Positions 1-43,008 of a DNA stretch of 43,008 bases are shown here, in pieces. Each line of letters starts with the position of its first letter. Position 1 is the first letter of the stretch. A model generated the notes under the pieces. That model had not been told where the DNA came from. It was given only the letters and a program-made list of their open reading frames with translations, and did no database searches. Source of the stretch: Actinomycetota bacterium (lineage in GTDB: Bacteria; Actinomycetota; Rubrobacteria; Rubrobacterales; Rubrobacteraceae); the NCBI GenBank assembly GCA_902810695.1, contig CADDYV010000029.1:1-43008 (forward strand), given 5' to 3'. The position numbers were made by a program, and so were the translations under genes.

Positions 1-108
1 TACAGGGAGCGGGTAGATTACGAGGCGATCTCACCCAGGGTATCGTGGAGAGAGGGACAGAAGAGGAAGGCGGTTGCTCCCAGGCAGAAGGCTCCCTCCA
101 TTCTTTAG
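1..108 (+). CDS. 3' end of an unidentified gene (partial at left edge)
   Basis: Frame 1 is open from the first base to a TAG at 106-108, giving the last 35 residues of a basic, polar C-terminus (it ends KAPSIL). A strong plus-strand terminator begins 53 bases after the stop, which supports a real gene ending here. Too little is left to name a family. It converges on the minus-strand glycosyltransferase that ends at 245. It could be a chance open frame, since 35 codons is short. Confidence 0.4.
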   Translation, partial: YRERVDYEAISPRVSWREGQKRKAVAPRQKAPSIL

Positions 109-160
109 AAGAGGGCCTTATATAACTGACGCTCTCTGGACAAACTTCAGAACTTTCCAG

Positions 161-196
161 GACCCCGTGCATTTAATCTGCACGGGGTCTTCTTTT
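161..196 (+). terminator. Rho-independent terminator
   Basis: A perfect 10-bp inverted repeat (GACCCCGTGC at 161-170, GCACGGGGTC at 180-189) with a 9-base AT-rich loop is followed by TTCTTTT at 190-196. The T-run is on the plus side, so it serves the gene entering from the left edge. The stem may also limit read-through from the convergent minus-strand gene. Confidence 0.85.
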
Positions 197-244
197 AGGG
201 TATCGGGGGAACTCCTGCCGAACACGACGGGCAACAGCCCACTT

Positions 245-2938
245 TTACTTCCCTTTGCCCGTCAGTATGGCTTTGACCCGGCTGAGAACAGTCAGAACCC
301 TCCAGCTCCTTGAGGACCGTATTGCGAATATCTGGCTCTCAAGCGCCTCCTTGCGGTTCTTGAACCGCTGGTTCTCGCCCTCCAGTTGCGCTATCTGCTG
401 ATCCTTTTTCCTCAATCTCTTCCGCAGATTCTTTAGATTGCGCTGGAGCCGGGCGTTCTGACGCCGGAACTGTTCGGCCTGACGGTTCTGGATTCTGGCT
501 TCGGCCCAAGCCCTGGAGTAAAGCTCGTACAACCCGTCGAACACGCTCTCTGAGGTCAACGCTTCTTTCTCGTTAGCCTCGCCCATCACGAACTTCATGT
601 ACTCTTTAGAGACAGCGGCAAAGTGGGTGCCGACTAGATCGTTTACGCTCCTTAGCTCTCTGGAAGTCTCGCGCTTGATCAGGAGCTCCGGCGACGCCTC
701 TAGCACTTTGAGATACTTCTCGTACTTGCCATGCTGGTTGATGTAGTTTTTCTCCTTAACCTCCCGCCGAACCAATTCGTACAGGTTTCCAAGAAGTTTG
801 TAGTGGAATAGCACGCCTGAGAAGTCTGCAACGCGGGCGTTGCACGCCCAGTGCTCCGAGAGGTCCGCCGGCCTTATCTCTCCGTCATGGAAGACCAAAG
901 GGTGTTTGGTCAGCAACGGGTGGAGGTTGAAGAGCGTTCTCTGTACCCCCCCTTGGAGAATCTCGATGTTCCCATTAGACACGGTGTTGTCAACACCTTC
1001 GGCATCCTGGTAGTTATAGGTAGTTATGTTGGAGAGATCATAGAAGTTGTGCAACTCCTTTAGAGGCGCGTCTTCGCTGTCAGCTATCTCCGATAGTGGT
1101 TCCTCGGAGAACATATCGAGCATGTGGGCAACAACCGCAGTGTAGGAGTGCTCATTCAAATAACCCAGCAGCGCCTTGAGACTAACCACATCAGAGAAGG
1201 GATAGTCAAATAACTCATCTATGTCTACCAAAAGCGTCCAGCGTTGCTTGCCATAACGCTCAACCAGGTACTGGCGCATCAAAAGCTGATACCGCTTGAA
1301 AGGAACGGTAGTCCTAAGCACCGTAACCCTCTCATAGCCTTTCAGGGCTTCTACGGTGCCATCTGTTGAGCCGTTATCCAGAAACACTATGTGCTTTGCC
1401 CCAAGGTAAGAAAGGTAGTGCTCGATAAAAGAGTTTATGTAGGCTCTCCCGTTTCTGAGCAGGCACAGCACTACCAGTTCGTCCTTTTCGCAGGCTATCT
1501 CTTTGGGTCCATGCAGGTGCTCGACGTTGTAGCGCAGCAGGAACTTTTGCACCCGCTCCAGTTCCGGTGTATCCGGGACATCATACCGCCCCCGCCACCT
1601 GGAGAATGCCCCCTTCTCTTGCATAACGTTCCTGATGTTCTGGTCCGTCTCCAATTCGCGTCTCTTTTGACGTTCCTCTGCCAGTTTGCGCCGCGCTTGA
1701 TCAATCTTACTGATACGCTCGTCAAGTTGCCGTGTCTGGCTATTATCCTGGCGTGCTTCGCTTTCCACCAGCGTCATGTAATTTTCAGAGATGACCACGA
1801 ACCCTTCATTTACCAAATCGTCTATGCTCTCTAGTTCCTTCGAGGTCTCGCTGTGGATCTGGAGTGTCGGGTTCTTTTCCAACACCTCAAGGAATTTACT
1901 GTATCTCCTAGTACCGTTGTCGGAGCGATTCTTCTCCTCCACAGCCCGACGCGCATCTTCGTAGAGCCGATTGGAGAATTTGTAGTGCAGGAGCACTCCA
2001 GTAAAGTCAGCGATACGAGCATTCCCGACCCAGTGATCGGAGAGATCCATCGGCTTTAGTCTGTCATCGAGGAAGACGAGAGGATGCTTTATCAGGGTCG
2101 CATTATTGCCGAAGAGCGTCTTTCTGATTCCTCCTCGCAGAACCTCTATCTCCTCGTTCGCCAGCACGTTCCCGGTGTCATCAGCGTAGTGATAGCTCTG
2201 TCCCCGAACGTTCGAGATGTCGTAGAACCGATATTTCTCCTTCAAGGACTCATACTCCGGCAAAGGCGCATCCCGTGAGATGGGTTCTTCTGGAAACATG
2301 TCGAGCATGTGGGCAACAACCGCGGTGTAGGAATGCTCATTGAGGTATGTCAAGAGCGATTTGAGGTTCACCACATCAGAGAAGGGATAGTCAAATAACT
2401 CATCTATGTCCACCAAAAGCGTCCAGCGTTGCTTGCCATAACGTTCGATCAGGTACTGTTTCATAGCAACGTTGTACGTCTTGTAGGGTAATTCCGTGCG
2501 TAGAACAGAAACGTGTCTGTAGTTTTTTAGAACCTCGACAGTCTCATCAGTAGATCCGTTATCTAAGAATACTATGTGCTTTGCACCGAGGTTAAAGAGA
2601 TAGTGTTCTATAAAGGAGGGGATATAGGGCTTGCCGTTTCGGACCTGGCAAAGGACGATCAATTCATCCTGTGCGCAATCTATGTCCTCAGAGCCGTATA
2701 AGTGATCTATGCTATCCCGTACGACTTCCCTTTGAAACCGTTCAAGCTCCAGACTGTCGGCTACATCGCTCCTACTGCGATCGCGCGTAAAATGCGGTCC
2801 CAGCCGCTGTGAATTTTTGGCATCTGTCTCCAACACTTGTGCTTGCCCCCTCACCTTTAAAAGAAGAACTACTCTCTTAACTCCTAAAATCTTGGATACC
2901 TCGGAATTAAAACAAATCAATCCCTCTGCAACCAGCAC
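245..2938 (-). CDS. Tandem-domain glycosyltransferase (Glyco_tranf_2_4-like) with coiled coils
   Basis: An 897-residue protein with two homologous GT-A-type domains, at about residues 90-350 and 485-740. Each has the pattern LxVLCxxRNG, then FLDNGSTD, then a LLVDIDELFDYPFSD segment whose DIDE (residues 177-180 and 572-575) is the likely nucleotide-sugar/metal motif. A basic coiled linker (about 400-450) separates the domains. A long coiled coil (about 810-880) ends in an SSRSWRVL segment of the kind seen at the tails of O-antigen glycosyltransferases. Probable role: adding two sugars during surface-glycan assembly, in the cytoplasm; the substrate is unknown. The GTG start at 2938 has no clear Shine-Dalgarno and the real start may be slightly downstream. 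The DNA looks less GC-rich than the 18-43 kb part. It converges on the left-edge gene. Confidence 0.8.
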   Translation of the reverse strand: MLVAEGLICFNSEVSKILGVKRVVLLLKVRGQAQVLETDAKNSQRLGPHFTRDRSRSDVADSLELERFQREVVRDSIDHLYGSEDIDCAQDELIVLCQVRNGKPYIPSFIEHYLFNLGAKHIVFLDNGSTDETVEVLKNYRHVSVLRTELPYKTYNVAMKQYLIERYGKQRWTLLVDIDELFDYPFSDVVNLKSLLTYLNEHSYTAVVAHMLDMFPEEPISRDAPLPEYESLKEKYRFYDISNVRGQSYHYADDTGNVLANEEIEVLRGGIRKTLFGNNATLIKHPLVFLDDRLKPMDLSDHWVGNARIADFTGVLLHYKFSNRLYEDARRAVEEKNRSDNGTRRYSKFLEVLEKNPTLQIHSETSKELESIDDLVNEGFVVISENYMTLVESEARQDNSQTRQLDERISKIDQARRKLAEERQKRRELETDQNIRNVMQEKGAFSRWRGRYDVPDTPELERVQKFLLRYNVEHLHGPKEIACEKDELVVLCLLRNGRAYINSFIEHYLSYLGAKHIVFLDNGSTDGTVEALKGYERVTVLRTTVPFKRYQLLMRQYLVERYGKQRWTLLVDIDELFDYPFSDVVSLKALLGYLNEHSYTAVVAHMLDMFSEEPLSEIADSEDAPLKELHNFYDLSNITTYNYQDAEGVDNTVSNGNIEILQGGVQRTLFNLHPLLTKHPLVFHDGEIRPADLSEHWACNARVADFSGVLFHYKLLGNLYELVRREVKEKNYINQHGKYEKYLKVLEASPELLIKRETSRELRSVNDLVGTHFAAVSKEYMKFVMGEANEKEALTSESVFDGLYELYSRAWAEARIQNRQAEQFRRQNARLQRNLKNLRKRLRKKDQQIAQLEGENQRFKNRKEALESQIFAIRSSRSWRVLTVLSRVKAILTGKGK
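1185..1258. repeat. Intragenic near-identical tract (partner 2370-2443)
   Basis: A 74-bp tract in the second GT domain matches 2370-2443 in the first GT domain at 73 of 74 positions, at an offset of 1185 bp. The flanking domain DNA is visibly diverged. The tract encodes the DIDELFDYPFSD active-site stretch. Strong protein constraint alone does not explain identical third codon positions, so recent homogenisation between the two domains is likely. Confidence 0.75.
2370..2443. repeat. Intragenic near-identical tract (partner 1185-1258)
   Basis: This is the partner of the 74-bp tract at 1185-1258, in the first GT domain and in the same orientation. The single difference is the C/T within ATGTC(C/T)ACC. 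Confidence 0.75.
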
Positions 2939-2986
2939 CTGAAACCATGTCTGCTAATCCGATATGCACTTACACATTTTGAGAGG

Positions 2987-3943
2987 CTATAAAGTCTTCT
3001 TCGAGGCGATCAGGCAACGCTGCGCCTCTCTAAGATTAGGATCGTAGCCATCTACACGAAATCCGCTCTTATCCAGGAGGCTCTCAAAAAAGCTGCGGTT
3101 GTAACGTACGGTGGTCAGAGGTCTCTTGTATTCTTGACGCCCCCTGTAACCAATCGGGTTGTTGGTTACATCTGGCACCCCATCTTCGAGGTTCACCGTC
3201 ATGAATACTTTGCCTTTGGGCTGGAGTATGCGCTGGAACTCTTTGAGGTATGTTCTAACGTCGTCCGTAAGCATGTGGGTAAAAACGGAGAATAAACATA
3301 TGATATCGAATTCGCACTCCCCGAAAGGAAGCATGAAATCATTGTCCATCCTCTCACCCTCGGGATTGTAATAGTCGTTTTTCGCATTGAGGTGGATAAA
3401 CTGGAAGTTCGGATGCTCGGGGGTTATATGCCGCCAAGCCCATCTCAGAAATCGCTTATTGACATCTACCCCGCGGTACCCCCGTATCTCTCCCACCCTG
3501 TCCAGTATCCCAAGAGCAATTCTACCCGACCCACAGCCCAGATCCAGGACGCTACTCTTCGTGGAAAGGCCCAGATTCTCCACCATCCAGTCTACTTCCC
3601 GGCGCGTCGCTTCGAAGTAGACTTCCTCGCTGCTATCTCTTCCCTTCTTGGTGGGACGTAAGCTACGCGGTGGCAGGAGCACTCCATCGTAAGCTACCCC
3701 ATCTGACTTATCCCTCGGTCTCTCTGGTCGGGCCTTTTTGCGCCCTCCTTTCCTGGAGAGCCGTTCTCTGGTCCTAGCGAGTTCCTCCCTCGCATTCCCG
3801 AGCTGTCGCTCAAGTTCCTGCACCCGCCTCTGGGTTTGATCGTCTTGAGGCACTTGGCCCCGAGTAACCCCAACATCCAACTTCAGAAAGCACTTTATGC
3901 CCCGCGCTATCTCAAGTGTTTCACGGATCCTATATGTTGGCAT
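2987..3943 (-). CDS. SAM-dependent methyltransferase with N-terminal coiled coil
   Basis: A class I methyltransferase. The C-terminal two thirds has motif I SVLDLGCGSGR, an acidic GVDVN after strand 2, and FDIICLFSVFTHM in the motif IV/post-IV position. The N-terminal part holds a heptad-rich, strongly basic helix (RRVQELERQLGNAREELA and onward), probably for oligomerisation or docking to the neighbouring coiled-coil glycosyltransferase. The ATG at 3943 has a GGAAAGGGA upstream. A longer ATG at 3982 is possible but has no Shine-Dalgarno. It lies 48 bases upstream of the tandem GT and is likely co-transcribed. Probable role: methylating a sugar of the surface glycan; the acceptor is unknown. 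Confidence 0.75.
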   Translation of the reverse strand: MPTYRIRETLEIARGIKCFLKLDVGVTRGQVPQDDQTQRRVQELERQLGNAREELARTRERLSRKGGRKKARPERPRDKSDGVAYDGVLLPPRSLRPTKKGRDSSEEVYFEATRREVDWMVENLGLSTKSSVLDLGCGSGRIALGILDRVGEIRGYRGVDVNKRFLRWAWRHITPEHPNFQFIHLNAKNDYYNPEGERMDNDFMLPFGECEFDIICLFSVFTHMLTDDVRTYLKEFQRILQPKGKVFMTVNLEDGVPDVTNNPIGYRGRQEYKRPLTTVRYNRSFFESLLDKSGFRVDGYDPNLREAQRCLIASKKTL

Positions 3944-4142
3944 CTGATCCCTTTCCACTAAAGTAAGTTCTCCGAAATTCATACCAATGCAAGCTCTCTC
4001 AAAAGATTGAACTATGCCTTAACCATTCCCTCATGTCCAGTACCAATAGCCTGTTCATCCGGCCCAGTTCCCTAGCTACGTCTAATAAACTAGAGGTGTT
4101 AGGCCGGTAGCTCATATACAGAGTGAAGGGCTTGGCGCAACG

Positions 4143-4394
4143 GTTAAAAGTGAAGTTTCTCTCGAACCCTCGGACACCAGCGTAAAGCTGGTTCTAAATT
4201 TTCTTGGCCCGCTAAAAGGTGAGGTTGATACACAAAGAATACGCCGGAACAAAGGAATCTATGAACCGATAGGTCCAAATATCCGACGGCAGTTGGAGGA
4301 ATATTTCGAATTGCACAACCAAAGGCTTTACGAATATCTAGGAGTGTATTTCGGTTGGCAACCTCTCCTACGCCCGTTTAAAATGAGTAGTTGA
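4143..4394 (+). pseudogene. Remnant of a sulfotransferase (C-terminal ~80 residues)
   Basis: A plus-strand frame with no usable start (the previous in-frame stop is at 4086) reads LEPSDTSVKLVLNFLG, then EPIGPNIRRQLEEYFELHNQ, then RLYEYLGVYFGWQ, ending at TGA 4392-4394. This matches the C-terminal end of Sulfotransfer_1/NDST-like proteins, where a YEDL..DP..FLGL segment precedes an EYF..HN.RLYE.LG..FGW tail. The PAPS-binding part is absent. It faces the opposite way from all neighbours and its last 17 bases overlap the end of the convergent sulfotransferase. It looks like debris from an earlier recombination. The remaining sequence between 3944 and 4142 shows nothing recognisable. Confidence 0.6.
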
Positions 4395-5067
4395 ACTTCT
4401 CTATATCGTCTTTGTATCTCTCGTAAACAAGATATCTCAGCCTCTCATCGTAAAACTCGCGGTACGTGGATGACTTCCTGTTCTTGGAACGCATTAAATG
4501 TGGAAGCGGCTGCACCCGGTCATCTCCGATCTTCTTCACTACGGTAGCGAAGTCCTCCCTCAGATTCTCGAAGCGACCGATAAAGTCAGCCATAATCGGT
4601 TTGTCTTCTCCCCGGCCGCAGATCACGCTGCATTGAGACTTGAAGTGGATGTTCGCCTCGTTATCGGGAGTCTCGGAAACGATCTCCACGAACTCAGCAA
4701 AAGGCATGCCAGGATAAACCTTGGCAGCCAAGCTAGGAGGCGACTTCATCCCCGGCCTCCCCTTCGTAAGCTTGTCGAGATAACATGAGACGAGTCGATC
4801 CCACGGATTGCGGACGAAGGCGAACTTGAAGTAGTCTCGGTATTTGCCCTCAAGTTCTCTAATAAACTGACCCTTATTTAACTGACGCCCCGAGTTATCG
4901 AAGAACTTATGTATGTCGGACTTAGAAAGACCATTCTCCTTGTCAACACCACTATTCGCGAAGTCATCATCAAAAAGTGGTAGCAGCGCTGTCTTTATGC
5001 TGGTACAAGCAGCTTTCTGTACTACAAAGTAGACGAATTTATGCTCCTCGGAGACTATATATTTCAT
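4378..5067 (-). CDS. Carbohydrate sulfotransferase (Sulfotransfer_2 type)
   Basis: A 229-residue PAPS-dependent sulfotransferase of the HNK-1/chondroitin-type family. The 5'-phosphosulfate loop is QKAACTSIKTAL near the N-terminus. The 3'-phosphate site is FAFVRNPWDRLVSCYLDKL. The C-terminal half has the FIGRFENL segment and ends in a tyrosine-rich tail. The ATG at 5067 was chosen because a GAGG lies 7 bases upstream and the protein then starts MKYIVSEEHKFVYF, as the family does. A start at 5103 would add 12 unlikely residues. Probable role: transferring sulfate from PAPS to a sugar hydroxyl of the surface glycan. The 200 bases upstream show no gene. Confidence 0.85.
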   Translation of the reverse strand: MKYIVSEEHKFVYFVVQKAACTSIKTALLPLFDDDFANSGVDKENGLSKSDIHKFFDNSGRQLNKGQFIRELEGKYRDYFKFAFVRNPWDRLVSCYLDKLTKGRPGMKSPPSLAAKVYPGMPFAEFVEIVSETPDNEANIHFKSQCSVICGRGEDKPIMADFIGRFENLREDFATVVKKIGDDRVQPLPHLMRSKNRKSSTYREFYDERLRYLVYERYKDDIEKFNYSF

Positions 5068-5274
5068 CTCAGGTCCTCGGTCAGAATTGTCCAGCGACAG
5101 CAATCATATCAGCGTCCAGGCCAACTGGTGCGGCTTCTCTTCTTCATTTCTAACCCGCAAGCGGTTGAGCCAGTCCAGCAACTTTCAACCTCTTGAAGAC
5201 TCAATGCCCTGCAACCCGCGAAGGGGTGCAGCTTTATCGCCCCCGCCATCAGGTAACCGCTCCCGGCCAGCTCG

Positions 5275-6306
5275 CTAGCTTCTGGGTTTACCCTTCTGCT
5301 TCTCTCTGATAGAGGACAACGGACCGCTCTGGAGGCTGGTCGGCGGACCCTCAGTCTTCACGCTCCATTCCTCCCAGAACCGCGACTCCCACAGAGGGTA
5401 AGGCAGGCCCTCCTCTTTGGGAGTATCTTCGATGAGCCGTTTTGCGCAGTAGAGCCAGAATGAGGCGTAGCCGCCAAATCTCTCGCTCAGCCTCTCCAGC
5501 AGTTCGTAGTAGGCGCGGGCAAGGTGGACGGCCATGTGCGTCGGCATCTCTCCCACGGTTCTGGAGTGTATCTTTCCCTTCCTGACCTGGTACTCGCTGG
5601 AGGTATTCGCTCCGAGGAAACCGCACAGCTCACGCATCAGAGGCTCGGGGAAGAAGTGTATGTCTTCGAGGAAGCCCACGAAGATCCTCTCCCGCGGGTA
5701 GTACACGCTCCAGTTCTCCAGCGTCCGCAGGTAGTTGGTCTGAAGCCTGGAGTCTCTGCGCTTGAACTTCTGGAGAAGCTCGTTATCGGCTGCCGCGCTC
5801 GCCGAGCCCTTCTCGAGCTTGTCGAAGTTCATTACCGCGTGCGACCAGGCGCGCTCTATGGGATTGCGCATCATGAAGATTATCTTCGTCTCCGGCATCA
5901 GCTTGTGGATGCGGGATATCATGTACGGCTCCAGGATGGAGTAACCTGGGGTGATGTCTCCGGTGATCTTCGCCCGTCCCTGCTCGAAGAGCGAGGCGTA
6001 CCACTCGTTGGTGGGCGCCCTCATGTAGTAGTTGAGGTCCCAGAGCAAGTTCTGGGCCGAAAACGCCTTTACATCTCCCTTGATCCGGGTCTTGAACTGG
6101 TTGCGCCAGCGTTCGTCCGCAGGACGCTTGCCGAAAACCTTGGTAGGCAGAAAGACGAGCGTGGATGAGGGGTCTTTGATCTTCTCGTCGAAGTAGTGGA
6201 GCTCTTTCAGGGGCGGCATCCAGATCTGCGGATGCCTGCGAAGGTTGCGGTCCAACCACGTCGTGCCCGCCTTTTGAGCCCCTATTCCTATGAAGTCCGG
6301 GAACAT
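5275..6306 (-). CDS. Sulfotransferase (Sulfotransfer_1/NDST-like), copy 1 of a pair
   Basis: PAPS-dependent sulfotransferase, 343 residues. The 5'-phosphosulfate loop is GAQKAGTTWL, followed by the HPQIWMPPLKELHYFDE segment typical of the heparan-sulfate N-/O-sulfotransferase type. The 3'-phosphate site is KIIFMMRNPIERAWSHAVM. The start at ATG 6306 is set by AGGAGGG six bases upstream. It is a paralogue of the next upstream gene (6389-7414), with especially strong identity in the C-terminal ERFGGYASFWLYCAKRLIED region, where the DNA also nearly matches. Probable role: sulfating the exported glycan. Confidence 0.88.
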   Translation of the reverse strand: MFPDFIGIGAQKAGTTWLDRNLRRHPQIWMPPLKELHYFDEKIKDPSSTLVFLPTKVFGKRPADERWRNQFKTRIKGDVKAFSAQNLLWDLNYYMRAPTNEWYASLFEQGRAKITGDITPGYSILEPYMISRIHKLMPETKIIFMMRNPIERAWSHAVMNFDKLEKGSASAAADNELLQKFKRRDSRLQTNYLRTLENWSVYYPRERIFVGFLEDIHFFPEPLMRELCGFLGANTSSEYQVRKGKIHSRTVGEMPTHMAVHLARAYYELLERLSERFGGYASFWLYCAKRLIEDTPKEEGLPYPLWESRFWEEWSVKTEGPPTSLQSGPLSSIREKQKGKPRS

Positions 6307-6388
6307 TTCGTCCCTCCTACACGTTTCTGGACGCAATCCGACGCAGATTAACCGGTAGCCGGGTCGAAGTCGAGCGAAGGTTTCTCAT

Positions 6389-7414
6389 TCAAACCGCGGC
6401 CCGCATCGCGGAGAGGCGCCCGCTCTGCAGCCAGGCCCGCTCGGAGTCCTTCCTCGGGATCACGGCGTACTCGTCCATCCACTCCTCCCACATCTCCGAC
6501 TCCCAGAAGGGATACGGGATGTCCGTCTCCTCGGGGGTATCTTCGATGAGCCGCTTTGCGCAGTAGAGCCAGAATGAGGCGTAGCCGCCAAACCTCTCGT
6601 CCAGCTTCTCCAGCAACTCGTAGTAGGTGCGGGCAAGGTAGGAAGCCACGCTGAGCGGTATGGTCTGGATGCCGCGCTGGTGAACCTTGCGCCTCATGAC
6701 CCGGTATTCGGCGGACAGGTCGGCTCCCAGAAACCTGTACACGCGGCGCATCAGCAAGCCTGGATGGAAGTGCATGTCTTCGAGGAAGCCCACGAAGATC
6801 CTCTCCTCCGGGTAGAACGCGCTCCAGTTCTCCAGCGTCCGCAGGTAATCCACCCTCGAACGAAACTCCGCACTCCTGCTCTCGAAATACTGGATAAACT
6901 CTTCAATGGCCACGGTCTCAAGCGGTCTTCCCTTTATCCAGCCAAAGTGCATCGTCGCCTGCGACCAGTTGCGCTCTATCGGGTTTCGTATCATGAAGAT
7001 TATCTTCGCCTCCGGAGCCAGCCTGTGGACGCGGGATATCTCATCCCTGCCGAGCATCGAGTAATCCGGCGTCGCCTCACCCGTGATCCTGCCGCGTCCC
7101 GGCCAGAAGAGGGAGGAGTACCATCTGTCTCCGGGCGGCAGAAGAAAGTAGTCCAGATCCCACAGGAGATCCTTCACCGAGAACCTCTCCCTGTAGCTTC
7201 TGAGCCGCCGAATGAACTTCCTGCGCAGGCGCTTGTTCTCTAGCCGGTTGCTCCAGAAGGCGGAGAGTATCGAGGATCGTATCCGGATCCTCTCGTCAAA
7301 ATAATGAAGCTCTTTCTCCCTGGGCATCCAGACCTGCGGGTGATGCTGGAGGTTCTGATAGAGCCAGGTCGTACCCGCCTTCTGGGCCCCGATGATGAGA
7401 AAGCTCGGAGCCAC
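6389..7414 (-). CDS. Sulfotransferase (Sulfotransfer_1/NDST-like), copy 2 of a pair
   Basis: A 341-residue paralogue of the 5275-6306 gene. The 5'-phosphosulfate loop is GAQKAGTTWLYQNL, then MPREKELHYFDERIR. The 3'-phosphate site is KIIFMIRNPIERNWSQATM. The GTG start at 7414 lies three bases after the TAG of the upstream glycosyltransferase, so translation is probably coupled. The two copies sit in one minus-strand run and probably act on different positions or sugars of the same polymer. Sequence alone cannot assign acceptor specificity. Confidence 0.88.
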   Translation of the reverse strand: MAPSFLIIGAQKAGTTWLYQNLQHHPQVWMPREKELHYFDERIRIRSSILSAFWSNRLENKRLRRKFIRRLRSYRERFSVKDLLWDLDYFLLPPGDRWYSSLFWPGRGRITGEATPDYSMLGRDEISRVHRLAPEAKIIFMIRNPIERNWSQATMHFGWIKGRPLETVAIEEFIQYFESRSAEFRSRVDYLRTLENWSAFYPEERIFVGFLEDMHFHPGLLMRRVYRFLGADLSAEYRVMRRKVHQRGIQTIPLSVASYLARTYYELLEKLDERFGGYASFWLYCAKRLIEDTPEETDIPYPFWESEMWEEWMDEYAVIPRKDSERAWLQSGRLSAMRAAV

Positions 7415-7417
7415 TGC

Positions 7418-8458
7418 CTACGTCCCTCTGCGGTCCAGCGGCACGTTCACCGAACCGCCTCGTTCGAGAAGCCCCGTCAAACGCTCCATAAACCCCCGAA
7501 ACCGCTCGCGCTCGTTCTCCAGGGTGTGCCGCTTCGCCGTCGTATAGGCCTCTTGCCGGAGCCGGTTCAACTCCCCGGTCTTCATGGAGTGCAATCCTTT
7601 CAGGGCACCCGCGTAGCTCTTCTCGTCGTCGAGATCCACCTGGAGGCAGTTCCCCCCGAACTCGCAGTAGGCGCGGTTGCCCCCGGCGTCCGGCGATATC
7701 ACGAGCGCCCCCGCCGCCATGGCTTCGAGGCCGGGCATGTAGAAGCCCTCCTCGGCGAGCGGCGTGGCGAGGAAAACATCAGACCAGCGGTAGAGCTTCT
7801 TCAGCTCGTCCCAGCCCACGGGCTCCCGGATCGCCCGGAACTCGAAGTCCACCCCGTCCAGGAGTGAGGCCACCCGGTCGCCCACGTCCGACTTCCACGT
7901 TGTGTAGCCGACCCTTATCGGGGAGCCGAAGCCGTTGCTCCTCCTCTTCGCGAAAAATCCCGTGTCGTGCCCGAGCAGGATGACCTCGGTCATCGAGGTG
8001 GGGTTCAGGTAGGGTTTTACGGCTTCGAGGACCACATCGTTGGTCATGATCCGGGCCATCGGCTTGCTGAGCAGGCGCACGGCATATCCCTTTTCGAACT
8101 CCGGGTTCGCCCAGCGGACGTTCTGGACGATGAAGATGACCTGCTCGTGGCGCGTCCAGCGGCTGAGGCGCTTCTCCACGATCTCGTAGTGGGTAGGCCA
8201 GGAGAGAAAAGCCAGGTCGAAAGGCCCGACCGAAATCTTCTCCAGGTCGGTGAACCTGACGCCGTTCTCCGGCGAGATGTTGATGAAACGTTCGTTCTGG
8301 AACAGCGGCAGGCCCGGTTTGTAAGTCTCCGGGCAGCAGATCACAGGCTCGTAGCCCAGAGACCAGGCGTGGTTTACGTAGTCGAAGATCTTGACGACCC
8401 CGCCCACGGGCCGGAAGGTGGGCGTCAGGAAGTAGATCCTTTTGAAGCGTCCCGCCAC
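7418..8458 (-). CDS. Glycosyltransferase, GT4 type
   Basis: A 346-residue GT-B enzyme. It begins FKRIYFLTPTFRPVGGVVKI, the N-terminal Rossmann strand and glycine loop. The C-terminal half carries EEGFYMPGLEAMAAG, the E-x7-E motif of retaining GT4 enzymes, followed by SPDAGGN. The GTG at 8458 is preferred over a start at 8701. It lies just after the upstream stop, a GGAGAG is appropriately placed, and the extra residues of the longer frame are low-complexity Arg/Gly translated from the overlapping gene. Probable role: adding a sugar to the lipid-linked glycan in the cytoplasm. Donor and acceptor are unknown. Confidence 0.82.
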   Translation of the reverse strand: MAGRFKRIYFLTPTFRPVGGVVKIFDYVNHAWSLGYEPVICCPETYKPGLPLFQNERFINISPENGVRFTDLEKISVGPFDLAFLSWPTHYEIVEKRLSRWTRHEQVIFIVQNVRWANPEFEKGYAVRLLSKPMARIMTNDVVLEAVKPYLNPTSMTEVILLGHDTGFFAKRRSNGFGSPIRVGYTTWKSDVGDRVASLLDGVDFEFRAIREPVGWDELKKLYRWSDVFLATPLAEEGFYMPGLEAMAAGALVISPDAGGNRAYCEFGGNCLQVDLDDEKSYAGALKGLHSMKTGELNRLRQEAYTTAKRHTLENERERFRGFMERLTGLLERGGSVNVPLDRRGT

Positions 8459-8460
8459 GT

Positions 8461-9621
8461 CTACCAGCTCTCCATTATCCTCACCAGCGGCTTCACCGCT
8501 ACCGCCGGGTCTATGACCGCCTCGGCGAGCCTGCGGGCGTTCTCCTTTTTCTCCCGCACCCCGGCTGGATTCTCGATGATCTCGTCGAAAGTTGCTTCTA
8601 TTGCCTTCACATCCTCGGGGTCTACGAGCCAGCCGGCGTCGTACTCCTCGACCATCGGCGAGACTTCTGTGAACGTCGGGTGTACAACCGGCACCCCGCA
8701 CGCCAGCGAGATGATCGAGCGGGTTACCATCGCATACTCCCTCTCCAGGTTGTGCTCGAAGAGGTCTATGCTCACGTCAACGCTGGAGAGGAACCTCTGG
8801 AAGTCGGAGAATTTCATCTGGCCGTGCATCGTTACCGAGGGGTGGCCCCCGATCCTGTCGAGGTCGCTCTTGGACTTGTGCGAACGCTCTATGCCGCCGC
8901 CCCAGTGCCAGGGCGTCAGGAGATCCAGGCTCACCCCCGGACGGTCCAGCTTCCTCTCCAGCACGTCCACCCAGTTACCCAGGGTGCTCCACTGCTGCAG
9001 ATAGCCCGCCACCGCAAAACGCACCCCGCCGCTCTGCCGCGCAGAGTTCTCTCCACGCGCGAGCGGCACGCACATGTTCACCACCTCCAGCGGCAGGTGG
9101 CGGATGTCCCGGTTCGCCTGCATCATCCAGCCCAGGAAGTACGGGACCTTCTTCCGCCCGTTGACGATGAAGGCGTCGGCGAGCTCTATGGCCCGTATCT
9201 TGCGCTCCCGCAGTCGGGCCAGCTCTTCCTTCGGATACTCCTCGCCGCGCTGGTAGAGGGTTTCGAGCATCTTGGGGGCGAAGAAGTCCAGGACGTAATG
9301 GATGCCGGGGATCGGCTTCAGGTGGTCGGCCTGATTGGAGTTGATCATGACCACCGTGGCAGGCGCGTTCGTCTTCAGGTAGCGCGAGAGCTGTCGCGCG
9401 CTGACCACCTCGATACCGGGAGCACTTGGGGGAGGGATCTTGCTGCCGAAGCGCAGCCACTGCCGGTCGGCGAAACCCCGAACGGTCAGCGTCTTCACCT
9501 TCAGACCGTGCGCGCGCAGGCCCTCCGCCAGCCCGAAAGCCCGCAAGCCCGGCGCGGCCACGGGCATCTCCTGGCCCGGAACTATGTCGTTGGAGATCAC
9601 GAACACCTGCCCGCTTACCAC
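8461..9621 (-). CDS. Glycosyltransferase, GT-B fold (GT4-like)
   Basis: About 386 residues. It starts VVSGQVFVISNDIVPGQEMP and has the strand-helix pattern of GT-B enzymes. The C-terminal part has LFEHNLEREYAMVTRSIISL, GVPVVHPTFTEVSP and AGWLVDPED, resembling the donor-binding end of GT4-like proteins. The E-x7-E motif is atypical. The GTG at 9621 overlaps the upstream TAA by seven bases. A start at 9855 would add about 78 residues read from the neighbouring gene and is rejected. The gene is tightly coupled to the methyltransferase upstream and the GT4 downstream. Confidence 0.75.
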   Translation of the reverse strand: MVSGQVFVISNDIVPGQEMPVAAPGLRAFGLAEGLRAHGLKVKTLTVRGFADRQWLRFGSKIPPPSAPGIEVVSARQLSRYLKTNAPATVVMINSNQADHLKPIPGIHYVLDFFAPKMLETLYQRGEEYPKEELARLRERKIRAIELADAFIVNGRKKVPYFLGWMMQANRDIRHLPLEVVNMCVPLARGENSARQSGGVRFAVAGYLQQWSTLGNWVDVLERKLDRPGVSLDLLTPWHWGGGIERSHKSKSDLDRIGGHPSVTMHGQMKFSDFQRFLSSVDVSIDLFEHNLEREYAMVTRSIISLACGVPVVHPTFTEVSPMVEEYDAGWLVDPEDVKAIEATFDEIIENPAGVREKKENARRLAEAVIDPAVAVKPLVRIMESW

Positions 9622-10799
9622 GTCTGCGGAACACCTACTTTCGTAACCGCGATCAAACCTCCCCTGTACATATCGTCGTGCGGGTACTTTAACGACTCCA
9701 CGTGCTCCAGGACAACCCGCCCATCCGTCGCTTCTACCAGCAGGTCCACGAACCTCAGCACGGACATCGGGTAGACGGTGGACTTCTCGGTGTGCCCCGA
9801 GCCCACGAAGTCCTCCAGGAACATGAGCCGCCCGCCAGGACGGACCACGCGCCACATCTCGGAGATCAGCCTCCGTTTCGCCTCCGTGGGGTTGTGGTGC
9901 ATGACGGTAACGGTGAAGGCCAGATCGAAGCTCTCATCCCGGCAGGGAAAGACAAGCTCATCTCCGAGCGCCTCAAAGCTCGCCCGCGGAAAGTTGGCCC
10001 GCGCAGCCCGGACCATCCCCTCGCTGATATCCAGCCCGCAAAACCGCATCCTCCGCAGATCGAAGCTCGCCGCCCACCGCCCGATCCCGCACCCCACTTC
10101 AAGGACATCGAAGGGCAGATCTTCGGCGCGACCTTCCTGAAGAGCAGCGAACTGCGGTTCGATCACGGCTGCCTGCACTTGGTGCATCGCCTTGTTGAAG
10201 GCGAGATCGTGGTGGACGCTGCAGATCGCCCGGTACGGCGAGGAGTCCGCCAGCGCATCGCCCCGCTCTCTCCAGTAGGCGGCGGCCTCGTAGCTGTCGC
10301 CGCCGAAGAACGTCGGCGTCTCCGACTCGCTCTCCAGCAGGCGGCACACCTCGACGGTTACCCCGCCGGGATCCGTGCTCTCCACCTCGATGCGCTGCCC
10401 ACCGGCCCAGCCATACTTTTCGCGTAGCCTCTCCCAGAGCGCGTCGTCCCGAACCACGACGCGGTCGAAAAAGACCAGCCTCTCGAAGAGCGGGCAACCA
10501 AACACGCTAACGAGGAAATGCTCGTCGAGGTCCGGTGGGATCACCACTACCAGCGGAACGCTCCATTGTTCCCCGGTCATCGCCTCATAAGGGAAAGAGA
10601 AGATGTCCAGGACGACGAGAACGCTGGTCTCTTCCAGGATGGCGCCGAGCCGTGCGGGCAGCACCTCCCACTCGCTAAGAACCGTGCAACCTTCGGGGAG
10701 ATCTGCGCCGTTAACTTGCTCCGAGAAGCGACCAGCGTAGAGGACCAGGCGTTTCCCGGCAGTGATCTCCGGCCTGAGCTGTTGCGCCGTCTCGCTCAA
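9615..10799 (-). CDS. SAM-dependent methyltransferase (Methyltransf_11 type) with N-terminal extension
   Basis: 394 residues. The C-terminal half is a class I methyltransferase: motif I DVLEVGCGIGRWA, CGLDISEGMVRAA, SFDLAFTVTVMHHN, then MWRVVRPGGRLMFLEDF. The N-terminal ~170 residues are a separate Rossmann-like segment of unknown role (RLVLYAGRF, TSVLVVLDIFSF, VPLVVVIPPDLDEHF). It starts with TTG at 10799, overlapping the preceding TGA (TTGA). Probable role: methylating a sugar or glycan end. In ABC-exported polysaccharides, terminal methylation can stop chain growth, but no such role can be shown here. Confidence 0.8.
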   Translation of the reverse strand: MSETAQQLRPEITAGKRLVLYAGRFSEQVNGADLPEGCTVLSEWEVLPARLGAILEETSVLVVLDIFSFPYEAMTGEQWSVPLVVVIPPDLDEHFLVSVFGCPLFERLVFFDRVVVRDDALWERLREKYGWAGGQRIEVESTDPGGVTVEVCRLLESESETPTFFGGDSYEAAAYWRERGDALADSSPYRAICSVHHDLAFNKAMHQVQAAVIEPQFAALQEGRAEDLPFDVLEVGCGIGRWAASFDLRRMRFCGLDISEGMVRAARANFPRASFEALGDELVFPCRDESFDLAFTVTVMHHNPTEAKRRLISEMWRVVRPGGRLMFLEDFVGSGHTEKSTVYPMSVLRFVDLLVEATDGRVVLEHVESLKYPHDDMYRGGLIAVTKVGVPQTW

Positions 10800-11227
10800 A
10801 GGTAACGCTGCTCCAGCGTGCGGAAGTTCCTGTTACGCCGGAAGACAGATCCGGCAGGGCTGTTGCCCATCCGTCGCAGCAGCAACTGCAGGTCCTTTTC
10901 CGCTCCCTCCAGGTAAGCCACCCGTTCCGGCGAGGAACCCTCCGGGCGCGGCGCGCGGAGGTAGCGTTGCTCCAGCGTGCGGAAGTTCTTGTTGAGACGG
11001 AGGACCGGAGCCGCCGGGCTCGACGCCATCCGCCGCAGCAGCAGCCGGAGGTCGGTCTCCGCCTCTTCGAGGCGCGAGAGCCGGCTAAGGGAGACGGAGG
11101 CGCCAACGCTCACATCTCCCCCGCTCAGCCGCGCCTTGAGGAAACGCACCTCGAAAGCGAGAAGCTCGTTCTCCATCCTGAGCCTGTCTGCCTCCGTTGG
11201 AGTGTAGAACTCGTTCTCTTCAGGCAA
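10796..11227 (-). CDS. Small protein with tandem ~40-residue repeat and N-terminal coil
   Basis: 143 residues, family not recognised. The N-terminal part is helical and charged (EADRLRMENELLAFEVRFLK). Then come two copies of a unit: RLEEAETDLRLLLRRMASSP...NKNFRTLEQRYL and YLEGAEKDLQLLLRRMGNSP...NRNFRTLEQRYL, joined by a Pro/Arg linker. The second copy ends the protein exactly. The repeat is also visible in the DNA: a TAGCGTTGCTCCAGCGTGCGG-like segment occurs near 10803 and 10963. The TTG start at 11227 overlaps the sulfotransferase stop by eight bases and has GGGAG upstream. Its place inside the GT/sulfotransferase operon suggests a scaffold or length-sensing partner of the coiled-coil enzymes, which is inference only. 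Confidence 0.7.
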   Translation of the reverse strand: MPEENEFYTPTEADRLRMENELLAFEVRFLKARLSGGDVSVGASVSLSRLSRLEEAETDLRLLLRRMASSPAAPVLRLNKNFRTLEQRYLRAPRPEGSSPERVAYLEGAEKDLQLLLRRMGNSPAGSVFRRNRNFRTLEQRYL

Positions 11228-12023
11228 CTTCTATCTCCCTGAGTAGCATCTGCTCCGTCCTTTTGCTCAGCCCTTCGAGCGCCCGCCAGGTGGTGTTTAC
11301 TTCGCCGATCAAACGCCGGTCCGAAACTGGCTGCTTTCCGGGGCGCCTGCCGGTTATGCTTGTGTCGAAGACCTCCCCTATCGGGACGTCTTTCAGCCCC
11401 AACTTCCAGCGCCGGTTTATGGCCCAGATCAGCGGGAATCCGTCCTGAAGCATGTCCATCGAGAGCACCATCGTGTCCTCGGGATGGACGCGGGCGAAGG
11501 AGACCAGGGCCTCGTTGTGCGTGAGCCACATCCTCAGAGCCAGGTCCGGCTCCTGCCAGAAGCGGCGGTGCAATTTGCCGGGCCCTTCGTTCGAGAACAG
11601 GTTGGCAGAGTGCCTGCGCGTCAGCGAGTAGGTCGCGTCCGCGAAGTGCCGGTAAACGATGAGCACCTTGGCGTCAGGGAGCAGGTACTTCCAGAGCATG
11701 ATAAACGGGCACGCCCGCGGGTCCTTGAACCCCCACAGCCTGTGCTCGGCGTTGCGTTGATCTATGATCTGCTGCATCCGCTGCCAGCGATTCTGGTTCA
11801 CGACGGGCAAAAGCCGCTCGCCGACCTGCCAGGTCAGATCGTTGTCGCCGAGTATCTGCTGGTGGAGGTTCACCACTTCTCTGTCCTCGAAGTGGCCATA
11901 AGGATTTGAGGGGTTCGCGTCGAGCAACTCGTAGCCGAGGAAGAGCCCTGCCCGGTGCAGAAGCTGGGCGGTAAGAGACGTCCCGCTGCGGTGAAACCCC
12001 GCGATTATTAGCTGCTCGCTCAC
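11220..12023 (-). CDS. Sulfotransferase (Sulfotransfer_1/3 type)
   Basis: 267 residues. The 5'-phosphosulfate loop GFHRSGTSLTAQLL is at the very N-terminus. The 3'-phosphate site is KVLIVYRHFADATYSLTRRHS. The NPSNPYGHFEDREVVNLHQ segment is typical of bacterial sulfotransferase-like proteins in polysaccharide loci. The start is GTG at 12023 with AAGGAG close upstream. It is probably the first gene of the run 12023 to 6389, given the 200-base gap above it. The acceptor is unknown. Confidence 0.85.
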   Translation of the reverse strand: MSEQLIIAGFHRSGTSLTAQLLHRAGLFLGYELLDANPSNPYGHFEDREVVNLHQQILGDNDLTWQVGERLLPVVNQNRWQRMQQIIDQRNAEHRLWGFKDPRACPFIMLWKYLLPDAKVLIVYRHFADATYSLTRRHSANLFSNEGPGKLHRRFWQEPDLALRMWLTHNEALVSFARVHPEDTMVLSMDMLQDGFPLIWAINRRWKLGLKDVPIGEVFDTSITGRRPGKQPVSDRRLIGEVNTTWRALEGLSKRTEQMLLREIEVA

Positions 12024-12089
12024 ATACTCCTTCCTCTTCGGCGACTCACGCTAAGCAACCTCGCATTCTAGACCATCGGAATTACCTTT

Positions 12090-12113
12090 GATAAGAAGTT
12101 ATCGCCGTATACG
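12090..12113. promoter_or_regulatory. Dyad symmetries in the 200-base gap upstream of the 12023 operon
   Basis: The gap at 12024-12223 is more AT-rich than its flanks. It holds a GATAA/TTATC inverted repeat (12090-12103) next to the 8-bp palindrome CGTATACG (12106-12113). This is a plausible operator or promoter area for the downstream minus-strand run. No convincing -35/-10 pair could be fixed. Nothing else is seen in the gap. Confidence 0.25.
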
Positions 12114-12223
12114 ACCGTAAGCGGGTATGTATAGTAGCCAAAGCTTTCGTACCGGAGAACGGTTAGCGTGGTTACGCTTCAATTACTTGCTCTAGCGAGC
12201 GGATAGAGGACTCGTATTCTTGC

Positions 12224-12841
12224 CTACACACCAATCGCTTGCTTGTAGATACGATACTCTGGCTCTAGGTATTCACGCAACTCGCGCTCGCATTCCTCGG
12301 AGAGCTCAAAGGAGAGCTTTGGTGAGACGTTGCTGGTTCCCACCTCTACCTCCTCACCCACCTTCTCGCACAGATACTCTATTAGTAACTCCAGGCGCTC
12401 GTAGCAGAATATCCGGTCCACCTCGCGCTTTCCTGGTTGTGACTTTACGAACCTGGCCTGGCGACCCACCCGGGCGAAGTGTTCATCGCCTTTCATGTAA
12501 GCGCAAACGAACTGCTCAAAGGAGATATCTCCTGTGTAGTTGCGGTGAGCAGGACGTGAAGGGTCTGCAAGCTCCTCCCGCGAGCGATAGCGCCACCAGC
12601 TCGCAAGCCACTCGATAGGCTCGCGGAATACGCACACCACTTCGTAGGACTCGCGGGGAAAGCCTTTCGAGGCTAGATACGGTTGCAGAAAGCGCTGGAA
12701 CTGAGCGTACGTGGTGTGCTTGAACGATGGATTACCGTGCGTGGCAGCATCTGAGTACGAGCGGAAAGCCCTTTCGACCGAAGTCGAAGCTGCCTTGGGC
12801 ATGGACAGAAACACAAAACCGCGGCGCGGGGCCAGCAACAT
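12224..12841 (-). CDS. Sulfotransferase (Sulfotransfer_2-like), tandem copy A1
   Basis: 205 residues. The 5'-phosphosulfate loop is SMPKAASTSVERAF and the 3'-phosphate site is EVVCVFREPIEWLASWW. It is short but appears complete, ending in a helical EECERELREYLEPEYRIY segment. ATG 12841 has GAGGGAGG seven bases upstream. The first ~50 codons are diverged from the neighbouring copy (12893-13519), roughly 60% identical in protein. Codons ~51-198 are identical to it at DNA level. The last ten residues differ again. It probably sulfates the glycan; paralogue specificity, if any, would reside in the N-terminal part. Confidence 0.82.
   Translation of the reverse strand: MLLAPRRGFVFLSMPKAASTSVERAFRSYSDAATHGNPSFKHTTYAQFQRFLQPYLASKGFPRESYEVVCVFREPIEWLASWWRYRSREELADPSRPAHRNYTGDISFEQFVCAYMKGDEHFARVGRQARFVKSQPGKREVDRIFCYERLELLIEYLCEKVGEEVEVGTSNVSPKLSFELSEECERELREYLEPEYRIYKQAIGV
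12246..12691. repeat. 446-bp exact direct repeat, copy A1 (partner 12924-13369)
   Basis: Compared line by line, this tract is identical to 12924-13369, at an offset of 678 bp. Identity stops abruptly on both sides inside homologous but diverged coding sequence. It covers most of the sulfotransferase catalytic and C-terminal region. Confidence 0.92.
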
Positions 12842-12892
12842 GATTTAGCCTCCCTCAATCGTCATGTGCGCTGGGCTGTCACGGCAAACCGG

Positions 12893-13519
12893 CTACGTCG
12901 CCAGCTCTGCCATTGCCCGCTCATAGATACGATACTCTGGCTCTAGGTATTCACGCAACTCGCGCTCGCATTCCTCGGAGAGCTCAAAGGAGAGCTTTGG
13001 TGAGACGTTGCTGGTTCCCACCTCTACCTCCTCACCCACCTTCTCGCACAGATACTCTATTAGTAACTCCAGGCGCTCGTAGCAGAATATCCGGTCCACC
13101 TCGCGCTTTCCTGGTTGTGACTTTACGAACCTGGCCTGGCGACCCACCCGGGCGAAGTGTTCATCGCCTTTCATGTAAGCGCAAACGAACTGCTCAAAGG
13201 AGATATCTCCTGTGTAGTTGCGGTGAGCAGGACGTGAAGGGTCTGCAAGCTCCTCCCGCGAGCGATAGCGCCACCAGCTCGCAAGCCACTCGATAGGCTC
13301 GCGGAATACGCACACCACTTCGTAGGACTCGCGGGGAAAGCCTTTCGAGGCTAGATACGGTTGCAGAAACTTTTGAAACCCGGCGTACTGAGTGTGCTTG
13401 AATGCCGGGTATCCCTGCAAGACCATAGTCGCGTAAGGCAAGAAAGCACTTTCGATCGAGGTCGAAGCTGCCTTGGGCATGGCGAGAAAGACGAAGCCCT
13501 TAGTAGGAGCCAGCAGCAT
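12893..13519 (-). CDS. Sulfotransferase (Sulfotransfer_2-like), tandem copy A2
   Basis: 208 residues, paralogous to 12224-12841. The 5'-phosphosulfate loop is AMPKAASTSIESAF and the 3'-phosphate site is EVVCVFREPIEWLASWW. The N-terminal 50 residues and the C-terminal tail (ERAMAELAT) differ from copy A1, while the middle is identical at DNA level. ATG 13519 lies three bases after the TAA of the upstream glycosyltransferase. It is likely co-transcribed from 17385 downward. Confidence 0.82.
   Translation of the reverse strand: MLLAPTKGFVFLAMPKAASTSIESAFLPYATMVLQGYPAFKHTQYAGFQKFLQPYLASKGFPRESYEVVCVFREPIEWLASWWRYRSREELADPSRPAHRNYTGDISFEQFVCAYMKGDEHFARVGRQARFVKSQPGKREVDRIFCYERLELLIEYLCEKVGEEVEVGTSNVSPKLSFELSEECERELREYLEPEYRIYERAMAELAT
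12924..13369. repeat. 446-bp exact direct repeat, copy A2 (partner 12246-12691)
   Basis: This is the second copy of the exact repeat in the tandem sulfotransferases, in the same orientation. No terminal inverted repeats, target-site duplications or transposase are associated with it. Confidence 0.92.
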
Positions 13520-13522
13520 TGC

Positions 13523-14446
13523 TTATCCACTAGCCACGGCAGATGTCACCGCGAGTTGCCGTCGGAGCGGTTCGTAGGTCTGCCGGAGGTGCTCAACTAC
13601 ATGTGTCCCATCAGGGCTCTCGACCCGGATGATTCCCTCGGGCAACGATAACCCCTCGCGAAGGGCATGGAACAGTTCCCATTCGCGCCGCTTGCGAGCG
13701 TTGATCACGGACTTGAACTCGGTGTACGACCAGTGATTAAACTCTTTGGCATCCAGCCACTTCAACTCGAAGCACACGAAGCCAGGCAGCCTCGTTACGG
13801 GATCACCCGGTTGGGAAAGCATCAACTCCCAGTCGAATGCCTTCGCAAATGTATAAGCCGGTGAGTTACGCCACCCCCACGGCTCCGCTTTCGTCGGCGT
13901 GGTGTCGAGGTAGGCAACGTGTTCGTCTTTAACATAGACCGGCGAACGCGGAATCGTGATCGCCCCATCGGAGCCCTCAAGCTGCCAGGAGAGATCCCGC
14001 AACACCCTCTCCCCTTGCGGACTTAACACCATGTCCCCATCCCACTTCAATGCATATCTCGTCCTTACATGCGAAAAGCTCCAGTTGTAGAAGTAAGTCA
14101 AACTGTGCACCGAATCGGGGTAGGTGGCAAGGTGCTCCGGTCCACACCTCGATACCTCAAAGGGGTATGAGAGCACCCGCAGCTTCTCTTCCAGACCTTC
14201 TTCCCCAGCGACCTGGTGGGCAAGATCTGGGGTTCCATCTGTGGAGAGGTTGTCTACCAGGACAACTTCTTCTACCGAGCGGAGCACCCCTGGCAGCACC
14301 CAGGGGATGGATTGGGCTTCGTTTTTGACCCTCATCACTGCTGTAAAGCCTGAGCTTGAGGGTTTTGTTACCCACTTCCAGCGGATCGCGTACTCTCCTA
14401 TCCCCTCCCGGTTCATCCACTCTTCAGATATGCTTATCCCTGACAC
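13523..14446 (-). CDS. GT2-like glycosyltransferase (standalone second-domain paralogue)
   Basis: About 307 residues, equivalent to the second domain of the 15538-17385 protein. It has TAVMRVKNEAQSIPWVLPG, VVLVDNLSTDGTPDL and YALKWDGDMVLSP, the GT2 nucleotide-binding and DxD-type elements. A WGWRNSP...AFDWE region and a C-terminal HVVEHLRQTYEPLRR segment follow. The GTG at 14446 was chosen because AGGAG lies eight bases upstream. A GTG at 14470, just after the upstream stop, would add eight residues. Residues about 12-160 are DNA-identical to the paralogue and the rest is diverged. It could be a truncated duplicate that stayed in frame. Confidence 0.75.
   Translation of the reverse strand: MSGISISEEWMNREGIGEYAIRWKWVTKPSSSGFTAVMRVKNEAQSIPWVLPGVLRSVEEVVLVDNLSTDGTPDLAHQVAGEEGLEEKLRVLSYPFEVSRCGPEHLATYPDSVHSLTYFYNWSFSHVRTRYALKWDGDMVLSPQGERVLRDLSWQLEGSDGAITIPRSPVYVKDEHVAYLDTTPTKAEPWGWRNSPAYTFAKAFDWELMLSQPGDPVTRLPGFVCFELKWLDAKEFNHWSYTEFKSVINARKRREWELFHALREGLSLPEGIIRVESPDGTHVVEHLRQTYEPLRRQLAVTSAVASG
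13965..14414. repeat. 450-bp exact direct repeat, copy B1 (partner 16094-16543)
   Basis: Compared line by line, this tract is identical to 16094-16543, at an offset of 2129 bp. It covers the GT2 nucleotide-binding core. Identity ends sharply at both ends within homologous, diverged sequence. Confidence 0.92.
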
Positions 14447-14471
14447 CCCGCATTCTCCTGCGCGTAGCACA

Positions 14472-15545
14472 TCATCTGAACATCTCGAACAAGGCCCGCT
14501 TGAGCCGAAGGGGGATCAGACCGCGCGCTCTAGCCGGGACCAGCCGCCTGACCAGCGTCAGCAAGAGGTCCGCGAGCGGCTCCGGCTGCGGCGCGGGCGG
14601 CTTTGGCGTTTCCTTCGCCTCTTGCCCGGGCGGCTTCCTTCGGAGCAGCGGACGGGTCGCCGCCATCGTGGTTGATTGGGCGACATGCTCGGCGTAGCGG
14701 TAGAAGGTCGTGTACTCCTCGCGGTGCTCATCCAGACGGGACAGCACTGCATCGTCATCACCAGATCCAGGTTCGGCGAGCAACAGCAAATCCTCCCACA
14801 CCTGTTCTGCAAGATACACCAGGGCCTTGGGAGCATCTAGGTCTTCCCAGGTCGCCCTCGAGCGGCGTAGCGAATGGTCCACGAAGCTGTCCGCCGACGC
14901 TTGGTTCCGGGCTCGCGCGTTCACCAGGGACGGGATGTCGAACTGCGTACTGATGCGGGCAATCGTCTGGGTCCAGTCTTCCAGCAAATCCTCGAACCGG
15001 ATGAAGGCCCGCCGGCACTCGCGGGTCGCCCGCTCGGTGAACAGCATCGTGTTGACCCAGCCAGCCACGCGGTTGGCATCGGTAAGGGACATGTACGAGT
15101 ACCAGTGAGACTTGCTGCTCACCACCTCTGCCGGGTGCCGGAGCACGGTAACCACGTGAACGTTGGCGTCCAGCTCACCACCAACCCGGTTCCACAGCGG
15201 CAGGAACCACAGCAGCCGCGGGTCTTTGATCACCACCCGGTCGTGGCCGGAGAACTGTTTCTCCAACCACTGCCGCACCTCGGCGCTTACCTGCTCGTCG
15301 AGGCAGATCTTGGCGGTATCCGCCCAGGCAGCCGGGCGCGCGTCAGAGGCATGCACGTTGGCCCGCCGCAGGAGCGCCATGTGCTGGTCCACGACCCACT
15401 GCGGCTCTCCGAACCCCCGCGGGTTGGTGTCATCAGATTTTACCTGCGGCTCAGGCACATAGAACCCCAAATTGCCGACGATATTCGCGAACAGGCTGGT
15501 GCCGCTGCGGCCAGAGCCAGCCACAAGAATCAGGTCTCTACTCAT
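14472..15545 (-). CDS. Sulfotransferase (Sulfotransfer_3-like)
   Basis: 357 residues. The N-terminal MSRDLILVAGSGRSGTSLFA carries the 5'-phosphosulfate loop. The 3'-phosphate site is VHVVTVLRHPAEVVSSKSHW. A DTNPRGFGEPQWVVDQHMAL segment parallels the NPYGHFED region of the 11220 sulfotransferase, so the two are probably distant relatives. The C-terminal end is Pro/Arg-rich and basic. ATG 15545 has GGGAG seven bases upstream and overlaps the upstream gene by eight bases. A start at 15629 would add Arg-rich out-of-frame-type residues and is rejected. The acceptor is unknown. Confidence 0.85.
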   Translation of the reverse strand: MSRDLILVAGSGRSGTSLFANIVGNLGFYVPEPQVKSDDTNPRGFGEPQWVVDQHMALLRRANVHASDARPAAWADTAKICLDEQVSAEVRQWLEKQFSGHDRVVIKDPRLLWFLPLWNRVGGELDANVHVVTVLRHPAEVVSSKSHWYSYMSLTDANRVAGWVNTMLFTERATRECRRAFIRFEDLLEDWTQTIARISTQFDIPSLVNARARNQASADSFVDHSLRRSRATWEDLDAPKALVYLAEQVWEDLLLLAEPGSGDDDAVLSRLDEHREEYTTFYRYAEHVAQSTTMAATRPLLRRKPPGQEAKETPKPPAPQPEPLADLLLTLVRRLVPARARGLIPLRLKRALFEMFR

Positions 15546-17385
15546 GTGAGATCTCCCTGCTCTGCGTCGATTGCGGAACCTGGATCGCCTCCCGTGTGGA
15601 CGATAGATCAGATTCGCCGCGAGCTTCAACCACCGGCAGCCCTATTCCACCACTGTCGGACAGGCCGGGAACCGGCGCGATCACACCGTATCGGCGCAAC
15701 GCCACGTAGACCTGCCGAAGGTGTTCGACCACGTGTATACCTTCCGGGCTCTCGATCCGGACTACCCCTTCGGGGGGCGCAGCGCCACTGAGTAGCGCGC
15801 GGCTTACGTCCCACTCCCGCCACTTGCGGCGATGGCGTTCCGTCTGGAAGTCTGTATGGGACCAGTGGTCGAACTGGTCCTGGTCAAGCCACTTCAACTC
15901 GAAGCATGTCCAGTCCGGAATCTGGAGGAGATTTTCTGCCCAGGGTCGCACGATCTCCCAGTCGAAGCCCTTGATAAACGTGTGGTCAGGGGAGTTGCGC
16001 CAGCCCCAAAGCTCGTGGGGCATTGTCCCGAGATCCACGTAAGCGACACGGCTACTCTCCACATATACCGGGGAGCGACACATTCTTACTGTTCCATCGG
16101 AGCCCTCAAGCTGCCAGGAGAGATCCCGCAACACCCTCTCCCCTTGCGGACTTAACACCATGTCCCCATCCCACTTCAATGCATATCTCGTCCTTACATG
16201 CGAAAAGCTCCAGTTGTAGAAGTAAGTCAAACTGTGCACCGAATCGGGGTAGGTGGCAAGGTGCTCCGGTCCACACCTCGATACCTCAAAGGGGTATGAG
16301 AGCACCCGCAGCTTCTCTTCCAGACCTTCTTCCCCAGCGACCTGGTGGGCAAGATCTGGGGTTCCATCTGTGGAGAGGTTGTCTACCAGGACAACTTCTT
16401 CTACCGAGCGGAGCACCCCTGGCAGCACCCAGGGGATGGATTGGGCTTCGTTTTTGACCCTCATCACTGCTGTAAAGCCTGAGCTTGAGGGTTTTGTTAC
16501 CCACTTCCAGCGGATCGCGTACTCTCCTATCCCCTCCCGGTTCGGCCACCATTCCCGACCGGAGAACGCCCAGTCCTCAGCCATGTGCCGCCTGCGCGGG
16601 TTCGAGGGATCGAGTTCCTGGTCGGAAGTGTAGGTCTTGAGCTCGTCCTGCGAGGGCAGCACGATATTCTCCTCGTTCAACCTCGCGCGCCAGCTATGCC
16701 AGCCGCGGTCCAGCTCCGCCTTCTCGAAGCTGCGGTTCCCGTACTTTTGTAGGAGGTGCTCACCACTCAGGAAGAGGTAATGCTTCATCGGGAATTTAAC
16801 CGGATAAAGCTTCATTCCCGGGAAACTCAGCTTGTGTCCACCCGAGTCGGCTAGCCCCACGGGTCCACTCTGCTGTCGCCATGCGTTCACCCGATGTGGA
16901 GACGAGGATGGGCTAAATGGGTAGTACCAGCGCATCGTCCTCTGATAGTCCGGGTGGTCGTGGTCGGGAGATTCGCGGGTAGGCACGAAGACGAACTCCT
17001 GGAAGTCCACCGCGTTGTAGCCGGCCTCCTCGACCTCGGCGAAGGCTTCGGCGAGCGTCTGATCCGCACGAGGCGGCAGGCGGATCTCGTCTGCATCCAC
17101 GTGCATGAACCAGTCCGCTTCCAGCGTGGAAGCCAGTTCCTCTTTGCGCTCGAGGATTGCCTGCCACCTGTAGATCCCCTCGCGGCGGGGGAAAGTCTCA
17201 ATGCCGACCACCCCACGCCCGAGGTACTCTCTGGCGATCTCCACGGTACGGTCGGTGGAGCAGTTGTCTATCAGGTAGACGCACACGCCCTGGCCTATGA
17301 GATGCTCGATACACCCCCGGATAAAGCGTTCCTCGTTGTAGGTGGCCAGTATAGCCACCACGCGTACTCGATGAGAGGAGCTCAT
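15538..17385 (-). CDS. Two-domain GT2 glycosyltransferase
   Basis: 615 residues with two GT2-type modules. Domain 1 (about 8-250) has VAILATYNEERFIRGCIEHL, LIDNCSTDRTVEIA and WFMHVDADEIR (DADE at 97-100). Domain 2 (about 285-590) has AVMRVKNEAQSIPW, LVDNLSTDGTPDL and KWDGD (about 404-408), and is paralogous to the 13523-14446 protein. The ATG at 17385 has GAGGGTG upstream. It heads a tight run 17385-12224. It probably adds two sugars or a repeating disaccharide during glycan assembly. Codons about 282-430 are DNA-identical to the paralogue. Confidence 0.82.
   Translation of the reverse strand: MSSSHRVRVVAILATYNEERFIRGCIEHLIGQGVCVYLIDNCSTDRTVEIAREYLGRGVVGIETFPRREGIYRWQAILERKEELASTLEADWFMHVDADEIRLPPRADQTLAEAFAEVEEAGYNAVDFQEFVFVPTRESPDHDHPDYQRTMRWYYPFSPSSSPHRVNAWRQQSGPVGLADSGGHKLSFPGMKLYPVKFPMKHYLFLSGEHLLQKYGNRSFEKAELDRGWHSWRARLNEENIVLPSQDELKTYTSDQELDPSNPRRRHMAEDWAFSGREWWPNREGIGEYAIRWKWVTKPSSSGFTAVMRVKNEAQSIPWVLPGVLRSVEEVVLVDNLSTDGTPDLAHQVAGEEGLEEKLRVLSYPFEVSRCGPEHLATYPDSVHSLTYFYNWSFSHVRTRYALKWDGDMVLSPQGERVLRDLSWQLEGSDGTVRMCRSPVYVESSRVAYVDLGTMPHELWGWRNSPDHTFIKGFDWEIVRPWAENLLQIPDWTCFELKWLDQDQFDHWSHTDFQTERHRRKWREWDVSRALLSGAAPPEGVVRIESPEGIHVVEHLRQVYVALRRYGVIAPVPGLSDSGGIGLPVVEARGESDLSSTREAIQVPQSTQSREISHE
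16094..16543. repeat. 450-bp exact direct repeat, copy B2 (partner 13965-14414)
   Basis: This is the second copy of the exact repeat, inside domain 2 of the two-domain glycosyltransferase. Outside the tract the two genes are only moderately similar, for example WGWRNSPDHTFIKGFDWE here and WGWRNSPAYTFAKAFDWE there. Confidence 0.92.
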
Positions 17386-17591
17386 CTTCTAATTCACCCT
17401 CGGAGAAAGTTCTCTATTCTTATTTCTTGCATCTCTGGTAGGTTTGGGGCTCTGTTTAACGACATCTAAGAATATTCAACTCCCTGAAGTTTTCGATCTC
17501 GATACCCGTCCAGCTAGTAACGGTTGGACTGTAGCAGGTTTTGAGCAGTTTTGCGAGAGTATTCGCAGAACGCACATCGGAGCTCGACCTC

Positions 17592-17616
17592 GCTGCTCCC
17601 GGACCGCTAGAGCAGC
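17592..17616 (-). terminator. Hairpin just downstream of the 17619-18743 operon
   Basis: A perfect 7-bp stem, GCTGCTC (17592-17598) with GAGCAGC (17610-17616) and an 11-base loop, begins two bases beyond the stop at 17619. The T-run (17617-17620) is on the plus-strand side, so for the minus-strand operon it would be a stem without a U-tract. The rest of the 17386-17618 gap holds no gene. Confidence 0.4.
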
Positions 17617-17618
17617 TT

Positions 17619-18743
17619 TTACCAATCGTCATCCGCTTCATAGCCGAGCCTGATGAGCAGCCCTCCTGCCTCTTTCTTGAAAACCTGTTTGTCCCGCTGG
17701 GTAAAGATGTTTTTCCAGTCGCCCGCCACACCTTTTCTGTAGAAGGAGGCGGCGTCTTCCTCTCCCCTTTTCCTTCCCTTCGCCAGTTTCTCGAAGCGGG
17801 TCGAGTTTACGCACTTTCCCACGGATTCGTCGTCGGAGGAGACGCCGAGGAATTCCAGAAGGGTACGGAATTCGCGTTCCGGCCTCTCCAGCAGGGCTTC
17901 GTACTGGATCTCCCTGTAGTTCTCGCCGAGGAGGGCCGGTCCGTCTTTTGTAGCCTGACCTACCCTGCTGCTCCAGTCCGAGGCGAGTTGTTCGAGCTGG
18001 CCTTTTGCAAAGATGCTCTGCCCGGATTCCGCGAACTTTTTCGGGTCCGCGCGGTAGGCTTCGCGTTTTACCGCTATCTCGGAGCCTTCTTTTACGTTGC
18101 CGAAGTTCCAGAGGTGGTGCGCGGCGGAGACGGCCATGTCTCTGCCGTCCCTTATAATGTGGATGACCCTGGCTTCGGGGTAGATACGCGATATCTCCCG
18201 CACCATCTCCGGGTTTAGAAGAGGAGATTTGTCCCCCACCAGCCTCTTGCCGCTCTTCAGGAGATCCTGGATCAGGAAGTAGTCGGCGGCCATGCGAACG
18301 AGGTTCTCCAGGTGCTCTCCGGGATCTCCGTCCCGGCTCCAGACGGACCGCTCGACCCAGATCCGGAGGTAGTCGGCGTCCAAAAGCGCGGCGTAGAGCG
18401 AGCTTGCGGGGCGATCAATCTCCTCTTTTTTGAGGGCTTTGCGCTTCCAGTCTGCGCCGAAGATGCGGCCCTCTCCTTTGCAGAGTATTTCCGGGTGGGC
18501 GTCGAGCATCTGCATCAGCCACGTGGTCCCCGACCTCATGTGCCCGATGACGAAGAAGACGGGCGTTGAGGTCTCCGGCGGCTCCACTCCCCTCCGCGCA
18601 AGCTCGCGCTCCAGGGCGGATATCCGGGCGTTTCTGGCGGCGATCTGACGCCGCGCCTGCCTGCCGGGGTTTACCTCACGCAACAGACGCACCGGATCCT
18701 TGAGTGCCCGCATCAGGCGGTGTATTTCCTGCGGAAGCGGCAC
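17619..18743 (-). CDS. Sulfotransferase (Sulfotransfer_1/3) with N-terminal coil
   Basis: 374 residues. A basic helix (RQARRQIAARNARISALERE) precedes the catalytic domain. The 5'-phosphosulfate loop is GHMRSGTTWLMQMLDAHPEI. The 3'-phosphate site is ARVIHIIRDGRDMAVSAAHH. The GTG start at 18743 overlaps the rmlD stop by one base (TAGTG), so it is the last gene of the 21899-17619 operon. It ties sulfation directly to rhamnose-dependent glycan assembly. Confidence 0.87.
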   Translation of the reverse strand: MPLPQEIHRLMRALKDPVRLLREVNPGRQARRQIAARNARISALERELARRGVEPPETSTPVFFVIGHMRSGTTWLMQMLDAHPEILCKGEGRIFGADWKRKALKKEEIDRPASSLYAALLDADYLRIWVERSVWSRDGDPGEHLENLVRMAADYFLIQDLLKSGKRLVGDKSPLLNPEMVREISRIYPEARVIHIIRDGRDMAVSAAHHLWNFGNVKEGSEIAVKREAYRADPKKFAESGQSIFAKGQLEQLASDWSSRVGQATKDGPALLGENYREIQYEALLERPEREFRTLLEFLGVSSDDESVGKCVNSTRFEKLAKGRKRGEEDAASFYRKGVAGDWKNIFTQRDKQVFKKEAGGLLIRLGYEADDDW

Positions 18744-19582
18744 TAACCTCGCTCCAGCGCGCCTTCTCTGCGAAGGTAGTCCTCAAGCGCCTCGCGCCAG
18801 TGGCGCAGGGTGGGGCTGCCTATATTAGAGAGAACCCCGTTGGCCGGGCGCGCCGCCGGGAGGGGATATTCGGAGGTTGGGATGGGGAGCACCTCGACCT
18901 CGACTCCGGCGAGGGTGAAGATATCACGAGCAAACTCGTACCAGGAGCACGAACCGGAGTTGGTTACGTGGTAGAGGCCGTAGAGCCCGTTCTCGATGAT
19001 ATCGGCGATGCCTCCCGCCAGGTCGCGGGCGTAGGTCGGCGTGATGTACTCGTCTTCTTTGACCTTGAGCGTGTCCCTCTCCTTCGCCACGCGCAGCATC
19101 GTGCGCACGAAGTTGTGCCCCTCCCCGTAGACTCCGGCGGAACGGACGACGTACCAGCGGCGGCAGAGGCGCATGACGTACTCCTCGCCGGCCAGCTTGG
19201 TGCGCCCGTAGGCGCTTATGGGGTTCGGCAGGTCGAAGGGCTCGTATGGGCGCTCCGAGGAGCCGTCGAAGACGTAGTTGGTGCTCACGTGCAGAAGCTC
19301 ACTGCCCTGACACTCACAGAGCTGGGCCAGGTTGCGCGGTCCGAGGGCGTTCACCCGGTAGGCCAGCTCCGTCTCCGTTTCGCAGCCATCCACGTTGGTG
19401 TAGGCGGCGGCGTTCACCACGATATCCGGCGCGTGGACATCCAGGGCTTTCTCTACGGCTTCGGGGTCGGCGATGTCCAGCTCTTGGTGGGAGAAGGCGG
19501 CAACCTTGTGTCCCCGTTCAGGGAGCATCTCCGCCAGCTCCCGCCCGAGCTGTCCCTGCGAACCGGTTACGAGAATCTTCAT
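18743..19582 (-). CDS. rfbD: dTDP-4-dehydrorhamnose reductase
   Basis: The last step of dTDP-L-rhamnose synthesis, NAD(P)H-dependent reduction of dTDP-4-keto-rhamnose. It has the RmlD hallmarks: MKILVTGSQGQLGRELAEML with the GxxGxxG loop, ELDIADPEAV, NAAAYTNVDGCE, STNYVFDG and the catalytic YGRTK (YxxxK). Its 279 residues are the usual length. The ATG at 19582 lies 18 bases below the GT4 stop. rmlA and rmlC are 11-12 kb away on the same strand and rmlB is not in the window, so the pathway genes are scattered. Confidence 0.95.
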   Translation of the reverse strand: MKILVTGSQGQLGRELAEMLPERGHKVAAFSHQELDIADPEAVEKALDVHAPDIVVNAAAYTNVDGCETETELAYRVNALGPRNLAQLCECQGSELLHVSTNYVFDGSSERPYEPFDLPNPISAYGRTKLAGEEYVMRLCRRWYVVRSAGVYGEGHNFVRTMLRVAKERDTLKVKEDEYITPTYARDLAGGIADIIENGLYGLYHVTNSGSCSWYEFARDIFTLAGVEVEVLPIPTSEYPLPAARPANGVLSNIGSPTLRHWREALEDYLRREGALERG

Positions 19583-19600
19583 GCAAATCCTCCGAAGCCT

Positions 19601-20941
19601 CTAGCGCCTGCTCTCGAGGAGAGAATTGTAAAGCTCCTCCAGTTCGCCCGCGTACTCCCGGACGGTCTTGACCGCTCCGATCCCGGCGCGCAATCTCCCG
19701 ATCAGACCCGGCTCCGTAGCCAGCCGCTCCAGTTGATGACCCAGATCCCGGGCGTCCTCCCGCTCGAAGAGCAGCCCGTTTTGCTCGGGCTTCACGAACT
19801 CCGACATCCCGCCCAGGTCGGCGGCTATCACGGGGAGCTTCGCGGCGAAGGCCTCGAAGATGACGCCGGGGGCGTTCTCGTACCAGCGGGAAGGCACCGC
19901 GAGAACATCCATCTCCGAGAGCACCCGCCCCAGCTCCTCTCGCCGGAACGGTCCCGAAAACGTTATCCGTCCGTCTCCCTTCGCCAGCCCCGAAAGCTCC
20001 TCCGCGTATTCTTCATAACCCCTGGAGCTGCCGTGGATGGTGAGCGTCGCTTCCAGATCCGGGGACTGCCTGAAAGCCTGGATGAGCAGGTCGCAGCCCT
20101 TGTGTGGGGCCAGAGTCCCGACGAAGCCGACCCTCAGAGGCGGTATCTCCCTTTCGGGGACGACCGGAATGTCCGTGGTATCTATGCCGTAGGGCAGAAT
20201 CTCTATCTTTCCCGCTCCCACGCCGTTGGAGAGGAGCAGATCACGCGCCAGGCGCGTGTAGACGATGATGCGGTCTGCGCACTCCATCTTCTCCCTGATG
20301 TACCCCGCGCGCTCCCTCACATCTCCCACCTGCCGGAGCGGACCCACGAAGCGGGGGAGCGGGGTCCGGGAGAGGAGACCGGCGGCTCTGATCGCCGCGT
20401 CGGGCAGCGGTGCAACCCTGGCTTTCAGGCGGGAGTCGGGGTTCCGGCTCGCTATGCACCGGATGCAGTGGGCGACCTCCGGCCCCCTGCACAGCACGCC
20501 GTCGTGACGGTAAAGGTCCACCACCGGGCACACCGTCCAGAAATCCGCCGCCGTAAACACCACCGGCGCGCCGGTCTCCTCGAAAACCGGCAAGGCGCCC
20601 GCCGAGAGCCCCTGCAGGTGCATGGCGTGGATGACATCCGGCCCTATCTCTTGCGCGTACTCCCGCGCCCTCTCTGCCATGACCTCGTTCTCGTAGTTCA
20701 GGCGGTAGGGGCGGGAGAGCCCTTCCTGCGGGCGTCCCACCCTCCGAACGGGGAGGTCCTCGAACTCGTAGTCTTCGATATCGCCGGGCACGATGTCGCC
20801 GTGCGGGACGCTCCGTTTGGCCGCGAAAACGAAGGGTTCGTGGCCCCGCGACTGCAGCTCCCGCGCCAGGTTCAGCGTCACGACCTCTACTCCGGCGGAG
20901 TGATCCGGGAAAAACTGGTGGGCGGCGAAGAGAATCCTCAC
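19601..20941 (-). CDS. Glycosyltransferase, GT4 family
   Basis: 446 residues of GT-B fold. It starts VRILFAAHQFFPDHSAGVEV with the usual glycine-containing N-terminal loop. A cysteine cluster (C..C...C..C around DFWTVCPVVDLY, VLCRGPEVAHCIRC) matches a common GT4 subgroup. The C-terminal part has VGFVGTLAPHKGCDLL and ENAPGVIFEAFAAKLPVIA, the E-x7-E motif. The GTG at 20941 follows the upstream stop by 22 bases. The longer start at 21085 reads through the neighbouring gene and is rejected. Together with rmlD and the rhamnosyltransferase-like gene this points to a rhamnose-containing chain. Confidence 0.87.
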   Translation of the reverse strand: MRILFAAHQFFPDHSAGVEVVTLNLARELQSRGHEPFVFAAKRSVPHGDIVPGDIEDYEFEDLPVRRVGRPQEGLSRPYRLNYENEVMAERAREYAQEIGPDVIHAMHLQGLSAGALPVFEETGAPVVFTAADFWTVCPVVDLYRHDGVLCRGPEVAHCIRCIASRNPDSRLKARVAPLPDAAIRAAGLLSRTPLPRFVGPLRQVGDVRERAGYIREKMECADRIIVYTRLARDLLLSNGVGAGKIEILPYGIDTTDIPVVPEREIPPLRVGFVGTLAPHKGCDLLIQAFRQSPDLEATLTIHGSSRGYEEYAEELSGLAKGDGRITFSGPFRREELGRVLSEMDVLAVPSRWYENAPGVIFEAFAAKLPVIAADLGGMSEFVKPEQNGLLFEREDARDLGHQLERLATEPGLIGRLRAGIGAVKTVREYAGELEELYNSLLESRR

Positions 20942-20963
20942 GTCCGAAAAATTATACGGGAGT

Positions 20964-21899
20964 CTAGACCCCCTCGCCCAGAAAGCGGTCCAGTTGGGGA
21001 TATCTACCTCGTTTACCAGCCAGGTACGTTCCCACCTGGCTGGCGACCGCGTATCCGGCGGCGTGCGGCGCGAGGCGCAGCGCATCCAGCGGCCTCTCGT
21101 CTTCGAGGAGCAACCGGCAGAGGTGCAGGAAAGATCCCAGAGTGTTCGCGAACATGCTGCCCAGGTTGGGGGACTGCCTGATCCCGAAGAGCTCCAGGAG
21201 CAGAAGCTGGTTGACGTAGTGGCGCTTGAGATCGTAGGCCAGCCCCCGCTCGTGCGAGTGGAAAACGGTGGAACGCGGCTCGTAGACGAGCTTGTATCCT
21301 GCCTCCAGTACCCTCTTGCCCCACCGCAGGTCCTCGCCGAAACCCGCAGTCTCGAAGGGGATATCCTCCCACACCGAACGGCGCAGACACGAGCTCACGT
21401 CGTCGAAGGTGGCGAGGTGCAGGCGCTCCTCCGGCGGCAACTCGGAGTAGGTTCCGGGCGCGTACTGCTCGCGCCACCTGGGGCTCGATGTCGGCCAGTC
21501 CTTCATTAGCGCGCGGGTCAGGGCACCGCATCCGGGGCGGGGGAGCTGGCGACCGTAGACCCCGGCCACCTGCCTGTCCTCCATGTTCTCGACCATCGCG
21601 CCCAGCCACCGCCGGTCCAGCGGCAAGGCATCCTGCACGATGAAGGCCACGAACTCGCCCCTCGCGTGCGAAGCTCCCAGGTTGCGGGCCGCGCCGTGAT
21701 CGAACTCCCCTTTGGGTATCTCATGGACAGCAGCCCCGCAAGCACGGGCTAGCTCCACGGTGCCGTCATCGGAGCCGGAGTCAATTACCAGCAACTCCGT
21801 ATCGAGGTCTCCGTCCTGCTCCGAGATTCTGGTGAGAAGCTCCTCGAAGCGCGCCCCTGCGTTCAAGGTGGGTACGACGACCGAGACCAGAGGGGTCAT
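20964..21899 (-). CDS. Rhamnosyltransferase-like GT2
   Basis: 311 residues. It has VSVVVPTLNAGARFEELL, LLVIDSGSDDGTVELA, the GEFDHGAARNLGASHARGEF block and VAFIVQDALPLDRRWL, a set characteristic of bacterial rhamnosyltransferases that use dTDP-L-rhamnose. It is the first gene of the operon that ends with a sulfotransferase and includes rmlD, which supports dTDP-rhamnose as donor. The ATG at 21899 has a weak GAGG directly upstream. A 179-base AT-rich gap separates it from the divergent amidase gene. Confidence 0.87.
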   Translation of the reverse strand: MTPLVSVVVPTLNAGARFEELLTRISEQDGDLDTELLVIDSGSDDGTVELARACGAAVHEIPKGEFDHGAARNLGASHARGEFVAFIVQDALPLDRRWLGAMVENMEDRQVAGVYGRQLPRPGCGALTRALMKDWPTSSPRWREQYAPGTYSELPPEERLHLATFDDVSSCLRRSVWEDIPFETAGFGEDLRWGKRVLEAGYKLVYEPRSTVFHSHERGLAYDLKRHYVNQLLLLELFGIRQSPNLGSMFANTLGSFLHLCRLLLEDERPLDALRLAPHAAGYAVASQVGTYLAGKRGRYPQLDRFLGEGV

Positions 21900-22037
21900 C
21901 CTCGACCGCCCGGTTTTCTCGTAAATCCCCTGCTATCGGCCATCAAGGTTGACTCCCGGCGCATCAGACCTCCAGATAGAGCGGGTATATTGCAACTAAA
22001 ATCACAATAAATTTTTGCGTAATTTCATCCAAAAGGC

Positions 22038-22066
22038 TTAACTTTTCTTGATGCTCGTCCGATAAT
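22038..22066 (+). promoter_or_regulatory. Promoter of the secreted amidase
   Basis: TTAACT (22038-22043) and GATAAT (22061-22066) are separated by exactly 17 bases, in an AT-rich stretch between divergent genes. Transcription would start near 22073, almost at the ATG at 22079. It would leave about 27 bases before the TTG at 22100. Confidence 0.55.
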
Positions 22067-22078
22067 TAGTTTAGAGCA

Positions 22079-23620
22079 ATGCGACTATGGAGGGGGAAAT
22101 TGCGCAGGATTGCTTCTATCTTCCTGATCTTATGCGCCATCGTGGCCGCTGGCCTCATCGGGCCGGGTGGTGATGCAAAGGCTCAGGGCAAACAGGGAAC
22201 GACGCAAGATCATGCGATTCAGTCCGAGGTCCAGGCCGCCGCGAAGAAGTACGGCGTGCCGGAGAAGCTGCTTCTGGCGATGGGCTACGTCAACTCGCGT
22301 TGGGAGATGCCCCCGGTCAGCCCGTACAAGAAAGGCAACCCGGATGCCAGGGGAACCTACGGCGTCATGCAGCTCGCCCAGAACCCGTCGCAGAACACCC
22401 TGGGCGAGGCGGCCAAACTTACCGGCATCTCCGAGAAGAAACTCGAAATGAACCGTGCGGCGAACATCCGGGGAGCTGCGGCGGTGCTGTCCAGGATGCA
22501 GGGAAAGAACAAGCCTTCCAGCGTAGAGGGCTGGTACAGGACGGTGGCGAAATACGGCGGCGGCTCTGTCTACGCTGATCAGGTCTTCCAGACCCTCGAA
22601 CAGGGAGCCTCGACGAAGACCTCGAGTGGGGAGCAGGTGCGGATATCACCGCAACCGGGCGTGAAGCCCCAGGCCACCTACTCGCCCCAGTCAGGCTCGC
22701 GCGCCGACTATCGCCGCGCCAGATGGTACGGGACCAACGGCAACAACTACACACCTGCCAACCGGCCCCACGACCTCAAGATAAACAAGATAGTCATTCA
22801 CGTAACCCAGAGCTCGTGGGGGAGCGCCATAAACTGGTTCAAGGACCCGAGGGCGCAGGCATCGGCGCACTACGTGATCCGCTCCAGAGACGGGTTCATA
22901 GGCCAGTCGGTGAGGGAGCACAACATCGCCTGGCATGCGGGCAACTGGAACTACAACCAGCACTCCATCGGCATCGAGCACGAAGGTTACGTAAATAACC
23001 CCAAGTGGTTTACCAACGCGATGTACCACTCTTCGGCGCGGCTGGTGGCCCACCTGTGCAGGAAGTACCACATACCCATAAACCGCAAGCACATCATCGG
23101 GCACTACCAGGTTCCCGGCTCGGACCACACCGACCCTGGCAGGTACTGGAACTGGCACAAGTACATGCGTCTGATCAGGCACTACGCGGGCGCTCATCAC
23201 CGCAAGCTCGTTTACCAGCAGATAGTGGATAACTCTTCCTCCCGGTTCCAGGCCTCAAAGCACTGGGGACACAGCCACTGGAGCAAGCTGCGCCACGGCT
23301 CCGGCTACCGCTTCGCCCGGCCCAAGTCTGTCTCCGACCCGGCGAAGTTCTACATGAAAGTGCCGAGGACCGCCAGGTACGCGGTTTACGCGTGGTGGCC
23401 CGCGGACAGCGGCTACAACAGCCGCGCCCCGATCGGGGTAAAGACCACCTCCGGGTTCAGGTGGGTGCACGTCAACCAGCGCAAAAACGGCGGGCACTGG
23501 GTGCGCCTGGGGACATTCCGGATGCCGAAGGGCAAGGCCAGGAGGATCATGGTCTCCCGCTGGACCAGCGGCAAGGGCCTCATCATCGCCGACGCCGTGA
23601 TGATCCGCCGCTACCGCTAG
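22079..23620 (+). CDS. Secreted N-acetylmuramoyl-L-alanine amidase (Amidase_2) with N-terminal SLT-like and C-terminal golvesin-like domains
   Basis: 513 residues. A signal peptide (basic start, IASIFLILCAIVAAGLIG core, cleavage near AKA-Q) leads to a lysozyme/transglycosylase-like segment (about 45-170: KKYGVPEKLLLAMGYVNSRW, GTYGVMQL). The zinc amidase domain (about 235-365) has likely ligands in IVIH (about 240), IIGHYQ (about 342) and TDPG. The C-terminal domain (about 390-513: YAVYAWWPADSGYNSRAP, GGHWVRLGTFRM, IADAVMI) resembles the golvesin/xanthan-lyase-like beta domain. It cleaves the peptidoglycan amide bond outside the cell. The ATG at 22079 is nearly leaderless. TTG 22100 has GGAGGGG upstream and is an equally good start. 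The SLT glutamate is not obvious, so that domain may be a binding module. Confidence 0.88.
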   Translation: MRLWRGKLRRIASIFLILCAIVAAGLIGPGGDAKAQGKQGTTQDHAIQSEVQAAAKKYGVPEKLLLAMGYVNSRWEMPPVSPYKKGNPDARGTYGVMQLAQNPSQNTLGEAAKLTGISEKKLEMNRAANIRGAAAVLSRMQGKNKPSSVEGWYRTVAKYGGGSVYADQVFQTLEQGASTKTSSGEQVRISPQPGVKPQATYSPQSGSRADYRRARWYGTNGNNYTPANRPHDLKINKIVIHVTQSSWGSAINWFKDPRAQASAHYVIRSRDGFIGQSVREHNIAWHAGNWNYNQHSIGIEHEGYVNNPKWFTNAMYHSSARLVAHLCRKYHIPINRKHIIGHYQVPGSDHTDPGRYWNWHKYMRLIRHYAGAHHRKLVYQQIVDNSSSRFQASKHWGHSHWSKLRHGSGYRFARPKSVSDPAKFYMKVPRTARYAVYAWWPADSGYNSRAPIGVKTTSGFRWVHVNQRKNGGHWVRLGTFRMPKGKARRIMVSRWTSGKGLIIADAVMIRRYR

Positions 23621-23651
23621 ACCCCGAGCACAGCCCCGCGGGGATGTCCGG

Positions 23652-24653
23652 CTACTCCCGACTATCCTCGTGGGGTTTCTTTCGGCCTCCGGTATCCTTC
23701 CTCGTCCCGGTCAGGGATGCACGGCGAGCGAACCACTCGATGGTGTGTTTGATCCCCACCTCGACGGGGACGCGCGGCTCCCAGCCCAACACCTCCCGCG
23801 CCCGGCTTATCTCCGGGCATCTTCGCCTGGGATCGTCTTCCGGCAAGGGCTCGTAGATGATATCGCTTTTGCTGCCGGAGAGCTTGATGATGATCCCGGC
23901 GATCTCACGCACCGCAAGCTCCTGTGGGTTGCCCAGGTTTACGGGATGGCTCTCGCCGCTTTTCATCAGCCGGATCAAACCGCAGGTCAGGTCATCCACA
24001 TACTGAAAACTGCGGGTCTGGGTGCCTTCTCCGTAGATGCTCAGGGGTTTGCCTGCGAGGGCCTGCTGGATGAAGTTGGGGATCACCCTGCCGTCATCGG
24101 GGCGCATCCTGGGTCCATAGGTGTTGAAGATGCGCGCTATTCTGGTGTCTAGTGCGTGGTGGCGGTGGTAGGTCATCGTCAGGGCTTCGGCGTAGCGTTT
24201 GGCCTCGTCGTAGACGCCGCGGACTCCCAGCTGGTTGACGTTTCCCCGGTAGTCCTCCGGCTGGGGATGGACCAGCGGATCCCCATAGACCTCGCTGGTA
24301 GAGGCGAGCAAAAAGCGCGCTCCTGCCGCCTGGGCGAGCACCAGGGCGTTTTTTGTTCCCAACGAGCCCGCTTCGAGGATCTCCAGCGGCAAGCGGCTGA
24401 AGTCGGCTGGTGAGGCGGGGGAGGCGAGGTGGTAGACCTCATCCATCTTCTCAGAGAGGTTTATGGGCCGGATCGCATCCTGCTCGATGAACTCGAAGTC
24501 TCTATCGAGCAGGTGGGCGACGTTTTCGGGCGAGCCGGTGATGAGGTTGTCCAGGCAAAAGACCCGGTAGCCCTCGGAGACAAGCCTCTCGCACAGGTGG
24601 CTCCCGATGAATCCGGCCCCCCCGGTAACCAGCGCCCGGGGCTTCCTACTCAC
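23652..24653 (-). CDS. UDP-glucuronate decarboxylase (UDP-xylose synthase)
   Basis: 333 residues, short-chain dehydrogenase/epimerase fold. It has [35 protein letters not shown] (the SPASP signature of UXS enzymes), [15 protein letters not shown] and catalytic YDEAKRYAE. The [13 protein letters not shown] and RSFQYVDDL blocks follow. It converts UDP-glucuronate to UDP-xylose (NAD+-dependent decarboxylation) in the cytoplasm. The GTG start at 24653 overlaps the UDP-glucose dehydrogenase stop by eight bases, so the two enzymes form a two-step UDP-glucose to UDP-xylose module. It converges on the amidase with 31 bases between. Confidence 0.9.
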
Positions 24654-26010
24654 GCCCGAAGCCCCTGTAGAGCATCCCAGAGTCCCTCACCTTCCTGGGA
24701 TCATAGACGTTGCGGCCATCTACCAAAAGCCTTGGCTCTTGCATGAGGGAGCCAGCCCGCTTGAGATCTATCTCCTTAAGCTCTTGCCACTCGGTGATGA
24801 GTACAGCAGCATGCGCCCCCTCTATCGCCTCGTAGGGATCATGGACTATTACCAACTCCGGCACAGCCCTGCCTGCGGCCTTGCCCGCTACAGGGTCATA
24901 TCCCACTACCCGCGCTCCGCAGCCATCCAGCTTGCTGGCTATCTTGAGGCTCGGAGCCTCCCTGAGATCGTCGGTGTTCGGCTTGAAGGAGAGCCCAAGG
25001 AGCGCAACGCGCTTGCCCCGCAAGGTGTGAAGTTCCTGCTGGAGCTTCTCGATGACCCGCTTGTGCTGGCGCTCGTTCACCTCTGCTACCGCCGGGAGCA
25101 TTATGGCCTCGTAGCCGTATTCGGCGGAGATTGCCCTCAAAGCAGCCACATCCTTGGGAAAACAGGAGCCTCCCCAGCCGATACCCGCGTTCAGAAACCG
25201 CGAGCCTATGCGCGCATCCAAGCCTATCCCCTGCGCCACGCTCCTGGCATCCGCCCCGGTAAGCTCGCAGATGTTTGCGATCTCGTTTATGAAGCTGATC
25301 TTGGTCGCAAGAAAAGCGTTTGAGGCGTACTTGATCATCTCCGCACTCGCAAGATCAGTAACGAGCAGCGGAACGGCGTTTTTGGGTCTGGGATCAAGCT
25401 CTGTAGCAAAGCTCTGCTCCACCACGGGCCGGTAGAGCTCGCGCATCACCTCGATAGCCTGGCGGGAGTCTGCTCCGATCACGATGCGGTCTGGATAGAG
25501 CGAGTCATAGAGGGCGCTGCCCTCTCTAAGGAACTCGGGATTGGAGACTACCTGGAAGTTTGCCTCTCCCCCACCGGATTCCTCTGTGCCCTCCTGGATC
25601 AGCATAGAGATATAATCTCCCGACCCCACCGGCACCGTGCTCTTGTTGACCACCACCAGCGGGCGATCGCGCCCCGACAGCGTCCGCCCTATCCCGCGCG
25701 CCACCTCTGAGATGTCCGAGAGGTCCACCGATCCATCCTCTGCCATCGGCGTACCCACCGCCACGAACAGCACCTCGGCTGCCTGCACCACCGGATCGAG
25801 GTCCACGGTGAAGTTGAGCCTCTTGGAACATTTAGCCAGAACCTCGCCCAACCCCGGCTCGAAGATCGGTAGCTCTCCCCGCTTCAGAGCGGCTATTCTC
25901 TGTGCGTCTTTATCCATCAGGGTAACCCGGTTGCCGAGGTACGCCAGAGACGCTCCGGTCGCCAGCCCGACGTAACCGGCCCCGACCACCCCGATCTCAA
26001 ACTCTTTCAA
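24646..26010 (-). CDS. ugd: UDP-glucose 6-dehydrogenase
   Basis: 454 residues. The NAD-binding start is [20 protein letters not shown]. The catalytic cysteine is in [32 protein letters not shown] marks the C-terminal UDP-binding domain. It oxidises UDP-glucose to UDP-glucuronate with 2 NAD+. The start is TTG at 26010 with AAAGGAGGG upstream. It feeds the downstream decarboxylase and possibly glucuronosyl transfer. A ~185-base gap separates it from the divergent ABC transporter operon. Confidence 0.95.
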
Positions 26011-26196
26011 AAAGCCCTCCTTTCGAAGCCGGAGTGCCTACCCCCAGATCACCTACATATTGGGCTTTTGTGGCCAGATTCACCAATCCAGGAGTATACA
26101 AATCCGCCGCTTGGTCGGTTAAGCAAGGTTAAGGTAAACTAGCCGGGTCCGAAGAGAAGTGTAGAAGGCTCGGATAATAATAAGGAGAACTTGCTG

Positions 26197-27042
26197 TTGG
26201 CTGCTGGTGCCACCACAAAACAACAAGGGCTTTTCAGGGCCACCTTCGACGCTCTGGCGACGATCTACGACCGGCGGTGGCTGATCGGCTACTTCGTGCA
26301 CCGCCAGGTGGCAAAGGATTACCGGAGCTCGTTTCTGGGCTTCATCTGGGCTTTTCTGGGACCGCTGTTTCTGGTCGGTATCTACACGCTGGTCTTCTCG
26401 CGGGTACTGCACCTGCGGTTCCACAAAGTGGAGGGAGATCCCACGCTCAACTTCGGTCTCTACCTTTACTGCGGGCTCATACCCTTCTTCGCGTACAACA
26501 ACACGCTAAACTCCGCCACCAACGCCATCCGGGGAAACGTCGTGCTGGTGAAGAAGATGGTTTTCCCGACCGAGCTTCTGCCGCTGACGACGGCCCTCTC
26601 CGGGCTGGTGGAGAGGATGCTGGAGCTGGTGGTGCTCCTGGCGCTCCTCGTGGCGTTCGGACACCCGCCGGGCCGGACGCTCGCCCTGTTACCCGTGATC
26701 ATAGTGATACAGTTGCTGTTCACTCTAGGGCTCAGCTACATATTCTCGGTGATCGGGGCGTATTTGCCCGATGTGCGGGAGACCCTGAGGGCCTTCGTGC
26801 GCGCGACGTTCTTCATAACCCCGATCATCTGGCCCGCGAGCAAGGCCAAGGGAGCCCTTCACTACATCGTTACCCTCAACCCGGTTGCCTATTTCGTCGA
26901 GGCTTATCGGGATTTGATCATCACCGGGGTCGTACCGAACGCCGTACATAGCCTGGGGATGGCGATCTTCTCCGTGTTGCTGTTCGTCTTCGGGCTCATG
27001 CTGTTCGTCCGCGTCAAGCACCGCTTCGCCGACCTGATATGA
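26197..27042 (+). CDS. ABC-2 type polysaccharide export permease (Wzm-like)
   Basis: 281 residues, integral membrane. It has the amphipathic DRRWLIGYFVHRQVAKDYR entry segment, followed by about six hydrophobic helices (LGFIWAFLGPLFLVGIYTLV, ELVVLLALLVAF, VIIVIQLLFTLGLSYIF, SLGMAIFSVLLFVFGLMLF). The NPVAYFVEAYRDLII segment near the C-terminus is typical of O-antigen and teichoic-acid exporters. TTG 26197 has AAGGAG nine bases upstream. TTG 26191 is only three bases from it and less likely. The stop overlaps the ATPase start by four bases. With the ATPase it would flip the lipid-linked glycan across the membrane. Confidence 0.9.
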   Translation: MAAGATTKQQGLFRATFDALATIYDRRWLIGYFVHRQVAKDYRSSFLGFIWAFLGPLFLVGIYTLVFSRVLHLRFHKVEGDPTLNFGLYLYCGLIPFFAYNNTLNSATNAIRGNVVLVKKMVFPTELLPLTTALSGLVERMLELVVLLALLVAFGHPPGRTLALLPVIIVIQLLFTLGLSYIFSVIGAYLPDVRETLRAFVRATFFITPIIWPASKAKGALHYIVTLNPVAYFVEAYRDLIITGVVPNAVHSLGMAIFSVLLFVFGLMLFVRVKHRFADLI

Positions 27043-28370
27043 GACCAGCCGTACGACTCAGGAATATCTCCAAGAGCTTCAAGATCTACCCCCGCCAGCG
27101 GGAGCGCATGATCGAAGCCTTCACCCTGGGCAAGATCAGCCACAGCCGCGACTTCTGGGCCCTGCGCGACATAAACCTGGACGTGCAGCAGGGGACGACG
27201 CTGGGTATCCTGGGACGCAACGGGGCGGGCAAGAGCACCCTGCTGGAGATAGTCGCGGGCATCCTGCAACCGACCACGGGCACCGTCGAGGTCAACGGCC
27301 AGCTCGTTCTGCTCCAGATCGGGGCGGGGATCAACCCCGAGTTCACCGGGCGCGAGAACGTGATGATGAACGGCCTGATCCTGGGCATAGAGCGCAAGAA
27401 GATGCTGGAACGTTTCGACGAGATCGAGGAGTTCGCGGATATCGGGGAGTTTATGGACCAGCCGGTCAAGACCTACTCCACCGGCATGAAGGCCCGCCTG
27501 GGCTTCGCCGTGGCGGTCAACGTCGAGCCGGACATCCTGATCGTAGACGAAAGCCTCTCCGTGGGTGATGCGCTCTTCAAGGCCATGTGCCTGCAGAAGA
27601 TGCGGGAGCTGCGCGACCGCGGGACGACCATCCTGTTCGTCTCCCACAGCACGGGACTGGTCAAGGACTTCTGCTCCGAGGCTATTCTGCTGCACGAAGG
27701 CAGGATGGTAGCCCAGGGCGATGTCGCCGAGACCGCAGACCACTACCAGGCGCTTCTCGCCAACGCCCAGGCCAAACGAGGCCGCAACCTCCTGGGATCC
27801 GACGGCAAGCCGGTTGACTACCAGATGGATAACGAGGAAGGGGAATCGTTCGCGGAGCCGGAGTTCAAGGAGAACCCGGACCTCGAACGCCGCGCCAGGC
27901 GTCTCCGACACGGCACGGGCGAGGCCCGCATCTCGAACGTGGAGATACTGGATGAAGAGGAGTCGCCGATCAAGGAAGTCAGCCCCGACTCGACCATCAC
28001 CATCCGGGCGCACCTGGAGTACAGGGAGAGCGTGGAGAACAGCGTCCTCGGCATCACCCTGCGCAACAAGGCGGGGCTGGATGTCTTTTCCACGAACACG
28101 AACCTGGAGAAACAGCGGCTCGGCAGGCGCAGGAAGGGCGAGCGGGTGGTGGTGGACTTCACTCTCGGTGTTCCACTGAAGCACGGCCCCTACAGCGTTA
28201 CAGCCTTCGTCTCCTACGCCGCCAACCAGCCGCTCTATATGGACTGGGTGGACGTAGCGGCGGTCTTCGAGATCGCTCGCCCGGAGGGGCGAGGTCCCAT
28301 CCCCGGCCTGTTCCACATCCCCACGGATGTGGAGATCCACAGCCTCGACCGGGAGCGGCCTGGACGCTAG
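27039..28370 (+). CDS. ABC exporter ATPase with Wzt-type C-terminal domain
   Basis: 443 residues. Walker A is GRNGAGKSTLLEI (about 60-72), the signature region is KTYSTGMKARLGFAVA and Walker B is PDILIVDESLSVGDALF. These are hallmarks of polysaccharide-export ATPases (Wzt/TagH group). The C-terminal ~170 residues (from about 275) form an extra beta-rich domain: RISNVEILDEEESPIKEV, SVLGITLRNKAGLDVFSTNT, YSVTAFVS. This matches the Wzt carbohydrate-binding domain, which recognises the finished glycan end. The glycan may therefore have an end modification, such as methylation or sulfation by the cluster enzymes, which is inference. The GTG/ATG-type overlap with the permease shows coupling. Confidence 0.92.
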   Translation: MRPAVRLRNISKSFKIYPRQRERMIEAFTLGKISHSRDFWALRDINLDVQQGTTLGILGRNGAGKSTLLEIVAGILQPTTGTVEVNGQLVLLQIGAGINPEFTGRENVMMNGLILGIERKKMLERFDEIEEFADIGEFMDQPVKTYSTGMKARLGFAVAVNVEPDILIVDESLSVGDALFKAMCLQKMRELRDRGTTILFVSHSTGLVKDFCSEAILLHEGRMVAQGDVAETADHYQALLANAQAKRGRNLLGSDGKPVDYQMDNEEGESFAEPEFKENPDLERRARRLRHGTGEARISNVEILDEEESPIKEVSPDSTITIRAHLEYRESVENSVLGITLRNKAGLDVFSTNTNLEKQRLGRRRKGERVVVDFTLGVPLKHGPYSVTAFVSYAANQPLYMDWVDVAAVFEIARPEGRGPIPGLFHIPTDVEIHSLDRERPGR

Positions 28371-28375
28371 AAGCC

Positions 28376-29389
28376 GTGCCGGGCCGCGTAACCGTCATCA
28401 TCCCCAACTGGAACACCCGGCGGTTCCTCGGAACCTGCCTGAACTCCCTGCGCTGCCAGACGTTCGAAGATTTCGAGACGATCCTGGTGGATAGCGGCTC
28501 GACGGACGGCTCTCTGGAGTTCGTCGCCACAAATTTCCCGGAAGTAAAGACCATAGCCCTGGGTGAGAACCGCGGGTTCTCCGGGGCGGTTAACGCGGGG
28601 ATAAGGGCCTCTGGTTCGGAGCTGGTAGCCCTGCTGAACAGCGACACCGAGCAGGACCCCCGCTGGCTCGCGGCGCTGGTCGGGGCGGCGGATGAATACC
28701 TGGAGGCGGGCTCCTTCGCGAGCAAGCTCGTAACCTTCGACGACCGCCGCGTGCTAGATGGAGCCGGAGACGCCCTGCGGGCGAGTGGTCTTCCCTACCG
28801 GCTCGGGCACGGCGAGCGCGACCGCGGCCAGTACGGGGAGCGCGCCTTCGTCTTCGGAGCGTGTGCGGCGGCGGCTCTCTACCGCCGGGTGATTCTTGAG
28901 GAGATCGGGCTCTTCGACGAGGACTTCTTCGCCTACTGCGAGGATGGGGATTTGAGCTTCCGGGCGCAGCTAGCCGGTTACAGGTGCCTCTACGTGCCGG
29001 ATGCGATCGTCTACCACGTCGGCAGCGCCTCGACCGGCGGAAAGAGGAGCCCGACCGCCACCCGCCTCGGGACGCGCAACAGCATCAGCCTGCTGGTCAA
29101 AGACCTCCCCGCGCCTCTCATCTGGCGGTTTCTTCCTTCTTTCTTGGCGGGCCAGCTCGGACGCCTGCTCGTTACCGCCTCCACGGGCGTTCTGCGGGCT
29201 CACCTGATGGGGCTGGACGAGGCCATCCGTCACCTGCCGCTCATGCTCCAGAAACGGCGCGAGGTGCAGAAGCGCAGACGGATCCCCGTGGCGTATATCC
29301 GGGAGCTTCTCAAAGAGTCCTCCAGGGCGGCGCGGGCGAGCTTCCTCCGGCGGATGAGGGATGATATTCTCGCGAGGTTCGAGCGGTGA
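28376..29389 (+). CDS. GT2 glycosyltransferase
   Basis: 337 residues. It has VTVIIPNWNTRRFLGTCLNS, ILVDSGSTDGSLEFV, ENRGFSGAVNAGIRASGSEL, ALLNSDTEQDPRW (DxD-type) and DEDFFAYCEDGDLSFRAQLA. This set is usual in GT2 rhamnosyl-/hexosyltransferases of polysaccharide loci. The GTG at 28376 lies five bases after the ABC ATPase stop. The C-terminal ~90 residues contain a hydrophobic, helical LIWRFLPSFLAGQLGRLLV that may contact the membrane. It likely acts on the same exported glycan. Confidence 0.87.
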   Translation: MPGRVTVIIPNWNTRRFLGTCLNSLRCQTFEDFETILVDSGSTDGSLEFVATNFPEVKTIALGENRGFSGAVNAGIRASGSELVALLNSDTEQDPRWLAALVGAADEYLEAGSFASKLVTFDDRRVLDGAGDALRASGLPYRLGHGERDRGQYGERAFVFGACAAAALYRRVILEEIGLFDEDFFAYCEDGDLSFRAQLAGYRCLYVPDAIVYHVGSASTGGKRSPTATRLGTRNSISLLVKDLPAPLIWRFLPSFLAGQLGRLLVTASTGVLRAHLMGLDEAIRHLPLMLQKRREVQKRRRIPVAYIRELLKESSRAARASFLRRMRDDILARFER

Positions 29390-30237
29390 AGTTCTCCGTG
29401 GTCATCGTCAACTACGACTCCTGGCCGCACACCTTGCGGTGCCTGAAGTCTCTGTATGAGACCGGCTACAGAGACTTCGAAGCGGTAGTCGTGGACAACG
29501 ACCGGCGTCCCGTGCCAGAGATACCATACCGCGCGCGTCTGATCCGGAACCCGCAGAACGCCGGGTTCGCGCGGGCGTGCAACCAGGGCATCCACGTCTC
29601 GGGCGGCGAGTACGTCGTCCTCGTAAACCCGGATGCTCTGGTAGAGAGAGATTTCTTCGAACGCCTGGAAGAATTTTTTGCGGAGAACCCCGGAGCCGGC
29701 ATCGTCGGGCCGAAGATAGTAGAGGCCTCGGGCAACCTCCAGCTCTCGGCCAGGAAGGAGATCAGCCTCGCCTCCGGCCTTGTGGGGAGAACTTCGCTCC
29801 TGACCCGGATTTTTCCCAGGAGCGCCGTGGTAAAGAGGTTCTTTCCGGCGGCGAGCGAACTTGGCGGCTCTGTGAACGTGGACTGGGTATCGGGGGCGTG
29901 CATGGCGATCCGGCGCAGGACGCTCCAAGAGATCGGGGGCATGGACGAGCGCTTTTTCATGTACTTCGAGGACGCCGATCTGTGCCGCCGCGCGCGGGAG
30001 GCGAGCTGGACGGTCTGCTACCTGCCTGGCGTAGAGGTCGTCCACCACACCGGAGCGAGCAGCCGCAGCAAACCCCGCGCCATCCTCCGGCTGCACAAAA
30101 GCGCCTTCCTCTACCACCGCAAGTACGGGCCACGCGGCCCGCTGAACCTGTACTCCGCGCTGGTTCTGCTCGGGCTGGCGGCCAGAGCTTCCGTCAGGCT
30201 CGCCGTCTCGCGGCTCCCTGATAGAGAAGCGGGCTAG
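29386..30237 (+). CDS. GT2 glycosyltransferase
   Basis: 283 residues. It has FSVVIVNYDSWPHTLRCLKS, AVVVDNDRR, NAGFARACNQGI, VVLVNPDALVERDFF (DxD-like NPDA) and GMDERFFMYFEDADLCRRA. The GTG at 29386 overlaps the previous stop by four bases (GTGA), so it is the last gene of the exporter operon 26197-30237. The VIVNYDSW start and FEDADLCRR block fit the rhamnosyltransferase-like branch of GT2, consistent with nearby dTDP-rhamnose genes. The donor is not proven. Confidence 0.87.
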   Translation: MKFSVVIVNYDSWPHTLRCLKSLYETGYRDFEAVVVDNDRRPVPEIPYRARLIRNPQNAGFARACNQGIHVSGGEYVVLVNPDALVERDFFERLEEFFAENPGAGIVGPKIVEASGNLQLSARKEISLASGLVGRTSLLTRIFPRSAVVKRFFPAASELGGSVNVDWVSGACMAIRRRTLQEIGGMDERFFMYFEDADLCRRAREASWTVCYLPGVEVVHHTGASSRSKPRAILRLHKSAFLYHRKYGPRGPLNLYSALVLLGLAARASVRLAVSRLPDREAG

Positions 30238-30277
30238 AGCAGCCGCCTCAACTCATAAAATTTCCTCTACAGCGTTT

Positions 30278-30385
30278 CTCAATAGCGATTGAGCTGGCGT
30301 TTTCTCTGGAAGCTTTTAGCATTCAGCTTTTGCTCTTGCTAATGGCGCGATTTACAAAAGCACCAACTCCTGTTTTGCAAATCGC
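30278..30385. terminator. Cluster of hairpins between convergent operons
   Basis: The AT-richer gap 30238-30386 holds three inverted repeats: CTCAAT/ATTGAG (30278-30283, 30288-30293), TTAGCA/TGCTAA (30316-30321, 30337-30342) and a 12-of-14 stem (30347-30360 with 30372-30385) ending next to the rmlC stop. None has a textbook long T-run, but the position between convergent stops suits bidirectional termination. Confidence 0.5.
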
Positions 30386-30386
30386 T

Positions 30387-30938
30387 TTAGTAGGCGGGAA
30401 GTTTCTCCGGGGAGACCTCTACTAGCCTGGGGGCGTTTCTGTCCTTCTCGGAGAGAGTAGGCGCTTCGATGGGCCACTCTATCCCGATATCGGGGTCGTT
30501 CCAGAGGACGGAGCCGTCGGCTCGGGCGTTGTAGGGGGCGGTGCACTTGTAGGCGAAGAGCGCGGTTTCGCTGGTTACGAGAAAGCCGTGGGCGAAGCCC
30601 TCCGGGATCCAGAACTGCCGCTTGTTCTCCGAGGAGAGCAGGACAGACTCCCACCGCCCGAAGGTCGGAGAGCCCTGGCGGATGTCCACCGCCACGTCGA
30701 AGACCTCGCCCGAGAGCACGTAGACGAGCTTGCCCTGCTGGTCGGGGTTCTGGAAGTGCAGGCCCCGCAGGACGCCCCGGCGCGAGAAGGAGAGGTTATC
30801 CTGTACGAAGCGCCCCGGAAGCCCGACCTCCTCGTAGCGCCTCTGGTTCCAGGTCTCCATAAAAAAGCCCCGCTCGTCGCCGAAAACCTTCGGCTCCAGG
30901 ACGAGCACACCGGGAAGGCTGGTCTCGATGACGTTCAC
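30387..30938 (-). CDS. rfbC: dTDP-4-dehydrorhamnose 3,5-epimerase
   Basis: 183 residues, cupin-type RmlC. It has [20 protein letters not shown] with the catalytic His region, [37 protein letters not shown] and [13 protein letters not shown]. It epimerises dTDP-4-keto-6-deoxy-glucose at C3 and C5. The GTG at 30938 overlaps the rmlA stop by four bases. It forms a two-gene minus-strand unit with rmlA, transcribed away from thrC. Confidence 0.95.
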
Positions 30939-31816
30939 AGGCCTACCTCTGCAGCCTCGATCATCTCCAGCAGGTAGCGGCCGTAGTTGTTCTTCTTCAG
31001 GGGCTCAGCGAGACGCGCCACCTCTTCCGCGCTGATGTAGCCCATCCGGTAGGCCACCTCTTCGGGACAGCCGATCTTGAGCCCCTGCCGCTGCTCGATG
31101 GTCTCGATGAAGTTGGTCGCCTGCTGCAGGGTCTCGTGCGTACCCGTATCCAGCCACGCCATCCCCCGGCCCATCAGCTCCACCCGGAGTTGCTCGCGCT
31201 TTAGGTACTCCATATTCACGTCGGTTATCTCCAACTCCCCGCGCGCCGAGGGCTTGAGGTTTGCGGCTATGTCCAGGACTTGGTTGTCGTAGAAGTAGAG
31301 CCCGGTCACAGCGTAGTGGGACTTTGGTTTCTTGGGCTTCTCCTCGATGCTTACGGCCTTGCCGCCTTTTTCGAACTCGATCACGCCGTACCGCTCCGGG
31401 TCGCGCACGTAGTATCCGAATACCGTCGCCCCTTCTTCCTGGGTAGCGGCCTTTCGCAAGCTCTGTCCGAAGCCCTGCCCGTAGAAGATGTTGTCCCCCA
31501 GAACCAGCGCCACCGAGCCCGTTCCGACGAAATCTCGCCCGATAACAAACGCCTGCGCCAACCCTTCCGGGCGCGGCTGCTCGGCGTAGCCCAGCGATAT
31601 CCCCCACTGGGAGCCGTCGCCGAGAAGCTGCCTGAAGCGCGGGAGATCCTGGGGTGTGGAGATGAGGAGGATCTCGCGGATACCGGCGAGCATCAGTGTC
31701 GAGAGAGGGTAGTAGACGAGCGGCTTGTCGTAGACGGGCAGAAGCTGCTTGCTGACCACGTGGGTCAGCGGATAGAGCCGCGTTCCCGAGCCACCCGCGA
31801 GGATTATGCCTTTCAT
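30935..31816 (-). CDS. rfbA: Glucose-1-phosphate thymidylyltransferase
   Basis: 293 residues. It has the nucleotidyltransferase loop [40 protein letters not shown], the GLAQAF segment, [13 protein letters not shown] and [15 protein letters not shown]. It makes dTDP-glucose from dTTP and glucose-1-phosphate, the first committed step to dTDP-rhamnose. ATG 31816 has GGAG eight bases upstream and begins exactly at MKGIILAGG. The alternative start at 31837 adds seven residues without support. rmlB would be expected elsewhere in the genome. Confidence 0.95.
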
Positions 31817-31960
31817 CTTGCTATCTCCATGCGTCAAATGCTAGCGTATCACCCGTTTTTCCGCATGGTAGCGTAACGCGGTTGCCTTGAAACGGGTATC
31901 CCGAGCGTGATACTTTTGCCCGGCACGTTCTCCTTCGAGAAAGGCGCGAGTCGTTTTCAG

Positions 31961-33034
31961 ATGATCGAAGCACAGGCCGCCAGACAGGGCGTGATCAAGA
32001 GGTACCGCGAGCGGCTGCCGGAGATACCGGAGGCGGCGATCGTCTCCATAGGCGAGGGCGGCACGCCCCTGATCGAAGCTCCCCGCATCTCCGAACGCGC
32101 CGGAGCGAGCGTCTACCTCAAGTTCGAGGGGCTGAACCCGACGGCCTCGTTCAAGGACCGGGGGATGACGGTGGCGATGAGCCGGGCCGTCGCCGACGGC
32201 AACCTGGCGTGCATCTGCGCCTCGACGGGCAACACGGCGGCCTCGGCTGCGGCGTACGCGGCGCGGGCGGGGATAGAGTGCTTCGTCATCGTTCCGGCGG
32301 GTAAAATCGCCTCCGGCAAGTCCGTCCAGATCCTGGCCCACGGCGCGAAGATCGTCCAGATCGAAGGCAACTTCGACGCCGCCTTGAAGCTCTGCCGCCG
32401 CATCGCGGAGGAGAGGGACGACGTGGCGCTCGTGAACTCGGTGAACCCGGACCGCATCGAGGGCCAGAAGACCGCCGCCTTCGAGGTCTGCGAAGCCATG
32501 GACCAGCCGCCGGATGTTCTGGCGCTCCCGGTGGGCAACGCCGGGAACATCACCGCCTACTGGAAGGGTTTTAAAGAGTGGCGCAAATCGGGACTCGCGG
32601 ATAGAGCCCCGCGGATGTTCGGCTTCCAGGCAGAGGGAGCCTCGCCGCTCGTCGCCGGGCACGACTTCGATAACCCCGAAACCGTGGCGAGCGCCATCCG
32701 CATCGGCTCCCCGGCGAGCAAGGAGGACGCGCTCACAGCGGTGCGCGAGTCGGGCGGCCTAATAGAGAGCGTTACCGACGAGGAGATCCTCGACGCCCAG
32801 GCGCTCCTGGCCCGCGAGGAAGGGGTTTTCTGCGAGCCGGCCTCCGCCGCCGGGGTCGCCGGTCTTCTGAAGCTCGCCCGTGAGGGCCACGGACAGGAGG
32901 GGATCGCGGTATGCGTCCTCACCGGGCACGGGCTGAAGGACCCGCAGGCGGTTGTGGAGAGATCACACCTGCCGGAGCCCGTTCCGGCCACGTTCGAGGC
33001 GGTAGGTAGGTACATAGAGCGGGTGCTCTCGTGA
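31961..33034 (+). CDS. thrC: Threonine synthase
   Basis: 357 residues, PLP-dependent beta/alpha-family enzyme. It converts O-phospho-L-homoserine to L-threonine. It has GVIKRYRERLPE, SIGEGGTPLIEAPRI, the PLP-lysine motif NPTASFKDRGMT (Lys about 65), ASTGNTAASAAAYAARAG, LPVGNAGNITAYWKGF and CVLTGHGLKDP. ATG 31961 fits the usual short N-terminus and lies downstream of a possible promoter (TTGAAA 31887-31892, TACTTT 31911-31916). A GTG at 31907 would add 18 residues. The gene overlaps thrB by four bases. Homoserine dehydrogenase is not in the window. Confidence 0.95.
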   Translation: MIEAQAARQGVIKRYRERLPEIPEAAIVSIGEGGTPLIEAPRISERAGASVYLKFEGLNPTASFKDRGMTVAMSRAVADGNLACICASTGNTAASAAAYAARAGIECFVIVPAGKIASGKSVQILAHGAKIVQIEGNFDAALKLCRRIAEERDDVALVNSVNPDRIEGQKTAAFEVCEAMDQPPDVLALPVGNAGNITAYWKGFKEWRKSGLADRAPRMFGFQAEGASPLVAGHDFDNPETVASAIRIGSPASKEDALTAVRESGGLIESVTDEEILDAQALLAREEGVFCEPASAAGVAGLLKLAREGHGQEGIAVCVLTGHGLKDPQAVVERSHLPEPVPATFEAVGRYIERVLS

Positions 33035-33963
33035 TATCGGTCCGCGTGCCCGCGACCTCGGCGAACCTGGGTCCGGGCTTCGACGCGGTGGGACTCGCGC
33101 TCTCTTTGAGCACCAGGATCAGCCTCGACAGATCCCCGGAGCCGGTGGTCGAGGTCAGGGGTACGGGCGTAGACCTCATCCCGCACGGCCCCGAACACCC
33201 CGCCTACCGGGCGGCCCGCTTCGTCGCCGAGATGGTTGACGAGTCGGACGCGCACTTCCATCTCATCCAAGACAACTCCATCCCGCCCGCGCGGGGCCTG
33301 GGCGGGAGCGCGGCGGCACTCGTCGGGGGGGCGGTCGCCGCCAACGACCTGCTGGGACGTGCTCTGGCGGCGCCGGATCTCCTGAACCTGGTGTGCGAGC
33401 TAGACGGCCACCCCGACAACGCCGCCCCCGCGCTTCTGGGGGGGCTCGTGATCGGAACCCTCACCCCGGAGGGAATAAGCAGCGTCCGCCTTGAACCCAG
33501 AAACCTCAAGGTCGCCGTCGCCGTCCCCGACTTCGCCGTCTCGACCACCGCCGCCCGGCGGGCGCTGCCCGAGAAGGTCCCCCATCGCGACGCCGTCTTC
33601 AACGTGGGCCGCTCCGGGTTGCTCCTGGGGGCGCTGGCAACCGGCGAGTACCACCTGCTGCGGGTCGCGATGCAGGACCGGCTGCACCAGCCTTACCGCT
33701 CCCACCTGGTTCCCGGCCTGGAAAGCGTCATAGAGGCGGCGCTGGCGCAGGGAGCATACGGGGCCTCTCTCTCCGGCTCCGGCCCGACCGTTTTGGCCTT
33801 CACCCCCGAAAGACGCGCCTCCCGGATAGCCGCCGCGATGCGCGAGGCTTTCGAAGAGAGCGGGGTCGAGGCCAAAGCCTGGGCACTCGACGTGGACCTT
33901 ACGGGAGCCAGGGTCGAACCCCCAGAAGGGGTGCCTTCGCCAGGACTGGCTCCCGTTACTTGA
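33031..33963 (+). CDS. thrB: Homoserine kinase
   Basis: 310 residues, GHMP kinase. It has VRVPATSANLGPGFDAVGLA, the ATP loop PPARGLGGSAAALVGG, a central LDGHPDNAAPALLGGL and the C-terminal SLSGSGPTVLAF. It phosphorylates L-homoserine for ThrC. The GTG at 33031 overlaps the thrC stop by four bases. The last ~15 residues (EPPEGVPSPGLAPVT) are encoded by a large inverted repeat and are not typical of the family, so the natural C-terminus may have been extended. Confidence 0.95.
   Translation: MISVRVPATSANLGPGFDAVGLALSLSTRISLDRSPEPVVEVRGTGVDLIPHGPEHPAYRAARFVAEMVDESDAHFHLIQDNSIPPARGLGGSAAALVGGAVAANDLLGRALAAPDLLNLVCELDGHPDNAAPALLGGLVIGTLTPEGISSVRLEPRNLKVAVAVPDFAVSTTAARRALPEKVPHRDAVFNVGRSGLLLGALATGEYHLLRVAMQDRLHQPYRSHLVPGLESVIEAALAQGAYGASLSGSGPTVLAFTPERRASRIAAAMREAFEESGVEAKAWALDVDLTGARVEPPEGVPSPGLAPVT
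33903..33954 (+). other. Strong inverted repeat in the 3' end of thrB
   Basis: Perfect 9-bp arms, GGGAGCCAG (33903-33911) and CTGGCTCCC (33946-33954), enclose a 34-base loop with an inner CCCC/GGGG pair. It ends seven bases before the thrB stop codon. It lacks a T-run, so it may be an unusual terminator or mRNA-end structure. The following 33964-34225 stretch shows no gene. Confidence 0.5.
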
Positions 33964-34225
33964 GCCGCCAGATACTCCACTACCAGAATACCTCTTTCGG
34001 GTGAACAAAAATTCTACATTTGGGTGATGTGCGACGGCCTGCAGCCATGTACGATGTGTTTCAGGTGGTCGAAGCGGCAATCCCTCCCTCCCCGCTCTCG
34101 GCCACTCTTTCTTCATCCAAACGACTCCCGCGCAGGAAAAGAAAACGGTTCTTCTGCGTCGAGCACTCGTGGCGGCATAGACGCGGGTTCGAGACTCCCA
34201 GAGCGCGTAAAATCCCTTGCCGAGC

Positions 34226-34254
34226 TTGACAAATGGTTGCAAAGTGTTTAGTCT
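34226..34254 (+). promoter_or_regulatory. Promoter of the ilv-leu operon
   Basis: A perfect TTGACA (34226-34231) is followed, 17 bases later, by TAGTCT (34249-34254), which fits an actinobacterial TANNNT -10. Transcription would start near 34260 and yield a leader of about 275 bases before ilvB. Confidence 0.65.
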
Positions 34255-34287
34255 CCAGAACACTTGCAGGCGAGTGAGCGAGGACTC

Positions 34288-34455
34288 TTGAGCGAACTTT
34301 CTGAAGAGAAGCAGATCGAGAGCCCGGGGCACAGACCCAGCGTTTCTAGCTGGCTCACTCCCCCCATCCACCCGCGAGTATCCACGGTAGTCGTCCTACC
34401 CGCTCTACGACTAATTACCAGGGCGGGCCGGGACGGCGTCCTCCGGTCCGCCTAA
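34288..34455 (+). CDS. ilvB leader peptide (candidate)
   Basis: A 55-codon frame from TTG 34288 (CGAGGA just upstream; TTG 34264 is an in-frame alternative) to TAA 34453-34455. Its last third reads VSTVVVLPALRLITRAGRDG and is packed with Val, Leu and Ile codons, including three CTA leucine codons, which appear rare in neighbouring genes. The stop codon falls between two halves of competing RNA stems. This is the arrangement of a ribosome-stalling leader sensing branched-chain aminoacyl-tRNA. Initiation is the weak point: no ATG or GTG start is available in this frame. Confidence 0.5.
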   Translation: MSELSEEKQIESPGHRPSVSSWLTPPIHPRVSTVVVLPALRLITRAGRDGVLRSA

Positions 34456-34509
34456 AGCCGCAAGGCGGAGCAGCCTGCAGGCTCCGTTCTTCGGCCAGAG
34501 GTTTTCTTT
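34422..34509 (+). promoter_or_regulatory. ilvB transcription attenuator
   Basis: Four segments can pair as a chain. Segment 1 (34422-34431) pairs with 2 (34443-34452) through ten pairs including one G-U. Segment 2 (TCCGCC 34447-34452) also pairs perfectly with 3 (GGCGGA 34464-34469). Segment 3 (CGGAGC 34466-34471) pairs with 4 (GCTCCG 34481-34486). Pyrimidine-rich TTCTT and TTTTCTTTT (34502-34510) follow. Segment 1 lies directly after the Val/Leu/Ile codons of the leader frame. Stalling there would free 2 to pair with 3 and prevent the 3:4 stem. The 3:4 terminator U-tract is weak, so translation-level control remains possible. Confidence 0.6.
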
Positions 34510-34537
34510 TCAACCAGAGCTAGAAGATGGGAGCACC

Positions 34538-36247
34538 GTGGAGAACACCGCTTATCAGATCGAATACCAGCCGCGAACCGGCAGCGAGGCTATATGCGAG
34601 GCGCTCCTGGATGAGGGGGTCGAGCACCTCTTCGGGTATCCGGGAGGTGCGATCATGCCTTTCTACGACGCTCTGCCGGATTATCCGCTAAAGCACATCT
34701 TGGTTCGGCACGAGCAGGCCGCCGCCCACGCCGCCGACGGCTACGCCCGCGCCAGCGGCAGGGTCGGGGTGTGCGTGGCGACCAGCGGTCCGGGGGCGAC
34801 GAACCTGGTTACCGGGCTCGCCACGGCGCAGATGGACTCGGTCCCGGTGGTGGCGATCACAGGCCAGGTCGGGCGCGCGGCGATGGGCAAGGACTCCTTC
34901 CAGGAGACGAACGTGATGGGCATGACCCTGCCGTTCACCAAGCACTCCTTCCTGGTCGAGGACCCGGATGAGCTCTACCCGACGGTGCGGCGGGCCTTCG
35001 CCATAGCCCGCTCCGGCAGGCCGGGTCCGGTCCTGATAGACATCCCCAAGGATGTCCAGGCCGCCGCGTGCGAGAGCGAGAACGGATACCGGCGTTTGCG
35101 GGAGGTGGATCCCCCGGTCTCCGGCCCGGCGCTCGAAGCGGCGGCGACGCTTCTCAGGAAGGCGAAACGGCCCCTCATCCTGGCCGGGCACGGGGTTACG
35201 ATATCGGGGGCCGAGAGGGAGCTCATGCTGCTCGCCGAGAAGACCGGAGCGCCGGTTGTAACCACCCTGCTCGGCATCAGCGCGTTCCCGGAGGACCACC
35301 CGCTCTACCTCGGGTGGCCGGGGATGCACGGCCAGGCGAGCGTGAACCGGGCGATAGACCGCTCGGATCTGCTGTTCGCTATCGGGATGCGCTTCGACGA
35401 CAGGATCACCGGCGACCCCAGGCGGTTCGCTCCCAACGCCAAAATCGTGCACGTTGACGTTGACCCTTCGGAGCTCGGCAAGGTCGTAAAGCCCACCGTC
35501 GGCATAGCGGCGGACGCGAAGGCCGCTATGCGCAGCGTCCTCGGCTATCTGAAGGAAGTCCCGGACGAATGCTTCCGCGACCGGGCGGCCTGGCGCGAGG
35601 AACTCCGGCGGAGCCAGGAGCCGGAGAAGAGACGCGAGGACGCCGCGCGGGGCGAGTACGGTCCGATCCGGATCCTGGACGCCATCAAAGCCGCCGCCGG
35701 AGAAGAGGTGCGCCTCGTCACCGACGTGGGCCAGCATCAGATGTGGGCCGCGCAGTTCTTCAAGTTCACCAGGCGCAACAGCCACATAACTTCGGGCGGA
35801 CTGGGGACGATGGGCTTCGCGCTGCCCGCGGCGATGGGCGTGGCGTTCGCCTACCCCGGAGAGCCGGTGTGGGTCGTCGCCGGGGACGGGGGCTTCCAGA
35901 TGAACCTCCAGGAGCTCGCCACCATCCGGGACTTCGGGCTCGACATCAAGGTCGCCATCCTCAACAACGGCTACCTCGGTATGGTGCGCCAGTGGCAGGA
36001 GTTCTTCCACAACCGCCGCTACTCGGAGACCCCGATCACCGGCCCCGACTACGAAACTTTAGCCGCCTCCTACGGGCTCACCGGAAAGACGGTGCGCCCC
36101 GGCGACGACGTGGAAGAGGCCGTGCGGTGGGCCGAGGAGCAGGAAGGATGCGCCATACTCGACTTCCACATAGACCCGGAGGCCAACGTCTACCCCATGA
36201 TCCCCTCCGGCATGAGCGTTAACGAGATGATCGAGGAAGATGACTGA
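34538..36247 (+). CDS. ilvB: Acetolactate synthase large subunit
   Basis: 569 residues, thiamine-diphosphate/FAD enzyme. It makes acetolactate and acetohydroxybutyrate, the first common step to Val, Leu and Ile. It has LFGYPGGAIMPFYDAL, the catalytic-glutamate region VRHEQAAAHAADGYARASG, ATSGPGATNLVTG, and the ThDP/Mg motif GDGGFQMNLQELATI with LNNGYLGMVRQWQEFF. GTG 34538 is preceded by GGGAG. It heads the ilvBNCE-leuAB-cimA run and overlaps ilvN by eight bases. The leader upstream suggests attenuation by branched-chain amino acids. Confidence 0.97.
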   Translation: MENTAYQIEYQPRTGSEAICEALLDEGVEHLFGYPGGAIMPFYDALPDYPLKHILVRHEQAAAHAADGYARASGRVGVCVATSGPGATNLVTGLATAQMDSVPVVAITGQVGRAAMGKDSFQETNVMGMTLPFTKHSFLVEDPDELYPTVRRAFAIARSGRPGPVLIDIPKDVQAAACESENGYRRLREVDPPVSGPALEAAATLLRKAKRPLILAGHGVTISGAERELMLLAEKTGAPVVTTLLGISAFPEDHPLYLGWPGMHGQASVNRAIDRSDLLFAIGMRFDDRITGDPRRFAPNAKIVHVDVDPSELGKVVKPTVGIAADAKAAMRSVLGYLKEVPDECFRDRAAWREELRRSQEPEKRREDAARGEYGPIRILDAIKAAAGEEVRLVTDVGQHQMWAAQFFKFTRRNSHITSGGLGTMGFALPAAMGVAFAYPGEPVWVVAGDGGFQMNLQELATIRDFGLDIKVAILNNGYLGMVRQWQEFFHNRRYSETPITGPDYETLAASYGLTGKTVRPGDDVEEAVRWAEEQEGCAILDFHIDPEANVYPMIPSGMSVNEMIEEDD

Positions 36248-36704
36248 GGCCACCGTGGCGACGTGCGCCCTGAGCGCGCGTTTTAGCGGCGGGATGCAGG
36301 CCCTGAGCAGACTCCTCACGATGATGCAGGGCAAGAGGATGCCGGTCTTGAACCTCTGCGTGGGCCGCGAGGCCGGTCCGGAGAGCGGGGTGATGAGGGC
36401 CACCATCCTGCTCGGCTGTCCGCCGGAGATGGCGCGCCGGTACGTGGCGCTCCTCTCCGCGCTCGAAGACGTAGAAGAGGTCGAGGTCGCAGACAGCACG
36501 GTAGAGGTCGTGCTGTCGAGTGTGGATGGAGATGAGTGGCGGGATCTGGCATCGCGTTCGGGAGTCGAAGCGGTGGAGTGCAGCGGCACGGTCGTCGCCT
36601 CGGGTGAGCCGGGGAAAGTGGAGGCGTGGCTCGCCGCGCTCGGTGATAGAGTAGAAGATGCGGTGCGGCTCGGGCCGGTGGCCCGACCGGAAGGAGGAGT
36701 TTAG
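36240..36704 (+). CDS. ilvN: Divergent acetolactate synthase small subunit (ACT-type)
   Basis: 154 residues between ilvB and ilvC, where the regulatory subunit is expected. The N-terminal part can be read as a degenerate ACT domain (VATCALSARFSGGMQALSRL, then RATILLGCP). It lacks the usual HTLSVLVENKPGVLARV start and the GFNIESL motif. A second beta-alpha-beta segment (ALEDVEEVEVADSTVEVVL) follows. The ATG at 36240 overlaps the ilvB stop by eight bases, consistent with 1:1 coupling. It is named ilvN on position and overall fold pattern. Valine sensitivity cannot be inferred because the allosteric loop is altered. Confidence 0.65.
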   Translation: MTEATVATCALSARFSGGMQALSRLLTMMQGKRMPVLNLCVGREAGPESGVMRATILLGCPPEMARRYVALLSALEDVEEVEVADSTVEVVLSSVDGDEWRDLASRSGVEAVECSGTVVASGEPGKVEAWLAALGDRVEDAVRLGPVARPEGGV

Positions 36705-37718
36705 ATGGCTCGCGTATACCGTGAAGGGGATATTGGAAACGAGATCACACGTCGCAAGGTCGCCGTGCTGGGTTTCGGCAGCCAGGGCCACGCCCACGCG
36801 CTCAACCTCAAGGACTCCGGTTGCGACGTCACCGTCGGGCTCTACGAAGGCTCGGGAAGCTGGAAGCGGGCCGAGAACGAGGGCCTGCGGGTAACGACCA
36901 TCGCCGAGGCCGCGCGGGAGGCGGACGTGGTGATGATGCTCCTTCCCGACGAGCGGCAGCCTCCCGTATTCGAGCGCGAGGTCGCGCCGAACCTCTCCGA
37001 AGGAGACCTCATGCTCTTCGCCCACGGCTTCAATGTCCACTTCAACCAGGTGAACGTCCCGCCGGAGGTGGATCTGGGGCTCGTCGCCCCGAAAGGTCCG
37101 GGGCACGTGCTGCGGCGACTCTATGTCGAGGGCAAGGGGATGCCGGCGCTCTTCGCGGTCGGGAACGACGCTTCGGGAGGAGCGCGAGACCTCATCCTCT
37201 CCTACGCCCGCGGCATCGGGTGCGCGAAGGCTGGGGTGCTGGAGACGAGCTTCGCCGAGGAGACGGAGACCGATCTCTTCGGCGAGCAGGCCGTTCTGTG
37301 CGGCGGTCTCTCCGCCCTGCTCAAAGCGGGTTTCGAGACCCTGGTGGATGCGGGCTACCAGCCGGAGCTGGCCTACTACGAGTGCGTCAACGAGCTGAAG
37401 CTGATCGTGGACCTCATCTACGAGGGCGGGCTGGCCGGGATGCGCTACTCCATCTCCAACACCGCCGAGTACGGGGACTACACCGCCGGTCCGAAGCTCA
37501 TAGACGACTCCGTAAAAGAGCGGATGCGCGGATTGCTGACGGACATCCAGAGCGGAAAGTTCGCCAAAGAGTGGGTGCTGGAGAACCAGGCCGGGACGCC
37601 GAGCTTCCGGGCGATGCGCCGCCGCGAGGCCGAGTCGCAGGTCGAGAAAGTGGGAGCGGAGTTGAGGGCGCTCGCCGCGGAAGGCGTCGAAGCGCCCGCA
37701 GGAGGTGATGCGCGGTGA
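36705..37718 (+). CDS. ilvC: Ketol-acid reductoisomerase (class I)
   Basis: 337 residues. It has the Rossmann loop [20 protein letters not shown], cofactor loop [56 protein letters not shown], and the C-terminal knotted domain with [16 protein letters not shown] and [19 protein letters not shown]. It isomerises and reduces acetolactate with NAD(P)H. The serines of GSGSW suggest NADPH. The residue usually Arg after GL is Tyr here, so cofactor preference is uncertain. ATG 36705 directly follows the ilvN stop and has AAGGAGGAG upstream. Confidence 0.97.
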
Positions 37719-38671
37719 GCCGCAAGGGTTTCGGGTCTTCAGGCGAGGAGTGGTGCTATCATGGGGGCGAGCTAGTCAGGATGGGGGACGTCCGCCTCTC
37801 CCCCGCCACCCACGCGCTCAACTACGGCACGGGCGTCTTCGAGGGCATCCGGGCGTACTGGAACGAGAGCAAGGGAACGCTGCAGGTCCTGAAGCTGAGG
37901 GAGCACTACGAGCGGTTCGAGAAGTCCTGCCGCATCCTGCACATAGAGCTTCCGCACTCGGTTGACGAGCTGTGCGACATCACGCTGGAGATCCTCAAGC
38001 GCAACGCCCCCAGGGAGGACACCTACATCCGGCCCCTGGCGTACAAGGGCGCCGAAGTAGTGGGGGTGAAGCTCCAGTTGCCCCCGGAACTCTCGATCTA
38101 CACGGTTCCGATGGGCAACTACGTGGAGCTTACGGGATTGCGCTGCTGCATCTCTTCCTGGCGGCGTACCCCGGACAACGCGATTCCCGCCCGCGCCAAG
38201 CTCACGGGCTCCTACATCAACACGGCGCTTGCGGTGGATGCGGCGCACCGGGCGGGCTACGACGAGGCGATCTTCCTGACCCACGATGGATACGTCTCGG
38301 AGGCGAGCGCGGCGAACATCTTCCTGATCCGCAAGGGACAGCTCATCACGCCGGACGTTACCGCAGACATCCTGGAAGGCATCACCCGCGACTCGGTCAT
38401 GGAGCTCGCGGCGAAGGAGCTCGGGATGCAGACCGTGGAGCGCCGGGTGGGACGGACCGAGCTCTACGCCGCCGACGAGGTCTTCCTGACGGGGACGGGG
38501 TTCCAGATCGCACCCGTCACCGAGATAGACGACCGCCCGGTGGGGACGGGTAAGATCGGCCCGGTAGCGGAGAAGTTGCAGGAGATGTACTTCCGGGCGG
38601 CGCGCGGCGAGTGGCCCGAGTACGAGCACTGGACCGTGGCCGTCGAGGTTGCGCATCAGGCGGCGAGATGA
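37715..38671 (+). CDS. ilvE: Branched-chain amino acid aminotransferase
   Basis: 318 residues, fold-type IV PLP enzyme. It has [66 protein letters not shown] (Schiff-base Lys in AKLTGSY), [20 protein letters not shown] and [10 protein letters not shown]. It transaminates the keto acids of Val, Leu and Ile. The GTG at 37715 overlaps the ilvC stop (GTGA). The 196-base gap that follows is the leuA leader. Confidence 0.96.
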
Positions 38672-38677
38672 GATACT
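38649..38677 (+). promoter_or_regulatory. Possible internal promoter for leuA
   Basis: TTGCGC (38649-38654) and GATACT (38672-38677) are spaced by 17 bases at the end of ilvE. The predicted start near 38684 would begin the leuA leader. The match to consensus is weak. Transcription could equally continue from ilvB. Confidence 0.3.
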
Positions 38678-38710
38678 GCCGCACCGCATGAGAGGTGAGC
38701 TGCTGACATC

Positions 38711-38782
38711 TTGATCTTCTCTCTCAACATCCTACGACTAACCAGGGTGGTCGCCGGGCGAATTACCGGCCCCGGCCTCTAG
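38711..38782 (+). CDS. leuA leader peptide (candidate)
   Basis: A 23-codon frame from TTG 38711 to TAG 38780-38782, preceded by GAGGTGAG. It reads LIFSLNILRLTRVVAGRITG and then PGL: four Leu codons after the start (two of them CTA), three Ile and two Val. The LRLTR stretch and its DNA (CTACGACTAA..CCAGGG) are shared with the ilvB leader frame. Its GTG-GTC codons form one arm of the downstream antiterminator. It is likely translated for regulation only. The non-ATG start is the main doubt. Confidence 0.55.
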   Translation: MIFSLNILRLTRVVAGRITGPGL

Positions 38783-38831
38783 CGTCGGGTCTCTGCCAGG
38801 CTCAGCGGCCACCAAAAACCAGCCGCTTTTT
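38746..38831 (+). promoter_or_regulatory. leuA transcription attenuator (antiterminator/terminator)
   Basis: GGTGGTCGC (38746-38754, inside the leader frame) can pair over nine positions, one G-U, with GCGGCCACC (38805-38813). AGCGGC (38804-38809) can instead pair with GCCGCT (38822-38827), followed by a five-T run (38827-38831): a rho-independent terminator. The two stems share 38805-38809 and exclude each other. A further GCCGGG/CCCGGC stem (38753-38758, 38771-38776) competes early. Ribosome position on the leader frame would choose between them. Confidence 0.7.
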
Positions 38832-38867
38832 CAAAAAATTACAACGATCGTAGGAGGTTGAGAGACA

Positions 38868-40400
38868 ATGCGCCGCGTACAGATTTTCGATACGACCCTG
38901 CGGGACGGGGAGCAGTCGCCGGGGATATCGCTCTCGGTAGAGGAGAAAGTGGAGATCGCCCACCAGCTCGCGCGTCTTGCGGTGGATGTGATCGAAGCCG
39001 GATTTCCCATCACCTCGGAGGGCGATTTCGAGTCCGTAAGCCGGATCGCCTCGGAGGTAAAGGGTCCTACAATCGCCGGGCTCGCCCGCATCCACGACGC
39101 GGACATCGAACGCGCCTGGGAAGCCGTTAAGTGGTCCGAGAGACCGCGCATCCACACCTTCGTCGGGACCTCAGATCTGCACATCGAGCACCAGATGCGC
39201 TCCAACCGCGAGGACATCCTGGAGCGGACCGGAGAGGCCGTGCGGCTCGCCAGCTCGCTGTGCTCCGATGTGGAGTTCTCGCCGATGGACGCCACCCGCA
39301 CCGACATCGGCTACCTGGCGGAGATAGTGGCCGCCGCGGTCGAGGCCGGAGCAGACGTCATAAACATCGCCGACACCGTCGGGTACACGACGCCCGCGGA
39401 GTTCGCCGCGTTTTTGAAGGATCTCCAGGAGCGGGTCCCGGGCCTGAAGGACCGCGTCCTCTCGGTGCACTGCCACGACGATCTGGGGATGGCGGTCGCC
39501 AACTCCCTCGCGGGGGTCGAGGTCGGGGCCACGCAGGTCGAGGTCGCCGTCAACGGCATCGGGGAGCGCGCCGGAAACGCTTCGCTGGAGGAGGTCGTCA
39601 TGGCGCTCGTAACGCGCGGCGACTACTACGGCGTCGAGGTAGGCACGAACACGCGCCAGCTCGCCAATACTTCCCGATTGGTCTCCAACATGACCGGCTA
39701 CGAGGTGCCGCCGAACAAGGCGATCGTGGGCCGCAACGCGTTCCTGCACGAGTCGGGCATCCACCAGGACGGGGTGCTCAAAGACCGCCGCACGTTCGAG
39801 ATCATGAAGCAGGCGGATGTGGGGCTCGAAGGCTCCAACATCTTCCTCGGCAAGCACTCGGGCCGCCACGCCCTGAAGGAGGCGCTGGAGGAACTCGGCT
39901 ACACCGTCGAGGGCGAGGTCCTCAAGCGCGCCTTCCAGCGGTTCAAGGAGATCGCCGACCACAAGAAGACCGTAACCGCTGCCGACCTCGAAGCGATAGC
40001 CGCCGACGAGGTAGGGTCGTTCGAGGGTAAGTTCGTGCTGGAGTCGTTCCGGGTCGTTGCGGCGACCGGGCGCCAGAGCCGGGCAGCGGTCACCATCTCG
40101 CACGAGAACCACGGGACGTTCGAGGCCGAGGCCGAAGGCGAGGGTCCGGTAGACGCCGTCTTCAACGCCATAGACTCGGCGACGAACATCAAGGGCCGCC
40201 TGACGGACTTCAGGATAGACGCCGTAACCGGCGGCAAGGACGCCCTCGGCGAGGTGCGGGTCATGGTCGAGTTCGAGGGCCGGGAGTACGCAGGACGCGG
40301 GCTCTCGCAGGACGTGGTCGAGGCGGCGGCCAGGGCCTACGTACGGGCGGTAAACGTGTACGCGGGCAGCCGGGTGGGGGCCGAATGGGTAGCCAGGTAG
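38868..40400 (+). CDS. leuA: 2-isopropylmalate synthase
   Basis: 510 residues. It condenses acetyl-CoA with 2-ketoisovalerate, the first leucine-specific step. It has [40 protein letters not shown], the metal-binding [40 protein letters not shown] and [20 protein letters not shown]. It ends with the C-terminal leucine-binding regulatory domain (about 390-500: [20 protein letters not shown]). ATG 38868 has AGGAGG upstream. Two levels of control by leucine are likely: feedback by the C-terminal domain and attenuation in the leader. Confidence 0.97.
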
Positions 40401-41476
40401 AGCCCCGCGCCTTCGACATCCTGCTCCTGCCGGGCGACGGCATCGGCCCGGAGGTGATCGGGGCCGCCCGCGAGGTGGCGGACGCGGCAGCAGAGAAGTT
40501 CGGGATAGAGCTGGCCTACGAGGAGCGCGATATCGGGGCCACCGCCATCCGCTCGACCGGCGAGCCGGTAGCAGAGGAGACGCTGGCGCGGGCCAAGGAA
40601 TCCGACGCCGTCCTGTTCGGAGCGGTCGGCCACCCGGACTTCGACGGGAGCACGGTGCGCCCGGAGGCGGGCCTGCTCGCCCTGCGCCGGGCGCTGGGAG
40701 CGTTCGCCAACCTGCGTCCGGTCGCGGCCATCCCATCGCTACTCTCCGCCTCGACGCTGAAGAAAGAGGTCGTCGAGGATGTGGACCTTCTGATCATCAG
40801 GGAGCTTACCGGCGGTATCTACTTCGGCGAGAAGGAGGAGGCAGACTCCGGCGGAAATCGGGCCAGCGACGTGTGCGAGTACACGCGCGAGGAGATCGAG
40901 CGCGTGGCGAGGGTCGCATTCGACGCGGCGCGGCTGCGCAAAGAACACGTAACCTCGGTGGACAAGATGAACATCCTGGCCACGAGTCGTTTGTGGCGGG
41001 CCGTCGTCGAGGAGGTTGCACAGGAGTACCCGGACGTGGAGCTGGACCATCTTCTGGTGGACGCGGCGGCGATGTTTTTGATCCGGGAGCCCAAGAGGTT
41101 CGATGTGATCCTGACGGAGAACATGTTCGGCGACATTCTCTCTGATGAGGCGGCGATGCTCCCCGGCTCGATGGGGATGCTGCCGAGCGCCTCGCTGGGA
41201 GAACCGGGGTCCGCGGGCATCTTCGAGCCGGTTCACGGCACAGCCCCGGACATCGCCGGGAGCGGCAAGGCCAACCCCTACGCGGCCATCCTCTCGGCGG
41301 CGATGATGTTCCGCTACGCGCTAGATCTCCCGGACGTTGCCGCAGCCATCGAGCAGGGAGTGTCGGGTGCGCTCGAAGCCGGGGTTCTCACGCCGGATCT
41401 CGGCGGGGAAGCGACGACCACCGAGGCGACGCGGGCCGTGATCGAACGCCTATCAGCAGGAACTTCGCAGGCATGA
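40385..41476 (+). CDS. leuB: 3-isopropylmalate dehydrogenase
   Basis: 363 residues. It has ILLLPGDGIGPEVIGAAREV, LLALRRALGAFANLRPV, RELTGGIYFGEKEE, the catalytic VTSVDKMNILATSRLW region, VILTENMFGDILSDEAAMLP and the NAD(P)-binding FEPVHGTAPDIAGSGKANPY. It oxidatively decarboxylates 3-isopropylmalate with NAD+. The ATG at 40385 overlaps the leuA stop by 16 bases. leuC and leuD are not in the window. Confidence 0.96.
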   Translation: MGSQVEPRAFDILLLPGDGIGPEVIGAAREVADAAAEKFGIELAYEERDIGATAIRSTGEPVAEETLARAKESDAVLFGAVGHPDFDGSTVRPEAGLLALRRALGAFANLRPVAAIPSLLSASTLKKEVVEDVDLLIIRELTGGIYFGEKEEADSGGNRASDVCEYTREEIERVARVAFDAARLRKEHVTSVDKMNILATSRLWRAVVEEVAQEYPDVELDHLLVDAAAMFLIREPKRFDVILTENMFGDILSDEAAMLPGSMGMLPSASLGEPGSAGIFEPVHGTAPDIAGSGKANPYAAILSAAMMFRYALDLPDVAAAIEQGVSGALEAGVLTPDLGGEATTTEATRAVIERLSAGTSQA

Positions 41477-43008
41477 GCATAAAACTCTTCGACACCACGC
41501 TGAGAGACGGAACCCAGCGCGAGGGCGTGAGCCTGACGGCGGAGGACAAGGCGCGTATAGCGCGCGAGCTGGACTCTTTAGGCATCCACTACATCGAGGC
41601 GGGCTTCCCGTCATCCAACCCCAAGGACCTGGAGTTCTTCGAGAGCTTCAACGTCTCGGAGCTACAGAACGCCAGGCTCGTGGCGTTCACCCGCTGCCGG
41701 CGTTCCGGCAGCCGCGCGAAAGACGACCCGGCGGTTACCCTGCTTCCGGAGCTCTCCGCTCCGGTCGCGTGCGTCGTCGCCAAAAGCTGGAAGCTGCACG
41801 TCGAGAAGGTTCTGCGCACGACTCCAGAGGAGAACCTGGCCGCGATCCGGGATACGGTCTCCTACCTCGCGGGTTGTGGCAAAGAGGTCATCTTCGACGC
41901 CGAGCACTACTTCGACGGCTTCAGGGACGACCCGGAGCACGCGCTTTCGGTGCTGCGCGCGGCGGCGGAGGCTGGGGCGACGACGCTCGTTCTCTGCGAC
42001 ACTACCGGGGGGACGCTGCCAACGGAACTGAAGGCGGTGGTCGCCCGGACGGTCCAGGAGTTTCCGGGGGTGGAGATCGGCATCCACACCCACAACGACT
42101 CCGGCTGCGGGGTGGCGAACGCCCTGGTAGCGGTAGAGGCCGGGGCGACCCACGTGCAGGGCACAGTAAACGGCGTCGGCGAGCGCTGCGGGAACTGCGA
42201 CCTGATCACGACCATCGCCAACCTGCAGCTCAAGATGGGCCTCGAAGTCGTCTCTGAAGAGAACCTCGCCCGGCTCACCGAGGTCTCCAACTACGTCTCG
42301 GAGCTGATGAACCTCACACCCGACTCGCACCGACCCTACGTGGGACGCAGCGCCTTCTCCCACAAAGGCGGTCTGCACGTGGACGGCATCTCCAGAGACC
42401 CCGCGACCTATGAGCACGTGCCGCCCGAAGCGGTCGGCAACCGGCGGCGCACACCGGTCGGAGAGCTTTCGGGGAAGAACTCCATACGGGCGAAGGCCAG
42501 AGAGCTGGGGTTCGAGGTCGGGGATGTCTCAGCCGTGCTCTCTGAGATAAAGCGCCGCGAGCACGAGGGCTACCACTACGAGGCCGCCGACGCCTCGCTC
42601 GCCCTGCTCATCGGGCGCGTGAGCGGAGAGGACGAACCGCTCTTCACGCTGGAGAGCTTCCGCATCATCTCCGAGAAGCGCTCCAGGGGCGAGACGACGG
42701 TCGAGGCGACCATAAAGCTTCACGTGAAGGGGCAGCGCGTGATATCGACCGCCGAGGGCAACGGTCCCGTGCACGCCCTCGACAACGCGCTCCGGCAGGC
42801 CATAGAGCCTCACTACCCGGAGCTGAAGAACATCCACCTCGCCAACTACAAGGTGCGCATCCTCGACGAGCACCGGGCCACCGCAGCCACCACCCGCGTC
42901 CTCATAGACTCCACCGACGGCAAGCAGGTGTGGGGCGCCGTCGGGGTCGGCGAGAACATCATCGAGGCTTCCTGGCAGGCGCTGGTGGACGGCCTGGAGT
43001 ACGGGATG
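41473..43008 (+). CDS. cimA: Citramalate synthase (partial, runs off the right edge)
   Basis: 512 codons are open to the window end with no stop. It has [40 protein letters not shown] (the SNPKD motif of CimA), VEIGIHTHNDSGCGVANALV, VNGVGERCGNCDLITTIANL, FSHKGGLHVDGISRDPATYE and a LeuA-type C-terminal regulatory domain (from about 390). It condenses pyruvate with acetyl-CoA to citramalate, giving 2-ketobutyrate for isoleucine without threonine deaminase. ATG 41473 overlaps the leuB stop (ATGA). The full protein is probably only a little longer. A second LeuA-type enzyme of other specificity is the alternative. Confidence 0.9.
   Translation, partial: MSIKLFDTTLRDGTQREGVSLTAEDKARIARELDSLGIHYIEAGFPSSNPKDLEFFESFNVSELQNARLVAFTRCRRSGSRAKDDPAVTLLPELSAPVACVVAKSWKLHVEKVLRTTPEENLAAIRDTVSYLAGCGKEVIFDAEHYFDGFRDDPEHALSVLRAAAEAGATTLVLCDTTGGTLPTELKAVVARTVQEFPGVEIGIHTHNDSGCGVANALVAVEAGATHVQGTVNGVGERCGNCDLITTIANLQLKMGLEVVSEENLARLTEVSNYVSELMNLTPDSHRPYVGRSAFSHKGGLHVDGISRDPATYEHVPPEAVGNRRRTPVGELSGKNSIRAKARELGFEVGDVSAVLSEIKRREHEGYHYEAADASLALLIGRVSGEDEPLFTLESFRIISEKRSRGETTVEATIKLHVKGQRVISTAEGNGPVHALDNALRQAIEPHYPELKNIHLANYKVRILDEHRATAATTRVLIDSTDGKQVWGAVGVGENIIEASWQALVDGLEYGM

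What the first reader, a model, noticed from the sequence alone, without database searches (positions are those of the whole stretch)
4143..18743. Sulfotransferase-dense glycan locus in an actinobacterium-like genome
Eight intact sulfotransferases plus one remnant, of at least four sequence types, are interleaved with glycosyltransferases, methyltransferases and a rhamnose/xylose/glucuronate sugar-nucleotide set, next to an ABC exporter with a Wzt-like C-terminal domain. Each has both PAPS-binding elements, for example KAGTTW, KAASTS, RSGTS or RSGTTW loops with a downstream R(N/D/H/E)P or RDG site. So many distinct enzymes suggest a heavily and site-specifically sulfated surface polymer, which is unusual outside marine organisms and eukaryotes. 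The polymer's nature is inference.
Basis: partly seen in the sequence, partly recalled or inferred. Interest (0 to 1): 0.75.

Follow-up and report, generated by a model that had tools for sequence, protein, structure and literature searches.

The report
Sulfotransferase-rich wall-glycan locus of Rubrobacteraceae
This stretch of a Gram-positive bacterium's genome is a family-wide gene locus that very probably builds and exports a heavily sulfated surface sugar polymer, which might be the missing negatively charged wall polymer of a group that seems to lack ordinary teichoic acids.

Summary
In detail: eight intact PAPS-type sulfotransferase (ST) genes of six sequence types and one + strand C-terminal remnant lie at 4.1-18.7 kb, among glycosyltransferases, methyltransferases and rhamnose/xylose/glucuronate nucleotide-sugar genes, next to a Wzm/Wzt ABC exporter. 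The genome also encodes ATP sulfurylase and two APS kinases. What is new is the context. The window is one whole contig of a Rubrobacteraceae genome. The locus sits beside thrC-thrB-ilvBHC and is syntenic over about 30 kb with a closed genome of the same family; related loci carry up to 11 STs. It is a family trait, not an oddity. Inside it, a colinear block (ST4-coiled coil-methyltransferase-GT-GT-ST2) recurs, diverged, in Acidimicrobiales, Nitriliruptorales and Sediminihabitans, and reduced in the proteobacterium Palleronia. Best reading: cytoplasmic sulfation of an ABC-exported wall or capsule polymer. Sulfate itself and the polymer's structure are unproven. No TagB/TagF-type polymerase (PF04464) was found in any of 39 family genomes, and lipoteichoic acid/lipoglycan was reported as apparently absent in R. 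xylanophilus, so a sulfate-based anionic wall polymer is a testable hypothesis. I found no published description in the library searched.

The parts
245..2938 (-). GT2x2: protein with two GT2-type glycosyltransferase domains; low GC3 (0.63)
   Evidence: PF13704 1e-45; GC3
2987..3982 (-). MT1: SAM-dependent methyltransferase
   Evidence: PF13649/PF08241
4143..4358 (+). ST remnant: C-terminal ~72 aa of a sulfotransferase, no N-terminal part
   Evidence: 52% identity over 77 aa to the C-terminus of an intact ST in L025
4378..5103 (-). ST1: sulfotransferase, Sulfotransfer_2 type
   Evidence: PF03567 1.3e-35
5275..6336 (-). ST2: sulfotransferase, related to PDB 3rnl and heparan sulfate 3-O-sulfotransferases
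   Evidence: PF13469/PF00685; PDB search
6389..7414 (-). ST3: tandem paralogue of ST2, 54% identical
   Evidence: PF13469/PF00685
7418..8467 (-). GT1a: GT-B glycosyltransferase of the core block
   Evidence: PF13692/PF00534; conserved in relatives
8461..9678 (-). GT1b: GT-B glycosyltransferase of the core block (start set by comparison with relatives)
   Evidence: Weak PF00534/PF13692; conserved block
9615..10799 (-). MT2: methyltransferase of the core block
   Evidence: PF08241 2e-18
10796..11227 (-). CC: small protein with two ~40-aa repeats, probably coiled coil; core block
   Evidence: No Pfam match; a separate ORF between ST4 and MT2 in relatives
11220..12023 (-). ST4: sulfotransferase of the core block
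   Evidence: PF13469; model pLDDT 90.6; best PDB matches are sulfotransferases
12224..12841 (-). ST5: sulfotransferase, divergent Sulfotransfer_2 type
   Evidence: PF03567 27.6 bits; motifs
12893..13519 (-). ST6: tandem copy of ST5; 360 nt identical
   Evidence: 89% aa identity; nucleotide comparison
13523..14470 (-). GT2c: GT2-like protein, copy of the second half of GT2dd
   Evidence: 82% over 857 nt; weak PF00535
14472..15545 (-). ST7: sulfotransferase
   Evidence: PF13469; 64% identical orthologue in G013
15538..17385 (-). GT2dd: GT2 glycosyltransferase with a duplicated second half
   Evidence: PF00535 4e-15
17619..18743 (-). ST8: sulfotransferase, TPST/SULT-like; part of the conserved frame
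   Evidence: PF13469 6e-27, PF00685 3e-22; PDB search
18743..19582 (-). RmlD: dTDP-4-dehydrorhamnose reductase
   Evidence: TIGR01214 above cut-off
19601..21085 (-). GT4: glycosyltransferase, groups 1 and 4
   Evidence: PF13692/PF00534/PF13439
20964..21899 (-). GT2e: GT2 glycosyltransferase
   Evidence: PF00535 8e-20
22079..23620 (+). AmiGol: exported amidase_2 + golvesin C-terminal domain protein, recurrent in the locus
   Evidence: PF01510, PF25275; N-terminal hydrophobic segment; synteny
23652..24653 (-). UXS: UDP-glucuronate decarboxylase (UDP-xylose synthase)
   Evidence: PDB 4gll/2b69, E 4e-102
24646..26010 (-). UGD: UDP-glucose 6-dehydrogenase type
   Evidence: TIGR03026 above cut-off; best score against TuaD model, below its cut-off
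26191..27042 (+). Wzm: ABC-2 membrane subunit of the exporter
   Evidence: PF01061; membrane segments
27039..28370 (+). Wzt: exporter ATPase with Wzt_C domain, the only Wzt_C in the genome
   Evidence: PF00005 + PF14524
28376..29389 (+). GT2f: GT2 glycosyltransferase
   Evidence: PF00535 4e-26
29386..30237 (+). GT2g: GT2 glycosyltransferase
   Evidence: PF13641/PF00535
30935..31837 (-). RmlA: glucose-1-phosphate thymidylyltransferase; right edge of the locus, followed by thrC
   Evidence: TIGR01207 above cut-off; synteny

Best explanation
This is the Rubrobacteraceae version of an ABC-transporter-dependent surface (wall or capsular) polysaccharide locus in which sulfation is a main chemistry. 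SHOWN by sequence: eight PAPS-type sulfotransferases plus a remnant, glycosyltransferases, two methyltransferases, dTDP-Rha, UDP-GlcA and UDP-Xyl enzymes, a Wzm/Wzt exporter with a Wzt_C domain, a fixed chromosomal site, and a conserved frame with variable ST/GT content. INFERRED: glycosyltransferases build a rhamnose/xylose/glucuronate-containing chain on a lipid carrier in the cytoplasm; the soluble sulfotransferases move sulfate from PAPS to defined hydroxyls before export, and the methyltransferases decorate or cap; Wzt_C recognises the finished chain and Wzm/Wzt exports it; LCP-type ligases may attach it to peptidoglycan. The colinear block ST4-CC-MT2-GT1b-GT1a-ST2 is a horizontally moving module that makes one sulfated, methylated oligosaccharide element. 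Duplication and gene conversion of STs diversify the sulfation pattern.
For: Pfam/NCBIfam/PDB identities of the genes; PAPS elements in all eight STs and no membrane segments; conserved motif residues in orthologues; ST4 model with sulfotransferase fold; PAPS synthesis genes in the genome; ~30-kb synteny beside thrC-thrB-ilvBHC in G013 and partly in G036; same type of locus with 8-11 STs in five relatives; core block in other classes and in Palleronia, with partly congruent ST4 and GT1a trees; LCP ligase genes present. By analogy, xss (synechan) and Vibrio KMM 8419 clusters with STs do make sulfated polysaccharides.
Against: No sulfate ester has been measured in any Rubrobacteraceae glycan that I could find. 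No acceptor can be read from the sequence. The APS kinases are not in the locus. Initiating and chain-terminating enzymes are not identified. Part of the ST multiplicity is recent duplication. PDB TM-scores for ST4 are low (0.40-0.52), and the ST5 model failed.
Confidence: 0.72

Rival explanations
1. The locus makes a sulfated glycolipid, lipo-oligosaccharide or specialised metabolite rather than a long polymer, as NodH does in rhizobia and sulfolipid sulfotransferases do in mycobacteria; the ABC transporter exports a small molecule.
For: NodH and Stf0 are bacterial STs acting on lipid-linked sugars (reviewed in PMC11625862). The ATPase also scores, weakly, with NodI-type exporters.
Against: Many glycosyltransferase domains, three nucleotide-sugar branches, and an ATPase closest to TarH and polysaccharide-type exporters, with a Wzt_C domain; wall-directed AmiGol protein in the same loci. 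No lipid, PKS or NRPS gene was seen in the window.
Confidence: 0.13
2. The glycan is attached to a protein (S-layer, pilus or other surface glycoprotein) and is sulfated there, as known for some archaeal glycoproteins.
For: Rhamnose-rich bacterial S-layer glycans use ABC exporters (general knowledge); sulfation of surface glycoproteins is known in archaea (general knowledge).
Against: No oligosaccharyltransferase or S-layer gene was recognised among the window ORFs scanned. Not searched in the rest of the genome.
Confidence: 0.08
3. Many of the STs are redundant or decaying copies; the product carries only one or two sulfates, or the locus makes several alternative products.
For: One remnant, ST5/ST6 nearly identical, ST2/ST3 duplicates, low-GC3 newcomers at the left end.
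Against: All eight are full-length with PAPS elements; relatives of ST2, ST4, ST5, ST7 and ST8 recur in other genera. This rival concerns number and not the nature of the locus, so it overlaps the best explanation.
Confidence: 0.3

Closest known systems
xss cluster of Synechocystis PCC 6803 (synechan; PMC8205485)
   Same: GT-rich cluster with PF00685/PF13469/PF03567-type STs for a sulfated extracellular polysaccharide; 8 GTs and 2 STs matched the composition found.
   Different: Wzx/Wzy pathway, 2 STs, cyanobacterium. Here: ABC exporter with Wzt_C, 8 STs, Gram-positive; product unproven.
Sulfated capsule locus of Vibrio sp. KMM 8419 (PMC11641403)
   Same: ABC transporter, dTDP-Rha supply and sulfotransferases; sulfated capsule solved by NMR.
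   Different: Three ST genes and PAPS genes inside the region; Gram-negative marine host. Here PAPS genes are elsewhere in the genome.
wps-1 cluster of Actinoplanes missouriensis (PMC13390465)
   Same: Actinomycete EPS cluster with STs of two families and a methyltransferase, proposed to make a sulfated polysaccharide.
   Different: Two STs, Wzx/Wzy-type, sporangium matrix; sulfate also unproven there. Gene-level homology to this locus was not tested.
Wall teichoic / teichuronic acid systems (TarGH/TagGH, TuaD)
   Same: ATPase domain closest in PDB to TarH; UGD scores best against the TuaD model, below its cut-off; LCP proteins in the genome.
   Different: No PF04464 polyol-phosphate polymerase in 39 family genomes; Wzt_C domain; sulfation genes.

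Membership tests
PAPS-dependent sulfotransferases (PF00685/PF13469/PF03567) | Family profile match above the curated cut-off | tested here: met
   Seven of eight above cut-off; ST6 at 20.7 of 22 bits but 89% identical to ST5
PAPS-dependent sulfotransferases (PF00685/PF13469/PF03567) | 5'-phosphosulfate-binding loop and 3'-phosphate-binding Arg element | tested here: met
   Both seen in all eight; the ST1 loop is atypical (VQKAACTS); conserved in orthologue alignments
PAPS-dependent sulfotransferases (PF00685/PF13469/PF03567) | Sulfotransferase fold | tested here: inconclusive
   ST4: confident model, best PDB matches TPST/NDST1 at E ~1e-4 but TM only 0.40-0.52; ST5 model failed; the other six were not modelled
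PAPS-dependent sulfotransferases (PF00685/PF13469/PF03567) | Sulfate transfer from PAPS to a glycan | not testable with these tools
   Needs enzyme assay
ABC-transporter-dependent polysaccharide locus (Wzm/Wzt) | ABC-2 permease + ATPase with Wzt_C domain, linked to GTs | tested here: met
   only Wzt_C in the genome
ABC-transporter-dependent polysaccharide locus (Wzm/Wzt) | No linked Wzx/Wzy | tested here: met
   No flippase or polymerase family among window ORFs scanned; the contig is cut at base 1, so genes beyond are unknown
ABC-transporter-dependent polysaccharide locus (Wzm/Wzt) | Identified initiating and chain-terminating enzymes | tested here: inconclusive
   Methyltransferases and CC are candidates only; a PDB search with MT2 gives generic methyltransferases
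xss-like sulfated EPS cluster | Wzx/Wzy/PCP machinery linked to STs | tested here: not met
   None in the window; the ST-bearing C2 cluster has a flippase-like multispanning protein, read by eye only
Wall teichoic acid (polyol phosphate) | TagB/TagF-type polymerase PF04464 | tested here: not met
   0 of 39 family genomes; controls positive
Wall-attached glycopolymer | LCP ligase available in the genome | tested here: met
   Four PF03816 matches in the genome, none in the window; linkage itself untested

The most novel reading that the evidence does not exclude
Rubrobacteraceae use a sulfated, uronic-acid-bearing polymer as their main anionic wall polymer in place of phosphate-based teichoic acids, encoded at a fixed chromosomal locus beside thrC-thrB-ilv, with exchangeable sulfotransferase/glycosyltransferase modules that give strain-specific sulfation patterns.
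Probability: 0.2. Interest if true: 0.8.

Novelty: new variant of a known kind. Interest (0 to 1): 0.55.

Why it matters
Chemically proven bacterial sulfated polysaccharides are few, and the characterised clusters come from cyanobacteria and marine Gram-negatives (PMC8205485, PMC11641403). A locus with 8-11 sulfotransferases, kept across a family of Gram-positives from hot springs, soil crusts and similar habitats, would be a rich source of new glycan sulfotransferases. It also offers gene targets for an open question: lipoteichoic acid/lipoglycan was reported as apparently absent from Rubrobacter xylanophilus (Rahman et al., as cited in PMC3196553), and no family genome has PF04464, so what carries the wall's negative charge is unknown. 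Cultured Rubrobacter strains with the locus exist, so ordinary wall chemistry could answer it.

Tried and rejected
1) That ORF 10796-11227 is a frameshifted tail of ST4 or an ST remnant: rejected, it is a separate conserved ORF in relatives. 2) That the ninth ST (remnant) was imagined: tblastn with the window's own STs found none, but the + strand fragment matches STs from relatives. 3) That the cluster is unique to this genome: rejected. 4) genome-contig scan with ST3 found no relatives; the ST4 profile worked. 5) ST5 structure: failed with a 3-sequence alignment. 6) PDB sequence searches with ST1 and with the ST4, ST5 and ST7 profiles: no usable match; the weak ST5-profile hit (E 0.25) is chance. 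7) tRNA or known structural RNA in the window: none. 8) MT2 as a WbdD-like chain terminator: only generic methyltransferases match, so it stays an analogy. 9) Literature on sulfated glycans in Rubrobacter: nothing in the library searched, which lacks most subscription journals.
Full report
WHAT WAS CHECKED. The window is the whole of contig C29 (43,008 bp) of a 3.59-Mb, 148-contig draft genome, 98% complete. Gene names are mine; coordinates are in the parts list. Relatives returned by a named-genome scan are labelled Rubrobacteraceae or Rubrobacter, and the genome search puts 38 further genomes in the same family. One of these, G013, is a single contig of 3,225,748 bp, which I recall as the length of R. 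xylanophilus DSM 9941; that identification rests on memory only.

OBSERVATION. Eight sulfotransferase (ST) ORFs lie between 4378 and 18743, all on the - strand, and Pfam supports all eight, one just under its cut-off. They fall into six sequence types. All carry both PAPS-binding elements and none has a membrane segment. The claimed remnant exists on the + strand at about 4143-4358: it matches the C-terminus of intact STs in relatives. The genome holds about 14 STs: ten PF13469 proteins (counting split hits once), three PF03567-type proteins in the window and one PF19798 protein. Eight of them lie within 14.4 kb, 0.4% of the genome.

SURROUNDINGS. To the right are RmlD, two GTs, an Amidase_2/Golvesin_C wall protein, UDP-xylose synthase, UDP-glucose dehydrogenase, a Wzm/Wzt pair with Wzt_C, two GT2s and RmlA, then housekeeping genes: thrC, thrB, ilvB, ilvH (by position), ilvC, a class IV aminotransferase, leuA and leuB. 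To the left, GT2x2 and MT1 run towards the contig end. GT2x2, MT1 and ST1 have GC3 0.58-0.63 against 0.79-0.87 for the housekeeping genes, so they look recently acquired.

PAPS SUPPLY. Contig C5 has ATP sulfurylase and APS kinase beside a Sulfotransfer_5 gene; contig C3 has CysH, sulfite reductase and a second APS kinase. The donor can be made. One inositol-monophosphatase-family protein could recycle PAP, but that family has other functions.

FAMILY-WIDE LOCUS. Mapping window proteins onto relatives shows a conserved frame: ST8, RmlD, GT4 and GT2e on one side; AmiGol, UXS, UGD, Wzm, Wzt, GT2f, GT2g and RmlA on the other. In G013 this order runs for about 30 kb up to thrC-thrB-ilvB-ilvH-ilvC; G036 has exporter, GT2f, GT2g, RmlA and thrC-thrB in the same order. 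Between the frame genes the ST/GT content varies. ST ORFs counted in this type of locus: window 8, G013 8, G014 8, G024 8, G036 9, G022 11 (the profiles were built here, and low-scoring members may have other substrates). The named strain R. taiwanensis Yellowstone has ST4, an ST5/ST6 orthologue, GT2dd, GT2c, Wzm, Wzt, RmlD and AmiGol together.

TWO MODULES. (1) Core block ST4-CC-MT2-GT1b-GT1a-ST2(-ST3), colinear in several Rubrobacteraceae. Diverged or partial versions occur in Acidimicrobiia/Acidimicrobiales (L050, L052, L055), Nitriliruptorales (L051), Sediminihabitans luteus (L053) and, as ST4-MT2-GT1b-GT1a, in the alphaproteobacterium Palleronia aestuarii (L054). A GT1a profile at a strict threshold found 12 family genomes and one other among 396 Actinomycetota. 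ST4 and GT1a trees both pair L051 with L053 and group L055 with L060+L061, as expected if the genes travel together; several forks are weak. (2) GT2dd-ST7-GT2c-ST5: same order in G013 on the opposite strand; partial in G014 and R. taiwanensis. In the window it lies between ST8 and ST4, absent at that place in L042 (Rubrobacter sp. LC3_4).

RECENT CHANGE. ST5 and ST6 are identical over nucleotides 181-540 of the genes but differ by 11-24 per 60 nt before that: gene conversion, or an assembly chimera that long reads would expose. GT2c matches the second half of GT2dd at 82% over 857 nt with a 300-nt tract at 95%.

STRUCTURE. ST4, hard to classify by sequence, gives a confident model whose best PDB matches are sulfotransferases (TPST2, TPST1, NDST1; best E 7.7e-5), with low global TM scores of 0.40-0.52: the same fold core with a divergent rest. 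ST2 relates by sequence to PDB 3rnl and heparan sulfate 3-O-sulfotransferases, ST8 to TPST and SULT enzymes. These resemblances do not reveal the acceptor. The ST5 model failed.

MECHANISM. The best-supported model is cytoplasmic synthesis and sulfation of a Rha/Xyl/GlcA-containing chain followed by Wzm/Wzt export. Wzt_C occurs once in the genome, here. LCP proteins exist, so wall attachment is possible. All chemical steps are inferred from families.

ANIONIC WALL POLYMER IDEA. No family genome has PF04464, while suitable controls do. A paper on Streptomyces LTA cites Rahman et al. for the apparent absence of LTA/lipoglycan in R. xylanophilus (PMC3196553). A sulfated wall polymer would fill that gap. 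This is a hypothesis: absence of one polymerase family does not exclude other phosphate polymers.

PREVALENCE AND NOVELTY. Outside the family, 77 of 223 sampled Actinomycetota genomes have PF13469, so STs are not rare in the phylum. The described clusters that I read have two or three STs. I found no description of this locus in the library searched. I class it as a new variant of a known kind: an ABC-dependent surface polysaccharide locus with unusually heavy sulfation capacity.

Noticed in passing
window 12224-13519: ST5 and ST6 share a 360-nt tract without a single difference, flanked by clearly diverged sequence: recent gene conversion or an assembly chimera.
   Followed up: partly
window 1-5103: The left-end genes (GT2x2, MT1, ST1) have GC 0.48-0.52 and GC3 about 0.6 against about 0.8 or more in most of the contig, which suggests recent acquisition.
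   Followed up: partly
L054 10001-14278 (Palleronia aestuarii); L053 (Sediminihabitans luteus): Diverged copies of the core block ST4-MT2-GT1b-GT1a lie in a marine alphaproteobacterium and in a Cellulomonadaceae member, pointing to wide horizontal spread.
   Followed up: partly
window 22079-23620 and relatives (L026, L027, L029, L030, L031, L046, L049): An exported amidase_2 + golvesin C-terminal domain protein recurs in these loci, sometimes in two copies; its role in polymer display is unknown.
   Followed up: no
L019 9277-11884 (contig C5): ATP sulfurylase and APS kinase are neighbours of a Sulfotransfer_5 (PF19798) gene, a possible dedicated PAPS-plus-sulfotransferase unit outside the glycan locus.
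   Followed up: no
L018 13344-16330 (contig C2): A second glycan cluster in the same genome has three tandem sulfotransferases beside a flippase-like multispanning protein, RmlC- and RmlD-like genes and a sugar-phosphate transferase.
   Followed up: partly
L042 9564-11446: In Rubrobacter sp. LC3_4 the MT2 protein carries an extra CC-like stretch at its N-terminus, linking CC and MT2 functionally.
   Followed up: no
L044 (MAG labelled uncultured Arthrobacter, AVDCRST_MAG83): Its core block is about 61-70% identical to the Rubrobacteraceae one and groups inside them in the ST4 tree; the contig is probably misbinned.
   Followed up: no
L036 (G181 contig C4, 156-168 kb); L037 (G249 contig C47): Other sulfotransferase-dense stretches occur in another Actinomycetota family, with enzymes only distantly related to ST8.
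   Followed up: no
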